Positions 1 to 64,000 of a stretch of 64,000 nt of DNA are shown here, piece by piece. Source of the DNA: Pontibacter korlensis (GTDB lineage: Bacteria > Bacteroidota > Bacteroidia > Cytophagales > Hymenobacteraceae); contig NZ_CP009621.1 of the NCBI RefSeq assembly GCF_000973725.1, positions 2,818,001 through 2,882,000 of the forward strand, written 5' to 3'. The notes beneath the pieces were generated by a model. It worked only from the letters and a program-made list of their open reading frames with translations, was not told the origin of the DNA and made no database searches. The position numbers and the translations under genes were made by a program. Each line of letters begins with the position of its first letter. Position 1 is the stretch's first letter.

Positions 1-1
1 C

Positions 2-868
2 GATGAAGACAAAAGAGCAGCCCTCTTCGAAATGGCTGAGAACAATGTGCCGGTAAGTGAGCGGAAGTTCGGGGAAGGCTTTTATCTGCGTCCGCAATTT
101 GTGCAGCCCTACCGGTGCGAAAATGTGCTGATAGAAGGCGTCACCATTGTGAACTCCCCGATGTGGATCCTGAATCCGGTGCTGTGTAATAACGTGACCA
201 TACAAGGGGTAAGGGTAGAGAGCATGGGGCCAAACTCCGACGGCTGCGATCCAGAGTCATGTAAAAACGTGCTCATCAAAGACTGCTACTTTAACACCGG
301 CGACGATTGCATTGCTATTAAGTCAGGCAGAAATGCGGATGGCAGAAGAATAAATGTACCAAGCGAGAATATCGTGATACAAGGCTGCACCATGGCAAAC
401 GGACATGGCGGCGTGGTAATCGGAAGCGAGATATCGGGAGGTGTAAGAAATGTATTTGCAGAGAACTGCACTATGAACAGCCCACTGCTGGATAGGGCGC
501 TGAGAATTAAGACGAGCTCTATGCGTGGCGGCGTGGTAGAGAATGTATACCTGCGCAACATAGAGGTAGGACAGGTGGCAGAGCAAGTGGTCCGTGTGAA
601 CATGTTCTATGAAGACTCTGGCCCATTTATGCCTACTGTACGCAATGTGGAAGTTCGTAACATGACGGTACAAAACGGAGGCGATGTAGGCGTGTTGTTA
701 GAAGGCTATGAGGAGTCTCCGGTACAGAACCTGCGCCTGATCAACGTGAAGATCAACAATGTAAAAGAGCCCTACAAGTTCTCTAATGTGGAGAACATCG
801 GGTTTGAGAATGTCACTATCAATGGAAAGCAAATCGTACTCCCGGACAGTATTTCACTACAAAATTAA
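2..868 (+). CDS. GH28 polygalacturonase family protein, 5' end outside window
   Basis: Glycoside hydrolase family 28 right-handed beta-helix enzyme that hydrolyses alpha-1,4-galacturonosyl (or related) bonds in pectin. The reading frame is open to the window edge, so the N-terminus and any signal peptide are missing; the ATG at 32 is internal. Family motifs appear in order: NSDG with a following CDP, GDDCIAIKSG (paired catalytic Asp), GHGGVVIGSE (catalytic-region His) and RIKT. All catalytic carboxylates expected for GH28 are present. About 289 codons are seen against 450-550 for the family. A pectinesterase follows 54 bases downstream in the same direction, so the two probably act on the same polymer: the esterase demethylates, this enzyme cleaves. 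Family assignment is firm; the exact substrate (homogalacturonan or rhamnogalacturonan) is not determined. Confidence 0.95.
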   Translation, partial: DEDKRAALFEMAENNVPVSERKFGEGFYLRPQFVQPYRCENVLIEGVTIVNSPMWILNPVLCNNVTIQGVRVESMGPNSDGCDPESCKNVLIKDCYFNTGDDCIAIKSGRNADGRRINVPSENIVIQGCTMANGHGGVVIGSEISGGVRNVFAENCTMNSPLLDRALRIKTSSMRGGVVENVYLRNIEVGQVAEQVVRVNMFYEDSGPFMPTVRNVEVRNMTVQNGGDVGVLLEGYEESPVQNLRLINVKINNVKEPYKFSNVENIGFENVTINGKQIVLPDSISLQN

Positions 869-922
869 GTCTGTAACCTCTGCCCCTGTGGTTTTACTAA
901 TCACCCTGAAAAGAATTATGCT

Positions 923-1903
923 ATGAAAAATTTATTCACCTTGTTTATTCTTCTGATCGCTAGCCTGCAGCTTGTGGCACAACAAAAGACCTACCCCAGC
1001 TCTTTTACGGTAGCACAAGACGGAAGTGGTGATTTCACCACCATACAGGAAGCCGTTAATGCCGTGCGTGATTTATCACAACAACAGGTTACGATCCACA
1101 TCAAAAATGGCGTCTACAAAGAGAAGCTCGTCATCCCAACCTGGAAAACGAAAATCTCTCTGGTAGGGGAGAGCAAAGAAGGTACTATTATCACCAACAG
1201 CGACTACTCTGGCAAAGCGTATCCTGGTAAGGACTTTACCGGCAACGACAAGTATAGCACGTATACTTCCTACACAGTGCTAGTGCAGGGTAATGATTTT
1301 GTGGCAGAAAACCTGACTATAGAAAATGCTGCAGGACCGGTGGGGCAGGCGGTAGCGCTGCATGTAGAGGGCGACAGAGCCGTTATCCGGAACTGCCGCC
1401 TGATTGGTAACCAGGATACCTTATATGCCGCCACCGAAGGCAGTCGCCAGCTATACCAGGATTGCTACATAGAGGGTACTACCGACTTTATCTTTGGGGA
1501 GGCAACGGCGGTGTTCCAGAACTGCACAATCAAAAGCCTGAAGAACTCCTACATTACGGCTGCGGCTACCTCGCCAAGCCAGAAGTATGGCTTTGTGTTT
1601 ATCAACTGTAAACTGATAGCAGATGCTGCCGCTGAGAAAGTATACTTGGGTCGCCCCTGGAGACCTTATTCCAAAACTGTTTTCATCAATACTGAAATGG
1701 GCAACCACATTCGTGCTGAGGGCTGGGACAACTGGCGCAACCCAGAGAACGAGAAGACGGTGCTGTACGCGGAGTATAACTCGAAGGGTGCCGGAGCCAA
1801 CGCTAAAAGCCGTGTAGGCTGGTCGAGGCAGCTGTCGGCGAAGGAGGTGAAGCAGTATACGTTAGAAAATATTTTCACTGACTGGAAGCCACTACTTCAG
1901 TAA
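923..1903 (+). CDS. Pectinesterase (carbohydrate esterase family 8)
   Basis: Secreted pectin methylesterase, removing methyl groups from homogalacturonan so that polygalacturonase can cut it. The 326-residue protein starts with a typical signal peptide (Lys-Asn, then a hydrophobic stretch ending at VAQ around residue 20). CE8 signatures are all present: QDGSGDF near residue 32, GVYKE near 63, QAVAL near 142, QDTLY at 164-168, DFIFG at 188-192 with the catalytic Asp, and LGRPW near 242 with the substrate-binding Arg. Length is normal for a single-domain bacterial CE8 enzyme. It lies between a GH28 gene and a LamG-like gene with short gaps, suggesting one transcription unit. No disruption seen. 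Confidence 0.96.
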   Translation: MKNLFTLFILLIASLQLVAQQKTYPSSFTVAQDGSGDFTTIQEAVNAVRDLSQQQVTIHIKNGVYKEKLVIPTWKTKISLVGESKEGTIITNSDYSGKAYPGKDFTGNDKYSTYTSYTVLVQGNDFVAENLTIENAAGPVGQAVALHVEGDRAVIRNCRLIGNQDTLYAATEGSRQLYQDCYIEGTTDFIFGEATAVFQNCTIKSLKNSYITAAATSPSQKYGFVFINCKLIADAAAEKVYLGRPWRPYSKTVFINTEMGNHIRAEGWDNWRNPENEKTVLYAEYNSKGAGANAKSRVGWSRQLSAKEVKQYTLENIFTDWKPLLQ

Positions 1904-1920
1904 GTATAAACTATAAGCTC

Positions 1921-2586
1921 ATGAACTTGGACTCTTGTTTACGTGCAGCGCGGCTGCTTATACTTAGTATGCTTCTATTGACTGGAGGAACGGCAGTTGC
2001 TCAAGCACAACAGAAAGTATGGAAGCTGAATTCTCTTAAATCAACAGGCGCACACAAGCCGGAGGTATGGGGCCAGCCTGAGGTGGTAAAAACAAAAGCA
2101 GGGAAAGCGATAAAGTTTGATGGGCAGGACGATGGCCTGCTGCTAGACACTAATCCTATCGCTGGTGCAGATGAGTTTACGATTGAGGTAGAGCTGAAAC
2201 CGTATGCTGCCTACCCTGAGAATGTGGAGCAACGCTTTCTGCACATTCAAGACCCCAGCAACGATAAGCGCAGAATTCTGATCGAGCTCAGGCTTGATGA
2301 CAAAGGGCAATGGTATCTTGATCTCTTCATGCGTACCGAAGATGCTTCACTTACTTTAATCGACTCCACTAAGACACACCCTGTTAACGAGTGGGCAACG
2401 ATCAGACTGACTTATAAAAACGGACAGCTAAAAGGCTATGTGAACGGGGTCGAGGAGCTATCTGGAGAGATAGTGTACCTGCCGATCAGTTCCACTGCCA
2501 AAACCTCCCTAGGCACCCGCATGGATAAACGCTCCTGGTTTAATGGAGAGATAAGGACAGTAAGGTTTAGCCATCAGGTAAAGTAG
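1921..2586 (+). CDS. Secreted LamG/concanavalin A-like domain protein
   Basis: A 221-residue exported protein with a signal peptide (cleavage likely after AQAQ, residues 27-30) and one beta-sandwich domain of the LamG/concanavalin A-like type. Visible hallmarks are FDGQDDGL near residue 66, the TIEVELKP strand, and YVNGVEE near 178, a pattern common in LamG_3 domains (surface-exposed sandwich followed by an N-G turn). No catalytic motif is evident. It begins 17 bases after the pectinesterase stop, so it is probably co-transcribed with the pectinases. A role in pectin binding or as a small lyase/hydrolase of the jelly-roll type is possible but cannot be decided from sequence. Family call is moderately sure; function unknown. 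Confidence 0.75.
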   Translation: MNLDSCLRAARLLILSMLLLTGGTAVAQAQQKVWKLNSLKSTGAHKPEVWGQPEVVKTKAGKAIKFDGQDDGLLLDTNPIAGADEFTIEVELKPYAAYPENVEQRFLHIQDPSNDKRRILIELRLDDKGQWYLDLFMRTEDASLTLIDSTKTHPVNEWATIRLTYKNGQLKGYVNGVEELSGEIVYLPISSTAKTSLGTRMDKRSWFNGEIRTVRFSHQVK

Positions 2587-2655
2587 GCATTTTGATTTTG
2601 TGTTAGGGATTAGTGAGTACAGGTCCTGAATCATGTTAGGTAGTCTTTTATTTGT

Positions 2656-2915
2656 TCATCATTAACCACCCCTGACTCCTCCTTGACTTTAAGGGAAGAG
2701 CAGCAAGGACGGGATCCATTCAAAACTAATCCCAGTCTTTCCGTTGAGCGCCTTGTGAGATCCGGTGCCGCGCAGGCGGCAGCACCCTGGCGCAGGAGGG
2801 AACACAGCGCGATGCGGAGAGACGAGGCCCCGCGGCCTTGAGCGCTCCAAAACCAGATTTGAAACTTATCAGGAGTAAATTATGTGGAGGATGAACAGCG
2901 ACTACGCTCGCAAAG
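2656..2915. repeat. Intergenic repeat element, copy A
   Basis: GC-rich noncoding block in the 390-base gap between the LamG gene and uxaA. It matches, segment by segment, the sequence flanking the IS4-type element at 17217-17434 and 18646-18735: a start like CCCCTGACTCCTCC, then CAGTCTTTCCGTTGAGCGCC, GCGCGATGC, CTTGAGCGCTCCAAAACCAG and TGGAGGATGAAC, in the same order and spacing. The copies differ at many positions, so this is an old dispersed repeat. No open reading frame, tRNA or clear terminal inverted repeat is visible. Origin unknown; a miniature element or structured RNA are both possible. Confidence 0.6.
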
Positions 2916-2921
2916 GCATTA

Positions 2922-2954
2922 AAAAGTCCTCCTAAAAATATTAGGAGGACTTTT
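2922..2954 (-). terminator. Intrinsic terminator downstream of uxaA
   Basis: Perfect 14-bp arms (2922-2935 and 2941-2954) around a 5-base loop, with a run of T on the minus strand. It lies 22 bases past the uxaA stop and fits that gene; the matching T-run on the plus strand may also stop transcription from the pectinase side. Confidence 0.85.
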
Positions 2955-2976
2955 ATACTATATGCTTAAACAGCTA

Positions 2977-4623
2977 CTAGAGTGAGATACCGCGTTTCCA
3001 AGGAATGAAATCATCCTGATCCAACAGCTGCGCTTTCGTTTTGATATTGCCGCTGGCTACCTCGATAATGAAGTCCAGCATTTCGGCACCCATTTCCTCA
3101 ATGGTTTTCTCACCAGCGATTACTGGGCCTGTATCCACATCGATGATGTCTGGCATACGCTGCGCCAACTTGCTGTTAGAAGATACTTTGATAACCGGCG
3201 TTACAGGGTTTCCTGTAGGTGTTCCTAAACCAGTCGTGAAAAGTATAATATTGGCTCCTGAGCCAGCCATAGCCGTGGTGCTTTCCACGTCGTTGCCAGG
3301 AGTGCAGAGTAACGTTAAGCCAGGTTTGTTGGCATACTCCGTATAATCCAGCACATCTACTACTGGGGAGGTACCACCTTTTTTGGCTGCACCCGCAGAT
3401 TTGATCGCATCTGTGATCAGGCCGTCCTTAATGTTACCCGGGCTAGGGTTCATGTCGAAGCCAGAGCCGACTGCCTCAGCTGCATAAGCATAGGCGCGCA
3501 TCAGTTGCACAAAACGGTCGGCTGTCTTCTCATCTACGCAGCGGTTAATCAGCTCTTGCTCCACACCGCACAGCTCCGGGAACTCCGAAAGTATAGATTT
3601 GCCACCCAGCGCCACGATCAGGTCTGATGCCTGGCCAACAGCAGGGTTAGCAGAGATGCCGGAGAAACCGTCAGAGCCACCGCACTCCAAGCCAATTACC
3701 AGCTTGCTCAATGGGGCAGGCTTCCGTGTTACCTTATCAGCCTCTATAAGACCTAAGAAAGTTCTTCTGATAGCCTGCGATAGCAGTTCCTGCTCTGTTC
3801 CTTCCTGCTGCTGTTCCAGTATGATTAGCGGCTTAGAGAAGTTCGGGTTCAGAGCCTTCAGTTTTTCCTCCAGTATACTTACCTGGGCGTTTTGACAACC
3901 TAAGCTAAGCACAGTTGCACCAGCCACATTTGGGTTATGGATATAGCCAGCTAGTAGTGCGCAAAGGGCATCTGAGTCTTGCCGGATACCGCCGCAGCCA
4001 CCTTCGTGTGTCAGGAACTTAATGCCGTCGATGTTTTCAAAAATGCGTCTGTGTCCGTTGCTGCTTGCCGCCTGTAATGGCAGTTGCGAGATTTGGTCCA
4101 CTTTTCCAGACTGGTAAAGCTCTACCATCTGCTGCACATAAGACTTGTACACATCCTGGCGGCCAAAACCAAGCTCCTCCATGAAGGCCTGCTTGATGAT
4201 GTTCACGTTGCGGTTCTCGCAGAACACCAAGGGAATTACCAGCCAGTAGTTGGCAGTACCAACCTGACCGTCTTCGCGGTGGTAGCCCATAAAGGTTTTA
4301 TTTACCCATTTCGACACATCAGGGGCCCTCCAACCGGTTGTTTTTGTTTTACCTGTAAAGGTGGATGCCTGGTGCTTTACATTCTCTGTTGAGATTCTGG
4401 CTCCGGCAGGTATTGGCTCTACCGCTTTTCCTACCAATGTGCCATACATAATGATCTCTTGTCCGGGAGCCATGTCGAACTGCGCAAATTTATGCTTGGC
4501 TGGTATGTTCTCTGCCAAAGAAAGGACCAGGCTATCATAGGTGATTGCTTCCCCGACTGGTAAATCAGTGAGGGCAACCAATACGTTATCGTCAGGGTGT
4601 ACTTTTAATACCTTGTGTGACAT
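2977..4623 (-). CDS. uxaA: Altronate dehydratase
   Basis: Converts D-altronate to 2-keto-3-deoxygluconate in the cytoplasmic galacturonate (Ashwell-type isomerase) pathway. The N-terminal SAF domain (about residues 8-95, beginning VLKVHPDDNVLVAL) and the large C-terminal dehydratase domain (GYHREDGQVGTANYW near 115; GLECGGSDGFSG near 318; GTPTGNPVTPVIK near 475) are both complete. A longer reading frame exists to 4665, but the ATG at 4623 is preferred: it matches the family N-terminus MSHKVLKVHP, and the extension would run through the palindrome at 4642-4657. Length 548 aa is usual for the Bacteroidota form. It is divergent from an SDR gene of the same pathway type. A GarD-like sugar-acid dehydratase is the only realistic alternative. 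Confidence 0.93.
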   Translation of the reverse strand: MSHKVLKVHPDDNVLVALTDLPVGEAITYDSLVLSLAENIPAKHKFAQFDMAPGQEIIMYGTLVGKAVEPIPAGARISTENVKHQASTFTGKTKTTGWRAPDVSKWVNKTFMGYHREDGQVGTANYWLVIPLVFCENRNVNIIKQAFMEELGFGRQDVYKSYVQQMVELYQSGKVDQISQLPLQAASSNGHRRIFENIDGIKFLTHEGGCGGIRQDSDALCALLAGYIHNPNVAGATVLSLGCQNAQVSILEEKLKALNPNFSKPLIILEQQQEGTEQELLSQAIRRTFLGLIEADKVTRKPAPLSKLVIGLECGGSDGFSGISANPAVGQASDLIVALGGKSILSEFPELCGVEQELINRCVDEKTADRFVQLMRAYAYAAEAVGSGFDMNPSPGNIKDGLITDAIKSAGAAKKGGTSPVVDVLDYTEYANKPGLTLLCTPGNDVESTTAMAGSGANIILFTTGLGTPTGNPVTPVIKVSSNSKLAQRMPDIIDVDTGPVIAGEKTIEEMGAEMLDFIIEVASGNIKTKAQLLDQDDFIPWKRGISL

Positions 4624-4641
4624 AGTCTTTTTGATTAGATT

Positions 4642-4657
4642 GTGCAATCGATTGCAC
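4642..4657. promoter_or_regulatory. Probable LacI-family operator for uxaA
   Basis: GTGCAATCGATTGCAC is a perfect 16-bp palindrome with a central CG step, the classic shape of LacI/GalR-family operators. It lies 19 bases upstream of the uxaA ATG, where a bound repressor would block transcription. The divergent SDR gene is about 150 bases away and may share control. No LacI-type regulator gene is in the window, so the partner protein is inferred. Confidence 0.7.
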
Positions 4658-4809
4658 TTACGCAAATAATATAAATTATTTACAGAAACAGAAATTTATA
4701 TGATTAAAAAGTGCAGTGATAACTCACTTTTATTGTTTAAAGCACAAAAAGATGCTGTAAATTAATAAGTGAGCGAGAGGTTAGGGTTACTGAGCTATAA
4801 ACACAGATC

Positions 4810-5625
4810 ATGCTAGAACAGTTTTCATTAAAAGGAAAAGTAGTCATTATTACAGGAGCCACCGGTGTATTGGGAGAAGCCTTCTCCCTTGCGGTTGCCA
4901 AGGCGGGTGCCAAAGTAGTAGTCTTAGGGCGTAACGAAGAGCGTGCTGAAGCACGGGTTGCAGCCATTGAAGCAGCAGGAGGCGAAGCCATGGCTATACT
5001 GGGAGACGTAACGGATGAAGCCGCAATGGTCGCTGCCAGAGAGAAAGTGCTAAGCGCCTGGGGCAGTATTGATGGCCTTGTGAATGCGGCTGGTGGGAAC
5101 ATTCCTGGAGCAACCATCTCCCCGGAGCAGGATATTTTCGAGGCAAAGATAGAGGACACACGAAAAGCTGTAGACCTGAACTTGTTCGGCACTGTAATAC
5201 CCACAAAGGTATTTGGTAAAGTAATGGCCGAAAAGGGGAGAGGATCTATTGTAAACATATCATCTATAACCGCACAGCGCCCGCTTACAAGGGTCTTAGG
5301 CTACACATTGGCTAAAACGGCTATAGACGCCTATACTAAGTGGATGGCAGTTGAGCTAGGGCAACGTTATGGAGACGGCATACGCGTGAACTCACTTGCG
5401 CCAGGTGTGTTCCTAACAGAGCAAAACAGGAGCCTGTTGCTAAACGAGGATGGTAGCTATACAGACAGGGCACAGAAGTTTGTAACAAACACCCCGTTCC
5501 ACCGACTGGGTAATCCGGAAGAATTAACAGGGACGCTAATTTACCTGCTTAGCGATGCATCCAAGTTTGTTACTGGTGAGACCCTGCTGGTAGATGGAGG
5601 CTTCAGCGCCTACAGTGGAGTGTAG
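4810..5625 (+). CDS. SDR oxidoreductase, D-mannonate oxidoreductase (fructuronate reductase) type
   Basis: Classical short-chain dehydrogenase of 271 residues. It shows the NAD(P)-binding TGATGVLG motif near residue 16, NAAGG near 91, the catalytic Ser region NISSIT, the YTLAK motif (Tyr and Lys) and the C-terminal VDGGFSAYSGV. The insertion NAAGGNIPGAT with the long following helix is characteristic of the hexuronate/gluconate-type SDRs annotated as D-mannonate oxidoreductase in Bacteroidota. It is divergently placed from uxaA, with a LacI-type palindrome between, which supports a role in hexuronate catabolism: reduction of fructuronate or tagaturonate. Substrate choice between fructuronate, tagaturonate and 5-ketogluconate cannot be settled here. 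No uxuA or uxaC gene is visible in the window. Confidence 0.8.
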   Translation: MLEQFSLKGKVVIITGATGVLGEAFSLAVAKAGAKVVVLGRNEERAEARVAAIEAAGGEAMAILGDVTDEAAMVAAREKVLSAWGSIDGLVNAAGGNIPGATISPEQDIFEAKIEDTRKAVDLNLFGTVIPTKVFGKVMAEKGRGSIVNISSITAQRPLTRVLGYTLAKTAIDAYTKWMAVELGQRYGDGIRVNSLAPGVFLTEQNRSLLLNEDGSYTDRAQKFVTNTPFHRLGNPEELTGTLIYLLSDASKFVTGETLLVDGGFSAYSGV

Positions 5626-5650
5626 GGTGGAGTTGGTACGGTCTCTTTCC

Positions 5651-5692
5651 GATGAGCCTAGGAAGGCAGTGTGGTAGCCTCCCAGGCTCATC
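5651..5692 (+). terminator. Hairpin after the SDR gene
   Basis: Near-perfect long stem from GATGAGCCTAGGAAGGC to GCCTCCCAGGCTCATC, beginning 26 bases past the SDR stop. The following T-run is short (three T), so termination is likely but not certain. The rest of the gap to 5869 shows nothing recognisable. Confidence 0.5.
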
Positions 5693-5869
5693 TTTGTGCT
5701 ACTGTCGTGATGAAGCCTTAGTCACGCACATCTGCTGCGCTCAGATGGAGCAAAACACTACTTGTACTGTAGAAAAGGACAAAATGAACATCACATTGTA
5801 TACAGATGCCTGTTGAGGGGGGTGTCTCGAGTAATGAAGTAGAAGGTATAAACTAGGCGAAGCGAGACG

Positions 5870-6487
5870 TTATCGGGATCCTAAAAGTTTAGAAAGGTCC
5901 AATATGTTGGCTTCTGCATTTCCTTTAAGTTCAACCGAAAAGGTCACCTTGTCGGGCCGCGGTGCAATGTCCAGGATAGTTACTTCATCTACAGCTCCCA
6001 TAAGCTTTATTCCTTTCAGATCTAATCCTTGCTCAAGCATAGCATTAACTTTTATCAGCTCTTGGTTGATGATGTCTTTTACGGGAACTCTGGCCTTACT
6101 GAGAATCTGGTTATAGGCTACATTGTTCACTAAGACTTCTAGAGCAGTATTATAAAGTCCGCTGCTCGTTCTGGAAGTTAGCTGGAACTGCTGTACATAC
6201 AGTAGCTGTGAGGAGTTGTCATACTTAAGCGTGGCCAGCACATAGAGATCTACCTGGTCACGCTTCATGACTGTCCGGAGTATTTTGATCTTGAGCCGGA
6301 GCACAATTCTATTGGGGCCAGAGCTGCTCCCACCAATTCCAACATCCAGTATTTGCGCGTAAGGAGAAGAGTCAACTTCTTTCTCTGGTTTGGGAATGTA
6401 TTTTCCAATTAGCTGGCTTTTCAGTACACCTTCCAAGGCGGTGTATGAAACAGATACAGGAACGTGGATTCTTATAGAATTCTCCAT
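5870..6487 (-). CDS. Hypothetical protein, DUF4403-like
   Basis: A 205-residue protein without signal peptide or membrane segment. The start (SIRIHVPVSVSYTALEGVL) resembles the repeated beta-alpha units of DUF4403 proteins, which are normally about 450 residues and exported; this one is half that length and lacks an export signal. The body alternates amphipathic strands (LRLKIKILRT, VTFSVELKGNAEANIL) with a central helix, consistent with a BPI/TULIP-like lipid-binding fold, but that is inference. It stands alone, convergent with the SDR gene and followed upstream by the tRNA-Lys cluster. Function unknown; the family assignment is moderate. Confidence 0.6.
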   Translation of the reverse strand: MENSIRIHVPVSVSYTALEGVLKSQLIGKYIPKPEKEVDSSPYAQILDVGIGGSSSGPNRIVLRLKIKILRTVMKRDQVDLYVLATLKYDNSSQLLYVQQFQLTSRTSSGLYNTALEVLVNNVAYNQILSKARVPVKDIINQELIKVNAMLEQGLDLKGIKLMGAVDEVTILDIAPRPDKVTFSVELKGNAEANILDLSKLLGSR

Positions 6488-6580
6488 TGGTTGTTTGCTG
6501 GTAGTTTAATAGGCAACAGAACATGCTCTTTGCCCAGTGAAGCTTACAGAAGTACGGAAACCATGGAAGTGGCGCCAAAT

Positions 6581-6610
6581 AAAAAAGCCTCAAACGTAGG
6601 TTTGAGGCTT
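6581..6610 (-). terminator. Terminator of tRNA-Lys copy 1
   Basis: Perfect 11-bp stem (6585-6595 with 6600-6610), 4-base loop, followed on the minus strand by six T. It begins 8 bases after the tRNA 3' end. Confidence 0.9.
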
Positions 6611-6617
6611 CTATCAG

Positions 6618-6690
6618 TGATCCCGCTGGGATTCGAACCCAGGACCCATACATTAAAAGTGTATTGCTCTACCAGCTGAGCTACGGAATC
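6618..6690 (-). tRNA. tRNA-Lys (anticodon UUU)
   Basis: 73-nt cloverleaf on the minus strand. The acceptor stem pairs GATTCCG with CGGGATC, the D arm is GCTC/GAGC, the anticodon stem is ATACA/TGTAT with loop CTTTTAA giving anticodon TTT, and the T arm is CTGGG TTCGAAT CCCAG. The discriminator is A and CCA is not encoded. The sequence is identical to the second copy at 6832-6904. It has its own promoter (6717-6747) and terminator. Confidence 0.97.
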
Positions 6691-6716
6691 GGTTACTTTT
6701 TCCTTGATTGGGAGTG

Positions 6717-6747
6717 CAAAGGTAGAAGCTTTGTTTAAAATTTCAAA
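6717..6747 (-). promoter_or_regulatory. Bacteroidota promoter of tRNA-Lys copy 1
   Basis: On the minus strand, TTTG (6744-6747), a 19-nt spacer, then TACCTTTG (6717-6724). This is an exact match to the Bacteroidota -33/-7 consensus and lies about 27 bases before the tRNA 5' end. Confidence 0.85.
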
Positions 6748-6789
6748 CATTTTTCAGCTTCTTTTTTCACCTCCTTACAAGAGGCAGAA

Positions 6790-6818
6790 AGAAAAAGCCT
6801 CTCTGTTAGGAAAGGCTT
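6790..6818 (-). terminator. Terminator of tRNA-Lys copy 2
   Basis: 9-bp stem with one G-U pair (6795-6803 with 6810-6818) followed by TTTTTC on the minus strand, 14 bases after the tRNA 3' end. Confidence 0.8.
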
Positions 6819-6831
6819 CGGCTTTCATCAG

Positions 6832-6904
6832 TGATCCCGCTGGGATTCGAACCCAGGACCCATACATTAAAAGTGTATTGCTCTACCAGCTGAGCTACGG
6901 AATC
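6832..6904 (-). tRNA. tRNA-Lys (anticodon UUU), second copy
   Basis: Identical 73-nt tRNA-Lys(UUU) on the minus strand. It is separated from the first copy by 141 bases that contain the terminator of this copy and the promoter of the other, so the two genes are independent transcription units rather than a polycistronic tRNA operon. Flanking sequence is not duplicated beyond a few bases next to the tRNA. Confidence 0.97.
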
Positions 6905-6948
6905 TTTTAGTAACTTGCATTCTCAAGGCGTTTCCCTGAATTGCGATG

Positions 6949-6979
6949 CAAAAGTAGCAGCTTAGATTTTAAATGCAAA
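6949..6979 (-). promoter_or_regulatory. Bacteroidota promoter of tRNA-Lys copy 2
   Basis: On the minus strand, TTTG (6976-6979), 19 nt, TACTTTTG (6949-6956): an exact consensus match. The -33 box overlaps the start codon region of the divergent gene at 6973. Confidence 0.85.
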
Positions 6980-7710
6980 ACATCTTCTCTAAAATATCTG
7001 CCTTTTTGATTATTTTTTTTGCTGTTTTGGCAGAACCAGCTTGTGCTCAGGTAGATAATCTAACACTGGCTAAAGCAGATTCTTTGTTTGAGAAACAACG
7101 GTATTCTGATGCTTTTGTTCTGTATGAGCAATTATTGGAGCAGGAACAGCATTATTCGCCCCAAATGCTGCTGAAGATGGCCTATATCAAAGAAGGCCTC
7201 CGCGACTACACCAGCGCCATGTATTACCTGCACCTGTTCTATACAAAAGAGCCAAGCCGCTCTACGCTTAAAAAAATGGAGGAATTGGCACAGGCGCACC
7301 GCCTGCAAGGGTATGAGTACAACGACCTGCAGTTTTTCAAAACACAGTTCAGTAAATACTACATGCGTATACTGGAGCTGCTATTGCTGGCAGCGGTGAT
7401 TACGGTAACCATTATGCTGTTTAGCTGGCGCAGGGGGCACAGGTTTACTAAACCTTTCAAAATTGGTTTTATGCTGTACCTGCTGTTTATACTGTACTAC
7501 ATCAACTTCCTGAACCTTGGAGATGAGGGTATCATCAAGAGTAGCCAGGTAGCTATTATGTCGGCTCCCTCTGCAGGGGCAAATTGGGTTGCTACTGCCT
7601 CACAAGGGCATAAAGTACCCATCACGGGCGAGCAGGATATCTGGTTTGAGATAAAGTGGAAGGGGGAGAAGGCTTACATTCGTAAAAGTAACCTACTTGA
7701 GCTGCCGTAG
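6973..7710 (+). CDS. TPR and SH3-like domain membrane protein (BatE-like)
   Basis: A 245-residue exported membrane protein. A signal peptide (residues 1-25, ending ACAQ) precedes two or three tetratricopeptide-like helices (about 30-110), two transmembrane helices (about 137-157 and 164-183), and a C-terminal bacterial SH3-like domain (about 190-245, with the VAIMSAPSAGANWVATASQGHKVPI core). This order, TPR then SH3 domain, is that of BatE proteins in Bacteroidota aerotolerance operons, but no BatA-D genes or MoxR ATPase are nearby, so it is an orphan relative. The start ATG at 6973 overlaps the -33 box of the divergent tRNA promoter. Likely a cell-envelope scaffold; specific role unknown. 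Confidence 0.75.
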   Translation: MQNIFSKISAFLIIFFAVLAEPACAQVDNLTLAKADSLFEKQRYSDAFVLYEQLLEQEQHYSPQMLLKMAYIKEGLRDYTSAMYYLHLFYTKEPSRSTLKKMEELAQAHRLQGYEYNDLQFFKTQFSKYYMRILELLLLAAVITVTIMLFSWRRGHRFTKPFKIGFMLYLLFILYYINFLNLGDEGIIKSSQVAIMSAPSAGANWVATASQGHKVPITGEQDIWFEIKWKGEKAYIRKSNLLELP

Positions 7711-7720
7711 ATTTAACAGA

Positions 7721-7779
7721 CTAAAAAGGCAAAGGGCAAAAGAGGAATTAATATTCCCTTTTGCCCTTTGCCTTTTTAG
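7721..7779. terminator. Bidirectional terminator
   Basis: Perfect 22-bp arms (7721-7742 and 7758-7779) with A/T runs on both sides, placed between convergent genes ending at 7710 and 7794. It should stop transcription from both sides. Confidence 0.9.
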
Positions 7780-7793
7780 CTTTCGTAGAGATA

Positions 7794-8603
7794 CTACTTC
7801 TTCAGCGGCGAGTCTTTTTCTTTCGCCATCACGTTATATACCAGCTTATCAGCCAGGCTAGGGAAGAGTTTGTTTACCCAAACTGCTAGCTTGCCCTGCG
7901 TGGTCATTACCAAGTCGCGTTTGCGCTGAATGGTGGCTTTCAGGATGCGTTCGGCTACTTCCTCGGCACTCATCATTTTTTCTTCCTCACGTGGTGTTTC
8001 ACCTTGCTGCTGACCATTGGCGGCCAGGGCAGTGTTGCGGATGTTGGAGGCAGTAAAGCCTGGGCAGGCAAGCAGTACGTGCACCCCAGAGTGCAGCAGC
8101 TCCGTGCGCAGCGTTTCCAGGAAGCCATGCATCGCGAATTTAGAGGCAGAGTATCCCGTGCGGGCAGGTAAGCCACGGTAGCCAGCGATAGAAGAGATAC
8201 CAACGATAGATCCTTTGGCTTGCTTGATGTATGGCAGCGCATACTTCGTGCTGTACACAGTGCCCCAGAAGTTAATGTCCATCACCTTACGAATCACGTC
8301 CAGGTCCAGATCCTCAAAAAGGGCACGCATCGAAATACCGGCATTGTTGATGAGTACATCCAGACGGCCATACTTTTGTACCGTCTCCTGCACCATGCGC
8401 TGGCACTGCTCTTCCACACTTACGTCTGCTTTCACAGCCAGATTGTCGATGCCTGCTGCACTCAGCTCCTGGCTTGTCTGGTCGAGGTTCTGCTGGTTGC
8501 GGCCTGATACGGCTACTTTGGCTCCCGCATGGCCAAAAGCAAAGGCCAGTGCCTTGCCAATACCCGACGTGCCGCCGGTAATCAGCACTACTTTATTCTT
8601 CAT
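7794..8603 (-). CDS. SDR family oxidoreductase
   Basis: Classical short-chain dehydrogenase of 269 residues. Motifs: TGGTSGIG (residues 9-16) for NAD(P) binding, NNAG near 87, the active-site Ser in GISSIAG, YSASK (catalytic Tyr and Lys), and a CPGF loop. The C-terminal extension with EEVAERILKATIQRKRDLVMT is typical of DHRS7/YqjQ-like SDRs that act on lipophilic or unknown substrates. Single gene between a bidirectional terminator and the divergent rlmD; a -7-like TATCTTTG on the minus strand (8635-8642) lies about 32 bases before the ATG. Fold and cofactor use are sure, substrate is not known. Confidence 0.9.
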   Translation of the reverse strand: MKNKVVLITGGTSGIGKALAFAFGHAGAKVAVSGRNQQNLDQTSQELSAAGIDNLAVKADVSVEEQCQRMVQETVQKYGRLDVLINNAGISMRALFEDLDLDVIRKVMDINFWGTVYSTKYALPYIKQAKGSIVGISSIAGYRGLPARTGYSASKFAMHGFLETLRTELLHSGVHVLLACPGFTASNIRNTALAANGQQQGETPREEEKMMSAEEVAERILKATIQRKRDLVMTTQGKLAVWVNKLFPSLADKLVYNVMAKEKDSPLKK

Positions 8604-8729
8604 TTTTTATACTTTCTTCGACTAAAATCAGCTGCAAAGATAAATTTAATTGTTGATTGGCTAGGGAAGGAGGCGGGTTTATACTTTGGATTGATTCTCA
8701 AACACCTGCCTTATCTCCCCATATTTTTG

Positions 8730-8737
8730 TAATTTTG
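8730..8737 (+). promoter_or_regulatory. -7 promoter box for rlmD
   Basis: TAATTTTG matches TAnnTTTG and ends 7 bases before the GTG start at 8745, so transcription would begin within a few bases of the start codon. No TTTG box is present at the expected distance upstream. Confidence 0.5.
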
Positions 8738-8744
8738 CGCCACT

Positions 8745-10157
8745 GTGAGAAATAAGAGCAAGAAGAAGAAATTTGAGATACTCGAGCAAGTACGCATCGA
8801 GGAGATGGTGGCGGAGGGCAAATGCCTGGCGCGCCATAATAACATGGTGATTTTTGTGGGTGGTGTGGCCCCCGGCGACGTGGTGGACCTGCGCATAACC
8901 CGCAAAAAGAAGAGCTTTATGGAGGCTGAGGCCGTTGCTTTTCATGAGTTGTCGGAGCTGCGTGTGCAACCGTTTTGCGAGCACTTCGGCACCTGCGGCG
9001 GCTGTAAGTGGCAGCACATTGGCTATGACACACAGCTGTTCTATAAGCAGAAACAGGTAAAAGATAACCTGGAGCGCATTGCTAAGGTGCCGCTTCCGGA
9101 ATTTGATCCTATACTTGGCTCTGAGAAAACACGCTACTACCGCAATAAGCTGGAGTATACTTTCTCTAACACCAGCTGGCTTACCAAAGAGCAGATACAG
9201 TCGGGGCAGGAGTTCGACCGTAACGCTTTGGGCTTTCACATCCCAGGCCGCTTCGATAAGATCCTCGACATCAAGCATTGCTATCTGCAGCCAGATCCTT
9301 CAAACGCTATTCGTCTGGAGGTAAGGGCGTATGCTAAGCAGCACGACCTGCCGTTCTTTGACATCGTGAAGCAGGAAGGCTATATGCGCAACCTGATTAT
9401 CCGTACAGCCAATACAGGCGAGGTAATGGTGATCGTGCAGGTGTATGAAGACAGGCCGGAGGTAATGGAGGCGCTGATGCAGCACCTTGCCACGACTTTC
9501 CCGGAGATCACATCGCTGCAGTATGTTGTAAACTCCAAAGGCAACGAAACCTTCCACGACCTGGAGGTAGTGTGCTACAAAGGGTTGCCGTACATCCACG
9601 AAGATATGGAAGGCATCAAGTTCAGAGTGGGGCCAAAGTCGTTCTACCAAACCAATGCTGATCAGGCTTACGAGCTCTACAAGAAGACGCGTGAGCTGGC
9701 TAACCTGACCGGCGATGAGCTGGTGTATGACCTTTATACCGGAGCCGGTACCATTGCAAACTTTGTAGCGAAGCAGGCACGTGAAGTGATCGGTATCGAG
9801 TATGTTCCGAGCGCGATTGAGGATGCTAAGATCAACTCACAGATCAATAACATCACCAACACCACCTTCTACGCCGGTGATATGAAAGACATCTTGTCGG
9901 ATGAGCTGATCGAGCGCCACGGCAGGCCGGATGTGGTGATTACAGACCCGCCACGCGCCGGTATGCACGAAGATGTAGTGAAAAAGCTGCTGCAGGTGCA
10001 CCCGAACCGTATTGTGTACGTGAGCTGTAACCCAGCCACGCAGGCCCGCGATGTGGATTGGCTGTCAGAGAAGTATGATGTAACGCGTGTGCAGCCGGTA
10101 GATATGTTCCCGCAGACACACCACGTAGAGAATATTGTATTGTTAACAGCTAGATAG
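8745..10157 (+). CDS. rlmD: 23S rRNA (uracil-5)-methyltransferase RlmD family
   Basis: S-adenosylmethionine-dependent methyltransferase that makes 5-methyluridine in 23S rRNA (U1939 type), 470 residues. An N-terminal TRAM RNA-binding domain (about 8-68) is followed by a [4Fe-4S] cluster motif (Cys78, Cys84, Cys87 and Cys179), the QTNADQAYELY segment, the SAM-binding LYTGAGTI loop, ITDPPRAGMH, and the catalytic nucleophile Cys428 in SCNPATQARD. All key residues are present. Translation starts with GTG; the next ATG would delete most of the TRAM domain. The -7 box at 8730-8737 is so close that the message may be leaderless. RlmCD/RumA-type enzymes in Bacteroidota may act on more than one uridine. 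Confidence 0.93.
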   Translation: MRNKSKKKKFEILEQVRIEEMVAEGKCLARHNNMVIFVGGVAPGDVVDLRITRKKKSFMEAEAVAFHELSELRVQPFCEHFGTCGGCKWQHIGYDTQLFYKQKQVKDNLERIAKVPLPEFDPILGSEKTRYYRNKLEYTFSNTSWLTKEQIQSGQEFDRNALGFHIPGRFDKILDIKHCYLQPDPSNAIRLEVRAYAKQHDLPFFDIVKQEGYMRNLIIRTANTGEVMVIVQVYEDRPEVMEALMQHLATTFPEITSLQYVVNSKGNETFHDLEVVCYKGLPYIHEDMEGIKFRVGPKSFYQTNADQAYELYKKTRELANLTGDELVYDLYTGAGTIANFVAKQAREVIGIEYVPSAIEDAKINSQINNITNTTFYAGDMKDILSDELIERHGRPDVVITDPPRAGMHEDVVKKLLQVHPNRIVYVSCNPATQARDVDWLSEKYDVTRVQPVDMFPQTHHVENIVLLTAR

Positions 10158-10159
10158 AC

Positions 10160-10213
10160 ACAAGTATCAAGGCACAAGACCTTTTTAAACGAGTCCTGTG
10201 TCTTGATACTTGT
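10160..10213. repeat. Inverted repeat after rlmD, part of a local short-repeat family
   Basis: 21-bp arms (10160-10180 and 10193-10213) with two mismatches around a 12-base loop. The arm core ACAAGTATCA recurs as TGATACTTGTGTC at 10706-10718 in the next intergenic gap, with a shorter relative near 10605. The hairpin may act as a terminator for rlmD, although the following T-run is short. Confidence 0.6.
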
Positions 10214-10228
10214 ATCCTTTTAAAAGAT

Positions 10229-10597
10229 ATGGAAAACGATCCGGAACTGAATGGTAAATACCTGGGCACTATCTCAAAGGATTTTGTGGTGGTGGCCGAA
10301 ACGCTGAAGGAGGCATCGTACCAGGTGCGCAAGCGTAAGATTTCCGAGTACCCTATTTTTGTGTTCAGCCGCACACAGGTGCCGGTAGGCTCTGTATTCC
10401 TGGCCAAAGAGGAGGTAGCGCTGGACTGGCATATTAATGCCTCATACCTGGAGGACTTCGTGAACCGCCAACTGGTGGTGGAGGATAAGGTAGAGGAGTT
10501 TAAGGCTGCTTACAAAGACGCCGACGAGTTCTGCTGCCTGTTTGTAGTAGACGGGGAGTTTCAGAACTTCGTGTTCATCCCTTACCCGGAAGATTGA
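10229..10597 (+). CDS. Conserved hypothetical protein
   Basis: A 122-residue acidic soluble protein with no signal peptide, membrane segment or recognised motif. It has an alternating strand-helix pattern: an N-terminal strand (GTISKDFVVVAETLKEASYQVRKR), a middle segment (YPIFVFSRTQVPVGSVFL) and a C-terminal pair (EFCCLFVVDGEFQNFVFIPYPED). The start ATG at 10229 follows the inverted repeat that separates it from rlmD. Proteins of this appearance seem conserved in Cytophagales next to housekeeping genes (recollection, not a search). A terminator follows. Function unknown; coding status is well supported by length, codon use and position. Confidence 0.8.
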   Translation: MENDPELNGKYLGTISKDFVVVAETLKEASYQVRKRKISEYPIFVFSRTQVPVGSVFLAKEEVALDWHINASYLEDFVNRQLVVEDKVEEFKAAYKDADEFCCLFVVDGEFQNFVFIPYPED

Positions 10598-10627
10598 TTT
10601 CGGGCGTAAGACACAAGATTAAAGACA

Positions 10628-10668
10628 AAAACCCAAGGAAGCTTAGATAGCCTCTCTTGGGTTTTTTA
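10628..10668 (+). terminator. Intrinsic terminator
   Basis: Arms AAAACCCAAG (10628-10637) and CTTGGGTTTT (10655-10664) with further partial pairing inside, followed by a T-rich tail. Located 31 bases after the hypothetical gene at 10229-10597. Confidence 0.8.
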
Positions 10669-10735
10669 TTAAGGTGCCAGGAAGAAGTCCTATGCCCTTG
10701 TGTCGTGATACTTGTGTCTAAAAACGCTCCGCGTC

Positions 10736-11761
10736 TTAAAAATGGCTCCAGCCCTGTGCTTTCAGCGGGAAGACCTGTCCGGTTTTAGTAGCCAGGTTAA
10801 CGCCTTCACTTTCTTCAGTTATTTTGCCAATAATGGTGATGTCTGGGTGGTTTTTTAGCTCATCGTAGGCTGACAGGGGTACAGTAAAGAGCAATTCATA
10901 GTCTTCGCCACCGTTCATGATGCAGGTCAGTGGGTCCATGTTGAATTCCACGGCTGTCTCCAGCATCTGCGGGTCAGCAGGCAGGTTGTCTTTAAATACT
11001 GTGGCCCCTACCTTAGACTGGCTGCAGATGTGGAACAACTCTGAAGCAAGCCCGTCTGAAATATCAATCATAGAGGTTGGTTTGATGCCGCGCTCCTTCA
11101 GGTCATAAATCACATCCATACGAGCCTCAGGGCGCAATTGGCGACCCACGATGTACTGCTTGTCCTCCAACTCTGGCTGCATGTCCGGGTTAGCAATAAA
11201 TGCCTGCTTCTCCCGCTCCAGTATCTGCAAGCCCATATAGGCCGCACCTAAGTCGCCTGTTACACATACCAGGTCGTTTAGCTTAGCACCATTACGGTAC
11301 ACAAGTTGGTCTGGGGCTGCCTCGCCAAGGGCTGTAACACTAATTACCAGGCCAGCGGCAGAGGAAGTAGTGTCGCCGCCTACCAAATCCACTTTGTAGC
11401 TTTCGCAGGCCAAACGGATGCCTTCATAAAGCTCTTCCACGGCCTCTACGGTAAAGCGTGCACCAACGGCAATGTTTACGGTAATCTGCGTAGGCTTAGC
11501 ATTCATGGCAGCAATGTCTGACACATTTACAGCCACAGCCTTATAGCCCAGGTGCTTGAGAGGACAGAAGGTAAGGTCGAAGTGCACGCCTTCCAGCAGC
11601 ATATCAGACGACACTACCACTTGCTTCTCTTTTGGCTCCAGCACAGCTGCATCGTCACCAATGCCTGTGATAGTGGACTCATTACGAAGCTCGATCTTCT
11701 CTTTGATCTTCCGGATCAGGCCAAACTCGCCTACGGCACTTAAAGGAGTATATTCGCTCAT
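10736..11761 (-). CDS. thiL: Thiamine-monophosphate kinase
   Basis: Phosphorylates thiamine monophosphate to the active cofactor thiamine diphosphate with ATP in the cytoplasm. The 341-residue protein has the AIRS/PurM-like N-terminal domain (GEFGLIRKI near 11, GIGDDAAVL near 34 with metal-binding Asp, DMLLEGVHFDL near 54, AVNVSDIAAM near 77, VGGDTTSS near 125) and the C-terminal domain (SMIDISDGLASEL near 213, NGGEDYELLFTVP near 263). These are the ThiL signatures and length is standard. A -7-like TATCTTTG (minus strand, 11782-11789) stands about 20 bases before the ATG, giving a very short leader. No thiamine riboswitch is seen and no other thi gene is adjacent. Confidence 0.95.
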   Translation of the reverse strand: MSEYTPLSAVGEFGLIRKIKEKIELRNESTITGIGDDAAVLEPKEKQVVVSSDMLLEGVHFDLTFCPLKHLGYKAVAVNVSDIAAMNAKPTQITVNIAVGARFTVEAVEELYEGIRLACESYKVDLVGGDTTSSAAGLVISVTALGEAAPDQLVYRNGAKLNDLVCVTGDLGAAYMGLQILEREKQAFIANPDMQPELEDKQYIVGRQLRPEARMDVIYDLKERGIKPTSMIDISDGLASELFHICSQSKVGATVFKDNLPADPQMLETAVEFNMDPLTCIMNGGEDYELLFTVPLSAYDELKNHPDITIIGKITEESEGVNLATKTGQVFPLKAQGWSHF

Positions 11762-11927
11762 GTTCTTTCTGTTTAGGTAGGCAAAGATACGAAATAAGAA
11801 ACAGAGGTGATGTACTGGCTTATAAGCTCCTCTAACAACCTCTGCGCCTTTAGCTTGTTATCTACTGATACAGTTATCTACTCCAATGCTTTTTTAAGTA
11901 AAAAGTTGAAACTAAACAAATAAAATG

Positions 11928-11959
11928 TTTGTACATTATATGTACGTACATTAAATTTG
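11928..11959 (+). promoter_or_regulatory. Promoter with palindromic operator for nitroreductase-pirin operon
   Basis: TTTG (11928-11931), 20 nt, TAAATTTG (11952-11959) matches the Bacteroidota consensus. The whole spacer is palindromic: GTACAT-TAT-ATGTAC (11931-11945) overlaps ATGTACGTACAT (11940-11951). A repressor bound here would cover the polymerase site. GTAC half-sites are typical of HxlR/MarR-type regulators (established pattern), but no such gene is in the window. Confidence 0.75.
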
Positions 11960-12017
11960 CAGAAAGCTTCTGAAAAGCTAAAACAAAATACTGATCAACC
12001 TTAAAATAAATAAGAGA

Positions 12018-12596
12018 ATGTCTACATCTGTTGAAAATAGCATAGCCATCCACACTTTAATTGAGAATCGCTGGAGCCCGCGCGCTTTCAGCAATGAGAG
12101 CGTGAGTGACGAGCAAATGGAAGCGTTGTTTGAGGCGGCACGCTGGGCACCATCAGCTATGAACGAGCAGCCTTGGCGCTTTATATATGCCACCAAAGAG
12201 GATGAAGCAGCTTTTAAACAGCTTGCGGATTGCCTGGTGGAAGGTAACAGTTGGGCAAAGAAAGCCTCTGTGCTATTTGTTTCCATAGCTAAAAAGAGCT
12301 ACGACTTTAACGGGGATCCGAATGCCTATGCCTGGCACGACGTTGGGCTGGCTACAGGTAACTTACTGCTGCAGGCTACTGAGTTAGGTTTGCACGTACA
12401 CCTGATGGGCGGTTTTAATGCTGCTAAAGCGAAAGAGGTGCTAGGTATTCGGGAAGGCTTTGAGCCTGTTTCTATGGGTGCTGTTGGTTATGTGGGTGAT
12501 CCTGAGTCGTTGCCAGAAAACCTAAAGGCAAGAGAGATGGCTCCGCGTCAGCGCAAGCCACTGAATGAACTGGTATTTAAAGGCGAGTGGAAATAA
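12018..12596 (+). CDS. Nitroreductase family protein
   Basis: FMN-dependent oxidoreductase of 192 residues that would reduce nitro compounds, quinones or flavins with NAD(P)H. The N-terminal RWSPRAFSNESVSDEQ segment (FMN phosphate binding Arg), the EAARWAPSAMNEQPWRF motif, and the C-terminal VGYVGDPESLPENLKARE segment are all in place. Length is normal for the small NfsB/YdjA-like group. It is the first gene of a two-gene operon with a pirin gene 27 bases downstream, and is preceded by a strong promoter with an embedded palindrome, suggesting inducible expression by an electrophile or redox signal. Exact substrate unknown. Confidence 0.93.
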   Translation: MSTSVENSIAIHTLIENRWSPRAFSNESVSDEQMEALFEAARWAPSAMNEQPWRFIYATKEDEAAFKQLADCLVEGNSWAKKASVLFVSIAKKSYDFNGDPNAYAWHDVGLATGNLLLQATELGLHVHLMGGFNAAKAKEVLGIREGFEPVSMGAVGYVGDPESLPENLKAREMAPRQRKPLNELVFKGEWK

Positions 12597-12623
12597 AATA
12601 AGCAATTTCTAAAGTACAGAACT

Positions 12624-13337
12624 ATGAGCAAGAAAGTAATTCATAAAGCAAATACACGCGGCCATGCTAACCATGGCTGGCTGAACTCTCACCACACCTT
12701 CAGCTTTGCACGTTATTATAATCCTGAGCGCATGGGCTTCGGTCTGCTGCGCGTGCTGAACGATGACGTGGTGGCTCCTGGCATGGGCTTTGGGACACAC
12801 CCTCACGATAATATGGAAATCGTTTCGATTCCAATCTCAGGCTCACTAGCACACCAGGATAGCACGGGTACACAAGAGGTAATCCGCACGAACGAGGTGC
12901 AGATTATGTCGGCAGGTAGTGGACTGACGCATTCAGAATACAATGGCTCCAAAACAGAACCTGTGAACTTTTTACAGATCTGGGTGTTCCCTAAAGAGCA
13001 GGATATTGATCCGCGCTATGGCCAGAAAGCCTTTAAGCCGGAAGACCGAGAGAATAAACTGCAAACGGTTATCTCTCCTGAAAAAGACGGAGAAGCCCTT
13101 TGGATAAACCAGGATGCATGGTTTACCCTGGGCACACTGAAAAATGGCTTCTCTGAGGAGTATACATTCTATAAGCCTGGTAACGGCCTCTACGCTTTTG
13201 TGATAGATGGAGAAGTGGAAGTAGATGGAGAGAAGCTGAGCAAGCGCGACGGCATGGGCATTAGCGAGGTAGATAAAGTTTCGATCAAGGCCTCAGGTGA
13301 TGCAGAGCTGTTATTAATGGAAATTCCCATGAAATAG
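12624..13337 (+). CDS. Pirin family protein (YhaK-like)
   Basis: Cupin-type metal-binding protein of 237 residues; some members are quercetin 2,3-dioxygenases or redox sensors. N-terminal cupin residues include HTFSFARYYNPERMGFG, with GFGTHPHDNMEIVS giving the His-x-His and Glu ligands, then HSEYNGS. The shorter C-terminal cupin half matches YhaK rather than full-length human pirin (about 290 aa). It follows the nitroreductase by 27 bases and precedes a terminator, so both genes are probably one operon responding to the same signal. Function beyond metal binding is not determined. Confidence 0.92.
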   Translation: MSKKVIHKANTRGHANHGWLNSHHTFSFARYYNPERMGFGLLRVLNDDVVAPGMGFGTHPHDNMEIVSIPISGSLAHQDSTGTQEVIRTNEVQIMSAGSGLTHSEYNGSKTEPVNFLQIWVFPKEQDIDPRYGQKAFKPEDRENKLQTVISPEKDGEALWINQDAWFTLGTLKNGFSEEYTFYKPGNGLYAFVIDGEVEVDGEKLSKRDGMGISEVDKVSIKASGDAELLLMEIPMK

Positions 13338-13363
13338 ATATAGTGTTTAGTGATTTAAGTAGG

Positions 13364-13396
13364 AACCCTGGCAGATGCTGGGGTTTTTCTTTTTTA
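13364..13396 (+). terminator. Intrinsic terminator after pirin gene
   Basis: 9-bp stem with wobble pairs (13364-13372 with 13377-13385) and a long T-rich tail. It ends the nitroreductase-pirin operon and touches the stop codon of the convergent gene. Confidence 0.8.
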
Positions 13397-14092
13397 GCGC
13401 AGGTGCCGCATAATGGCATAGGGTATCGGTGCCCATACTGCAGTTCTCACGCCCATACTCTTCAGCCCTTGGTTTACCCAATTGTTGCAGTTCTTTAGAA
13501 GGTAGAATCTTCCATGAGCTTCGTAGAATGTGTCTTGGCCTGAGTAGCCGGAGCCGCTAATGTGCATATACCTCCCATTGTCTTGTTGCACAAAAGAATT
13601 ATCAATATAAGTAATCAGCTGCTGGTACTGCTCTGGTGTAATTTGCAGAGGGCGTTGCCTTTTGGTAGGAATAAGTTTGGAGCGAATATACTCCACATGC
13701 ATGGCTGTGCGGGTGGGCCAAAGAGAGGCAGTAATAGCTACACCTGGTGTTAAGTCTTTCCACTCGGGCGTTTCCATGTAAAAGCGCCGGTCGCCCCACC
13801 CGAAGGCAACATAGTAGTAAGTACTATCTACGCCACCAAAGTGGGGGAGTGGTAACTTTCTGCGCCAATCTATGTAGGCAGTGGATACAGGCACTACAAT
13901 ATCGGTATGGACGCCATTTGAGGTAATAAAAATTTCGATGTATTCTTCCTGGGGCTGTACCTGAGCGTAACCTTCGTTAACTGTTATGCTGCTCAGTAAC
14001 AGCGCTGCTAGCAGAAAAAGAACTGTTGCGCCCACTGTAGCCGCGGCTAACCAAAGTAAAAGGTCTGTTATTTTTCTTTGCACGTAACGCAT
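13394..14092 (-). CDS. TIGR02117/DUF2459 family membrane-anchored protein
   Basis: A 232-residue protein with one N-terminal transmembrane helix (about residues 8-32, DLLLWLAAATVGATVLFLLAA) and a conserved periplasmic domain containing SNGVHTDIVVPV, FGWGDRRFYMETP, and NCNNWVNQGLKSMG, features of the DUF2459 (TIGR02117) family. An upstream frame reaches 14221, but the ATG at 14092 is preferred because the extension would cross a perfect terminator hairpin (14143-14163). The Cys-Asn-Asn-Trp and His residues hint at a cysteine peptidase-like fold, and the family has been linked to urease-associated proteins, but its function is unknown. It is convergent with the pirin gene. Confidence 0.85.
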   Translation of the reverse strand: MRYVQRKITDLLLWLAAATVGATVLFLLAALLLSSITVNEGYAQVQPQEEYIEIFITSNGVHTDIVVPVSTAYIDWRRKLPLPHFGGVDSTYYYVAFGWGDRRFYMETPEWKDLTPGVAITASLWPTRTAMHVEYIRSKLIPTKRQRPLQITPEQYQQLITYIDNSFVQQDNGRYMHISGSGYSGQDTFYEAHGRFYLLKNCNNWVNQGLKSMGVRTAVWAPIPYAIMRHLR

Positions 14093-14132
14093 ACTTCTAA
14101 TTACGTGTATAGCAGCAGAAGTATATAGGGCT

Positions 14133-14358
14133 AAAAAACAAAACCCGATGCAAAGCATCGGGTCTGAGTGAAGTTTAGTTAGTTTAGTTTCGTCTTTAAT
14201 TTCGCCCCAGCTATATGCCAATGCTGGTAAAATATTTTACAGTTGTTTTGGCTGAAGATACAGGAGCATTACTCCTGTGGGCTAACTGCTGGTGCAAACC
14301 TGCAGCTGCGATTTGTTTTCAACGATAGGTAGGGCGAAAGGAAACCCGAATCAGGTTT
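14133..14358 (-). ncRNA. Candidate small RNA or attenuated leader upstream of the DUF2459 gene
   Basis: On the minus strand, a -7 box TACCTTTG (14365-14372) is followed by about 200 noncoding bases ending in a perfect 9-bp hairpin (14143-14151/14155-14163) and a T-run. Inside are hairpins GAAACC/GGTTTC (about 14341-14360) and ACAGGAG/CTCCTGT (about 14262-14281). The segment ATTCGGGT near the 5' end could pair with the terminator arm ACCCGAT. This fits either a free-standing RNA of about 215 nt or an attenuator 40 bases before the DUF2459 start. No match to 6S RNA, tmRNA, RNase P RNA or SRP RNA was recognised. Confidence 0.4.
14227..14240. promoter_or_regulatory. Palindrome, operator candidate (copy 1)
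   Basis: GTAAAATATTTTAC, a perfect 14-bp palindrome, repeated exactly at 14370-14383. The two lie 143 bases apart between the divergent DUF2459 and M14 peptidase genes, a spacing compatible with looping by one regulator. Confidence 0.5.
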
Positions 14359-14364
14359 CTGGTG

Positions 14365-14383
14365 CAAAGGTAAAATATTTTAC
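14365..14383 (-). promoter_or_regulatory. -7 box overlapping palindrome copy 2
   Basis: TACCTTTG on the minus strand (14365-14372) directly adjoins and overlaps the second GTAAAATATTTTAC palindrome (14370-14383), which would sit in the spacer region of the promoter. The -33 position carries only a weak TTCA-like match. Confidence 0.5.
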
Positions 14384-14540
14384 GAATGTTTGAACATCTT
14401 TTACCTAATTAATAGAAAATTAAGAAACCTTTGAAGGGTATGAAAAGCTCTACATAGTAAGCTCATTTGCCATATTCACTGTTTTTGCGCAGATTGTCTG
14501 TTATTAAAGACTCCACCAAAGTTCTTATTCAGAAAAGAAG

Positions 14541-17096
14541 ATGATAATAAATACGCTAAAGCGTTTCGCAGCTTTGTGCCTTGTGCTTTTGAGCATGCAG
14601 GTAGCCTTGGCTCAGCAGAAATTGCAGACACCAGCCCAGTTCCTGGGTTATGAGTTAGGCGAGCAGTTTACCACACAAAACCGCATCTTGGATTATGTTC
14701 ACTATTTAGCTGCACAAGCTCCCAACCGCATGAAAGTGGAAGAGTACGGGCGCACCTACGAGAACCGTCCATTGGTGCTAGCCTTTGTGGCCTCTGACGA
14801 AAATCTGTCGCGCCTGGAGCAAATTCGGGAGAATAACCTGCGACAGGCGAAGCTACAAAGTGGGCAGGTGCAGGGGGATCAGCCTGCCATTGTGTGGATG
14901 AGCTACAATGTGCACGGCAATGAATCGGTTAGTTCGGAATCGGTAATGCAGGTGATGTATGATTTGGTGAACCCAGACAATGCACAAAGCCGTCAGTGGC
15001 TGCAAAACACCGTCGTCATTCTGGACCCCATGGTAAACCCCGACGGCCGCGAGCGCTATGTACAGTGGTACAAACAGGCTTCCAACCGCGGAGGCAATGC
15101 CTCGCCTTATGCATGGGAGCATTGGGAGCCATGGCCAGGAGGCAGACCAAACCACTACTATTTTGACCTGAACCGCGACTGGGCATGGCAAACGCAGGTG
15201 GAGTCGAAGCAGAGGCTACAGGTTTACAATAACTGGTTGCCACAGGTACACGCCGACTTTCACGAAATGGGTGCTGAGTCGCCTTATTACTTCTCGCCGG
15301 CTGCCAGACCATTCCACGAGAGCATAACACCTTGGCAGCGTCAGTTCCAGAATATCATAGGCGATTATAATCGCGAATACTTCGATAAAAATAACTGGCT
15401 ATACTTTACACGCGAAAGCTTCGACCTATTTTATCCAAGTTACGGCGACACATGGCCGACCTATAACGGTGCCATTGGTATGACTTATGAGCAAGGAGGA
15501 TCAGGCCGTGCGGGCCTAGCTTACAAGAAATCAGATGGCGACACCCTGACATTGGCAGACCGTATTGCGCACCACGTAGCCGCAAGCGAGGCTACCATTA
15601 AAGCTACTTCTGAAAAAGCTGATCAATTAAAGCAGGAGTTTAGCAAGTACTATAGCAATAGCCTGCGTAATCCGGAAGGGGAGTATAAATCTTACGTAAT
15701 AAAGCATACTGCCACCAGTGCTGGTAACCTGAAGATGCTAACAGATTACCTGGAGCAGCAAGGGATACAGTATGGATATGCTGGTAAGAGCGGATCTCTG
15801 CGGGGCTACAACTACAGCAATGGCAAAACAGAAAGCGTAAGGCTGTCTCCTCAGGATGTTGTTATCAGCATGTACCAGCCAAAGTCTGTGCTGGTGAAGG
15901 TGTTGTTCGAACCAAAATCTGCGCTGGAAGACTCCCTCACATATGATATTACCTCCTGGTCACTTCCTTATGCTTACGGTGTGCAGGCCTATGCGGTGCC
16001 AGGCAGAGTAGATGTGAGCAACTCAAAGCCAGCAGCCCCGGCTCCTGCACAGATCAGCATCGAAAAGCCTTATGCTTACCTGGCCCGCTGGACAAACCTG
16101 CTGGACCTGAAGTTTATGACACAGTTGATGCAGCAAAATGTAAAAGTGCGCATGGCAGAGCGGCCTTTCGAAATAAACGGCTCAAGGTATGAAGTAGGCA
16201 CGCTTATCATTACCCGTACTGGCAATGAGCGTTTGGGCGATAAGTTTGATACCACTGTACGTGAGTTAGCGCAAAAACAGAACATAGCACTTGCTGCCAC
16301 CAATACCGGTTTTGTGAGCAGCGGCGCTGACTTTGGCTCTGGTAATGTTCGTTTCCTTAACATGCCTAAAGTAGCCGTGATGACCGGGGAGGGTGTTTCG
16401 CCTTATGGATTCGGGGAAGTGTGGCACTTCTTTGAGCAGCAGATAAATTACCCGATCACGGTGCTGAACACTTCATACTTCAGCCAGGTGCCGCTACAGG
16501 AATTTGACGTACTGATTCTACCAACAGGCTCCTACAGCAAAGTGTTGGACGACAAAACACTTGAAAAAGTGCAGGAGTGGGTACGCGGTGGTGGCAGGCT
16601 GATTGCCATGGAGAGCGCAGCAGGTTTCCTGGCTGGTAAGAAAGGTTTTGAGTTGAAGAAAAAAAGTGAAGAGCGTGAGGAGAAGGAAGCTGATAAAAAG
16701 AGCAAGAACCCTTATGAAAACCTGCGCACTTACGCTGAGCGTGAGAGAGAGGCCCTGGAAGGAGAGGTGCAAGGTAGTATCTACCGTGTAGACCTGGACA
16801 AGACTCATCCGCTAGCTTTTGGCTATGGCGACAACTACTTTGCTCTTATCCGTTCTGCCAACACCTTTAGCTTTATGGAAGATGGGTGGAACGTAGGTGT
16901 ACTGAAGAAAAACAACCACGCCGCTGGTTATGTGGGCCAGGGAGCCAAGCAGAAACTGCAGGATGCTCTTATACTCGGTGCACAAGAGATGGGCAGAGGA
17001 CAAGTAGTTTACCTAGCAGACAACCCGCTCTTCCGTGGTTTCTGGCAGGGAGGTAAGCTACTCTTCGGAAACGCTGTTTTTGTTGTAGGGCAGTAG
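14541..17096 (+). CDS. M14 family zinc carboxypeptidase, secreted
   Basis: Large secreted zinc peptidase of 851 residues. The signal peptide (residues 1-24, ending ALAQ) is followed by the M14 catalytic domain: HGNE gives zinc ligands His125 and Glu128, NPDGRERYV follows near 161, LNRDWAWQ near 208 carries the substrate Arg/Asn region, and VHADFHEMG supplies the third ligand His237. The middle and C-terminal part (about 380-850) contains a class I glutamine-amidotransferase-like segment (VAVMTGEGVSPYGFGEVW, ESAAGFLAG) often seen in these Bacteroidota proteins. Length agrees with M14 proteins annotated as zinc carboxypeptidase in Cytophagales. Monocistronic, followed by a strong terminator. 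Probably degrades extracellular peptides or peptidoglycan stems; substrate unknown. Confidence 0.92.
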   Translation: MIINTLKRFAALCLVLLSMQVALAQQKLQTPAQFLGYELGEQFTTQNRILDYVHYLAAQAPNRMKVEEYGRTYENRPLVLAFVASDENLSRLEQIRENNLRQAKLQSGQVQGDQPAIVWMSYNVHGNESVSSESVMQVMYDLVNPDNAQSRQWLQNTVVILDPMVNPDGRERYVQWYKQASNRGGNASPYAWEHWEPWPGGRPNHYYFDLNRDWAWQTQVESKQRLQVYNNWLPQVHADFHEMGAESPYYFSPAARPFHESITPWQRQFQNIIGDYNREYFDKNNWLYFTRESFDLFYPSYGDTWPTYNGAIGMTYEQGGSGRAGLAYKKSDGDTLTLADRIAHHVAASEATIKATSEKADQLKQEFSKYYSNSLRNPEGEYKSYVIKHTATSAGNLKMLTDYLEQQGIQYGYAGKSGSLRGYNYSNGKTESVRLSPQDVVISMYQPKSVLVKVLFEPKSALEDSLTYDITSWSLPYAYGVQAYAVPGRVDVSNSKPAAPAPAQISIEKPYAYLARWTNLLDLKFMTQLMQQNVKVRMAERPFEINGSRYEVGTLIITRTGNERLGDKFDTTVRELAQKQNIALAATNTGFVSSGADFGSGNVRFLNMPKVAVMTGEGVSPYGFGEVWHFFEQQINYPITVLNTSYFSQVPLQEFDVLILPTGSYSKVLDDKTLEKVQEWVRGGGRLIAMESAAGFLAGKKGFELKKKSEEREEKEADKKSKNPYENLRTYAEREREALEGEVQGSIYRVDLDKTHPLAFGYGDNYFALIRSANTFSFMEDGWNVGVLKKNNHAAGYVGQGAKQKLQDALILGAQEMGRGQVVYLADNPLFRGFWQGGKLLFGNAVFVVGQ

Positions 17097-17111
17097 CACA
17101 ACTTAAAGTAT

Positions 17112-17150
17112 AAAAAATCCCCTGTTCTATAGTAGAGCAGGGGATTTTTT
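17112..17150 (+). terminator. Intrinsic terminator after M14 gene
   Basis: 17-bp stem with one G-U pair (17112-17128 and 17134-17150), loop of five bases, and A/T runs on both sides; starts 15 bases past the stop codon. Confidence 0.9.
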
Positions 17151-17216
17151 ATTTGAAACGGCAGGATCTGCAGTGCGTTTGGAAAAACTAGGCTGTAGCC
17201 TGTTATATAATACTGG

Positions 17217-17434
17217 TAAACCCACCCCTAACCCCTCCGAGAACGGGCATCGCAACATCCCCTTACGCCCCCTTCAAAGGAGGAGGAGTAGCAAAGGCAG
17301 GGGTTAGCGAACCTGATTCCAGTCCTTGGGTTGAGCACCTTGTGCATGTTGCGATGCCCGTTAAGGGCATCCCGCAGCGGAGCGAGGAGCAGCTTCAGGC
17401 ACACCGCGCGATGCCCTTATCGAGGGCCCCTACC
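17217..17434. repeat. Intergenic repeat element, copy B, left part
   Basis: Noncoding, GC-rich; homologous to copy A at 2656-2915 (shared blocks CCCCTAACCCCTCC, TCCAGTCCTTGGGTTGAGCA, CCGCGCGATGC). Copy B also has an internal 16-bp inverted repeat, ACGGGCATCGCAACAT (17243-17258) and its complement (17346-17361). The IS4-type element interrupts it at 17434; the remainder resumes at 18646. Confidence 0.6.
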
Positions 17435-18645
17435 CACTACTGTTCGAAACCTGCTCATGTGACCAAATTCTCCATTTTAGCAGGGTCTCCGCCGCAGAAC
17501 AGCACGATTTGCCGGACTATTTCTGTGTCCAGCTCCTGGGCGAAACGCATCTTGGCGCGCCGGTCGCTGTCGAGCTTGCGGTAGACGATGAGCAGCAGGG
17601 CCACGATCAGAGTCATGCAGCGCATGACCTGGATGCCGTTCATCTCCCGGGTGACCAGGTGCCCGGGCTGCAGGTGCTGCTTTAGGAACTTGATGAGCCC
17701 CTCGATCTGCCAGCGCTCCTGGTAGATGGCCGCCACCTGGTAGGCCTCCAGCCAGGTGATGCTGGTGACAAACCAGATCTCTTCCCCCGAGGCCCGGACC
17801 TTGACCAGCCGCAGCGGCCTGCCCGCGTAGTGGGCGCCCCGCTCCCGGAAGCAGACCCAGGCATCGCTCAGGACGGTGACGGTGGCCCCTTGCGGCTGGG
17901 CGCCCACTGCCAGGGGCTCCTGTTCCCGGTAGTGGGAGCCCACCTTGCAGCGCGTGACAAAGACTCGGCCCTGCTCGTCGAGCTGTGCCAGGGCCCGCTT
18001 CGACTGCACGCCCCGGTCAAAGACCACGATACCCGGGCGGGAGATCTCCTCGGAGAGGATCGTCTCGGGCAGGGCGCAGTCCTCGCTCAGGGCCTCCCGG
18101 TTGGTGAACACGCGCACCTGGCAGGGCAGGCTGCCTTTCATGGCCAGCGTGCACTTGAGCTGGCAGTGCCGCTGCGCGTGCGCATGCTCCAGTCCACCAG
18201 CCGGGCTGAGACGGCGATCAGCGTCGAGTCGTAGCGCACCAGCGCCCGCTCCTGACCCAGGTGGCGGTTAAAGCGCTCAAAGAGCAGCTCGAAGATGGCC
18301 CGGAAGTACTCCACGCGCATGGTCACGATCCGGTCCCGGATGGAGTTATGGCGCGTGGTCTGCCCTGCTCCAGATCAGCCAGGGTGCGGAAGCGCAGCGA
18401 GGAGTAGAGTTCCTCCATGACGCTCGAGGCTCGCCCTGCCCCCATCCAGCAGCGAGAGCAGTAGCAGCTGGAACATCACCCGGCCGCTGAGCTTCTTGAC
18501 CTGATGGTCCACCTGCGTCTGGGCCGCCAAAAACGCCAGGTCGCCTTCCGGGATAAACGCCAGTAAATCCTTTGCCTTCATCTCTGCCTCCTTCTATACA
18601 TACCCGCTATAGAATACGTACCTAAAAAGGTTTCGAACAGTAGTG
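17435..18645 (-). mobile_element. IS4-family insertion sequence, degenerate
   Basis: 1211-bp element with perfect 17-bp terminal inverted repeats (CACTACTGTTCGAAACC at 17435-17451, complement at 18629-18645) and a 9-bp target duplication GCCCCTACC (17426-17434 and 18646-18654). Its GC content is clearly above that of neighbouring genes. It has inserted into an intergenic repeat and disrupts no gene. The transposase is frameshifted several times, so the copy is probably unable to move by itself. Confidence 0.92.
17455..18581 (-). pseudogene. IS4-family transposase, frameshifted
   Basis: Remains of a DDE transposase of about 375 residues in three frames. The N-terminal piece (from ATG at 18581) holds the DUF4372-like start MKAKDLLAFIPEGDLAFL; frame breaks follow near 18440 and 18360, then the segment with the first catalytic Asp (RYDSTLIAVS) ends at a break near 18185. 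The last frame (stop at 17455) carries the second Asp in FDRGV and the Y-x2-R-x3-E-x6-K signature (YQERWQIEGLIKFLK) with the catalytic Glu. Joining the frames gives one continuous family-like protein, so the lesions are small indels. They sit in GC-rich runs, so sequencing error should be excluded before calling all of them real. Confidence 0.88.
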
Positions 18646-18968
18646 GCCCCTACCCCCAGGACGAGCCCTCGCGGGCTTGAGCGCACCAAAGCCAGATGTG
18701 AAACGAGCAGGTTATGAGGCCGTGGATGAACTTAGGCTAGAAAGTATAGCCAGCCTCAAATTACGGGAAGCAGTATAAATCAAAGTCTATACTTGCCTCT
18801 GTACTCCTAGCCAGCTGAAAACTACAGCATAAGAGGGTAAGGCTGAATTAGCAGCACAAAGTATAGCCGGAAAAGTAAAGCTTAAACAAGCACTACCTAT
18901 CCCTACTATAACAATATAGTATAAATGCTTAACTTGCACAGCATCTACACTTAATAGATGCCAAACGT
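18646..18968. repeat. Intergenic repeat copy B, right part, plus unassigned gap
   Basis: From 18646 to about 18735 the sequence continues repeat copy B after the IS (GGGCTTGAGCGCACCAAAGC, CGTGGATGAAC), matching copy A at about 2820-2900. From 18736 to 18968 the gap is AT-richer, with several AGTATAG-type words, and shows no gene or clear promoter consensus. Confidence 0.55.
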
Positions 18969-19502
18969 ATGCAAACGCAACTGATAATTACGCCACCAGC
19001 ACCAGAAGAATTCAGCGGCTACATGGGCAACTATGTGCAGCAGGCCAAAACAGAGAACCTGATTGAGGGACTAACTGCCAGCTATGTTTACATTACCGGA
19101 CTAGTGCAGGGGCTGACGGAGGAGCAGCTGCATTTCCGTTATGCGGAAGGCAAGTGGAGTATCAAAGAACTGATGGTGCACTTGATTGATGCGGAGCGTA
19201 TCTTCTCTTACAGGGCACTCCGATTTGCACGCCAGGATAAAACGGAACTACCGGGCTTTGATGAGAACCAGTATGCCAAAGTATCCAAGGCTGATTCCCG
19301 CGATATCAACTCAATTGTAGCTGAATATACTTCTCTGCGCACTTCTACTATTGAGCTATTCAAAAGCTTTGATGATGAGGCGCTGCAGCAGAGGGGTGTA
19401 GCCAGTGGGCAGGAAGTTAGCGTACGTGCGCTAGGTTATGTCATACTCGGTCACGAGGTACACCACCAGAAAATCATACGAGAGCGTTACCTGAAGGGCT
19501 AA
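18969..19502 (+). CDS. DinB family protein
   Basis: A four-helix-bundle protein of 177 residues in the DinB/YfiT superfamily, which includes metal-dependent, thiol-linked S-transferases. The expected metal-binding His residues are visible: His in MVHLIDAER (about 80) and the pair in LGHEVHHQKII near the C-terminus (about 164-168). The GKWSIKELMVHLIDAERIFSYRALRFAR segment is the family core. No signal peptide. It stands alone ahead of an SLC13 transporter gene with a 91-base gap. Cofactor (bacillithiol or another thiol) and substrate are unknown. Confidence 0.9.
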   Translation: MQTQLIITPPAPEEFSGYMGNYVQQAKTENLIEGLTASYVYITGLVQGLTEEQLHFRYAEGKWSIKELMVHLIDAERIFSYRALRFARQDKTELPGFDENQYAKVSKADSRDINSIVAEYTSLRTSTIELFKSFDDEALQQRGVASGQEVSVRALGYVILGHEVHHQKIIRERYLKG

Positions 19503-19593
19503 ACCCTATATAGCAACCTTGTTATGCTTGCTGTACTTGCCTATCTTTAGGATTGCGGCTTATCCTGCACTTAAAGATTACCAAGTAACAGCT

Positions 19594-21030
19594 ATGCATT
19601 TTACCCGAAGAAATATAGGAATGATCGTAGCGCCTTTGCTGGCACTGCTTGTCTGGATACTAACGCCTGCTCTGGAGTATCAGGCACGTTTGGTGGCTAC
19701 CATCATGTCTTTTTGCCTGGTGTTCTGGATGACGGAGGTTATCCCGCTCTCCATGACAGCCTTTTTGGGAGTGCTCATAGCTGTTATTTTTGGCGTAGCC
19801 GAGATCAATACAGCCTTTCAGAACCTGGGGCATCCCATCATCCTGCTGTTTATAGGCAGTTTCCTGTTGGCCCGCTCCATGACACGGCATGGCCTAGATA
19901 AACGCATTGCCCTTTTTATACTTTCACGGCCGTTTTTTCAGCAGAGTCTGTTTCGCCTATTTCTTGGCTTCTCCAGTATCTCCTTCCTGCTCTCTATGTG
20001 GGTGAGCAATTCGGTTACAGTAGCCATGCTGCTACCGCTCATAATAGGTGTAACGCAACTCTTGTCTGCCGAACAGGGCAGAGGACCTGCAATATATTTC
20101 CTCCTGGGCATAGCCTACAGTGCTTCCATCGGAGGGGTGAGCACCATCATTGGCTCACCTCCAAACCTGATTGGGGTAAATTACCTGGCGCAACAGGGCA
20201 TCCGGCTTGATTTCCTGCAGTGGATGTACCTAGCCCTGCCGATGTCTTTAAGTATGTATGGCCTTATGCTGCTGTACATGCGCTACTTCCTGAACAAGTG
20301 TGGCTATAACAGGCAGTCAGTGCAAGCATATGTAGCCGAGCATCAGCGTCAGAAGGAAAAGCTGCGAATGGGAGAGTTGGTGACAATGGGCGTTTTTGTT
20401 ATTGCTGTAGTACTCTGGCTGTCACCGGGCGTGCTTAACCTGCTGGGTATGGAGGAGGCTTATACGTTTATGAGCACCTATTTTGCCGAGAGTACGGTAG
20501 CTGTGCTGGCGGCGCTGCTTTTATTCCTAATCCCGCCGGGGCAGGAGAACCAGGGTAGGGGAACGCTAACGGCAGAGGACCTGGTAAAGATAGACTGGGA
20601 TACTATCCTGCTTTTTGGTGGCGGTATGGCGCTGGGGCAGTTGGTAGTAAGTTCTGGCCTTGCCGACATGATCGGGCGAAACATCACTACTTTTGTAGAC
20701 CCAAACCAACAGGCACTGTTGGTGCTGGTTCTGGTGTTCCTGGTGCTAATGCTAACAGAAATCAGCTCCAATACGGCTATTGCCATCACCTTTGTACCCA
20801 TTATCATTGGTGTGCTGCAGGGGTTGAACTTACCGGTTCTTTATCCGGTTTTGGGAGTAGTGGTGGCCTGTAGTATGGCTTTTATGCTGCCAGTGGCCAC
20901 GCCACCTAACGCTATTGTTTATGGTAGCAAACAAGTGCCAATAAGCCAGATGGTGCGAATAGGTTTCCTTCTCAATCTGGTGGCTACATTGCTCATTACT
21001 ACCCTGGTGTTGCTTTACATGCAGCTGTAA
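19594..21030 (+). CDS. SLC13/DASS family sodium:anion symporter
   Basis: Inner-membrane transporter of the divalent anion:sodium symporter family (citrate, succinate, sulfate type), about 478 residues with 11-12 hydrophobic segments. Two SNT-type substrate/sodium motifs are visible, one in WVSNSVTVAMLLPL (first repeat) and one in SSNTAIAITFVPI (second repeat), together with GSPPNLIGVNYL and ATPPNAIVYGS. The frame can be extended to 19519 only with TTG; ATG at 19594 is preferred because it is followed by a typical N-terminus of charged residues and first membrane helix. Probably transcribed alone or with the DinB gene. Substrate (dicarboxylate versus sulfate) is not settled. Confidence 0.92.
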   Translation: MHFTRRNIGMIVAPLLALLVWILTPALEYQARLVATIMSFCLVFWMTEVIPLSMTAFLGVLIAVIFGVAEINTAFQNLGHPIILLFIGSFLLARSMTRHGLDKRIALFILSRPFFQQSLFRLFLGFSSISFLLSMWVSNSVTVAMLLPLIIGVTQLLSAEQGRGPAIYFLLGIAYSASIGGVSTIIGSPPNLIGVNYLAQQGIRLDFLQWMYLALPMSLSMYGLMLLYMRYFLNKCGYNRQSVQAYVAEHQRQKEKLRMGELVTMGVFVIAVVLWLSPGVLNLLGMEEAYTFMSTYFAESTVAVLAALLLFLIPPGQENQGRGTLTAEDLVKIDWDTILLFGGGMALGQLVVSSGLADMIGRNITTFVDPNQQALLVLVLVFLVLMLTEISSNTAIAITFVPIIIGVLQGLNLPVLYPVLGVVVACSMAFMLPVATPPNAIVYGSKQVPISQMVRIGFLLNLVATLLITTLVLLYMQL

Positions 21031-21303
21031 AACACTTTCTAGTTTATCCACAGGAAATACTTACCTTCGCTGCGCTTTTTATTATTTTAAGCTTTGCTTA
21101 TATTAGATAGTACTTTACTGGAGTATGCTTTGGCAGATCTGCAGGAATTAGCTAGGTGCTGGTTGGGGATATATTGCCACAGGCACTCTTATATGCTTTA
21201 TTTCACAGTTTTACTGTAATTAGTATGAACTAACCTGTTTTTGTTTCTGGATAAGTACAAGCCTGCTTCATACTTCTATTTTATTCAATCATATTCCTGG
21301 CTC

Positions 21304-21486
21304 ATGCAGAACCGCAGAACTTACCGCATTATAATGGCTATCGCATGCTTTGTGTTTGCAGCGCTTAACGCCTATAGAGTTTATTCAGGAGAATACTCAA
21401 CCATGGATGTAATTCTGCTGGTCGTTTTCCTGATTTTCGGTACAATTTATTTGTTCATTATTTTCCGGAAAGATAGCCCGGAATAG
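21304..21486 (+). CDS. Small two-helix membrane protein
   Basis: A 60-residue protein with two transmembrane helices, roughly residues 8-26 (YRIIMAIACFVFAALNAY) and 34-55 (VILLVVFLIFGTIYLFII), and a short charged C-terminus. An extension to 21241 uses TTG and would add a tail with many aromatic residues; the ATG is preferred. No homologous family recognised. It is preceded by 270 bases without recognisable signal and followed by a hairpin. Coding status rests on the two clean membrane helices and the terminator; function unknown. Confidence 0.6.
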   Translation: MQNRRTYRIIMAIACFVFAALNAYRVYSGEYSTMDVILLVVFLIFGTIYLFIIFRKDSPE

Positions 21487-21502
21487 GGACAGGTATAAAA
21501 AG

Positions 21503-21554
21503 AAAAAACCTGAAAGTCTACATTGTTCCTTCTGAACGATCAGACTTTCAGGTT
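21503..21554. terminator. Hairpin after the small membrane protein
   Basis: Perfect 13-bp arms (21507-21519 and 21542-21554) with a 22-base loop. The T-run is stronger on the minus strand; on the plus strand it is followed by CTCAACTTTT. It may end transcription from either side. The rest of the gap (21555-21851) has A/T homopolymers at 21619-21641 but no gene I can support. Confidence 0.7.
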
Positions 21555-21851
21555 CTCAACTTTTAGCCAAAGGTATCTATATTTACGCGAGTGGTTTGCA
21601 GAAGGTTATGATTGTACCGAAAAAAAATATTTTTTTTTGGTTTCAGAGTCGCGTAAACAAAATCGTACTTAGAAAGCAGCCACAAACAGGCGCTTTTATT
21701 GTCCTACCACAGTTGGAGGCGATAACACTTTCTGGAGCCTGCTTTGCCTTGATCGTTTGGCAGTACATGGTGCCTCACCCATAATGCTCCAGAGCCCTCA
21801 CTGTTTTACATCTATAGCTCTTGGTGCTGTCCTGAGTTTTGTAGCCAGCAC

Positions 21852-24383
21852 TTACATTGGATCCACGTCAGCTACTATTCTTACACCTTTGAAGTCAGCC
21901 AGCAACTTCAGGTTGAAGATGGCTTGTGCTATCTGGCCCTTAGCAGATTTCAGGTTGGTTGTCTCGCGTGGTAACTTTATATGGATCTCCTGCAGGAACA
22001 GGTTCCTAATCTTAAAAATGTAAGGTACTTCCGGTCCTAGTACCTGCTGTTTGCCCAGCCTATCGGTTAAGTCCTTGGCCAGCACAATGGCGGCATTCTC
22101 AGCCGTTTTGTCGTCAACATGCTTTACGGTAACGCGAATCATACGCGTGAACGGCGGATAACCAAAGCGCATGCGCTCCTCAATCTCGTGCTCGTACAGT
22201 GTCTGGTAATCATTGCTGCGTACCTTGTTGAAGATGGGCTGCAGCGGGTCGCGGGTCTGGATGATCACAGAGCCTGGCTTACCTTTGCGGCCAGCGCGCC
22301 CGCTTACCTGCACAAACAATTGGTAAGCCCGCTCATGTGCCCTAAAGTCGGGGAAGTTGATAATAGTATCGGCATTGAGTATACCCACCAGACTCACATT
22401 TTCAAAGTCGAGGCCTTTGGTTACCATTTGTGTTCCCACCAATACATTGGTGCGGCCGCTCTCAAAGTCAGAAATGATCTGCTGATAGCTGTTCTTCTTT
22501 TTAGTAGTGTCCAGGTCCATTCTCTGCACCTCAGCCTCAGGCAGAAGTAGTTTAAGCTCATCTTCTACCTTCTCGGTACCGAAACCCATACTTCGGAGGG
22601 TAGTGGCACCGCAGGCGGGGCAGTCGTGGGGCATGCGCTCATGGTAACCACAATAGTGGCAGCGCAGTTCGTTGTTAAACTTATGGTAGGAGAGGCTAAC
22701 AGCGCAGAACTTGCACTTAGGTATCCAGGAGCACTCGTCGCAGGAGATAAAAGGAGCATAGCCACGACGGTTCTGGAACAGGATCACCTGCTCATGTCGC
22801 TTCAGTCGCTCTTCAATGTCATTTAGTAGCTTAGCCGAAAAGTGGCTGTGCATATTTTTACGCTGTTGCTCGCGGCGGGTGTCCACCAGCTCAATTTCTG
22901 GCAATTTAGCTTCGCCGAAACGCTTGGTCATATTTACCAAGCCCCAACGGCCTGTTTTGCAGTTGTAGTAGCTTTCTATAGATGGCGTGGCTGAGCCCAG
23001 TAAGGTTTTAGCACCCTGCAGGTGCGCCATCATGAGCGCTGTTTCACGGGCGTTGTAGCGTGGTGCCGGGTCGTACTGCTTATAGCTTGGCTCATGCTCC
23101 TCATCTACAATCACAAGCGACAGGTCGTGGAAAGGCAGGAAAATGGATGAACGAACACCGATCACCACCTGGAAGCGACCGGAAAGAACACCTTGCCATA
23201 CTTCCGCGCGCTCGTTATCGGAGAATTTGGAGTGATAGATGCCTAACTTGTCGCCAAAAACTTTCATCAGACGCGTCACGATCTGAGCCGTGAGGGCAAT
23301 CTCCGGCAGCAAGTATAAAACCTGCCCCCCGCTGTCTAACGCGTGTTTGATCAGGTCGATGTATACCTCGGTTTTACCACTGCCCGTAACGCCATGCAGC
23401 AGCACCGTCTCCTTCTCCTTAAACAAGCCCAAAATCTCATCCTTGGCCTGCAGCTGATGTTCTGACAGCGCCATAGGCAGCTGCTGCGACTCATGCTCCA
23501 TCGGAAAGCGCGACACAATCTGGTCAAACTGCTCCAGTACGCCTTTTTTGATAAGGGTATTGATGGAGGAGGCTGACAGGTGTGGGTTGTTCGTTAAGGC
23601 GTTTTTTTCGATGCCGCGGTAGTTCAGATTAATGTCTTGGTGCACAGGTACAAACTGCAGGTAGTTCAGCAGCACATCGAGCTGTTTAGGCTGTGGCGTT
23701 AGCTGGTTAAAAAGCTCTTCCAGCATGCCCTCTTCCTGTACAAAATGCTCGGCAATACGCACCTTCTTCACTACTTTAGGAGAGAACTTATCACTTACCT
23801 GTTCAAAAATGATAATAGCCTCTTTCTGGATGAGCGATTTGATGAACTTGTGGTAGCTCTTGATCTGGAGCAGGTTGCCAACCTCAGTAAAAGTAAGTGC
23901 CTGATTGTTCTGCAGCGCAAAAATGATTTTCTCTTCCTGCGGCGCGAATATAATCTCGTCTTCTTCAGGGTTGTAGTGCGGGTGCAGCTGTATCCGGGAC
24001 TCGCTGCTGAGCTTGAGCGCGGAAGGCAGCGCGGCGTTGATCACCTCGCCCAGGGTGCACATGTAATAATCAGCAATCCATTTAAAGAGCTTTAACTGTG
24101 GTGCCGTAATAATCGGTTTATCGTCCAGCACATCCAGAATATACTTGGCCTGGTAATCGGCCGGGGCATTTTCATGGATATCGGCTACAATACAGCTCAA
24201 TACCTTTTTGGCTCCAAACTGCACAATTACCCGCACCCCTACCGATACTTCATCGTTCATCTCATATGGGATGCGATAAGTATACAGCTTGGGCAGGGGC
24301 AGGGGCAGAATCACGTCAGCAAACAGCGTAACGCGATCTGTAGCCGGCTCCGGCGGGTAATTAAAGTTCAGTAGCTCAGACAA
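21852..24383 (-). CDS. priA: Primosomal protein N' (replication restart helicase PriA)
   Basis: Superfamily 2 3'-5' DNA helicase that reloads the replisome at stalled forks. The 843-residue protein has the N-terminal 3'-DNA-binding domain (about 15-120), the winged-helix region, the helicase core with Walker A GVTGSGKT near residue 330 and Walker B DEEH near 425, and the zinc-binding region with eight Cys (CDECSWIPKCKFC then CHYCGYHERMPHDCPAC, about 547-592). Motifs V-VI (GRAGRKGKPG) follow. Length is normal for Bacteroidota (about 820-850). Single gene, divergent from a secreted phosphodiesterase-like gene. Confidence 0.97.
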   Translation of the reverse strand: MSELLNFNYPPEPATDRVTLFADVILPLPLPKLYTYRIPYEMNDEVSVGVRVIVQFGAKKVLSCIVADIHENAPADYQAKYILDVLDDKPIITAPQLKLFKWIADYYMCTLGEVINAALPSALKLSSESRIQLHPHYNPEEDEIIFAPQEEKIIFALQNNQALTFTEVGNLLQIKSYHKFIKSLIQKEAIIIFEQVSDKFSPKVVKKVRIAEHFVQEEGMLEELFNQLTPQPKQLDVLLNYLQFVPVHQDINLNYRGIEKNALTNNPHLSASSINTLIKKGVLEQFDQIVSRFPMEHESQQLPMALSEHQLQAKDEILGLFKEKETVLLHGVTGSGKTEVYIDLIKHALDSGGQVLYLLPEIALTAQIVTRLMKVFGDKLGIYHSKFSDNERAEVWQGVLSGRFQVVIGVRSSIFLPFHDLSLVIVDEEHEPSYKQYDPAPRYNARETALMMAHLQGAKTLLGSATPSIESYYNCKTGRWGLVNMTKRFGEAKLPEIELVDTRREQQRKNMHSHFSAKLLNDIEERLKRHEQVILFQNRRGYAPFISCDECSWIPKCKFCAVSLSYHKFNNELRCHYCGYHERMPHDCPACGATTLRSMGFGTEKVEDELKLLLPEAEVQRMDLDTTKKKNSYQQIISDFESGRTNVLVGTQMVTKGLDFENVSLVGILNADTIINFPDFRAHERAYQLFVQVSGRAGRKGKPGSVIIQTRDPLQPIFNKVRSNDYQTLYEHEIEERMRFGYPPFTRMIRVTVKHVDDKTAENAAIVLAKDLTDRLGKQQVLGPEVPYIFKIRNLFLQEIHIKLPRETTNLKSAKGQIAQAIFNLKLLADFKGVRIVADVDPM

Positions 24384-24545
24384 GGGTGGTTATACTTTAG
24401 GTAATACAAAGGTCGTAAAAAAAAGACGAAAAGTGCGAAGTCATGAGTGGCGGAAGTGGGGAAGGACAAGCTATGCTTTTGTGGGAGTGGCTAAAAGCGC
24501 TATCTTAAGGGCTAGAACAAGGGAAGACACTAAAACTGAATCTAT

Positions 24546-25406
24546 ATGATAGCCAGAACTGTATACCTTGCCAGCTTATTGCTGCTGCTTTGTACTACAT
24601 CCATCCTTGCCCAAACAAACACCATGCGCATAGCCACTTACAACATCCGCTATGACAATGTAAACGACACGGTAAATGCCTGGAGTAAACGCTTGCCCGT
24701 TATTGCAGACCTTGTGCAGTTTCATGACTTTGACATTTTTGGTACGCAAGAGGGACTACATCATCAGCTGCAGGGGCTAAACGAGGAACTGCCCGGCTAT
24801 GCTTATATTGGTGTGGGCCGCGACGATGGCAAGCAGAAAGGAGAGTTTGCTGCTGTGTTTTACAAGAAAGACAAGTATAAACTGCTAAAGCAGGGCAACT
24901 TCTGGCTTTCTGAAACGCCCGATAAACCTGGTAAAGGCTGGGATGCTGACTTCCCGCGTGTGTGTACCTGGGGACTGTTTAAGGAGCAGGGTTCTGGATT
25001 GGAGTTTTACCTTTTTAACGTGCACTTCGACCACAGAGGAGAGCAGGCTCGCAAGGAAAGCGTGAAACTGATCCTGCAGAAGGTAAAAGATATAGCTGGA
25101 AAAGCACCTATTATACTTGCCGGCGATTTCAACTTTGATCAGAATGATGAGAAGTATAAAACTATGTCTGCCTCTGATTTAAAAGATGCTTACCACTTGG
25201 CAGGGAAGCGTTATGCCCACCGCGGTACCTTTAATGGTTTTGAGGCAACCCGAAAAACAGATGAGCGCATCGACCACATCTGGCTTAGCCCCATTTTCAG
25301 TGTTACGCGTTACGGAATACTAACGGACACATATGCTAATGGCCTCTTCCCCTCAGACCACTTCCCGGTAGTGGCGGAGGTAATGTTTGAGGTAAAGAAA
25401 AAGTAA
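24546..25406 (+). CDS. Secreted endonuclease/exonuclease/phosphatase family protein
   Basis: A 286-residue exported metal-dependent phosphodiesterase or phosphatase. The signal peptide ends at SILAQ (about residue 23). Catalytic motifs of the EEP superfamily are in order: TYNIRYDN (Asn), GTQEGL (metal Glu), FNVHFDHRG, LAGDFNFDQND (Asp-x-Asn), RIDHIWLS and SDHFPV (Asp-His dyad). Length fits the single-domain family common in Bacteroidota. A terminator hairpin follows. Substrate could be nucleic acid, a phospholipid or a sugar phosphate; the export signal favours scavenging of phosphate esters (inference). Confidence 0.92.
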   Translation: MIARTVYLASLLLLLCTTSILAQTNTMRIATYNIRYDNVNDTVNAWSKRLPVIADLVQFHDFDIFGTQEGLHHQLQGLNEELPGYAYIGVGRDDGKQKGEFAAVFYKKDKYKLLKQGNFWLSETPDKPGKGWDADFPRVCTWGLFKEQGSGLEFYLFNVHFDHRGEQARKESVKLILQKVKDIAGKAPIILAGDFNFDQNDEKYKTMSASDLKDAYHLAGKRYAHRGTFNGFEATRKTDERIDHIWLSPIFSVTRYGILTDTYANGLFPSDHFPVVAEVMFEVKKK

Positions 25407-25410
25407 AATA

Positions 25411-25445
25411 GAAGAGGCTCCCCTAAAAGGAGCTTCTTTTTATAT
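25411..25445 (+). terminator. Intrinsic terminator
   Basis: Stem GAAGAGGCTCC/GGAGCTTCTTT with a 6-7-base loop and a T-run, starting a few bases past the stop at 25406. The remaining gap to 25588 shows nothing else. Confidence 0.8.
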
Positions 25446-25588
25446 CAAATATGATGGTTTCAAGTAAGCAATGCGTCAGTTTTTCATAAGCTGATTAATC
25501 CATTCCTTAATACAATAAAGCTTCTTATAAGGTACCAGGTTTTTAGGTATAAACAAAGTTGCTGTTAACTGCAAAGCTGAGCCTTGTT

Positions 25589-26482
25589 TTAGCCTGTTAC
25601 TTTAGATTTAGTACTTAAGCTGTTGTTTTCTACGGCTATTGCTATATTCTGCTTTCTCATTAGAAAGGTGCTCCTGTTTATTTCCAGAGGTATTCCTTTC
25701 CACTTTTTATATAAAATGGTTGTGGTAATGATCAAAACAATGGTAAGGGTTCTAAACACATTTGAGTATGCTCCTCCGAGCGCATTATCTCCTGCACTAT
25801 AAACTTCCCAAGCTAAGTTCATGAATAAGTGAAGTAGTATGGGCACCCACAAATTATAATCCCACTCTACGTACACCCACGCAAATAAAATTGCGCCTAG
25901 AAAAGTAACTAAGAATATGCCGATCAGTTCGTTGAAATTATTGCTTTGATACAAGTGAATTAGCCCAAAAAGGAGAGCTCCTAACAAAACAGAAGCTATA
26001 AAGCCTTGAGATGTATGTTTGTAAAGCTGCCCAAATAGGAAGCCACGAAAGTAGAGTTCCTCGAAAAACGCGGCAGCCAGAATAGAAACCAGTAAGGTGT
26101 TTAGCTTTATGTCTGGGTTAAAATCAAAAAAGAAAGCAAACCCTATGAACATTGGTAATGTACAGACTACAGCAAATACCAATGCTTGCAAAAAGCTCTT
26201 GTTTAGGCCCAAATTGTGAAAGAACTTATTCCTTTTGCTAATTAAAAGCGTTCCAGCAAATATTGGAATTCCTACGATGAGATAAGCAACGATATGGCTT
26301 ATACCGAATTGCTCGATAACTTCATTTATCGAGCCTCTAATACTTTTAAAGTAGACATCATCGAAAATGAAGTGTATTCCAAATGCCACAACTGTAACCA
26401 AAGTAACTCTTAATGACCTATCCATAACCATTCTGTTTATTGAAGTATAGGAATTTCCTATATGATTATACAGATGCTGCAT
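25589..26482 (-). CDS. CPBP family intramembrane metalloprotease
   Basis: Integral membrane protein of 297 residues with about seven to eight hydrophobic segments and the CPBP (Abi/CAAX protease and bacteriocin-processing) motifs: EELYFRGF near residue 141 (Glu-Glu and Arg), FGLIHLYQSNNF near 180 (His) and LHLFMNLAWE near 230 (His/Asn). All catalytic residues of the glutamate-type intramembrane peptidases are present. The C-terminal tail after the last helix is hydrophilic. The start is uncertain: ATG codons at 26482, 26431 and 26425 are all possible. No prenylation, bacteriocin or abortive-infection partner is nearby, so its substrate is unknown. Confidence 0.9.
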   Translation of the reverse strand: MQHLYNHIGNSYTSINRMVMDRSLRVTLVTVVAFGIHFIFDDVYFKSIRGSINEVIEQFGISHIVAYLIVGIPIFAGTLLISKRNKFFHNLGLNKSFLQALVFAVVCTLPMFIGFAFFFDFNPDIKLNTLLVSILAAAFFEELYFRGFLFGQLYKHTSQGFIASVLLGALLFGLIHLYQSNNFNELIGIFLVTFLGAILFAWVYVEWDYNLWVPILLHLFMNLAWEVYSAGDNALGGAYSNVFRTLTIVLIITTTILYKKWKGIPLEINRSTFLMRKQNIAIAVENNSLSTKSKVTG

Positions 26483-26668
26483 AATAAAGAAAGGTTGCCT
26501 GACAGGTTAAGTGGCAAAGGATGTAGGTTGCATCAGCTATGTAAAGTTGTGCTTTACAACTGTTAGAGTATAGTTAGCAGAGGTGATTTAATGGTAATGT
26601 AATACTTAATCAATTTAGAGGCTGTAATGTGCTTGTGTAGCGTCAGCAAGTTTAGCTGTTACACTTTA

Positions 26669-27232
26669 TTACTTGCTGTTTTTCCAATCCCAAACCACAA
26701 TACTCCATGCAGTTTGGTCAGGATCTAGATAGGAATGTACTTCTTCAAATCCAACTCTGTTATGGGCTTTGAGTGAACGCAGATTTGATTTTGCTATTTC
26801 TGTTATTGCAAAATCGTATTTTTCGGAGTAGTGTTGTTTGTACGTCAAATAACAGTCTCCAAATATTCCCTTCCCCCGGTAATCCTTATCCACACATACC
26901 TGTCCTACAACCATGTAATTGTAAGCTGACACAACTTTACCTCTAAACTTGATGTTGTCAAATACCTCGAACATGGGAAGTAATATTGGTATATCAAACC
27001 TTGATTCTTTCGTCATCGCCAAGACATAGCCCACTACCTTTTCTCCATCTTTGGCAATTACATGCTTTTCGATTTGATTGAATCTCTGTAATACTTCCAG
27101 GCTATGGTCTACTGTTACAAAACCCTGGCTTTCTATTTCTCCTTCAGGTAAGCCTATTTTCAAATTTGCCTTTTGCAAAGATAAGATTCCTTCTAATTCT
27201 GTATCGTTCTCAGATGTCTTATAAGTTATCAT
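26669..27232 (-). CDS. GNAT family N-acetyltransferase
   Basis: A 187-residue acyl-CoA-dependent acetyltransferase. The acetyl-CoA binding motif A is seen as VGQVCVDKDYRGKGIFGDCYLTYK (about residues 108-131, with R-G-K-G), preceded by strand VVGYVLAM and followed by motif B, ITEIAKSNLRSLKAHNRVGFEEV. Such segments are diagnostic of GNAT proteins. It is oriented like the CPBP gene 186 bases downstream, but the gap makes co-transcription uncertain. Substrate unknown. Confidence 0.9.
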   Translation of the reverse strand: MITYKTSENDTELEGILSLQKANLKIGLPEGEIESQGFVTVDHSLEVLQRFNQIEKHVIAKDGEKVVGYVLAMTKESRFDIPILLPMFEVFDNIKFRGKVVSAYNYMVVGQVCVDKDYRGKGIFGDCYLTYKQHYSEKYDFAITEIAKSNLRSLKAHNRVGFEEVHSYLDPDQTAWSIVVWDWKNSK

Positions 27233-27274
27233 GTTTCTTATTTAAATAACAGGTAACCATAGTGTATAAGTAAG

Positions 27275-27320
27275 GCCTCCGGTTATCTGTAGAAACTAAC
27301 AGATAACCGGAGGCTTAAAA
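27275..27320. terminator. Terminator between GNAT and M28 genes
   Basis: Perfect 16-bp arms (27275-27290 and 27299-27314), 8-base loop. It lies just after the stop of the M28 gene on the minus strand and before the GNAT gene. Confidence 0.85.
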
Positions 27321-27324
27321 TATT

Positions 27325-28623
27325 TTACTTCACCTGAGACTTATCCACTCGTGTCGGTGTATCCTCGCCGTTTACTACGCCCTCCGATGCCAAGGCTATG
27401 GCTCTGATCATATTGGTCAGGTGCTCCATGTTTAGCTGCTCCAGCTCATCATTTACCGTGTGATAGGTCTTGTCCTGGTCGATCTGCACCGAGGAGATGG
27501 TGTGTGCAGGAACCCCTAAGCGGGCCAGGGTAGCGTTGTCGGAACGGTAAAAGAGGTTTTGCTCTGGGTAAGGGTCAGGGTGGATGCTATAGGTGGTTCC
27601 TTCCAGCCTTTGCTGCATTAACTGGCCCAGGTTAGAACGCTCAAAGCCGGTGAGGTAGGCGCTGTTGGGTCCGAATTTAGAAGGTTTGCCTACCATCTCA
27701 ATATTGAACATGGCCACAATCTGGTCAGGGTTAAGCTGCTCAGAAAAATGCTTGGAGCCAAAGCCACCCATTTCCTCTGCCGTAAAAGCAACGAAGAGAA
27801 GCGTGCGCTCTGGTTGCGCTTGCTTCTTGTAGTATTCAGCCAGCAGCATCATTGCGGTTGTGCCGGCAGCATCGTCGTCGGCACCGTTGGCAATGCTGTC
27901 ACCATCTACAGGTGTTTGTATACCAATATGGTCATAGTGGCCCGAGAACACTACATACTCATTCTTGCGCTTTCCCTCGATCATGCCTGCAACATTTGTT
28001 AGCTGCAGTTGCTCAATTTTATTCTCGATCTCAATGCTATACTTTTTCGGGCTTAGCTGGTCGGTCAGGATAAAGACTTTACTGTTGCCATCCCCCAGCT
28101 CTTTTTTTACACTGCCTTGCCCCATGTAGTGCTGGTAGCGCTCAAATATTTCCTGGTGTTTCGGGTGCACCAGTACCAGCACGTCCTCCTGCTCGTTTTT
28201 AAGTGCCCTCAGTACATTTCTGAAGTCATCATCTTCCCCAATCTTCATCACCTTTTGTTTGCCCTTGTGCTTCCACTCCAGTTCTTTTTTATCTGTGATG
28301 GCAAAGATGTGCTCAGGCTGGATTTTTGATTTATTCAGCTTAGCTTCTTTTTCTACCGGAGCAACACGGTACATTCCAAAACTTTGCAACAGGTCATCTT
28401 CACCTGGAATTGGCTGCAACCCTATCCGCTGAAATTCGCTTTGTATAAACTTAGCCGCTTTATCTATGCCAGGCGTAAACGAGGCACGGCCCTCCATGTC
28501 GTCGGCGCTGAGGGTGGATACGATTTGGGTAACTTTGTCTTGCGTAATGGTGCCCAGCTCTTGTGCCGAAGTTGTTGTGGCAAATCCGCAGGCAAGAGCC
28601 AGCGCGGTGAGTTTCAGTTTCAT
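27325..28623 (-). CDS. M28 family zinc aminopeptidase, secreted
   Basis: Exported peptidase of 432 residues with a signal peptide ending TTSAQ (about residue 21). Zinc ligands of the M28 family are visible: GHYDHIG (His), NGADDDAAGT (bridging Asp), FTAEEMGGFGS (catalytic Glu and ligand Glu), NIEMVG (Glu/Asp) and TYHTVNDE (His). The N-terminal part (about 80-215) is an insertion in the position of a PA domain. Length is usual for this Bacteroidota group. A -7-like TATATTTG (minus strand, 28694-28701) lies about 70 bases before the start and overlaps the upstream end of the divergent gene. Likely degrades peptides in the periplasm or outside. Confidence 0.93.
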   Translation of the reverse strand: MKLKLTALALACGFATTTSAQELGTITQDKVTQIVSTLSADDMEGRASFTPGIDKAAKFIQSEFQRIGLQPIPGEDDLLQSFGMYRVAPVEKEAKLNKSKIQPEHIFAITDKKELEWKHKGKQKVMKIGEDDDFRNVLRALKNEQEDVLVLVHPKHQEIFERYQHYMGQGSVKKELGDGNSKVFILTDQLSPKKYSIEIENKIEQLQLTNVAGMIEGKRKNEYVVFSGHYDHIGIQTPVDGDSIANGADDDAAGTTAMMLLAEYYKKQAQPERTLLFVAFTAEEMGGFGSKHFSEQLNPDQIVAMFNIEMVGKPSKFGPNSAYLTGFERSNLGQLMQQRLEGTTYSIHPDPYPEQNLFYRSDNATLARLGVPAHTISSVQIDQDKTYHTVNDELEQLNMEHLTNMIRAIALASEGVVNGEDTPTRVDKSQVK

Positions 28624-28709
28624 GAAGTATGACTATGGATTTGAGAAATAATTGAGAATATTGGTGGCACAGGCAGGTGATGCCTCTGCAAAACAAATAT
28701 ACCATTTCT

Positions 28710-29762
28710 ATGAACAATAGCACGGGGATAAACTGGCTGAGACTGCTGCAATATGTAGTACTCGTTTCAGCAATTCTATACTTCGGGAGCACACTGTTTA
28801 TACCGTTGAGCTTTGCCCTGCTCATTAGCTTTGTGCTCTACCCTGTTTGTTTGTGGCTGGAGCAAAAAGGTCTACCACGTTGGGCGGCTATTTTACTGTG
28901 CCTTTTGCTTTTGATTGTGTTAGTAGGCGGGCTTGTTTTTTTATTGGTGCGCCAGGTGCTGCGCTTTGGACAGGAGTGGCCTCAGCTACAGGCGAAAATT
29001 GGTGCGGCTTGGGGTGATATCAGCTCTTATATAGAGCATCGATTCGGTGTAGATACGACCCAGCAGGTAGAGTGGCTTGAGACAATGGCTACTGATGTGG
29101 CTTCCTCAGCTTTTAAAATGGTGCAGGGGGTGGTATATACTTCGGCTGTTTCGCTGGTGCTCTTTGTGCTGATTCCCATTTATGTGGCCCTTATACTTTA
29201 TACCCGTGAGACACTGGCCAAGGCCTTGTTCTCTTTCTTTCCGCAGCAGGAGCATAGCAAAATCAAGCAGATTCTGCACGAAACCATTATCACCTACTAT
29301 AACTTCATCAAAGGTATGGCCATCGTATACCTGGTGGTGGGCGTCTTAAATAGCCTGGGGCTTTTTATTATTGGAGTGCCGCATGCGATTTTCTTTGGCG
29401 TAGTGGCTTCTGTACTAACTTTTATACCATATGTGGGCATAACCATTGGAGCCATACTCCCAATGACGGTTGCCTGGATAACCTACGACTCACTTTGGTA
29501 CCCAGCTGGAGTGGTGGCAGTATTTGCGGTAGTACAATACCTGGAGGCTAACCTGATTTTCCCCTGGGCAGTCAGTGCGCGCCTGCAGGTTAACATGCTC
29601 TTCACTCTATTGGCTATAGTAGCAGGTGGCATACTTTGGGGTGCTTCAGGTATGATTCTGTTTATTCCCTTCCTGGCCATATTTAAACTAATTGCTGATA
29701 AGAATGAAAGTATGCGGCCTTTTTCGTTGCTTTTGGGTAGTGGAAAAAAGGTGGAGAAGTAA
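28710..29762 (+). CDS. AI-2E family transporter (PerM/UPF0118)
   Basis: Polytopic inner-membrane protein, about 350 residues, with the layout of this family: three N-terminal helices (starting QYVVLVSAILYFG and SFALLISFVLYPV), a cytosolic/periplasmic loop (about 85-140), and five C-terminal helices including IGVPHAIFFGVVASVLTFIPYVGITIGAILP, the family signature around the GVPHA motif. Start chosen at ATG 28710 (MNNSTGINWL); earlier GTG/ATG codons at 28677-28680 would add 11 residues. The function attributed to the family (autoinducer-2 export or Na+/H+ antiport) differs between members, so the call is to family only. The IS1182 element begins 67 bases downstream. Confidence 0.9.
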   Translation: MNNSTGINWLRLLQYVVLVSAILYFGSTLFIPLSFALLISFVLYPVCLWLEQKGLPRWAAILLCLLLLIVLVGGLVFLLVRQVLRFGQEWPQLQAKIGAAWGDISSYIEHRFGVDTTQQVEWLETMATDVASSAFKMVQGVVYTSAVSLVLFVLIPIYVALILYTRETLAKALFSFFPQQEHSKIKQILHETIITYYNFIKGMAIVYLVVGVLNSLGLFIIGVPHAIFFGVVASVLTFIPYVGITIGAILPMTVAWITYDSLWYPAGVVAVFAVVQYLEANLIFPWAVSARLQVNMLFTLLAIVAGGILWGASGMILFIPFLAIFKLIADKNESMRPFSLLLGSGKKVEK

Positions 29763-29829
29763 AGCAAAGTATGTAACCTCTCGTAAAATTGAAAGTAGGA
29801 GCCAGGTTTAAGAGATGTGCATCAAGCAA

Positions 29830-29860
29830 AAAGAGGGTGTCCTAAAAGGGCGCCCTCTTT
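29830..29860 (+). terminator. Left-end hairpin of the IS, terminator-like
   Basis: 13-bp fully pairable stem (two G-U pairs) with loop TAAAA, followed by GCGTTTAT. Located 67 bases after the stop of the AI-2E-type gene; probably ends that transcript. Confidence 0.6.
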
Positions 29861-29885
29861 GCGTTTATCCGGTTGCTATTGTTTT

Positions 29886-31559
29886 TCAGGCGGCCATGTA
29901 GAGAACGGCTCGTCTCGGGCTGAAAAAGGCGGAAAAGTGGTCCAGCAAGCAAGCATGAGCCGCGGTCGGCTGTTTCAGCGCGCCAGAGAGGCCGGAGGCG
30001 GCCCTTTCCAGCGCCTCTTCGAAGGCTTTTACTCCCTTTCGGGCTACTTTGCGCAGGTTATGGGCCACAGCGGCCAGGCCAAAGTCCACCTCGGCTTTGG
30101 CCAGCGTGCGCAACCTAAAGCGGGTGAAGCGGTTGTTGCTCTTGACCTGCCCAAACACGGCCTCGGGCTCAATGGCCCTTTGCCTGCGGTGGCGCACCCC
30201 CTCCTCGCTCAACAGTAGCTCCCGGGCCTTTGCCTTCAGGCGCTGGAGCCGGTGGTTGACCTCGATGACTCTGTTGCCCTTGCCCCTGAAGCACTGCCCT
30301 CTTAAGGGGCAACTCTCGCACCGGCGGGCCTGGTAGCGGCTCACCTGCGAGACATAACCCAAGTCAGATGTACGCTCGTACTGGCCCACCTGCTCCAGCC
30401 GCTGGCCCATGGGGCAGACGAAGAAGTCCTCCTGCTGGTTATAGTACAGGTTAAGCGGATGGAAGATGTCATTTCGGAACTTGCGCTTCTGCTCTTGATG
30501 GAAGTAGTTGTACTTGACATAGGCCTGGATCTGCTTATCCTCGAGCCAGGCGTAGTTCTGCTCCGAGCCGTAGCCGGCGTCGGCCACCACTTCTTTTGAC
30601 TGCTGCTGGTAATGCTCCTGGAACTGCTGTAGGTGGGCAATCAGGGTGGCCGTGTCGCCCGGCCGCTGGTGCAAAGAGAAGTTGGTGATCAGCTGGTTCT
30701 CCGAGCTGATCTGCACGTTGTAGGCCGGCTTCAGCTGCCCGTTCTTCATGTGGTCTTCTTTCATCCGCATGAAGGTGGCGTCCTCGTCTGTTTTGCTATA
30801 GCTGTTCCTGTCACCGAGCTTCTCTAACTGCTCCTCGTATTTTTGTAGTCGCGGCAGGTGCTCTTTTTCCAGTTTGGCCACCTGCTTGCGGGCTTTCTTG
30901 TCCAGCTCAGCCACGTGCTCGTTGAGCTTTTGAATCTCCTCTTTGAGCCGGTGGGCGTCCACCTTCTCGGGCAGCCGCTCCTGGGGCGCTTTCCTGTCTT
31001 CTTTGATGGCCTGGCCGATGTCACAGAGCACGCTGCGGATCTTCCGCTCCAGCTTTTCTTTGTTCTTCTCCACTGAGCCCCGCCACACGAAAGTATAGCG
31101 ATTGGCGGCTGCCTCTATCTTGGTGCCGTCCACGTACTGGGTCTCGAGGCTCACATACTCCAACCGGTGCATCAGGCGCACCACCTGGGCGAAGAGCTCC
31201 TGGACCTGGTTTTTGAGGCGACGGCTTCTAAAGTCATTGATGGTGCGGAAGTCGGGGGTGCTGCCGCCCGAGAGCCACATGAAGTGGATGTTCTCTTCCA
31301 GGGCCCGGGCAATGCGGCGGCAGGAATAGATGTTGTTCAGGTAAGCGTAGAAGAGCACTTTCAAGAGCATCCGTGGGTGGTAGCTGCTCGTGCCCCCGCC
31401 TTTATAGGTGGCTATGATGCGGTCGATGTTGAGCTCATCGACCACCCGGTCCACGAGCCGCACCGGGTGGCCTTCCGGGATGCGGTCTCCGATGCTTTGG
31501 GGGAACAGGACCACCTGGTGGCCCGGCTGCTCCTTGAAAACAACGTTGCGCCTTTTCAT
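29886..31559 (-). CDS. IS1182 family transposase
   Basis: DDE transposase of 557 residues with no frame break. An N-terminal DUF772-type domain (HPVRLVDRVVDELN, PRMLLKVLFYAYLNNIYSCRRIARALEENIHFMWLSGG, TINDFRSRRL; about 30-110) is followed by the first catalytic Asp in QYVDGTKIEAAANRYTFVW (about 143), the second in EVVADAGYGSEQNY (about 325), a Cys-rich segment (CESCPLRGQCF) and the Glu in RRQRAIEPEAVFGQVKSNNRF (about 460). These are the IS1182 marks. Length and completeness suggest it can be active. Codon use is GC-rich relative to host genes, in line with recent arrival. Confidence 0.95.
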   Translation of the reverse strand: MKRRNVVFKEQPGHQVVLFPQSIGDRIPEGHPVRLVDRVVDELNIDRIIATYKGGGTSSYHPRMLLKVLFYAYLNNIYSCRRIARALEENIHFMWLSGGSTPDFRTINDFRSRRLKNQVQELFAQVVRLMHRLEYVSLETQYVDGTKIEAAANRYTFVWRGSVEKNKEKLERKIRSVLCDIGQAIKEDRKAPQERLPEKVDAHRLKEEIQKLNEHVAELDKKARKQVAKLEKEHLPRLQKYEEQLEKLGDRNSYSKTDEDATFMRMKEDHMKNGQLKPAYNVQISSENQLITNFSLHQRPGDTATLIAHLQQFQEHYQQQSKEVVADAGYGSEQNYAWLEDKQIQAYVKYNYFHQEQKRKFRNDIFHPLNLYYNQQEDFFVCPMGQRLEQVGQYERTSDLGYVSQVSRYQARRCESCPLRGQCFRGKGNRVIEVNHRLQRLKAKARELLLSEEGVRHRRQRAIEPEAVFGQVKSNNRFTRFRLRTLAKAEVDFGLAAVAHNLRKVARKGVKAFEEALERAASGLSGALKQPTAAHACLLDHFSAFFSPRRAVLYMAA

Positions 31560-31592
31560 GCCTACTAAAATAGCAAAAGGCGAATAAATGAA

Positions 31593-31623
31593 AAAGGGAC
31601 TGCCCTTTTTGGACAGCCCCTTT
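31593..31623 (-). terminator. Right-end hairpin of the IS, terminator-like, downstream of clpC
   Basis: On the minus strand, a 13-bp pairable stem with loop AAAAA followed by a TTTTT run. It begins 21 bases past the clpC stop and would terminate clpC transcripts before they enter the transposase gene. Confidence 0.7.
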
Positions 31624-31643
31624 CCTTATCTAAAGTCTATGCC

Positions 31644-34241
31644 TTATTCTTTTGTCTTATCAGAGTCTGAAGACTTGGTAGGCTCTGTTTCTTCCTCACC
31701 ATCGTTAGCAGTCTTGGCTTTTTTGCCGCTAGACTTCTTCGACGTGAAGGTTAGTTTCTCTTCGCCTTCCTTGTAGTCCACCTGGATTACGTCTCCCTGG
31801 TTTATCTCCGCTTTCAGAATCTCCTCAGCAATCGGATCTTCGATATACTTCTGGATCGCTCTGTTCAATGGACGCGCACCATACTTCGGATCATATCCTT
31901 TCTCGGCCACAAAGTCTTTTGCTTCTTTTGTAAGCTCGATAGTATAGCCCAGTGTTTCCACACGCTTGAACAGCTTGCCAAGTGACAGCTCGATGATCTT
32001 GTGCATATCCTCACGGTTAAGTGAGTTAAACACGATCACGTCATCCAAACGGTTCAGGAACTCTGGAGAGAACGTCTTCTTCAGGGCGCTTGCAATAGTA
32101 CCTTTCATGATGTCGTCCACGTTCTCTTGCTTTGCCTTCGACATGAAACCGATACCGGCACCAAAGTCTTGCAAATCACGGGCACCGATGTTCGATGTCA
32201 TGATGATGATCGTGTTGCGGAAGTCAACCTTACGGCCTAGTCCGTCAGTCAGGATACCATCATCCAGCACTTGTAGCAACAGGTTATATACATCCGGGTG
32301 CGCTTTCTCGATCTCATCCAGCAATACTACAGAGTACGGCTTACGACGGATCTTCTCGGTCAGCTGGCCACCTTCTTCGTAACCAACGTATCCTGGAGGC
32401 GCTCCCACCAAGCGAGATACACTGAATTTCTCCATGTACTCACTCATGTCAATACGTACCAGCGAATCCTCTTTATCGAACAGGTATGTGGCCAGCACTT
32501 TTGCAAGCTCTGTTTTACCTACACCTGTCGGACCAAGGAACACGAAGGAACCGATTGGCTTCTTAGGATCTTTCAAGCCAACACGCGTACGCTGGATGGC
32601 TTTCACCAACTGCTGTATCGCTTTATCCTGGCCGATCACTTTGCCTTTCAGCTCTTCGCCCATGTTCAGAAGTTTTACACCTTCGTTCTGAGCGATACGC
32701 TTTACTGGAATACCTGTCATCATGGCAATAACTTCTGCCACATTTTCCTCTTTTACGGTATAGCGCTTCTTCTTGGTCTCTTCTTCCCAGTTGCGCTTCG
32801 CAGTGTCAAGCTGGTCGATGAGCTTTTTCTCCTTGTCGCGTAGCTGTGCAGCCTCCTCATACTTCTGGCTCTTCACCACACGGTTCTTCTCTACCTTGAT
32901 GTTCTCGATCTGCTCTTCCAGCTTCAGGATATCATCTGGCACCACAATATTATTGATGTGCACGCGCGCGCCTGCCTCGTCCAAAATATCGATCGCCTTG
33001 TCTGGCAAGAAACGGTCGCTCATGTAACGGTCAGAAAGCTTCACGCAGGCCTCAATTGCCTTATCGGTGTAGTTTACGTGGTGGTGATCCTGGTACTTGT
33101 CCTTAATGTTGTTAAGGATTTCGATGGTCTCCTCCGGTGTGGTAGGGTCCACCATAACAATCTGGAAACGACGGGCCAAGGCACCATCTTTCTCGATGTA
33201 CTGGCGGTACTCATCCAAAGTAGTAGCACCGATGCATTGGATCTCACCACGAGCAAGCGCAGGCTTGAACATGTTAGAGGCATCCAGAGAGCCAGACGCT
33301 CCACCGGCACCAACGATCGTGTGAAGCTCGTCGATGAACAGGATTACGTCTGGAGACTTCTCCAGCTCGTTCATCACCGCCTTCATACGCTCTTCGAACT
33401 GGCCACGGTATTTTGTACCAGCTACCAGCGAGGCAAGGTCCAAAGTAACTACACGCTTGTTAAACAGCACGCGGCTTACCTTTTTCTGCACAATGCGCAG
33501 GGCCAGACCTTCGGCAATGGCGGTTTTACCAACACCCGGCTCACCTATAAGGATAGGGTTGTTTTTCTTACGGCGGCTCAGTACCTGTGCCACACGCTCA
33601 ATTTCCTTTTCACGACCTACAATTGGGTCCAGCTTATCATCCTCGGCCAACTTGGTTAAGTCGCGGCCAAAGTTATCGAGCACCGGAGTGCGCGATTTCT
33701 CTCCTGGCTTCTTGCTTGTAGAGCTGCCAGAGCGGGAAGATGAGCTACCAAACAGTTTGTCTGAATCATCAGAATCGTCAGTGTCTGACGACGCCAGCGG
33801 ATTATTGCTATGATAATCCAAAGAGTCTCTTATTGCTTCGTAGTTCACGTTGAATTTCGCTAAGATTTGTGAAGAAATATTGTCTTCATCCCGAAGGATG
33901 GACAACAAAAGATGCTCTGTGCCTATAATATCGCTCTTGAAGATCTTTGCCTCCAGATACGTTATTTTGAGCACCTTTTCGGTCTGCTTCGTCAGAGGGA
34001 TACTGCCCGTTATGTTGCTGCTTTGCGATGCTGTATTTCGTGTAGCCTGTTCTAAAGCGTACTTTAATTCATCTATCGAAACGCCAAGCTTCTTCAGCAA
34101 AGAAATGGCCGTACCTTCTCCTTCCCGAATCATACCCAGCACCAAGTGTTCGGTGCCGATGTAGTCATGGCCGAGCCGGATTGCTTCCTCCCGGCTGAGC
34201 GAGATGACCTCTTTTACTCGGTTTGAGAATTTTGCTTCCAT
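31644..34241 (-). CDS. clpC: ATP-dependent Clp protease ATP-binding subunit ClpC
   Basis: HSP100 unfoldase that feeds substrates to ClpP. The 865-residue protein has the two-repeat Clp N domain (1-145), a flexible Ser/Asp-rich linker (about 150-185), AAA domain 1 with Walker A GEPGVGKT near residue 233, the coiled-coil middle domain including a UVR motif ([21 protein letters not shown], about 455-475), AAA domain 2 with GPTGVGKT near 569, the ClpP-docking region, and an acidic Lys/Glu-rich C-tail unusual in length (about 40 residues). The IS1182 end lies 21 bases beyond the stop codon. Likely essential for protein quality control; no CtsR-type operator recognised. Confidence 0.97.
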
Positions 34242-34358
34242 GTATACTATACTCCGTGTATTCTATTTAAGTCCGAAATGTTATAACTGATTGATCCTAC
34301 AGTTGATACCTCTTATCAACAAGCATTTTAGTACAAATGTTCAGCTTGTAGTGCGCCA

Positions 34359-34964
34359 TTACTGAAGGTAAGAAATTGACGCTGGACCTTGTGTAAACAA
34401 CAAGTCAATTATACTAAGCTCTTGTACAAATTGTTTGCCAAATACTTGTGTATATGGTTTTACGTGCAAATTGTCAGTAGAGATTTTAGGATGTATCCTA
34501 TTTCTGAGATCGAGCACGTTTTCAGGTGCCTGAGCCTGGTAAGCGTCCGTATAAATTAGCGGCCTGTTTAGTTTTAGTAATTTAAGATAAAGCTTTAGAA
34601 GTTCAATATTTAACTCAAACAAAAATTTCGGCTGCCGCTCGTACACCTCCTGCAGGTAATCACTGTAAAATTCAAAATATGGCGCTCGTCCATATGCTGC
34701 CTGTATGGTACGCCAGTGCACTAACTGCCACTTCTGCCTATAGTCAATCTCAATTTCCTGTATCGGAATTTTCGTTTTGCTGTTGCCCCGTAGCACGGGT
34801 ACACTCAGTGGCTGCACACCCTGCGCCGTAAGCACGTGGCAGCGGTTGCGGTAGCTTTGCTTTATATAGTTTTCGTGCGCCTCTACTTGTATACTTTCAG
34901 AGCGGAGGGCATGCCAGAAATATTGTATCGGCGGGTTATATTGTGTCTCGGTAAGAAGAATCAA
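34359..34964 (-). CDS. WbqC family protein
   Basis: A 201-residue protein of the WbqC-like family, found with polysaccharide biosynthesis genes in some genomes and alone in others. Family features include the start TETQYNPPIQYFWHAL, the YIKQSYRNRCHVLTAQG segment (Arg/Asn of the active cleft), KIPIQEIEIDYRQKWQLVHWRTIQAAYGRAPYFEFY, and the C-terminal HVKPYTQVFG. No membrane segment. Enzymatic role is not established; a sugar-nucleotide or acyl-transfer function has been proposed. It is upstream of, and oriented like, clpC, separated by 117 bases. Confidence 0.88.
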   Translation of the reverse strand: MILLTETQYNPPIQYFWHALRSESIQVEAHENYIKQSYRNRCHVLTAQGVQPLSVPVLRGNSKTKIPIQEIEIDYRQKWQLVHWRTIQAAYGRAPYFEFYSDYLQEVYERQPKFLFELNIELLKLYLKLLKLNRPLIYTDAYQAQAPENVLDLRNRIHPKISTDNLHVKPYTQVFGKQFVQELSIIDLLFTQGPASISYLQ

Positions 34965-35070
34965 GAGTAGTTAGAATGTTAAAAAGTTTGCGAGTTAGAA
35001 AATGCTTTATACTTAATATGTGAGCTGCAGCAACTGCCTTATTGCTGCTAATTAAGCATGTTACATGTAA

Positions 35071-35102
35071 TTTCATAATGCCGGAGGTTGGTTGTACATT
35101 TG
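35071..35102 (+). promoter_or_regulatory. Promoter of the lipid A acyltransferase gene
   Basis: TTTC (35071-35074), 20 nt, TACATTTG (35095-35102): one mismatch to the Bacteroidota consensus, ending 16 bases before the ATG at 35119. Confidence 0.65.
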
Positions 35103-35118
35103 CAGCTGCTTCTTGTAA

Positions 35119-36024
35119 ATGGAAAACAATAAAAACATACCGCCTGTATATTATCCGATCTGGTTCCTGCTCAAGGGACTTTCTCTGCTGCCTCTTCCTG
35201 TGCTGTATGTGCTATCCGACTTCCTGTACTTTGTTGTGTACTACCTGGTTGGGTATCGAAAGAAAGTAGTGATAAATAACCTTCGGAATGCCTTTCCTGA
35301 AAAGAGTGTAAAAGAGATAGATCAGATCTCAAAGGATTTCTATAAGCAGTTTATGGATGTGGTGGTAGAGATTTTAAAACTCCGCTCTATGAAGGCTTCT
35401 GAAATGGAGCGCCGCATTGTTTTTACCAACCAGGAGCTTCTGGATAATTTTGTGCAGCAAGGCAAAACTGTGATTACCATGGGTTCACACTCCGCTAATT
35501 GGGAGTGGGTACTCTCTGCAGGTGCAGTACAGTTTAATTTTCCTGCTTATGGTATTTATAAACCTCTAAACAATCCATTCTTCGAAGCTTTTATGCTGAA
35601 GACCCGCAGCAAGCTGGGGGCAAAGCTGATCAAGATGAAAGACACCCTGCGTGATTTTGCTTCTAACCGTAAGATGCCACGTGTGGTAGCTATGCTTTCT
35701 GATCAGACTCCTCTTAAAAGTGAGATAACTTTCTGGACAACTTTTCTTAATCAGGATACGCCTTTCTACACTGGTGCGGAAAAGCTGTCGGAGAGATTCA
35801 AGTACCCGGTCCTGTTCCTGGATGTAAAACGGACTAGCCGTGGACACTACGCTCTCACATTTGAACAGATTACCGACGGAACTTCAGCGCTCGAGGTAAC
35901 TTCAGAGACAGATTTTCCAATTACCGTAGCCTTCGCCCAAAAGCTGGAGGCAGCCATTCGCCGTGCTCCCGCTGACTACCTCTGGACCCACAAGCGCTGG
36001 AAGCATAAGCGGCCAAATTTATAG
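35119..36024 (+). CDS. Lysophospholipid/lipid A acyltransferase (LpxL/HtrB family)
   Basis: Inner-membrane acyltransferase of 301 residues that adds a secondary acyl chain to lipid A or a related lipid. An N-terminal membrane anchor (about 18-38, LLPLPVLYVLSDFLYFVVYYLVG) is followed by the catalytic motif H-x4-E in MGSHSANWEWV (about 120), GIYKPLNNPFFE, and SDQTP near 193, all typical of LpxL. Length is normal. One gene with its own promoter, divergent from the WbqC gene. In Bacteroidota, related proteins may also make aminolipids, so substrate identity is inferred. Confidence 0.92.
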   Translation: MENNKNIPPVYYPIWFLLKGLSLLPLPVLYVLSDFLYFVVYYLVGYRKKVVINNLRNAFPEKSVKEIDQISKDFYKQFMDVVVEILKLRSMKASEMERRIVFTNQELLDNFVQQGKTVITMGSHSANWEWVLSAGAVQFNFPAYGIYKPLNNPFFEAFMLKTRSKLGAKLIKMKDTLRDFASNRKMPRVVAMLSDQTPLKSEITFWTTFLNQDTPFYTGAEKLSERFKYPVLFLDVKRTSRGHYALTFEQITDGTSALEVTSETDFPITVAFAQKLEAAIRRAPADYLWTHKRWKHKRPNL

Positions 36025-36171
36025 GAGCATAATCACCAGCTTTCAGCTCAAACGCTGCCTAAGTGTTGAAAGCATTCAAACAATAATTGTACTCTTTATC
36101 AACAGATACAGGTAAGAGCAGCGATCGCCTCTTTTGTTTCAGCGCTTTTAAACACACTAATTATATCTTTC

Positions 36172-36188
36172 TATGGTAAAAAACCATA
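36172..36188. promoter_or_regulatory. Inverted repeat upstream of GH95 gene
   Basis: TATGGT-AAAAA-ACCATA, perfect 6-bp arms with a 5-base spacer, 90 bases upstream of the GH95 start. It could be an operator for the locus; no second copy was noticed in the window. Confidence 0.35.
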
Positions 36189-36277
36189 ATCATTAGATAA
36201 TGTAAGAATGTGAGATTTTTGTTGAAAGCTGTTTATTAGATAAGTGTAAAACTTTCTCCATCTTATCGAAAGAGAAC

Positions 36278-38746
36278 ATGACAGTAAAGTCACTTATTCA
36301 GATAATATTTCTCCTCCTGACTTGGATTTTGACTTCATCTTTTCAGGATCCCGCCAATGCTGGAAAAATGAAGCTTTGGTACAACCAGCCCGCCTCTAAC
36401 TGGAATGAGGCATTACCAATCGGTAATGGCAGGATTGGAGCTATGGTCTTTGGAACTCCTGCACAGGAAAGGCTCCAACTGAATGAGGAGACTGTATGGG
36501 CAGGAGGCCCCAATAATAATGTTAAGGCCGATGCCCAAGCAATTATACCAAAGCTTAGGCAATTGCTTTTTGAAGGGAAGTATAAGGATGCCCAGGAGTT
36601 GGCAGATAAAGAGATGACACCCTATGGCAACAGTGGTATGCCTTACCAACTGGTGGGGAATCTGCTGCTTAACTTTCCCACACATTCAAATTACGAAAAC
36701 TATTACCGCGAACTTGATATAGAGCGTGCTGTTGCAACCGTTACCTATATGGTGGATGGTGTAACGTATAAGCGAGAAACTTTTGCCTCCTTTCCAGATC
36801 AGGTGCTGGTTGTACGGCTGACAGCTGATGTACCAGGTAAGCTTAGTTTTAATGCTCGCTTGACTAGCCCTATGAACCACGTGTTACACAAAGAAGAGGA
36901 CCAGTTAGTACTTTCAGGAACCACAAGCGACCATGAAGACCAAAAAGGAAAAGTAAAGTTTCAGGCTCACTTAAAAGCTTTATCAGATGGAGGTAAAGTG
37001 TCTGTTAAAAAGGGGGAAGTGGAGGTTAAGAATGCCAACAGCGCCACACTCTACATTTCTATGGCTTCTAACTTTGTTAATTATAAAGACATAAGCGGTG
37101 ATGCAAACAAAAAAGCATCGGCCTACTTAAGTAATGCAGTTGCAAAGAGTTATAATTCTGCTCTAGAGGCACATGTAGCAGTATATAGCGCTTACTATAA
37201 CCGGGTAGCTTTAGACTTGGGTATAACAAAAGCAATAAATAAACCTACAGATATCCGCATTGCAGAATTCAGCACGACGGATGACCCTCATTTAGCTGCG
37301 TTGTATTTTCAGTACGGCCGTTACCTGCTCATCTCTTCTTCCCAGCCAGGCACACAGCCAGCAAACCTGCAAGGGATATGGAACGACAGCATGTCTCCGC
37401 CGTGGGACAGTAAGTACACCATTAACATCAACACTGAAATGAACTACTGGCCAGCAGAAGTCACCAATCTGTCTGAGTTGCACTACCCTCTTTTCGACAT
37501 GTTGAAAGACTTATCCGTAACGGGCCAGGAAAGTGCCTCTAAAATCTACGGGGCTAAGGGCTGGATGCTTCATCATAACACGGATATATGGCGGATTACT
37601 GGGCAGGTGGACCCTGCCTATTATGGTCTTTGGCCAATGGGAGGTGTTTGGTTGAGCCAGCATTTATGGGATCATTACCTATTTACAGGGGATAAAGAGT
37701 TTCTTCAAGAGTACTACCCGGTGCTGAAAGGAGCTACTGAGTATATAATAGATGTGCTACAGGAGGAGCCGGAACATAATTGGCTAGTTGTGGCTCCCTC
37801 AATTTCTCCAGAAAATGGCTATGATCCAGAAAAGAAAATAGCCATAACAGCAGGGGCGACCATGGATAACCAACTAGTGTTTGACCTTCTTTCTAAAACG
37901 ATGAATGCTGCTCAAATCTTGGACACAGATAAGGAATTTCAGGAGCAGCTTGCTAATAAGATTGAAAGAATCCCACCCATGCAGGTGGGGAAGCATGGGC
38001 AACTACAAGAGTGGCTGCATGATTGGGATGATCCTAACGATAGGCACCGACACGTGTCCCACCTTTACGGACTGTACCCAAGCAACCAAATTTCTCCCTA
38101 TCGTACACCTAAGCTGTTTGATGCTGCTCGTACTTCACTTATCCACAGGGGTGATCCGTCTACTGGTTGGTCTATGGGGTGGAAAGTAAACCTTTGGGCA
38201 CGTCTATTAGATGGTAACCATGCCTACAAGTTATTGACAAACCAACTGCGTTTGGTGACCGAGCGTGACGGCCCGGGTGGAACATACCCTAATATGCTGG
38301 ACGCTCACCCTCCTTTCCAGATAGATGGCAACTTTGGATGTACTGCCGGCATAGCAGAAATGTTAGTGCAGAGCCATGATGGTGTGCTACATATTTTACC
38401 AGCGTTACCAGAAAATTGGACCAATGGGAGTGTGAAAGGGCTAAAGGCCAGGGGAGGGTATGAGGTAGATTTGTCCTGGAAAAGTGGGAAGCTTGATCGG
38501 TTAGTAGTTAAGTCTAGTTTGGGCGGTAACTGCCGCATCAGAGTACATGATCCTATAAGAAGTGATGGAACTTATAGCCTAGTTAAAGCTAAGGGCGACA
38601 ATCCAAATCCATTTTACCACGTGCCGGAAGTGGTGGCGCCTATTGTTAGTCCTGAGGCAGAGCTAAATGAAGTTCTGCTAAATACATCTTATCTGTATGA
38701 CATCTCCACAGAGGCAGGCAAAACTTACTCCTTCAGCCTAGAATAG
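36278..38746 (+). CDS. GH95 family glycoside hydrolase (alpha-L-fucosidase/galactosidase)
   Basis: Exported inverting glycosidase of 822 residues acting on terminal alpha-1,2-L-fucose (or L-galactose). After a short hydrophobic signal (about 1-22) comes the N-terminal beta-sandwich (WNEALPIGNGRIGAMVFG at about 42), then the (alpha/alpha)6 barrel with the catalytic signatures: NINTEMNYWPAEV (Asn pair), SISPENGY (general acid Glu) and QIDGNFGCTAGIAEML (Asp). All three match the AfcA-type active site. It is just upstream of the SusC/SusD pair and oriented the same way, but a strong terminator at 38805-38863 and a 700-base gap separate them, so it is a separate transcription unit of the same locus. 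Confidence 0.95.
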   Translation: MTVKSLIQIIFLLLTWILTSSFQDPANAGKMKLWYNQPASNWNEALPIGNGRIGAMVFGTPAQERLQLNEETVWAGGPNNNVKADAQAIIPKLRQLLFEGKYKDAQELADKEMTPYGNSGMPYQLVGNLLLNFPTHSNYENYYRELDIERAVATVTYMVDGVTYKRETFASFPDQVLVVRLTADVPGKLSFNARLTSPMNHVLHKEEDQLVLSGTTSDHEDQKGKVKFQAHLKALSDGGKVSVKKGEVEVKNANSATLYISMASNFVNYKDISGDANKKASAYLSNAVAKSYNSALEAHVAVYSAYYNRVALDLGITKAINKPTDIRIAEFSTTDDPHLAALYFQYGRYLLISSSQPGTQPANLQGIWNDSMSPPWDSKYTININTEMNYWPAEVTNLSELHYPLFDMLKDLSVTGQESASKIYGAKGWMLHHNTDIWRITGQVDPAYYGLWPMGGVWLSQHLWDHYLFTGDKEFLQEYYPVLKGATEYIIDVLQEEPEHNWLVVAPSISPENGYDPEKKIAITAGATMDNQLVFDLLSKTMNAAQILDTDKEFQEQLANKIERIPPMQVGKHGQLQEWLHDWDDPNDRHRHVSHLYGLYPSNQISPYRTPKLFDAARTSLIHRGDPSTGWSMGWKVNLWARLLDGNHAYKLLTNQLRLVTERDGPGGTYPNMLDAHPPFQIDGNFGCTAGIAEMLVQSHDGVLHILPALPENWTNGSVKGLKARGGYEVDLSWKSGKLDRLVVKSSLGGNCRIRVHDPIRSDGTYSLVKAKGDNPNPFYHVPEVVAPIVSPEAELNEVLLNTSYLYDISTEAGKTYSFSLE

Positions 38747-38804
38747 TTTGGGGTTTGTTGAATGAACTTTCAAATTGAAAGGCATTTAATCAACCGTTGA
38801 AAAT

Positions 38805-38863
38805 AAAGCCAAAGGCATGACCACCTAGTCCTAAATGGGGCAGGTGGTCATGCCTTTGGCTTT
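38805..38863 (+). terminator. Intrinsic terminator after GH95 gene
   Basis: Perfect 22-bp arms (38805-38826 and 38842-38863) with loop of 15 bases, followed by GCTTAATTAT. Separates the GH95 unit from the SusC/SusD unit. Confidence 0.85.
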
Positions 38864-39447
38864 GCTTAATTATGCTTATAAATAAGATACTAACATTTAA
38901 ATAAATTTGATCTGTAAGTACTATGTGACTGGCAGCAGCTAACCAAATCAAAGTACACAGCTTTGTGTGGGAAGATCAAACTAATCTGTTGCTTTTCGCT
39001 TGGGGAGGATTTGCCTAGGCATTGTCCAGGGATTATTATGCGCATACTTTTCCCATAAATATGTTCTTTTGCCGGTTCACGTACTGGAACTTGTTAAAGT
39101 TATATTACCCCATTCACTTTTATCAGCAGGTACTTAGCTAAAATATTTACATAAATCCGCCACTAATTTTCTATAAAAATGATGGCGGATTCATTAGATG
39201 AGTTTTATACTCTGCAATAAAGCTTCTCAGAATCAAGGTACTAACAATAAACAAGCTATTACCCCCTGTTTCCTCCTTTAATATTCACGATTTAGTTGCA
39301 ATATTTTTAATATAGGATAAAATACCTTAACAGTTAGATAAAACTTATAAAGGAAAAGAGTTTATTATATTTTTTATTTGATTAATTAATAAGTGAGGCA
39401 TTACTCATGATGTGGATTGTTTGAAATCACGTTTAAAAAACAATGAT
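38864..39447. other. Long noncoding gap before SusC gene, with a hairpin
   Basis: About 580 bases without a supported gene, AT-rich towards the end. A hairpin AATCCGCCA/TGGCGGATT (39154-39162 and 39183-39191) has further pairing (ATTTT/AAAAAT) in its loop. The region 39300-39410 is very AT-rich and should hold the SusC promoter, but no convincing -33/-7 pair was found. Confidence 0.5.
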
Positions 39448-42400
39448 ATGGAAAGAACGCTGTACCACAAGGGAAAGGCTTTAGAAACCTTTTTAAGTGT
39501 GAAAAAGAGCAAGGGCAGGTTATCGCTGTTGTTTCTAGCACTATGCACGATGCAGTACCCATTGCAGGCACAAAATTATGCAAAGGAGAGTTCAGCGCTC
39601 TCCGCTACTACAGCTTCTGAGCCTAACAGAAGAGCTTTGAATGAAATTCCGCTTTTAGCAATGCACACCACTATAACAGTAGCTAAACAGGCTTCTGCGG
39701 TAGAAGGTTATAGTGAGAATCGTTTTCAGGCCGTTACAGTCACAGGCAGGGTAACGGATGAAGCAGGTGAGGGTTTACCTGGTGTAACGATATTGTTAAA
39801 GGGCACGAACACGGGGACTGCGACAGCTGCAGATGGTCGCTTCTCTATTTCAACGCCTGACGGTAGCGGTACGCTGGTTATATCCTTTATCGGATACCAG
39901 ACGCAGGAAGTGCCGGTTAATAACCGAACCAATATTGATGTATCTTTAGTGCCTGACACAAAATCTTTGAGTGAGGTTGTAGTAGTAGGGTATGGTAGAC
40001 AAGAGAAAAGAGACGTTACAGGCTCTATCTCAACTATCAAGTCGGAGGAGATCACACAGCTGCCTACTGCTTCTTTTGATGCTGCTATACAAGGGCGTGC
40101 CCCAGGTGTACAAGTCGCTACTGCAAGTGGTGTGCCTGGTGCTCCTACTCGCGTGCTTATCAGGGGCACAAACTCCATTTCTTCTGGCTCAGATCCTCTA
40201 TACATTGTAGATGGTATGCCAATCTCAAACGACCTGAATGGTTATGGTTCAAATAACGGTGCAACACCCCAAAACCCTATGGCTTCTATCAACCCTAATG
40301 ATATTGAGTCAATAGAGGTTTTAAAGGATGCTGCAGCCACTGCCATATATGGTTCTCGGGGATCAAACGGCGTAATAATTATCACTACCAAGTCAGGAAA
40401 AGGCGGGACAGGCAGTTTTAATGTTGATTATTCACAGGGTATTTCAGACCTGACCCGCACAGCTGAAGACATAGGCTTTGTAAACAGTGCGGAATATTTT
40501 GCTTTGATGGACCAGGCGAGAGCTAATTCAGGGCTTGGGCCGTTTGACCCCATGCGAAACGTAAACCTGTTTCCTAGTCCTGGAGGCGGTGTGGCTGTTG
40601 ATCCCATTACACGTGAGCAGGCAGAAAACACAAACACCGATTGGTTTGATCAGATTCTTCGCACAGGCAGTTTTCGTGATGTAAACGTGTCAGCCAGCCG
40701 AGGAGCTGAAAATCTTTCCTTCTTTACCTCAGCTAATTACCGCGAGGATGAAGGTGTTTTAAAGAATAACAAGTTTCAGCGTTTTTCTGGGCGTATCAAC
40801 TTGGATTTCGAACCTGTAAAAAACCTGCGCACCGGCACAAGGCTTAATTTTGCCTACACTAATAACAACCGGGCTAAGTCTCTTGGTACTGGTATGTCAA
40901 ATGGTTTTGGTTTCTCTCAGGCCGCAACATATGCTTTGCCTTGGTACCCTGTGTATCGCTTTGATGATCCTACACAGTACTGGAACCCGGTTGCATCTGT
41001 TAACCTGGCGGCGCAAAGTGATCCAAACAACATTCGTGATCAGGTGGACCAGTACAGAGGCATAGGCGGCGTGTGGGCCGAGTATTCCCTTCCTTGGGTG
41101 AAAGGTCTTTCTGTAAGATCAGAAGGGTCCTTCGATTTGATTCAGGCAAATACAGTTTATTGGGTGTCGCGTAACATCAGAAGTAGTACGGCCGAGAACG
41201 ATGGCTCTTATGCACAGGAAAATGCTACTACCGTACAAAACTACAACTACAACCTGTACGCCAACTATATTCTTGATTTTGGTGAAAAGCATAACCTGAG
41301 CCTGACTGCTGGTACCGAATCTCAGCGTACATCAAGGTATAGCCGCAATATGTCTGGTATGAACTTAACAGGTTCTTACCAAGAATTAGGTAACCCTGGG
41401 TTAAGAACAGGTATGAGTGCAGGCCTAGGCGGTGAGCGCTACATACGTGCCTACTTTACCCGTGCTAATTATAAACTGCTGGATAGGTACTTGTTTGGTG
41501 TGAGCTTCCGTCGTGATGGCTCATCTGCTTTCAGCGAAGATCTGCGTTGGGGTAATTTTGCGGCTGTTTCAGCAGGTTGGATTATCTCTGAAGAGGAGTT
41601 TATGCGCTCTATTCCTTTTGTGAACTTCCTTAAAGTACGAGGTAGCTTTGGCCAGACAGGTAACCAAAGCATTCCAAGCAATGTGGATGTGATGACGTTC
41701 CGTGGAGACCGTAAGTATGGTTACGATGACATGGGTGGAAGTTTAGGTACACAAGTGTCGAATATAGGAGCGGCAGACATCACTTGGGAAACAACAGACA
41801 GTTATGACTTTGGATTAGATTTCGGAATTCTTCAAAACAGGGTGTCCGGCTCTGTTGCTTATTACCACCGAAACGTAACAGATCTGTTGTTGCAGGTTCC
41901 GCTACCTCCTTCCGTGCAGCCGAGCCAAATTTGGGCGAATATAGGAGATATGCAGAACAAGGGCTTTGAATTTAACATCTCTACTATAAACGTAACAGCT
42001 GGAGATTTCCAGTGGAGAACAAATATTAACCTTACGACCAACTCCAATAAAGTTATAAGCTTGAACCCACAGGCAGACAAGACAGGCAGCGGTATTATTG
42101 ATGGCAACACGCTTACTAGAACAGGTGAAAGACTAGGCACCTGGTATATGGCAGACTATGCTGGCATAGATCCAGAAAAAGGTGTGGAGCTGATCTGGGA
42201 GCTAGACAAAGAAGTATTCGAAACAACTGGCCAAACTGTTAGAACAGGAAACACAATTCCTGCCACCATCAACAACCTGACTAACAATAGGTTCTTCCTG
42301 AAGGACAAAACAACGCTTCCAACTTATTTCGGGGGCTTCGATAACACCTTTACCTTCAAAGGCTTTGATCTAAATGCCTTATTTACCTTCTCAGGAGGAA

Positions 42401-42888
42401 ATTACCTGTACGATAACTCTGAAAAGGCTACAAGCTATGCTGCTTACGGGCAAATGCTGTTGAGAAAAAGCCTGATAGGGAATACTTGGACTCCTGAAAA
42501 CAGAGATGCTGAGTATCCTGAGTTGCGTTGGGACCACCAGTACTTGTACGACGATGAAGGAAACCCAAGCACAGGTACCAACTATAATAATGAAACACAG
42601 ATACATAACAAGTATTTGTACAAGGGAGACTACATCAGATTGCGCAATGTGCAGCTAGGTTATACATTCTCTTCAGCATTTACGGAGCGCCTCAGAATAC
42701 AAGGACTTCGGGTGTTTGTGTCAGGAACTAACCTTCTGACTTTCACGAACTTTCCAGGATGGGATCCTGAAGTAGTAACTAACGTTGGAAGTGGGCAGTC
42801 AGCTAACCTAAACCAAGGATTTATAAGCTCAAACCTGCCTGTACCCTCATTGAAAACATATACTGCTGGAGTTTCATTTAAATTTTAA
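39448..42888 (+). CDS. SusC/RagA family TonB-linked outer membrane protein
   Basis: TonB-dependent outer-membrane transporter of about 1146 residues that pulls oligosaccharides into the periplasm together with a SusD lipoprotein. After a signal-containing N-terminus (positively charged, hydrophobic to QAQ at about 42) comes a carboxypeptidase D-like domain (VTGRVTDEAGEGLPGVTILLK, about 95-170), the plug (EVVVVGYGRQEKRDVTGSIS, IQGRAPGVQV, RGTNSISSGSDPLYIVDGMPI, about 178-300) and a 22-strand barrel ending in KF, the usual C-terminal Phe. The ATG at 39448 is preferred over a GTG at 39412, since it begins a normal signal region. There is no extra N-terminal signalling domain, so it is not of the anti-sigma-linked type. 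Confidence 0.97.
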   Translation: MERTLYHKGKALETFLSVKKSKGRLSLLFLALCTMQYPLQAQNYAKESSALSATTASEPNRRALNEIPLLAMHTTITVAKQASAVEGYSENRFQAVTVTGRVTDEAGEGLPGVTILLKGTNTGTATAADGRFSISTPDGSGTLVISFIGYQTQEVPVNNRTNIDVSLVPDTKSLSEVVVVGYGRQEKRDVTGSISTIKSEEITQLPTASFDAAIQGRAPGVQVATASGVPGAPTRVLIRGTNSISSGSDPLYIVDGMPISNDLNGYGSNNGATPQNPMASINPNDIESIEVLKDAAATAIYGSRGSNGVIIITTKSGKGGTGSFNVDYSQGISDLTRTAEDIGFVNSAEYFALMDQARANSGLGPFDPMRNVNLFPSPGGGVAVDPITREQAENTNTDWFDQILRTGSFRDVNVSASRGAENLSFFTSANYREDEGVLKNNKFQRFSGRINLDFEPVKNLRTGTRLNFAYTNNNRAKSLGTGMSNGFGFSQAATYALPWYPVYRFDDPTQYWNPVASVNLAAQSDPNNIRDQVDQYRGIGGVWAEYSLPWVKGLSVRSEGSFDLIQANTVYWVSRNIRSSTAENDGSYAQENATTVQNYNYNLYANYILDFGEKHNLSLTAGTESQRTSRYSRNMSGMNLTGSYQELGNPGLRTGMSAGLGGERYIRAYFTRANYKLLDRYLFGVSFRRDGSSAFSEDLRWGNFAAVSAGWIISEEEFMRSIPFVNFLKVRGSFGQTGNQSIPSNVDVMTFRGDRKYGYDDMGGSLGTQVSNIGAADITWETTDSYDFGLDFGILQNRVSGSVAYYHRNVTDLLLQVPLPPSVQPSQIWANIGDMQNKGFEFNISTINVTAGDFQWRTNINLTTNSNKVISLNPQADKTGSGIIDGNTLTRTGERLGTWYMADYAGIDPEKGVELIWELDKEVFETTGQTVRTGNTIPATINNLTNNRFFLKDKTTLPTYFGGFDNTFTFKGFDLNALFTFSGGNYLYDNSEKATSYAAYGQMLLRKSLIGNTWTPENRDAEYPELRWDHQYLYDDEGNPSTGTNYNNETQIHNKYLYKGDYIRLRNVQLGYTFSSAFTERLRIQGLRVFVSGTNLLTFTNFPGWDPEVVTNVGSGQSANLNQGFISSNLPVPSLKTYTAGVSFKF

Positions 42889-42900
42889 AGTTTTAGAATC

Positions 42901-44553
42901 ATGAGCATGAAAAATATTTCGAAACAAAGCCGTTGGATGCTTGCCATCGTTCTGCTCCTCATGTCTGTGAGTTCCTGTAAGGATGATGAGTTTTTCGAAC
43001 AAACGAACCCACCCGAAACTCCTTGGCTAAACGTGAACGAGTTTGAGAGAGCCGTGATCGGAGCTTATGCTGCTTTGCTTACAGACTATTGGGGAGCCCC
43101 TATAAGTAGCCACAATTTTGTAAAGATTATTGGGTCGGATGTTACCTACTGGATTCCTGGTGAAGGAGGAAACATGGACTCAGATGCTATGTACTACCGC
43201 AAAACAAACCAGGAGACTGGCTATGCATCAGGTTTCTTTTCTACTAGTTACAGTGTTATCAACAATGTTAACGTCGCGCTTGATTTTATAGCCCAGCACA
43301 ATGGAGATCCTTTCCCTAATGCTTCGCAAGCAGATAAGGAGCACAACTTGCCACGCATTGAAGGAGAGCTACTATTCCTTCGTGCTGTTACCTATCGATC
43401 TTTAGCTGCTATACACCTGCCTTGGTACAAAACAGAAGGAGGTAATGATGCACGCATCTTACCTTTGAGAACTACATTTCCAAGTACTGGAGAAGAAGCT
43501 GCTAGCTCTAAGATTGGAACAGTGGAGGAGATATGGCAGCAAATTGTTGCGGATTTGACTAAAGCGAAGGAACTACTGCCAGAGACTTACATGGCGGGAG
43601 TGCACCATCCTACTTATCAGCATGGAAGAGCAAACAAATTCGCAGCGGCAGCTATGCTGGCAAGAGTGCATTTCCAAATGGGCAACTGGGATGAAGCCAT
43701 GAAAGAGCTGAATTTCGTAATCGATCAAAACGGTGGTCAGTATGACTTGAGCGAAGACCCAATAGACGCTTGGAACAAGGACTCTCCGATACGCGGCAGA
43801 GAAGTAATTTGGTACCAGTTGTTTTCTGACCCGAATGATGGGGGACGCAATTACCTTCACTATGCCAGTATAAATAAAAGCCACTACGAAGCAATGGGAG
43901 GTGGAGGACCGATTTCAACTGGTGGTAATAACAGCGTTGCCCCTTGGAACGGCTTTACCTGGAGCTACGATGCTTTAGCCCGTGTAGGTTGGATGGTAGA
44001 TCCTAAAAACGGAGATTACACTGAAACAGAGGAGGCTAAAAGAGACAAGCGTTACCAACAGTTGTACTATCGTTACGAAGGCTATAAAGGCCCTCTAACA
44101 CCAGAAGAGGAAGCGCTTGGTATATGGGAGGCGCGTTTCGAAGACGTTACCACACCAATGGTATGGGCAAATAAATATTACAGAGGCAACGTCGGAATCG
44201 AAACGAATGTACCCTTGCTTCGCCTAGCCGAGATGTACCTGACACGTGCTATCATTCGACACAGACAAGGAGACGTGGCAGGTGCGACTGCCGATGTGAA
44301 CGTAGTTCGTGTTCGGGCGGGCCTAGATCCGCTTAGCTCAGTAACAGAGGAAGATATTCACAATGAACGCATCAAAGAGATGCACCAGGAAGGCGACCGC
44401 TTAGATTACTTGCGAGCACTCCACTTGCCAATTCCTCCGGGAGATCGTGATCCAAGCCAGCCATTTAGTACTATTGAGTATCCGTACACGGAGTATGCCT
44501 GGTCCATACCACAGCGTGAGAAAGATCTAAATGCGGGTTATACTGGATTATAA
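42901..44553 (+). CDS. SusD/RagB family nutrient-binding outer membrane lipoprotein
   Basis: Surface lipoprotein that closes over the SusC barrel and binds glycan. The N-terminus is a lipoprotein signal with the lipidated Cys at residue 26 (SVSSC). The TPR-rich SusD fold shows RAVTYRSLAAIHLPWY near 160, the HHPTYQHGRANKFAAAAMLARVHFQMGNWDEAMKELNFVI repeat near 235, NVPLLRLAEMYLTRAIIRHRQGDVAGATADVNVVRVRAGL near 440 and ERIKEMHQEGDRLDYLRAL near 490, all typical. Length 550 aa is normal. It starts 12 bases after the SusC stop, clearly co-transcribed. Confidence 0.97.
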   Translation: MSMKNISKQSRWMLAIVLLLMSVSSCKDDEFFEQTNPPETPWLNVNEFERAVIGAYAALLTDYWGAPISSHNFVKIIGSDVTYWIPGEGGNMDSDAMYYRKTNQETGYASGFFSTSYSVINNVNVALDFIAQHNGDPFPNASQADKEHNLPRIEGELLFLRAVTYRSLAAIHLPWYKTEGGNDARILPLRTTFPSTGEEAASSKIGTVEEIWQQIVADLTKAKELLPETYMAGVHHPTYQHGRANKFAAAAMLARVHFQMGNWDEAMKELNFVIDQNGGQYDLSEDPIDAWNKDSPIRGREVIWYQLFSDPNDGGRNYLHYASINKSHYEAMGGGGPISTGGNNSVAPWNGFTWSYDALARVGWMVDPKNGDYTETEEAKRDKRYQQLYYRYEGYKGPLTPEEEALGIWEARFEDVTTPMVWANKYYRGNVGIETNVPLLRLAEMYLTRAIIRHRQGDVAGATADVNVVRVRAGLDPLSSVTEEDIHNERIKEMHQEGDRLDYLRALHLPIPPGDRDPSQPFSTIEYPYTEYAWSIPQREKDLNAGYTGL

Positions 44554-44673
44554 AATGTAACCTGGTAAGAAAAGAAGCGGTAAGAGCAGCCCGTAAGTTG
44601 CTCTTGCTGTTCTCTTCATTTCCAATTGCTTTTATAGCATAAATGATTGAAAGAGAATACAATCTTAAAGCAT

Positions 44674-46119
44674 ATGCCTTACAAACTACAGGCTTACTTG
44701 CCCTTATTGTGTCTAATGTTAAGCTTCATGCTTCCTTTTGCCTCCATAGCGCAAACAAGTGAGCGTCTGAGAACGCTTGTGCTTACAGATATCGAAAACG
44801 AACCAGACGATGCTCAGTCTTTGGTCAGGTTCCTGACTTACTCCAACCAATGGGATGTGGAGGGAATAATTGCTACCACATCTACCCACTCAAAGAGCAA
44901 AATAGCCGATTGGCGTGTTCATGAAATTCTAAAGGCTTACGATAAGGTGCAGCCGAACCTGCTTAAGCATGAAAAAGGCTTTCCTCCCTATGCAGACCTT
45001 AAAACCAAAGTTAAAAAAGGTTTACCCGTTTACGGAATGAATGGTGTTGGTGAAGGCAAAGATTCTGAAGGCTCTGAGTGGATTATCAGTGTGCTCGAAA
45101 AAAACGATGACCGGCCTGTTTGGGTGCTGGTTTGGGGTGGTCCCAATTGCTTGGCACAGGCCCTTTGGAAAATAAGAAAAACTAAAACACCAGCTGAAGC
45201 AGAAAAGCTATACAAGAAAGTAAGGGTGTATACCATTTCAGATCAGGATGATTCCGGCCCCTGGATACGTAAGGAGTTTCCTAACCTTTTTTATATCTGT
45301 AGCCCAGGTTTCGATGCAAAGGGTGGCTACCATCATGCTACCTGGACGGGGATCTCAGGTGATACATTTTTGGGCCGTTTTCAGGGAGCTAACAGAGAGG
45401 TTATCAGTAAAGAATGGTTACGGGAGAACATACAGGAAAACCACGGTCCGCTGGGAGCAGAGTATCCTGATGTGGCATATCTTATGGAAGGAGACACACC
45501 TTCTTTTTTGTACTTGATTTCTAATGGCCTTAATAACCCTGAGCATCCAAACTACGGAGGCTGGGGTGGAAGGTATGAGTTCTACAAACCCAGATCACAG
45601 AAATGGTTTTCCCAACCTGAAACCCGCCCAATTTGGGCAGATGCTGTAGATGAGTATTTCTCGCCAATTGATAGCCACTACCACACAAGTAATAAAGTAA
45701 CCATCTGGCGTTGGCGTGAAGAATTTCAAAATGACTTCGCAGCCCGCATGGATTGGTGTGTGAAAGACTATAGGCAGGCGAATCATCCTCCTGTGCCAGC
45801 ATTGGCTCATACAGAAAATCTATCAGCAAGATCAGGAGAAGAGGTAAAGCTAAGTGCCAAAGGAACCACCGATCCTGACGGGCACGAACTGACTTACCAG
45901 TGGTTTCATTATCCTGAGCCAGGCACATATGCTTCTTATGAAGGAGCTATAAAAGTAGAGCATGCGGATGCCATGGAAGCAAAAGTAAAGGCACCCCATG
46001 TTGATGCTCCTGAAACGGCACATTTTATCTTGAAGGTTACAGATAAAGGCAGTCCAAGGCTAACACGCTATAAACGGGTTGTCCTGCACATTCAGCCAGC
46101 CAAGCAGCAGGTTGAATAG
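44674..46119 (+). CDS. DUF1593 protein, nucleoside hydrolase-like
   Basis: Exported protein of about 481 residues with a signal peptide ending SIAQT. The N-terminal domain (about 30-330) carries LTDIENEPDDAQSLVRFL, an Asp-rich calcium-binding loop similar to that of inosine-uridine nucleoside N-ribohydrolases, and VWGGPNCLAQALW; this is the DUF1593 (cellulose-binding-protein annotated) family. A C-terminal Ig-like domain (about 385-480, GEEVKLSAKGTTDPDGHELTYQWFHYPEPG) follows. Start is ATG 44674; a TTG frame begins at 44647. It is the third gene of the SusC operon, 120 bases after SusD. Proteins of this family recur in pectin and fucose-related loci; a glycosidase role on an unusual sugar is likely but unproved. 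Confidence 0.85.
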   Translation: MPYKLQAYLPLLCLMLSFMLPFASIAQTSERLRTLVLTDIENEPDDAQSLVRFLTYSNQWDVEGIIATTSTHSKSKIADWRVHEILKAYDKVQPNLLKHEKGFPPYADLKTKVKKGLPVYGMNGVGEGKDSEGSEWIISVLEKNDDRPVWVLVWGGPNCLAQALWKIRKTKTPAEAEKLYKKVRVYTISDQDDSGPWIRKEFPNLFYICSPGFDAKGGYHHATWTGISGDTFLGRFQGANREVISKEWLRENIQENHGPLGAEYPDVAYLMEGDTPSFLYLISNGLNNPEHPNYGGWGGRYEFYKPRSQKWFSQPETRPIWADAVDEYFSPIDSHYHTSNKVTIWRWREEFQNDFAARMDWCVKDYRQANHPPVPALAHTENLSARSGEEVKLSAKGTTDPDGHELTYQWFHYPEPGTYASYEGAIKVEHADAMEAKVKAPHVDAPETAHFILKVTDKGSPRLTRYKRVVLHIQPAKQQVE

Positions 46120-46209
46120 CTACAGTATGAAACGCACAGCTTGACTAGAGTTTGTGTAGAAAGTAAAACGATAAGCCTTTCAGGTTTACTATTTAAAAGA
46201 CCGGTAAAA

Positions 46210-47631
46210 ATGAGGAAAGGAAAATTTCAGCTGGCCATATGCCTCTTGCTTCTATTAAGTGTGTGTGACTTACGTGCACAAACAAAGAACAAGAAAAAAA
46301 TAACAGATCTACAGAGACGAACAACTACCGTCTCAGCGCAAGATACTGTGCCACAGATGCAGTGGTTTAAAGAAGCAAAACTTGGCATCTTCATTCACTG
46401 GGGAATCTACGCTGTGAACGGCATACCCGAATCTTGGTCTTTTTACAACGGCGAGATATCGTACAATGACTACATGAAGCAACTAGATGGGTTTACTGCA
46501 AGTAAATATGATCCGACGGCTTGGGCAAGTCTATTTAAGGAAGCTGGGGCGAAATACGCTGTTCTTACCTCGAAGCACCATGATGGGGTGGCGTTGTGGG
46601 ATACAAAGTTGAGCAAACTGAATGTGGCAGACAGTACACCAGCTAAACGTGACTTGATAGGTCCTTTCGTAAAAGCACTTCGTGAAAAAGATCTGAGAAT
46701 AGGCTTTTATTTCTCTCACCTGGATTGGTCTCACCCAGACTACGCCTCAATCCGCTACTCCAGCGACGACACAAGAGAAGATTTAAACTCGTTTGCTTTC
46801 CCGCCTGTGGGGAAAGAGGATCCTGCCCGTTGGGAGAATTTCCTGGCTTTCCATAGGGGGCAGTTAAAAGAGTTAGGCAGTCGCTACAAGCCAGATATCT
46901 TCTGGTTTGACGGAGACTGGGACAGAACTGTAGAGCAATGGCGCTTCAAAGAATTGCGGCGGCAGCTGCACGAGTGGGTGCCTGGGGTTATATTAAACGC
47001 CCGCATGAAAGGCTATGGCGACTACAAAACGCCTGAGCAAGGTGTGCCTGTCATACAACCTGATGGGCCATGGGAGCTGTGCCTGACTATTAACGACTCC
47101 TGGGGCTACCAAGGCCACGACCAAAATTATAAGTCAACACGGCAGCTTCTGCGCATTTTTACTGAGGTAATTGGTATGGGCGGAAATCTTTTGTTAGACG
47201 TAGGGCCTAAAGAAGATGGCACTATACCAAAGCCACAGGAGGAGCGCTTACGCGAAATAGGTAAGTGGATAAAGAAGCATGAGGAAGCAGTGTATCCAAC
47301 AGTAGCAGGTTTGCCGCTAGGTCACTTCTATGGGCCAACTACCCTCTCAAAAGATAAGAAAACTATTTTTCTGTACCAATATGATATACCCCGCGATAAA
47401 ATATACCTGAAAGGGGTGCGGAACAAAATTAAGCAGATAAGAGTGGTGGGGCAAGAAGGCAATATAGCATACACACGAAATGGAGGCGCGCACTGGGTTA
47501 ATATACCAGGAGTGCTGCTGATAGATGTGCCGCAAAACATGCTCGATGAATACACCACTGTTATTGCTGTAGAGCTGGAGGGGGAGTTGGATCTATATCA
47601 TGCTGCCGGAGAGGCGGTTGAAGTAAACTAG
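46210..47631 (+). CDS. GH29 alpha-L-fucosidase, first copy
   Basis: Exported retaining alpha-L-fucosidase of about 473 residues. A signal peptide (MRKGKFQLAICLLLLLSV, ending LRAQ) precedes the GH29 barrel: KEAKLGIFIHWGIYAV at about 45, SKHHDGVALWDT at about 115, and the nucleophile region IFWFDGDWDRT at about 235, then NGGNLLLDVGP. A C-terminal beta-sandwich region follows. The start ATG at 46210 is preferred over TTG at 46141. It differs clearly in sequence from the second GH29 at 52812, so the two are not a recent duplication and may have different linkage specificity. It follows the DUF1593 gene by 90 bases in the same operon. Confidence 0.95.
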   Translation: MRKGKFQLAICLLLLLSVCDLRAQTKNKKKITDLQRRTTTVSAQDTVPQMQWFKEAKLGIFIHWGIYAVNGIPESWSFYNGEISYNDYMKQLDGFTASKYDPTAWASLFKEAGAKYAVLTSKHHDGVALWDTKLSKLNVADSTPAKRDLIGPFVKALREKDLRIGFYFSHLDWSHPDYASIRYSSDDTREDLNSFAFPPVGKEDPARWENFLAFHRGQLKELGSRYKPDIFWFDGDWDRTVEQWRFKELRRQLHEWVPGVILNARMKGYGDYKTPEQGVPVIQPDGPWELCLTINDSWGYQGHDQNYKSTRQLLRIFTEVIGMGGNLLLDVGPKEDGTIPKPQEERLREIGKWIKKHEEAVYPTVAGLPLGHFYGPTTLSKDKKTIFLYQYDIPRDKIYLKGVRNKIKQIRVVGQEGNIAYTRNGGAHWVNIPGVLLIDVPQNMLDEYTTVIAVELEGELDLYHAAGEAVEVN

Positions 47632-47683
47632 GAGAATCATATACAACTGTTAACCTGGAAAGGTTGGCACCTAAACAATATTC

Positions 47684-49332
47684 ATGTTTAAGCTAAGATT
47701 TTCACTCATTCTAAGTATCCTTTATTTATTTATACTGTCCAAAACCTATGGGCAGGAGCAGATAGGCATCTGGATGAAGTTTGACAAAAGCTTTACAAGC
47801 GGAAAGAACTATGACAATCCGCTTTATGATGTCAACGAGTTTAAAGTACACCTTACCTCCCCCTCAGGCAGAAAGAAAATGGTGAACGCATTTTGGGATG
47901 GCGGCACTACCTGGAGGTTTCGCTTTGCGCCGGATGAGTTAGGTGACTGGTCTTACACCCTGTTTGCTCTGATGAAGAAAATAAAGGGCTGCATCAGGTA
48001 CAGGGCTCCTTTACCTGTGTTCAGAACGAAAGCAAATTCGAAATTTATACTAAGGGAAGCATCACGCGTCTTAAAGCTGCTTATCATCTTACATATGCAG
48101 ATGGCACTCCCTTCTTCTACACAGCCTGTACGGCCTGGAATGGCCCTCTCAAATCTACTGACGAAGAATGGAGAACTTACCTGCAGCACAGGGTAAAGAA
48201 CAACTACAATGTTATACAGTTTGTGACAACCCAATGGCGCGGGGCCGACAAAAACAGCCTTGGACAAGTGGCTTATGAAGGCAACGGCAAGATCAGCATC
48301 AATCCTGAGTTTTTCCAGCACCTGGATGGTAAAATTGACGAGATAAATAAATATGGCTTAGTGGCAGCTCCTGTTCTATTGTGGGCACTTCCTTTTGCAG
48401 ATGGCAAAGAGCTTAACCCAGGCTATATTCTACCCGATCCCGAAGCCGTTTTGTTGGCAAAATACCTGGTGGCCCGATATGGTGGTAACCAGGTTATCTG
48501 GATTTTAGGTGGCGATGGGCAATATGAGTATCACTATGAACAGCGCTGGAAAAATATAGGGAGAGGTGTATTCGGCAACATGCAGCACCCAGGGGTTGTT
48601 TCGTTGCACCCCTACGGTGCCTCGTGGATCGGCGATGAGTATGCAAATGAAGAGTGGCTTGATATTGTAGGGTATCAATCGGGGCACAACAACAGCGATA
48701 AAACTGTGCAGTGGATTAACGAAGGACCCGTAGTAAAAGGATGGCAGCAGTTGCCACCTAAGGCCATCATCAATATGGAGCCTTGTTACGAGGAGATTTT
48801 CTTTAAAATTACAGATAAGGATGTGCGCAATGCTTCTTACTGGAGCCTATTTGCATCGCCCGTTGCTGGTATCACCTACGGGGCCAATGGCATATGGCCT
48901 TGGCTTAGACCGGGAGAGAGCATATTGAATCATGAGGATGCCACGGGCACACATCCTTGGTATGAGAGCATAGACTTCCCTGGCAGCAAACACATAGGTT
49001 ATCTCGCTGGCTTCTTTAAACAACTAGAGTGGTGGCGGCTTACACCCGCCAACGAACTGTTGGCCGAGCAGCCAGGTAAGGAGACGCCCCACCAGTTTGT
49101 TTCGCTCTTAAAGTCAGACAACAGCACAACTATACTGGCTTATATACCTGAGAAGGCAACCGCCAAAATCTACAATAAGAGAAACGATGCTTATGATGCG
49201 CAGTGGTTTAACCCTGTAAGCAACCAGTACTCAAAAGCTAAAATAACAAACAAGGAAGGCATTATAGAAGCGATACCGCCAGCAGGAAATGATATGGTGT
49301 TGGTTCTTAAAAGAAAAGGAGGACAGAAGTAG
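47684..49332 (+). pseudogene. DUF5060/DUF4038 glycoside hydrolase-like gene with frameshift
   Basis: One gene in two frames. The first (from ATG 47684, signal peptide then DUF5060-type sandwich GIWMKFDKSFTSGKNYDNPLYD, WDGGTTWRFRFAPDELGDWSYT) breaks near 47960-47970; the second frame then carries CSDEENKGLHQVQGSFTC and continues without stops to 49332 through the DUF4038 (GH140-like) barrel: NVIQFVTTQWRG, PVLLWALPFADG, VIWILGGDGQYE, INMEPCYEE. A one-base deletion accounts for it. Both parts are otherwise well conserved, so it is either a recent inactivation or a sequencing error. GH140 members cleave apiose in rhamnogalacturonan II, which would suit the locus, but assignment to GH140 itself is tentative. 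Confidence 0.85.
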
Positions 49333-49413
49333 TGACGCTTATCACAGTGAAGTTTAATGTGGTTGAAGCCATAAAATTATTGACCAAAAATCAATTTATA
49401 ACATAAGATAAAT

Positions 49414-50442
49414 ATGAAGAAAAATTTATCCTCAATACTGTTAAGTCTTTGCCTGCTTTTATCAGCAGCTGCCTATGCGCAAAACCAGAATGAATTAACT
49501 ATTTCCAATACTACCTTCTTAAGAAACGGACAGCCGTTCCATTATACAGGCATTGGTTTCTTTAACGCGTTATATAACCCTGCCTTTCATAAGAGTGCAC
49601 AGGATAGGAACCAGTGGTTGGATAAGTTTGATAAGTATGGCATTAATGTGTTGCGGGTTTGGGCACAATGGAACAACACGCGTGGGTTTGTTGATGCTGC
49701 TCCAGATGCTACTTTGTACGCATCAAATGGCGAACTGCGTCAGCAACCGTTGGAGCGCCTGAAAGCGTTGTTAACTGATGCGGACAGTAAAGGCATGGTA
49801 ATTCAGTTGGTGCTGTTTTCACATGAAACTTCAGAAGCAAACAATAAGCTAACGGCAAAGAGCTCAGATAGAGCTGTTGCGAATATTACCCAAGAACTGA
49901 AGCCTTACCGCAACCTGGTGTTCCAGATATGGAATGAATCTTCGGAGCGGGTGGAAGATTATTATAAAGCCATCAAAAAAATAGACCCGAAGCGGCTGGT
50001 AACGAACTCTCCAGGCCCGGGTGGTGACTTGGGTGATCAGAACCAAAACCACATGCTCGATTTTCTAACACCGCACACGACAAGGCAGTTTGCCGGAAAG
50101 CATTGGGAGATTGCTCCGAAAGAAATTGCTTATTTGCTGGAGCGCTACAAGAAGCCTGTTGTGGACGATGAGCCTGCCCGTAACGGTACTCCAGATTATG
50201 GTGGGCCGCATGATGGTTCTTCTCCTTACGACCATATCCTGCAGATTTACCAGGTGTGGCAGCAGGGCGGCTATATGGTGTATCATCATGACATGTTTCA
50301 GAAAGACTATGGGCACCCTTCTATTTCGCCATCGGGTATACCCGACCCAGAATTCAACCCTTACCACAAGCAGGTGCTGGAGTTTATAGCCATGCAGCCA
50401 CGCTACCGCCCTGAAGTAGAAAAGCATGAGAGGGTTGAGTAA
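49414..50442 (+). CDS. Clan GH-A (GH5-like) glycoside hydrolase
   Basis: Exported TIM-barrel enzyme of 342 residues. Signal peptide to AYAQ (about 23). Clan GH-A features: NTTFLRNGQPFHYTGIGFFNALY at the start, GINVLRVWAQWN near 72, the acid/base Glu in VFQIWNESSERV near 170, a TPHTTRQFAGK strand, and the likely nucleophile Glu in KPVVDDEPARNGTP near 250. Family number cannot be fixed; it looks like the uncharacterised cellulase-like proteins in Bacteroidota rather than a typical endoglucanase. It follows the DUF4038 gene by 81 bases and is in line with the rest of the locus. Probably an exo-acting enzyme on a short side chain (inference). Confidence 0.8.
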   Translation: MKKNLSSILLSLCLLLSAAAYAQNQNELTISNTTFLRNGQPFHYTGIGFFNALYNPAFHKSAQDRNQWLDKFDKYGINVLRVWAQWNNTRGFVDAAPDATLYASNGELRQQPLERLKALLTDADSKGMVIQLVLFSHETSEANNKLTAKSSDRAVANITQELKPYRNLVFQIWNESSERVEDYYKAIKKIDPKRLVTNSPGPGGDLGDQNQNHMLDFLTPHTTRQFAGKHWEIAPKEIAYLLERYKKPVVDDEPARNGTPDYGGPHDGSSPYDHILQIYQVWQQGGYMVYHHDMFQKDYGHPSISPSGIPDPEFNPYHKQVLEFIAMQPRYRPEVEKHERVE

Positions 50443-50539
50443 ATGGACCGTGTTTAATGAGCCGTTCTAACCTCCTAAGAAGAATTTTATGTGTTTTAAG
50501 CAAGGAAGAGATAGCGTTCCAGAGTAAATAAGTAGGGAT

Positions 50540-52651
50540 ATGAAATATAATTGTGCCCATTTGTTGTGGATCTTGTTTTGGTTGCAGTTGCTCCCGTTTT
50601 CTTCTGGTGCCAAAGCTGTAGAACAAGTTACAGGTGACACACTCACTTTTTTAGTTGCCAAAGGAGGTGGAACTTCTAAGTTGATCCAGGCGGATCAGAC
50701 TTTTAAGAGCGTTCAGGAGGCAAAGCACGCTGTAAGGGATTTGAAGCAGAAAGGTAGATTGAATGCTCCGGTTAAGGTTTACATTGAGGCAGGAAGTTAC
50801 TTTCTAGACAGCCCTTTGCTGTTTACTTCTGATGATTCTGGAACCGAAGACAAACCAATTATATATACTTCTCTGAATGGGAAAGTGCTATTGCATGGTG
50901 GTAGAAGATTAGAGAATTGGAAAAAGTACAAAGGCAATATTTATTGTACTACTATACCAGAAGTAAGGAAAGGTAACTGGAAATTTAACCAGCTATATGT
51001 AAACGGTGAGTTAAGGCAGCGTGCCAGAACACCGAACAAAGGATTCTACAGAGTAAAGGGTTTTCCTGACGGAGGACCCGAAATACACTACCACACCGAC
51101 TGCCAAAGATTTGAGTTCGAAGAAGGGGATATAGATCCTAAGTGGACAAACCTGGAGGATGTGGAGGTAATCGTTTACCACTTCTGGACCGACTCACATT
51201 TACCGATCCAATCCATCGACACCAAAAACAACATCGTGACCTTTAAACACAAAGCTGGGAAGGTGTTTACAGATGGCTTTTCGGATGGAGGAGCCAAGTA
51301 TGTGGTAGAAAACGTATGGGAAGGGCTGGAAGAGCCTGGGGAATGGTACCTGAACAGGAAAACAGGCAGGCTCTACTACATTCCTTTACCTGGTGAGGAC
51401 CTTTCCGAAGCAGAGGTAATTGCACCCGCTACGGAGAAGTTTATTACCTTAGAAGGAGCAACCTTGGAGAATAAGTTTGTAGAACATATAACGTTCGATA
51501 ATCTTGACTTTATGTACACAAATTGGAGCCTGCCCCCTGGTAACTCCAACGATGACCAAGGCTCTGCGAGTGTACCAGCAGCTATTACGCTAACAGGTGC
51601 ACGGCACATTGCTTTTACAAACTGCACGGTAAAAAACATTGGCACCTTTGCCTTTGAGGTGGCAGCAGGTAGCTCACACAACAGATTTACACATAATACC
51701 ATTAGCCACATTGCAGCAGGAGGTTTTAGAGTTAACGGCGGAACAGACGAAGACCCTCCTTTGCTAAGAACGGGTAATAACACCATTTCTGACAACGACC
51801 TGCACCACTTCGGCCAGGTATATCCGTCTGCTGTAGGTGTGCTACTTATGCAAACATATGGAAACAAGGTTACACATAATAACATCAACAACGGCTGGTA
51901 CACAGGTGTTTCAGTAGGATGGGAGTGGGGTTACCAGCGCAGTATCAGCAGGGATAACATCATTGAGTACAACCACATTCACACCATTGGGCAGGGGCTG
52001 TTATCAGATATGGGAGGCATCTACACCTTGGGTGTTTCACCAGGCACCATTATCCGTAATAACCTTATCCATGATGTACAGGCAAATCAATACGGTGGCT
52101 GGGGTATCTACAACGACGAAGGCTCATCTTATATACTCGTAGAGGACAACATTGTATATAATACCAATTTTGCAGGTTATAATATTCATTATGCTAAAGA
52201 GATAACCGTACGAAACAACCTGTTTGCCTTAGGTAAACAGGCTCAGCTAAGTCGAGGTAAAGTGGAACCACATAAGAGTGTATTCTTTGAGAATAACATT
52301 ATCTACTGGAAAGAAGGAGAGCTGCTAAGTGAGCAGTGGGGCGATCAGCCTTACCTGTTTTACAGAAAGCCAGAAAATGGGATAAAAGAGGAGACCAGCA
52401 CATTTGAAATGGATTGGAATGTTTATTTCAACCCAACTGTGCCCTTAGATAAAGTGAGCTACAACGGAAAGAGCTGGGAAGAGTGGCGTAAAACTGGAAA
52501 GGACCAGCACTCTTTGTTTGCAGACCCTCTGTTTGTAGATCCAGATAATCAAGACTTCAGGTTACGGGCAAATTCTCCCGCTTTCAAACTTGGGTTCAAA
52601 CCAATAGATATAAGTACAGTTGGCCCCAGAAAAGCAAGAGCGCTTTATTGA
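50540..52651 (+). CDS. Right-handed beta-helix glycoside hydrolase, GH141-like
   Basis: Exported beta-helix protein of 703 residues with a signal peptide (about 1-24). The pattern TFKSVQEAKHAVRDLK near 55, LLHGGRRLENWKKYKGNIY near 115, FNQLYVNGELRQRARTPNKGFYRVKGFPDG near 150, then repeated beta-helix rungs (HIAFTNCTVKNIGTFAFEVAAGSSHNRFTHNTISHIAAGGFRV, IIEYNHIHTIGQGLLSDMGGIYTLG) agrees with GH141, a family known for alpha-L-fucosidase and xylanase activities. No lyase-type Ca/Lys motif was spotted. It lies between the GH5-like enzyme and a GH29 gene, which favours a fucosidase of the locus. Catalytic residues in GH141 are not ones I can confirm by eye, so the family call is moderate. Confidence 0.75.
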   Translation: MKYNCAHLLWILFWLQLLPFSSGAKAVEQVTGDTLTFLVAKGGGTSKLIQADQTFKSVQEAKHAVRDLKQKGRLNAPVKVYIEAGSYFLDSPLLFTSDDSGTEDKPIIYTSLNGKVLLHGGRRLENWKKYKGNIYCTTIPEVRKGNWKFNQLYVNGELRQRARTPNKGFYRVKGFPDGGPEIHYHTDCQRFEFEEGDIDPKWTNLEDVEVIVYHFWTDSHLPIQSIDTKNNIVTFKHKAGKVFTDGFSDGGAKYVVENVWEGLEEPGEWYLNRKTGRLYYIPLPGEDLSEAEVIAPATEKFITLEGATLENKFVEHITFDNLDFMYTNWSLPPGNSNDDQGSASVPAAITLTGARHIAFTNCTVKNIGTFAFEVAAGSSHNRFTHNTISHIAAGGFRVNGGTDEDPPLLRTGNNTISDNDLHHFGQVYPSAVGVLLMQTYGNKVTHNNINNGWYTGVSVGWEWGYQRSISRDNIIEYNHIHTIGQGLLSDMGGIYTLGVSPGTIIRNNLIHDVQANQYGGWGIYNDEGSSYILVEDNIVYNTNFAGYNIHYAKEITVRNNLFALGKQAQLSRGKVEPHKSVFFENNIIYWKEGELLSEQWGDQPYLFYRKPENGIKEETSTFEMDWNVYFNPTVPLDKVSYNGKSWEEWRKTGKDQHSLFADPLFVDPDNQDFRLRANSPAFKLGFKPIDISTVGPRKARALY

Positions 52652-52811
52652 AGGAATTTCTATAGGGAATGACAAAATAGCTTAATACTGAGATAACAAA
52701 TGATTGGGAAAGAACCAAGAATAGATTTTTCTTTGGTTAAGACCATTCGATATCGACAGAAGATTTATAACTGCCTATTTTACATTTTAGCACTATATGA
52801 TATCCATATAC

Positions 52812-54191
52812 ATGACAAGAGCTCTTTTCTTAGCTATGTTTTTAATGTTTGCGGTAAGTACAGCACAGGCTCAGCAGTATGAATCAAACTGGGCATCGCT
52901 GGATAAGCGGGAAACTCCTAAGTGGTGGACAGATGCCAAGTTTGGCATATTTATTCACTGGGGACCTTATGCGGTACCTGCCTATGCTCCGGTAGACGAG
53001 GTGGAAGGTGTTTATGATAAATACGCCGAACACTACGAGAACAGGATGATTGCCAAAAATGAGCTATTCATGAAGCACCATAAAAAGCATTTTGGAGAGA
53101 ACTTCACTTATCAGGACTTCGCCCCGATGTTCAAAGCCGAGTACTTCAATCCTGACAAGTGGGCTGATCTGTTTCAAAAGTCAGGTGCCAAGTATGTGGT
53201 GCTTACCTCCAAACACCATGATGGCTTCTGCCTTTGGCCGAGCGAGCAAAGCCCGCGTTGGAACAGTGTTGCTGTTGGTCCGCACCGTGACCTGGCTGGT
53301 GAGCTGACGGAGGCGGTACGAAACAAAGGCCTGCGCATGGGCTTTTATTATTCTCTTTTGGAGTGGAGCCACCCTTTGTATAAAGAGTCTACTATAAACC
53401 AGTGGGTGGATGAGCACATGATTCCGCAGATGAAAGACCTGGTAACACGCTATAAACCCGAAGTGGTTTTTTCTGATGGAGAGTGGGACTATACCAGCGA
53501 TAAGCTAAAGAGTGAGCAGTTCTTGGCCTGGCTTTACAATGAGTCGCCGGTGAAAGAAACGGTTGTGGCTAACGACAGATGGGGAAGCGAGACACGCAGC
53601 AAGCACGGTGATTACTACACCACCGAGTATGACTTAGTGCACAGTGAAGAAGGCATAGGCGAGGCAGGCTCTCACCCTTGGGAGGAAAGCAGAGGTATAG
53701 GCACCTCTTACGGCTATAACCGCTTCGAAACCACCGATCACTATTTCACTTCGAAGCAACTAGTAGATCTGCTCATCGACAAAGTGAGCAACGGTGGCAA
53801 CCTGCTGCTTAACATAGGTCCAAAGGCGGACGGTATGATTCCAGTGATTATGCAGGAGCGCCTGCTGGATATAGGGGCATGGCTGAAGGTGAACGGCGAT
53901 GCTATCTACGGTACCAGAGCGTGGGAAAAGCGGCCGCAGGACATGAAGGAGCAAGGTGTCTTTTACACTGCCAAAGGCAATGACCTGTATGTGATCTGCA
54001 CGAAATGGCCCGAACAGCCTTTCATAGTAAAAGGTGTGAACGGAGCAGGAAAAGTAAGCATGCTAGGCACTAAGGCGCAAGTAAAATCTTCTGCCAAGAA
54101 TGGAAGGCTTACTATCACACCTCCAATCCTGAACCCGGGTAATGTGCCGTGCGACTACGCATGGGTGTTTAAAGTAGAAAGAGTAAAATAA
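52812..54191 (+). CDS. GH29 alpha-L-fucosidase, second copy
   Basis: Exported retaining alpha-L-fucosidase of about 459 residues; a signal peptide ends at TAQAQ (around residue 22). GH29 signatures: WWTDAKFGIFIHWGPYAVPAYAPVDEVEG, SKHHDGFCLWPSEQSPRWNSVAVGPHRD near 130, and the nucleophile region VVFSDGEWDYT near 218, with NGGNLLLNIGPKADG near 325. It has the extended loop with Trp-Tyr/His residues of the broad-specificity type (GH29-A). ATG codons at 52797 and 52812 are both possible; the second gives a cleaner signal peptide. It follows the GH141-like gene by 160 bases. Confidence 0.95.
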   Translation: MTRALFLAMFLMFAVSTAQAQQYESNWASLDKRETPKWWTDAKFGIFIHWGPYAVPAYAPVDEVEGVYDKYAEHYENRMIAKNELFMKHHKKHFGENFTYQDFAPMFKAEYFNPDKWADLFQKSGAKYVVLTSKHHDGFCLWPSEQSPRWNSVAVGPHRDLAGELTEAVRNKGLRMGFYYSLLEWSHPLYKESTINQWVDEHMIPQMKDLVTRYKPEVVFSDGEWDYTSDKLKSEQFLAWLYNESPVKETVVANDRWGSETRSKHGDYYTTEYDLVHSEEGIGEAGSHPWEESRGIGTSYGYNRFETTDHYFTSKQLVDLLIDKVSNGGNLLLNIGPKADGMIPVIMQERLLDIGAWLKVNGDAIYGTRAWEKRPQDMKEQGVFYTAKGNDLYVICTKWPEQPFIVKGVNGAGKVSMLGTKAQVKSSAKNGRLTITPPILNPGNVPCDYAWVFKVERVK

Positions 54192-54253
54192 CCAAAGGCT
54201 TTCCCTGTCTTCAGTGTTCACCGAAGGACTTGGGTGTGTCCCTAATAGCCTAT

Positions 54254-56986
54254 ATGAAGATGTTAAAGAGGGTAAGTTGTGTTGTTTCTATTGTGTTGTT
54301 GGGTATTCTGTCGGTTTTAAGCCTATCCTGTTCTAACTCCATGCAGGAAAATGAGCGGACAAACCTTTCAAATAGTAAAGCTGCCACAGTACCCCCAGAG
54401 GAAAACCGGTTTACAGTGGAAGTACTGGAAACGAAACTTTATGAGCCAATGGAGTTGGCGGTAAGACCCGATGGGAAAGTCCTATATATTGAGCGCAGAG
54501 GCGTATTGCGGCTTTACGAGCCAGCGAAGAAGGCTAGTCGTACTGTTGGGGAGCTAAATGTATTCAGCGGGAACGAAGATGGCTTATTAGGTCTGACATT
54601 GGATCCACAGTTTGCTAAAAATAACTGGATATACCTGTTTTACTCTCCAGCTGGCAAAGACCCTATACAGCGAGTGTCCCGTTTCGATTTTGTGAAAGAC
54701 AGCTTACTTCTGTCCAGCGAAAAGATCTTGATGAGCTTTCCAGTACTTCGGCAATGCTGCCACTCAGGTGGGGCGCTGGAGTTTGGGCCTGACGGAAGTC
54801 TATACATTTCTGTTGGCGATAACACCGTTGCAAGTACTTCTGATGGCTATGCTCCTATAGACGAAAGGCCGGACAGGCTTATCAGTGATGCGCAAAAGTC
54901 GGCAGCAAACTCCAACGACCTTAGAGGCAAAATCCTGCGCATCAAACCAAACCTAGACGGCACCTACAGAATTCCTGATGGAAACCTTTTTCCGAAGGAC
55001 GGCTCTAAAGGCCGACCAGAAGTTTATACCATGGGCAACCGCAACCCATTCAGAATTTCAATTGATCAGAAAACGGGTAACCTGTACTGGGGAGAAGTTG
55101 GACCTGATGCTGGAAAGGACGATAACACTCGGGGACCAAAGGGATACGATGAAGTGAATCGCGCTACGAAAGCAGGTAACTTTGGGTGGCCGTATTTTGT
55201 AGCAGATAACAAGCCCTATAGGTATTATAACTTTCAGGATAGTACCTCTGGCGAACTTTTTGACCCACAGGCTCCTATAAATAATTCACCTAATAACACT
55301 GGCCTGAGAGAGTTGCCTCCTGCTCAAAAGGCCCTGATCTATTACCCATATGATGCATCTTCGGAATTTCCTATTGTTGGAGAGGGGGGGCGAAACGCCA
55401 TGGCTGGGCCAGTCTTTTATATGGACCTGTTCCCCTCTGATGCACGAACCTTTCCGGAATTTTACGAAGGTCGGCTGTTTATTTATGATTGGATGCGGGA
55501 ATGGATTATGACGGCAAGGGTAGGAGAGGATTCTGTCGAGCTTGAAAGGTTCCTGCCTAACACTCATTTTGCCCACCCGATTGATATGCAGTTTGGTGCC
55601 GACGGAGCTTTGTATGTGCTGGAGTATGGAACTTACTGGCATGCAAACAATGATGACTCCAAGCTTATTCGAATACAGTATCACGCCAATAACCGAAAGC
55701 CTCTTGCTCGAGCATCAGCCGACAGAACAGAGGGTGCTGTACCATTCACCGTTAACTTTTCATCTGAAGGCACATTGGATTATGACGATGGCGACCAACT
55801 TACTTATGCCTGGTCTTTTGACGGAATCAAAATTCACTCAAAGGAAGCTTCTCCTACTTTTACCTTTACCAAACCAGGTGTTTATCAGGTAGCTTTAAAG
55901 GTAACGGATAAGGAAGGCTATACTGATGAAGCTAAGTTGGAAATAAGAGCTGGCAACGAACCTCCGAAAATTAGCATACAGACAGATAATAACCGCTCTT
56001 TCTACTGGAACAATCATTCTTTCAACTATGCTGTGAAAGTGGAAGACCGTGAGGACGGAAACATTACAGCTGGATCGCCACAGGGGAATGATGTAAAAGT
56101 GTTTTTCGATTACCTGCCCGAAGGCTATGATCTGGTGCAAACGGCCTTGGGGCAGGACTTGTCTGCTGTTAACGCCAACCTGAAAGGAAAGATGCTAATT
56201 AAAAATAGCGATTGCAAAGCCTGCCACTCTCTTATGAACAAATCTGTGGGGCCGAGCTACATGGATGTTGCTACACGACACAAAGGGAAAGACAGTAAAA
56301 AAGCATTGGCTTCTAAGATCATAAAAGGTGGCTATGGTAACTGGGGCGAAGTGCCTATGGCTGCTCATCCACAACTTTCGCAGGAAGAAGCCGAGGAGAT
56401 GGTAAAATACATACTTGGCTTAGCCGATCCACAAACAGACCTGAAGCCGTTGCCTATGAAAGGGAAGGTAACAACCAATCAGCATAAAGGAAAAGAAGGT
56501 ACTTATTTTCTTACGGCTAGTTATACTGACAAAGGGCATAACAGTATAGCTCCCATTACTACCCGTGAAGTAATTGCCTTGCGACACCCTCAGGTGGACC
56601 CTTCTACTTGTGATGCGAGCAAAGGCGTTATGATTCGGAAAGATATTGGGCGTGTCCGGTTCACAGAGAACGAGTCTTATATTGTCTTCAGAGGGGTAGA
56701 TCTAACAGGTGTCAGCAGCCTCACAATCAAAACTGTTCCGTCTAAGGTTACGGCTACGCTTGAAGTTCAGACAAATTCTTTGGGTGGACAGACTATAAGC
56801 AGTGCAAAGCTATCTGCCAGTGAAAAGGAAAATAAATATACAATAGATGTCAAGCCTTCAGCATCAGTGCATGGCCTGTACTTTGTATTGAAGGTAGATA
56901 GCAAAGAAGAAATAGGCATCTGGAATACGCTGGACATCGAGCAGATTGAATTTAATCAGGAGAGGCAGAACCATAAAGTACAGTAA
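54254..56986 (+). CDS. Multidomain lipoprotein: sorbosone dehydrogenase propeller, PKD, cytochrome c, C-terminal sandwich
   Basis: Periplasmic or surface lipoprotein of about 910 residues (lipobox LSLSC near residue 25). The first domain (about 40-460) is a PQQ-dependent sugar (sorbosone-type) dehydrogenase six-bladed propeller: LYEPMELAVRPDGKVLYIERRG, GNEDGLLGLTLDPQF, GGALEFGPDGSLYISVGDN, NRNPFRISIDQKTGNLYWGEVGPDAG. A PKD domain (about 490-570) follows, then a class I cytochrome c with haem motif CKACH (Cys654, Cys657, His658) and a likely Met ligand in the segment about 700, and a C-terminal CBM6/35-like sandwich (about 770-910). It would oxidise a sugar and hand electrons to its own haem. 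Start at ATG 54254; a TTG lies at 54230. No break seen. Confidence 0.88.
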   Translation: MKMLKRVSCVVSIVLLGILSVLSLSCSNSMQENERTNLSNSKAATVPPEENRFTVEVLETKLYEPMELAVRPDGKVLYIERRGVLRLYEPAKKASRTVGELNVFSGNEDGLLGLTLDPQFAKNNWIYLFYSPAGKDPIQRVSRFDFVKDSLLLSSEKILMSFPVLRQCCHSGGALEFGPDGSLYISVGDNTVASTSDGYAPIDERPDRLISDAQKSAANSNDLRGKILRIKPNLDGTYRIPDGNLFPKDGSKGRPEVYTMGNRNPFRISIDQKTGNLYWGEVGPDAGKDDNTRGPKGYDEVNRATKAGNFGWPYFVADNKPYRYYNFQDSTSGELFDPQAPINNSPNNTGLRELPPAQKALIYYPYDASSEFPIVGEGGRNAMAGPVFYMDLFPSDARTFPEFYEGRLFIYDWMREWIMTARVGEDSVELERFLPNTHFAHPIDMQFGADGALYVLEYGTYWHANNDDSKLIRIQYHANNRKPLARASADRTEGAVPFTVNFSSEGTLDYDDGDQLTYAWSFDGIKIHSKEASPTFTFTKPGVYQVALKVTDKEGYTDEAKLEIRAGNEPPKISIQTDNNRSFYWNNHSFNYAVKVEDREDGNITAGSPQGNDVKVFFDYLPEGYDLVQTALGQDLSAVNANLKGKMLIKNSDCKACHSLMNKSVGPSYMDVATRHKGKDSKKALASKIIKGGYGNWGEVPMAAHPQLSQEEAEEMVKYILGLADPQTDLKPLPMKGKVTTNQHKGKEGTYFLTASYTDKGHNSIAPITTREVIALRHPQVDPSTCDASKGVMIRKDIGRVRFTENESYIVFRGVDLTGVSSLTIKTVPSKVTATLEVQTNSLGGQTISSAKLSASEKENKYTIDVKPSASVHGLYFVLKVDSKEEIGIWNTLDIEQIEFNQERQNHKVQ

Positions 56987-57215
56987 GAGTTAGTCCCTCT
57001 TTGGAATTAGTTTACCATACTATAAAATAGTCGTTATGAGAAAGTGTACTTTCTTGGCTTTCTGTTAGTTTCTACTCCACCGTAGTTAATGATACCTAAA
57101 CTCATCATACGGCAAAAGAGGGGACAAACCAAAATTCCGTCATCGTCGGCTATAGGGGCCGTTGCTTTTCCCGCAGGTCTAAACTTATAAATCCATCCTA
57201 TAAACTTCATCTTCC

Positions 57216-58217
57216 ATGAAATCCAGACGAGACTTTTTCAAGAAGTCTGCGGCTGCATTTACCATTGTCCCGCGATTTGTGTTGGGGGGCAAAGGGTACG
57301 GCAAGAGCTGGTAAGGATATTGGGTGCGAGAAGCCAATGACCCGCACCATTGGCGAAGGCAAACGCGTGGTGGAGGCCGTACAGCAGCATGGGCGCATCT
57401 TCCGCCTGAATACCTGGTTTCGTTTCGGTTCGATGACATTTTTTACGGAATGGGCACCCCTGTAAAACCCATCAAAAAGCTGGTGGATAGCGGCCTGTTT
57501 GGTTGGCCTTTGAAAGTGACGGTAAGCCGCCACACAGGCTATGATTGGAAGTTCTATTGGGTGGGTAAAACTAACCTGGATCCTGTGCCAGTACCACAGG
57601 AGCTTGATTACAACATGTGGTTAGGACCAGCACCGTACCGGCCATATAATCCGCACCGGGTGCACGGTACATTCCGAGGGTACTGGGATTATGATGGAGG
57701 AGGCCTAGGCGATATGGGGCAGCACTACATGGATCCTGTTCAGTACTTCCTAGGTAAAGACAACACTAGTCCAATATCGGTGGAAATAGACGCGCCACAG
57801 CAGCATACCGACGCCGTAGGTACGTGGTGCAGAGTCGTGTACACCTACGAAGATGGCTGTCAGATTATTTTAGATGGAGAGGGTAAAGATGAACATGTAC
57901 CTTTCATAGAAGGGCCCAACGGCAAGCTATACCCAGGCTTCCGCTCCGATATTGCTGACTTGCAGCGCAAACTGGCGGCTTTCCCCGATCCTGAGCCACA
58001 GGTGACAAACTTTGTGGAAGCCGTGAAGAATCGTACAAAGTTCGCCCTTAACGAGGAAAATGGCCATCGTTCCTGCACACTTGTTAATATGGGCCTTGCA
58101 GCCCTACGCCTGGGTCGTTCCCTGAAATTTGACCCAGTAAAGCAGGAGTTTATTAATGATGAAGGAGCTAATCGTCTGGTTTATCAGCCAATGCGTTCGG
58201 GCTGGACACTGGTATAG
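57216..58217 (+). pseudogene. Gfo/Idh/MocA family oxidoreductase, deleted and frameshifted
   Basis: Remains of a Tat-exported oxidoreductase. The first 32 codons from ATG 57216 encode the twin-Arg signal SRRDFFKKSAAAFT and the start of the mature protein, VLGGKGY, then a stop. The next conserved stretch is ARAGKDIGCEKPMTRTIGEGKRVVEAVQQ in another frame, so about 120 codons including most of the Rossmann NAD(P)-binding half are missing. A further shift near 57425 leads to the C-terminal substrate domain (GGGLGDMGQHYMDPVQYF, EDGCQIILDGEG), intact to the stop at 58217. The gene cannot give a functional enzyme. It lies directly between the sorbosone-dehydrogenase fusion and the DUF1080 pseudogene. 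A short unassigned stretch (56987-57215) precedes it, with a possible start-like remnant at 57034. Confidence 0.9.
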
Positions 58218-58279
58218 CTTCACCCTAAAATCAATTGCAAATATTCAAAAGAGGAACAGAACTCTGTTTTGCTATGATC

Positions 58280-61200
58280 ATGAAAAGAACATCATTACTG
58301 CTCCTTGCTATGGCTGCGACAAGTTCAATGGCAATGGCGAAACGAGAAAACGACCAACGCACCCTAACTACCCGAGTTGCCGATCTGCTAGCCGAAATGC
58401 CAGCCCGCGACCAGCAGCACCTGGAAGCCAGTATGAGCGAAATGGCAGCTATGGGAAAAGAAGGCATTTTAGCAATGAAAAGTATGCTCTCTACACCAGG
58501 TAAGGGCGACGATTCTAAAATCGAATTTGCGCTGGACGGATTCTCTTATTATGTCATGCAGTCGGCAAGGGAGGACTGGAGAAAAATGAGTGTGGATGCC
58601 TACTGCGAATCTTTGGCTAAAGCAAGCAATCCAGAAAATAAAGCATTTCTTATACAGCAGCTTCAGAGGGTTGGAAACGAAGATGCTGTACCCTGTCTGC
58701 AAGGTTATCTGGGTGATGTACGCCTTTGTGCTCCTGCCGCCAATGCTCTAACCAGTATCAACTCAACAAATGGTGAAACAGCCTTGCTGCAGGCGTTGCA
58801 AAGTATAGAGGGCGACTGCCGTTTTTCGTTAGTAGAAGCTCTCGGAGATACCCGGCATGCTGCTGCTGTAGCCTCCCTGACACCTTTGGCAAGCAGTCAG
58901 GATGTTAAACTACGAAAGCTGTCTCTTTATGCCTTGGCCAATATTGCAGATCTTGCATCGGAGGATGTGTTAGCAAGAGCAGCACAAGAAGACGGCTATA
59001 CCTACGACCATGACAATGCTACTGCCGCTTACATTTTATACGCCAGCCGTTTGGCTGAGGATGGAAAGCAACATCAGGCCGAGAAGATAGCAGAAACACT
59101 GTTGCATAATACTAGCTAGGAGAGCCAGGTGCATACCCGCACCGCCGCTTTAAAATTGCTTTCTGAGTTACAGGGTGAGAAAAGTGTTCCACTGCTTTTA
59201 AATGCATCTGGCGACAGTAATCCTGCTTATCGTGCTGCTGCACTAGGTTTTTCTTCTGCATTCATCACTCCCGCTACCACAGCTTTTTGGGTAAAGAAAC
59301 AAAAAAGTCAGATGCCGAAGTGCGGGCAGACATCATTACTTTGCTTGGTGACAATAGAGCAGAAGAAGCCATGTCTGCCGTGAAAAAAGCGCTCAGGAAT
59401 AAAAATGAGAAAGTAAGGTTGGCTGCCGTTGCCGCAGCTGGGAAAATAGGCCAGGAAGAAGTGCTGCCAGAACTGCTTCGTGTCATGCAAAAAGGAGATG
59501 AAAGAGATGCAGTTGCCGTAAAGAATGCTTTGCTGATAATGAAAGGCAATAGCATTATTGATCAGGTAGCTGAAGCTTTGCCTAAAATGCCTGCAGTGGC
59601 CCAAGCCGAACTTCTTTCTGTGATGGGTGCTCGCGCCGCACATAGCAGGATAAACAATGTACTTTCTTATGCTGATGATAAAGACCCGAGAATACGTATG
59701 GCTGCTCTGTCGGCTCTTGGGCAGATGGCTAGGAAAGAAGACCTTCCTCAGTTATATGTTTTGTTAGACAGAGTGTCACAGCCAGAGGAGCTTGAAGCAA
59801 TGCAGAAAGCTATTATTGTAGCCGTAAAAGAGTATGAATCACAACAGCAACAAGCCCAGTTGGTGCTGCAGCAAATGGAGAAAGCTCCTGCTAATAAAAA
59901 GTCAGCCTATTTTAATGTTTTAGCAGGTATAGGTGGGCAGGAAGCATCAAATACCGTGGCTCAGGCATTCAGTAATGGCAACGAAGCAACTAGAATAGCT
60001 GCTGTAAATGCTCTGTCGCAATGGTTGGATGTGAGTGCAGCCAAAGCGCTTTATTGCATAGCAAAAGAACCAGCAAATGGTGCTTACTTAGATGAAGCAC
60101 TGAGAGGGTACATCCGGACAGTAAGTACTTCCAAATACCCTGCAGATCAGAAAGTGCTGTTGCTGCGCGATGGAATGGAGGTGGCTCAAACGCCAGAGCA
60201 AAAGAAGCTGATACTGCGGGAAGTAGAGAAAAACAAAACATTTCCAGCTTTGGTTTTTGCTGGCAGATAGCTCGATGACCCAGCTTTGCAGCAAGAGGCT
60301 GCCCGAGCTGTTATGGGTATTGTGCTTGCGAATAATGTATTTCAGGGCAATGTGGTGCGGCAGCATCTGAATAAAACCTTGGGGGGGTTAACGGGACCAG
60401 ATAGCGAATATTCGAAAGCATCAATTCGTAAGTTTTTGGACGAGATGCCAGAGGGCGAGGGCTTTGTCGCGCTTTTTAATGGCAAAGACCTGACAAGCTG
60501 GAAAGGTTTGGTGGCAAACCCGATAGAGCGTGCTAAAATGGATAAGAACACACTGGCGCAGAAGCAAAAGCAGGCTGATGAACAGATGCGCCAAAGCTGG
60601 GTAGTAGAAAAGGGGAACTCATTTTTACAGGCAAAGGCGATAACATCGCCACTGTGAAAAACTATGGCGACTTTGAAATGTTTGTCGACTGGAAAATTTT
60701 CGACGGTGGCCATAAGGAAGGTGATGCTGGTATCTACCTGCGAGGAACGCCACAGGTACAGATTTGGGATACTTCCCGCGTGAATGTGGGTGCACAGGTC
60801 GGTTCTGGTGGTTTGTATAATAACCAGGTACATGAAAGTTAACCGCTTAAGGTGGCCGATAACGCGCTAGGTGAGTGGAACAACTTCAGAATTCTGATGC
60901 AGGGCGACCGTGTAACAGTATACCTGAACGGTGAGCTGGTAACGGAAAATGTAATTCTGGAGAACTACTGGGACAGAAAGCTTCCTATATTCCCTGAAGA
61001 GCAACTGGAGTTACAGGCGCACGGCTCTCGGGTAGCGTATCGTGTTATTTACATACGCGAGATACCACGGCCTAAGCCTTTTGAACTTAGTGCCGCTGAG
61101 AAGAAGGAAGGGTTTAAAGTGTTATCTAATGGATCTAACATGCACAACTGGCAAGGAAACACGACAGACTATGTTGTCGAGAACGGAGAGCTGGTGGTTC

Positions 61201-61694
61201 GGGAGCCTAAGTTTGGCAGCGGAGGTAATCTGTTCACGAAAGATGAGTTCAGTGACTTTGTCTTCCGTTTTGAATTCAAACTAACACCTGGAGCAAACAA
61301 TGGCTTGGGTATCCGTACGCCGCTGGAGGGAGATGCTGCCTACGAAGGTATGGAACTGCAAATCTTAGATAATGACGCCGACATTTATAAAGACCTGAAA
61401 GAATACTAATACCACGGTTCTGTGTATGGTGTCATTCCAGCCAGGCGTGGTTATTTAAAGCCAGTGGGGGAGTGGAACTACAAAGAAGTGATGGTAAAGG
61501 GTAACAAAATAAAAGTGGTTTTAAACGGAACCACCATTTTGGACGGAGACATAGCACAAGCTAGCAAGAATGGTACTCTGGACGGTAATGAGCATCCGGG
61601 CCTGAAACGTGCCAAAGGGCACATCGGATTCTTAGGACACGGCTCTACTGTCTGGTTTCGCAATATTCGGGTGAAAGACTTGAGCAAAAAATAA
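58280..61694 (+). pseudogene. HEAT-repeat and DUF1080 (3-keto-disaccharide hydrolase-like) protein, multiply disrupted
   Basis: A secreted protein of about 1130 residues: signal peptide (to AMAK, about 21), HEAT repeats (to about 60430), and two DUF1080 concanavalin-like domains (starting FVALFNGKDLTSWKG near 60469, and GFKVLSNGSNMHNWQG near 61108). Lesions: TAG 59117-59119 (between NTS and ESQVHTRTA), a frame change near 59285, TAG 60268-60270 (AGR/LDDPALQQ), a one-base deletion near 60611 in VVEK/GELIF, TAA 60840-60842 (HES/PLKVAD) and TAA 61407-61409 (KEY/YHGSVYG). Between lesions the sequence keeps its family residues. DUF1080 proteins cleave 3-keto-glycosides made by Gfo/Idh/MocA oxidoreductases, so loss of both neighbours is consistent with abandonment of that route. 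Confidence 0.9.
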
Positions 61695-61708
61695 GGTTCA
61701 ACTCAAAG

Positions 61709-61765
61709 AAAACTAAAGTACCCTGTTAGCCATATTAGAAAGGTTAGCAGGGGTACTTTAGTTTT
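61709..61765. terminator. Bidirectional terminator
   Basis: Long, nearly perfect stem (AAAACTAAAGTACC with its complement, continuing through TTAGCC/GGTTAGC with one bulge) flanked by A and T runs. It stands between the DUF1080 pseudogene and the convergent AraC gene. Confidence 0.8.
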
Positions 61766-61792
61766 GCAAGATGAAAAAACTGGCAGTATATT

Positions 61793-62668
61793 TTAAGCTT
61801 CTGCTCTCAAGTACTCTTTTTGGTAGCCTTGCGGAGTTGTGCCCACAATCTGTTTGAAATTTTTATGGAAGCAGCTAAAGTTATTGAAACCACTTTCAAA
61901 GCAGAGTTGCTTAATGCTCATTTTATTGTCTATGATAAGTTTACAGGCAAAGCCTATTCGTATCTCTGTAAGAAATTGGGAGTATGTTTTGCCTGTTCTT
62001 TCTTTAAAGTAGCGGCAAAATGAGTTTGGAGTCATGCCAGCTATTTCAGCTATTTCATCCAACTGAATCTTTCTTTGAAAACAGGAAAGGGTATGTTCAT
62101 AAATGGCATTAATGCGTTCGTTCTCGGTGTCTGAAAGTTCGGCCTGAAAACCTATAGAAGAGAGCAGCGTGAGATCTGTTTCTTCAGCTATAACCACTAA
62201 GCATTTCATCAAGATAATCATTCGATGTGCACCTGTTGCCTGGTATGCTTTCCCCATCAATTTGCTTACTGTCTTTGCGGCCCTGCCATTTATCAGAATA
62301 CCTCTTTTGGCTTTGTCTAGCAGCGCTTTTACTTGTTTGTTTTCAGGTAGATTAAGGAACCTGTCCCCCCAAAAATTCTCAGTAAAATGAATGGTGGTTG
62401 TATAAGCTACTGTGTTATTGACATCATATAAGTATTTGTCGTCAAACCTCCAGTAGTGGGGCAGATTTGCGCCTACTAATACAACGTCGTCAGGACCGAA
62501 ACGCATAATGCTATCTCCTACGAACTGCATGCCACTTCCTTTATGGAAATGGATGAGTTCTACTTCAGGGTGGAAATGCCATCTGTTGTTCATGTACGGG
62601 ATCATATTCTGGCGTACACTGAAGGAATTAGTTGGTCCGGTTGCAACTTTAAGTAAATGTGGTTTCAT
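61793..62668 (-). CDS. AraC family transcriptional regulator
   Basis: Cytoplasmic regulator of 291 residues with an N-terminal cupin sensor domain (about 15-130, WHFHPEVELIHFHKGSGMQFVGDSIMRFGPDDVVLVGANLPH) and a C-terminal AraC double helix-turn-helix (about 190-285: LDEIAEIAGMTPNSFCRYFKERTGKTYSQFLTEIRIGFACKLI, then CFESGFNNFSCFHKNFKQIVGTTPQGY). Length and both halves are standard. It is convergent with the locus and the only regulator in this part of the window, so it may sense a sugar from the locus; a control of the downstream gene at 63206 is equally possible. Operators were not identified. Confidence 0.95.
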   Translation of the reverse strand: MKPHLLKVATGPTNSFSVRQNMIPYMNNRWHFHPEVELIHFHKGSGMQFVGDSIMRFGPDDVVLVGANLPHYWRFDDKYLYDVNNTVAYTTTIHFTENFWGDRFLNLPENKQVKALLDKAKRGILINGRAAKTVSKLMGKAYQATGAHRMIILMKCLVVIAEETDLTLLSSIGFQAELSDTENERINAIYEHTLSCFQRKIQLDEIAEIAGMTPNSFCRYFKERTGKTYSQFLTEIRIGFACKLIIDNKMSIKQLCFESGFNNFSCFHKNFKQIVGTTPQGYQKEYLRAEA

Positions 62669-63205
62669 AGGTGAATTTTAGAATAAGTGTGTGGTATAGG
62701 GTAAAAAAAGAACAATGGGGGTGTTGTTGAGTGATCACTTTCCTAAAGTAGGATTTTTTTTAATTATTATCAACTTATTAATCAGTTAATTATAAATGAG
62801 TGATTCTTGTACAAGTAATGTTAAGATGTAGTTGGCGGTTTGGGCTCGGACAGCTATCAAAGCCATTTGAGAAATAAGGCGCCTTTCTCACCGACAGTTG
62901 GGAGTTCTGTCTGAGGTGAGGGTACAGAAGGGCCTTTCTGTAGATGACTCTAAGAAAAGCCGGTCGAGCAATAGAAACTAGATGAGCTTTTCTACGCTAG
63001 GCTCACCGGTCGCTTCCAAACATAGGCAACACAAAGATTTTATCTCATGCAGAAGGCTGCGCAGATGCTGTGGGGATTATAAGCGGGTATCAGAACGCCT
63101 TTGGAGGAATGGCAAGAGCTACAAGCTTATCTTTTCCTGTTGAATATTAGCCTTATATTTTTATATTAGTACAAATGTACAGGTGCTATCTATTCAACAT
63201 TCTGC
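62669..63205. other. 537-base gap, mostly unassigned
   Basis: No confident gene. A 49-codon open stretch (about 62999-63148, reading GNTKILSHAEGCADAVGI then ISGYQNAFGG and ending at TAG) has a protein-like composition but no start codon and no recognised family; it may be a remnant. The part just before 63206 is AT-rich and should contain the promoter of the lipoprotein gene, though no clean TAnnTTTG was found. Confidence 0.4.
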
Positions 63206-64000
63206 ATGAAAAACACTGCTTTCTCATTCCTCAAAAGTAAACATAGGACATTCTTGTTAGCTGCCTTGCTTCCTGGTCTGCTTCTTCCAGGGTGCAAAGA
63301 GTCTGTTCCCACTGATACAAGAATCACAGAAATGCCTCCGGAGGTGACTGCTCAGATGGCTACTTCAATTGAGGCCCTTGTTAAACCTGAGCTGGCGGAA
63401 GGGCTGAGCTTTCGCTTATGGGGCGTAGACTCTTTGGTAGCAGATCCTATCTCTATTGATATAGACGACCATGGCAGGCTATACTATACCAGAACCAACA
63501 GGCAGAAAAATTCAGAGTTTGATATCAGGGCGCACCAGGATTGGGAAGTAGGATCAATTCAGCTGCAAACGGTAGAGGATAAACGAGCTTTCTTACGCAA
63601 AGTGCTGTCGCCGGAGAACAGCGAGAAGAACAAATGGCTGAAAGACCTAAACAATGATGGTTCGCACGACTGGCGGGATATGACCATAGAGAAAGAGCAT
63701 GTGTATCGCTTGGAGGATACTTCCGGAGATGGTGTTGCTGATAAATCTCAGCTGGTAGTAGAGGACTTTAATGACGAAGTAACTGATGTTGCTGGAGCCA
63801 TATTAGCGCATGGCGAAGATATTTTTGTGGGTGTGGCTCCTGATTTGTGGCGCATGCAGGACAGCAACGGGGATGGCATTGCAGATGAAAAGACTTCTCT
63901 TTCTCATGGATATGGCATACATCTCGGTTTTAGTGGCCACGGTATGTCTGGCCTGGAGATGGGGCCAGATGGAAAAATTTACTGGGGTATTGGCGACATA
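63206..64000 (+). CDS. Propeller-type lipoprotein, 3' end outside window
   Basis: First 265 codons of a gene that runs off the window without a stop. The N-terminus is a lipoprotein signal with Cys at about residue 30 (LLPGCKES). The mature part has repeated propeller-like strands (SIDIDDHGRLYYTRTNRQ, HVYRLEDTSGDGVADK, DLWRMQDSNGDGIADEK, GLEMGPDGKIYWGIGD), with two DxSGDG/DxNGDG loops that look like calcium-binding sites. This pattern fits the Bacteroidota and Planctomycetota group of dehydrogenase-type propellers (DUF7133-like) that often continue into HEAT repeats and a haem-binding domain. It may be a redox partner like the protein at 54254. Family call is moderate; ATG chosen because it begins the signal peptide. 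Confidence 0.75.
   Translation, partial: MKNTAFSFLKSKHRTFLLAALLPGLLLPGCKESVPTDTRITEMPPEVTAQMATSIEALVKPELAEGLSFRLWGVDSLVADPISIDIDDHGRLYYTRTNRQKNSEFDIRAHQDWEVGSIQLQTVEDKRAFLRKVLSPENSEKNKWLKDLNNDGSHDWRDMTIEKEHVYRLEDTSGDGVADKSQLVVEDFNDEVTDVAGAILAHGEDIFVGVAPDLWRMQDSNGDGIADEKTSLSHGYGIHLGFSGHGMSGLEMGPDGKIYWGIGDI

Follow-up and report, generated by a model that had tools for sequence, protein, structure and literature searches.

The breakdown of rhamnogalacturonan II (RG-II) involves enzymes of the GH95 and DUF4038/GH140 families, which in Bacteroides thetaiotaomicron we take to be BT1010 (GH95) and BT1012 (the GH140 apiosidase). Xyloglucan loci combine an endo-xyloglucanase, an alpha-xylosidase (GH31) and a beta-galactosidase, and one study has reportedly described a 3-keto route by which a broad range of glycans is degraded. 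In the literature, cited here by accession, GH139 is called essential for RG-II (PMC12282258), the DUF1080 protein BT2157 is a 3-ketotrehalose hydrolase (PMC9007349), and an oxidative L-fucose pathway with the permease FucP is known in other bacteria, including from a reconstruction (PMC5507952). From Pontibacter, a study of a GH13/GH57 (starch/glycogen-type) locus has been published (PMC11206854); among the matches listed in the literature searched, we found none that dealt with a fucose locus from this genus.

We analysed a 64,000-nucleotide stretch of Pontibacter korlensis (the window), which spans 2818001-2882000 on the single contig of a 5.46 Mb genome and in which a locus at 36278-61694 encodes several fucosidase-family enzymes. 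We read it as a Pontibacter polysaccharide utilisation locus (PUL) for a fucose-bearing glycan, the L-fucose being burned oxidatively, which is decayed in part, namely in its DUF4038 glycosidase and its 3-keto branch, and contains one rare GH5-like enzyme. We put the probability of this reading at about 0.7.

Gene content and state of the locus

The SusC- and SusD-like genes are adjacent and accompanied by carbohydrate-active enzymes, as in SusC/SusD-type PULs (Table 1). Pfam searches recovered GH95, SusC, SusD, DUF1593, two GH29, DUF4038, GH5-like and GH141-like proteins and a fusion of GSDH, PKD and cytochrome c domains. These searches bear out a preliminary description of the same DNA, which had listed GH95, two GH29, GH141-like, DUF1593, DUF4038 and GH5-like proteins around one SusC/SusD pair and no sulfatase. 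No sulfatase, the mark of a fucoidan locus, was found among the 16 ORFs scanned with Pfam at 36278-62668, a set of ORFs of at least 150 aa from which three reverse-strand ORFs of 159-175 aa overlapping locus genes were set aside. The families of that list are present, but it missed that three genes are broken, and the core shared with a related species is smaller, lacking GH95, DUF1593 and GH141. The end it gave to the locus, 61694, is the end of the HEAT-DUF1080 pseudogene. No relative of the SusD protein was found in a plasmid collection at E 1e-30.

Table 1. Features of the locus, with positions in the window and amino acid identity to P. anaerobius M82
Feature	Position	Strand	Basis	Identity (%)
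GH95 alpha-L-fucosidase/galactosidase, signal-peptide-like start	36278..38746	+	Pfam; 4ufc; motifs	
Long hairpin 3' of GH95, terminator-like, without T run	38804..38864	+	fold: -50.6 kcal/mol, z -10.8	
SusC-like TonB-dependent transporter	39412..42888	+	Pfam; P. anaerobius	81
SusD-like protein, lipoprotein-like start	42901..44553	+	Pfam; P. anaerobius	87
DUF1593 (Sde182-like, nucleoside-hydrolase-like) protein	44647..46119	+	Pfam; 2yhg	
GH29 alpha-L-fucosidase a	46141..47631	+	Pfam; best solved relative 6gn6	79
DUF5060-DUF4038 (GH140-like) glycosidase gene, frameshift near 47.96 kb	47684..49332	+	comparison with P. anaerobius	82
GH5-like enzyme, rare lineage	49414..50442	+	Pfam	84
GH141-like parallel beta-helix enzyme, both catalytic Asp aligned	50540..52651	+	Pfam; solved relatives	
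GH29 alpha-L-fucosidase b, C-terminal domain	52797..54191	+	Pfam; best solved relatives 7pls, 1hl8	80
Open gene for a GSDH (PQQ sugar dehydrogenase-like)-PKD-cytochrome c fusion with the haem motif CKACH	54230..56986	+	Pfam	67
Gfo/Idh/MocA dehydrogenase pseudogene	57216..58217	+	against intact 419-aa P. anaerobius gene	89-90
HEAT-DUF1080 (3-keto-disaccharide hydrolase-type) pseudogene	58235..61694	+	against intact 1150-aa P. anaerobius gene	86 (DUF1080 part)
Terminator-like hairpin ending the gene run	61709..61765	+	fold: -31.9 kcal/mol, z -5.2	
AraC-type cupin regulator, candidate for the locus	61793..62668	-	Pfam; P. anaerobius homologue	79

Four proteins are candidate fucosidases by family and kept catalytic residues. 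GH95 matched PF22124 (616 bits), and its best solved relative, 4ufc (933 bits), is presumably BACOVA_03438. That enzyme is described as releasing L-galactose from corn glucuronoarabinoxylan (PMC10154630), and the window's GH95 may be specific for either fucose or L-galactose. As expected of a GH95 member, it keeps the Asn pair (YTININ), the Glu (SPE) and the Asp (IDGNFG), which were matched by motif, and not via an alignment, to AfcA, whose reported catalytic residues include N421/N423 and E566 (PMC10154630). The two GH29 proteins scored 319 and 410 bits with Pfam and share 35% identity across an alignment of 414 residues. They carry the Alpha_L_fucos domain with an Asp nucleophile and a Glu acid/base, both kept in GH29a as candidate residues; after its best solved relative, GH29a matched 9eu1-9eu4. 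For GH29b, 7pls is a tissue alpha-L-fucosidase, which we take to be human, as we take 1hl8 to be from Thermotoga. A conserved Asp nucleophile is described for GH29, and both GH29 and GH95 are reported to include galactosidases (PMC10154630; PMC12786026 for the latter point as well). The genome contains four GH29-type matches, two in the locus and two at 750-752 kb.

The GH141-like protein combines a beta-helix with the insertion domain GH141_M, which scored 41.9 bits against a cut-off of 27. Its best solved relative is 9rx2 (175 bits), and the match to BT_1002 (5mqp, 133 bits) is remote; across this remote match, the BT1002 catalytic pair D523/D564 (PMC12786026) falls on positions 528/569 at a constant offset of 5. 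Because the family is reported to hold a fucosidase, a xylanase and endo-fucanases (PMC12786026), its name leaves the activity unfixed. The protein is rare, being found at E 1e-30 in four of 148 relatives, own genome counted and one match only a fragment. The homologue in genome G093 is 62% identical and lies in a stretch with a SusC-like gene; the ten neighbours scanned include a GH43 and a DUF1593-DUF5060 protein, and no fucosidase was found among them. Genome G042 encodes a GH95 that is 78% identical and a GH141 fragment, in a setting that differs from the window's locus.

DUF1593 scored 381 bits with PF07632 and 311 bits with the solved relative 2yhg. The DUF4038 domain matched 'Apiosidase' PF13204 at 196 bits. 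The intact P. anaerobius DUF5060-DUF4038 protein keeps the pair D187/E284 described for BT1012 (PMC4032388), with only 83 bits to 3kzs and an extra DUF5060 domain, the window copy being frameshifted. Around its homologues in three other genomes (G654, G609, G500), the other locus genes were absent from the surrounding 19-20 kb, save for a weak Gfo match in G609. The GH5-like enzyme has no NCBIfam name and matches PF00150 at only 29.9 bits (cut-off 23.5); its candidate catalytic glutamates E175 and E253 are invariant across four homologues. It was found in 4/390 genomes of the order and 1/395 of the phylum, with the own genome counted in both, and widening the search to the family of genome G155 gave matches in two of eight genomes, both already known. 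In two other genomes the homologues lie beside four-carbon-kinase-type genes (with a transketolase in one), not fucose genes. A structure predicted from the four sequences had a mean pLDDT of 46.8, too poor for a fold search. As a rare enzyme with no named family, it is worth testing.

The preliminary description did not recognise the precise gene combination, with its redox fusion. Of 241 genomes from the order, 78 encode homologues of the fusion at E 1e-100 (own genome counted, three candidates scored per genome), and most of those among the matches listed align over near full length; the fusion is thus an ordinary protein of the order.

From GH95 to HEAT-DUF1080, both included, nine of 12 genes are open, including SusC, SusD and the four fucosidase-family enzymes, and three are broken. 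DUF5060-DUF4038 has a single frameshift relative to its intact 569-aa P. anaerobius orthologue, which a sequencing error alone could explain. The Gfo pseudogene lacks about 80 N-terminal codons (most of the NAD domain) and is frameshifted, and HEAT-DUF1080 has stops at 59117, 60268, 60840 and 61407 and two frameshifts; sequencing errors are unlikely there, given the many lesions. Since the DUF1080 part retains 86% identity to that of P. anaerobius, the loss looks recent. The 3-keto-glycoside pair of a Gfo/Idh/MocA dehydrogenase and a DUF1080 protein is therefore not intact in the window, while both genes are intact in P. anaerobius, whose Gfo protein scored 160 bits against the NCBIfam model BT_2158_fam, far under its cut-off of 750. 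In an evolutionary-rate comparison, from which the out-of-frame GfoC row was excluded, dS was saturated for nearly all locus genes.

GH95 is probably its own transcription unit, outside the SusC operon, given the strong hairpin and the 665-base gap that follow it. From SusC to HEAT-DUF1080 the genes are 12-201 bases apart. A terminator pattern scan called neither hairpin of Table 1; it did call a hairpin of 15 pairs in the gap from SusD to DUF1593, so the run may comprise more than one unit, with a scan total near chance. The promoter and terminator pattern scans as a whole were at chance level. The AraC protein may regulate the locus; when eight intergenic regions were compared, taken from around the locus, the fucose operons and the AraC genes, no 10-mer was shared by three or more of them.

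The sister locus and the oxidative L-fucose operon

A search with the SusD protein retrieved an orthologous locus in Pontibacter anaerobius M82 (NZ_JAPFQO010000003.1), in which SusC, SusD, GH29a, DUF5060-DUF4038, the GH5-like enzyme, GH29b, the GSDH fusion, Gfo, HEAT-DUF1080 and AraC occur in the same order. The sister locus differs in three respects. Its shared locus genes are all open, including the three broken in the window. DUF1593 and GH141 are absent between the flanking genes, and no GH95 was found in the P. anaerobius genome at E 1e-30, in an assembly of unstated completeness. Finally, an oxidative L-fucose operon directly follows the locus: after HEAT-DUF1080 come AraC, FucP, an SDR, an FAH-family hydrolase, a fuconolactonase-like protein, an L-fucose dehydrogenase and an altronate-dehydratase-like protein. 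Curated models were applied to the P. anaerobius proteins alone, of which two of six passed a specific cut-off, FucP (TIGR00885, 464 bits, cut-off 280) and L-fucose dehydrogenase (NF052481, 413 bits, cut-off 300). The lactonase-, FAH- and dehydratase-type proteins fell under the equivalog cut-offs, and the first SDR passed a general subfamily model only.

In P. korlensis, comparison with the P. anaerobius set places homologues of the fucose genes together at about 720-731 kb, some 2.1 Mb from the locus, with an AraC paralogue. Identities were 75% for FucP, 67% for the lactonase, 66% for FAH, 68% for the SDR and 63 and 54% for the dehydratase (in two fetched pieces); the L-fucose dehydrogenase query aligned at 35% over a part, and ORF L042:14269-15051 aligns by eye over its full length. 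The two GH29 matches outside the locus are some 20 kb from this operon. Lactate-oxidation genes, recognised by eye, accompany it. No fucose isomerase was found in the genome with PF07881, which matched in three of 14 control genomes. The AraC gene beside the window's locus is closer to the P. anaerobius AraC standing between locus and fucose operon (79%) than to the paralogue at the own genome's operon (55%).

The operon adjoins the locus in only one of the two genomes. Its position in P. anaerobius and the homologous set in P. korlensis make L-fucose a likely product of the locus, a prediction that we regard as fairly well supported. They also back the proposal of the preliminary description that the substrate is a fucosylated polymer.

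Candidate substrates and proposed pathway

Our favoured guess for the substrate is either an extracellular polysaccharide rich in fucose, of microbial or algal origin, or fucosylated oligosaccharides in free form, mostly cleaved from the ends. This special case of the fucose-glycan reading seems to us somewhat short of an even chance. Among the ORFs scanned, the locus has no recognisable surface endo-enzyme and none for pectin, xyloglucan or sulfated glycans; fucose is described as usual in cyanobacterial extracellular polysaccharides, and oxidative fucose pathway genes as present in some heterotrophs living with cyanobacteria (PMC5507952). Nothing speaks directly against it, but the case is built on arguments from absence.

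The three broken genes could also mean that the entire locus is a relic being lost, which no longer feeds the cell. The open genes, with SusC and SusD among them, and the catalytic residues kept in all four fucosidase-family enzymes make this unlikely. Equally doubtful is a bolder version, in which the core DUF5060-DUF4038 and GH5-like enzymes would found new families of glycosidases, acting on a fucosylated glycan that is new as a PUL substrate. In the intact P. anaerobius form, the two GH29 enzymes would then hydrolyse the fucose-bearing core, GSDH-cytochrome c and Gfo would oxidise it and HEAT-DUF1080 would cleave it as a 3-keto-glycoside, all of this feeding the adjacent oxidative fucose operon.

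The plant polymers first proposed as substrates, be it the side chains of RG-II or xyloglucan in its fucosylated form, are quite improbable. For RG-II, the GH141 enzyme BT1002 is described as acting in chain A (PMC10154630), and GH28 and pectinesterase genes are present in the window. But all enzyme genes that are open in the locus were assigned to other families: signature families beyond GH95, GH140 and GH141 were absent among the locus ORFs scanned, as was GH139 in a search of the locus only. Moreover, GH95 and GH141 are absent from the orthologous P. anaerobius locus, and the GH140-like gene is broken in the window. The pectinase block, formerly taken as support for a pectin diet, is a weak argument because it ends about 31 kb before GH95; Clp ATPase, WbqC-like and acyltransferase genes lie in between, with others that appear housekeeping-like by eye. 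Xyloglucan fares no better. Neither GH31, GH74, GH9 nor an assigned endo-glucanase was present among the ORFs scanned, nor an endo-xyloglucanase or beta-galactosidase, and the GH5-like enzyme has no assignment; neither polymer is thus supported by a further signature family. More generally, a substrate read from one genome's enzyme list can mislead, as the sister locus lacks two of the RG-II-suggesting enzymes and the window has a third in broken form.

A fucoidan locus whose sulfatases were lost or never present is scarcely credible: most of the fucoidan loci identified so far are reported to include GH141 members, their fucosidases being of GH29 and GH95 (PMC12786026), but the sulfatase-free scan made it reasonable to set fucoidan aside, as had already been done.

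Returning to the fucose-glycan PUL, we propose the following order of steps. SusC/SusD would import oligosaccharides into the periplasm, where L-fucose may be released by the two GH29 enzymes and also by GH95 and GH141, both absent from the sister locus. DUF5060-DUF4038, the GH5-like enzyme and DUF1593 might act on the remaining glycan. Free L-fucose would enter through the FucP permease and could be converted to pyruvate and lactate by fucose dehydrogenase, lactonase, dehydratase, keto-deoxy-fuconate dehydrogenase and the FAH-family hydrolase, a route taken in part from PMC5507952. With the DUF4038 glycosidase, the Gfo dehydrogenase and the DUF1080 hydrolase broken, the P. korlensis locus would at best deliver the fucosidase part.

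Comparison with known systems

Like fucoidan loci, for example that of Wenyingzhuangia fucanilytica as described in PMC12786026, the window's locus brings GH29, GH95 and GH141 together, and it differs from them in having no sulfatase among the ORFs scanned. It resembles the 3-keto-glycoside pathway in placing a Gfo/Idh/MocA dehydrogenase beside DUF1080 domains; however, both genes are broken in the window, and HEAT repeats are fused to the DUF1080 domains. With the RG-II system of B. thetaiotaomicron it has the GH95, GH141 and DUF4038 families in common, whereas the other signature families were not found among the locus ORFs scanned, DUF4038 is broken, and two GH29 genes and the link to a fucose operon set it apart. 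It is a candidate fucose-glycan locus in Pontibacter, which gene order in one species ties to a fucose-burning operon.

Flanks of the locus

Two transposase genes, one encoding a DDE enzyme and the other partial, lie inside the stretch separating the pectinase block from the locus. At the end of the window, adjoining the AraC gene, begins the gene for a DUF7133-HEAT protein, whereas in P. anaerobius the slot after the AraC gene holds a fucose operon. The galactarate/altronate-type dehydratase gene of the window adjoins an SDR gene and the pectinase genes, and its product is 62% identical to the dehydratase of that operon.

Features in the window and in related genomes
Feature	Position
DDE transposase gene	window 29886-31559
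Partial transposase	window 17455-18141
DUF7133-HEAT protein, 1143 aa	window 63206 to L034:4637 (beyond window's end)
Galactarate/altronate-type dehydratase	window 2977-4665
GH141 fragment, same genus	G042:C1:1364061-1364351 (L011)
DUF1593 protein with DUF5060 domain and GH141 homologue, G093	L014:11240-12577; L014:18753 onward
Surroundings of GH5-like homologues, two other genomes of the order	L031:7417-15412; L033:8580-12599
Oxidative L-fucose operon, P. anaerobius	L030:12787-19670
Oxidative L-fucose operon, window genome	L042/L043, about 720-731 kb

Homologues in related genomes

The GH141 fragment of G042 (94-97 residues, 75-78% identity) is perhaps a second decayed GH141; GH95-type genes adjoin it in this genome, which belongs to the same genus as the window's. 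In G093, about 6 kb separate the DUF1593 protein carrying a DUF5060 domain from a 62% identical GH141 homologue. A GH43 gene and a SusC-like gene accompany them, so that the group loosely resembles the gene set in the window but has no fucosidases.

The GH5-like homologues of L031 and L033 share two neighbours: a gene of the four-carbon-acid kinase type and one resembling an Asp/Glu racemase, this second assignment having been made by eye. In L031 there is a split transketolase as well. Conceivably, the sugar linked to these neighbourhoods is, for example, apiose.

Oxidative L-fucose operons

Oxidative L-fucose operons are present in two Pontibacter genomes, P. anaerobius and the window genome, and in both the dehydratase position is occupied by an altronate-dehydratase-type gene. 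They differ in this from the known oxidative fucose pathway, in which, going by a reference title in PMC5507952, an enolase-superfamily fuconate dehydratase performs the step.
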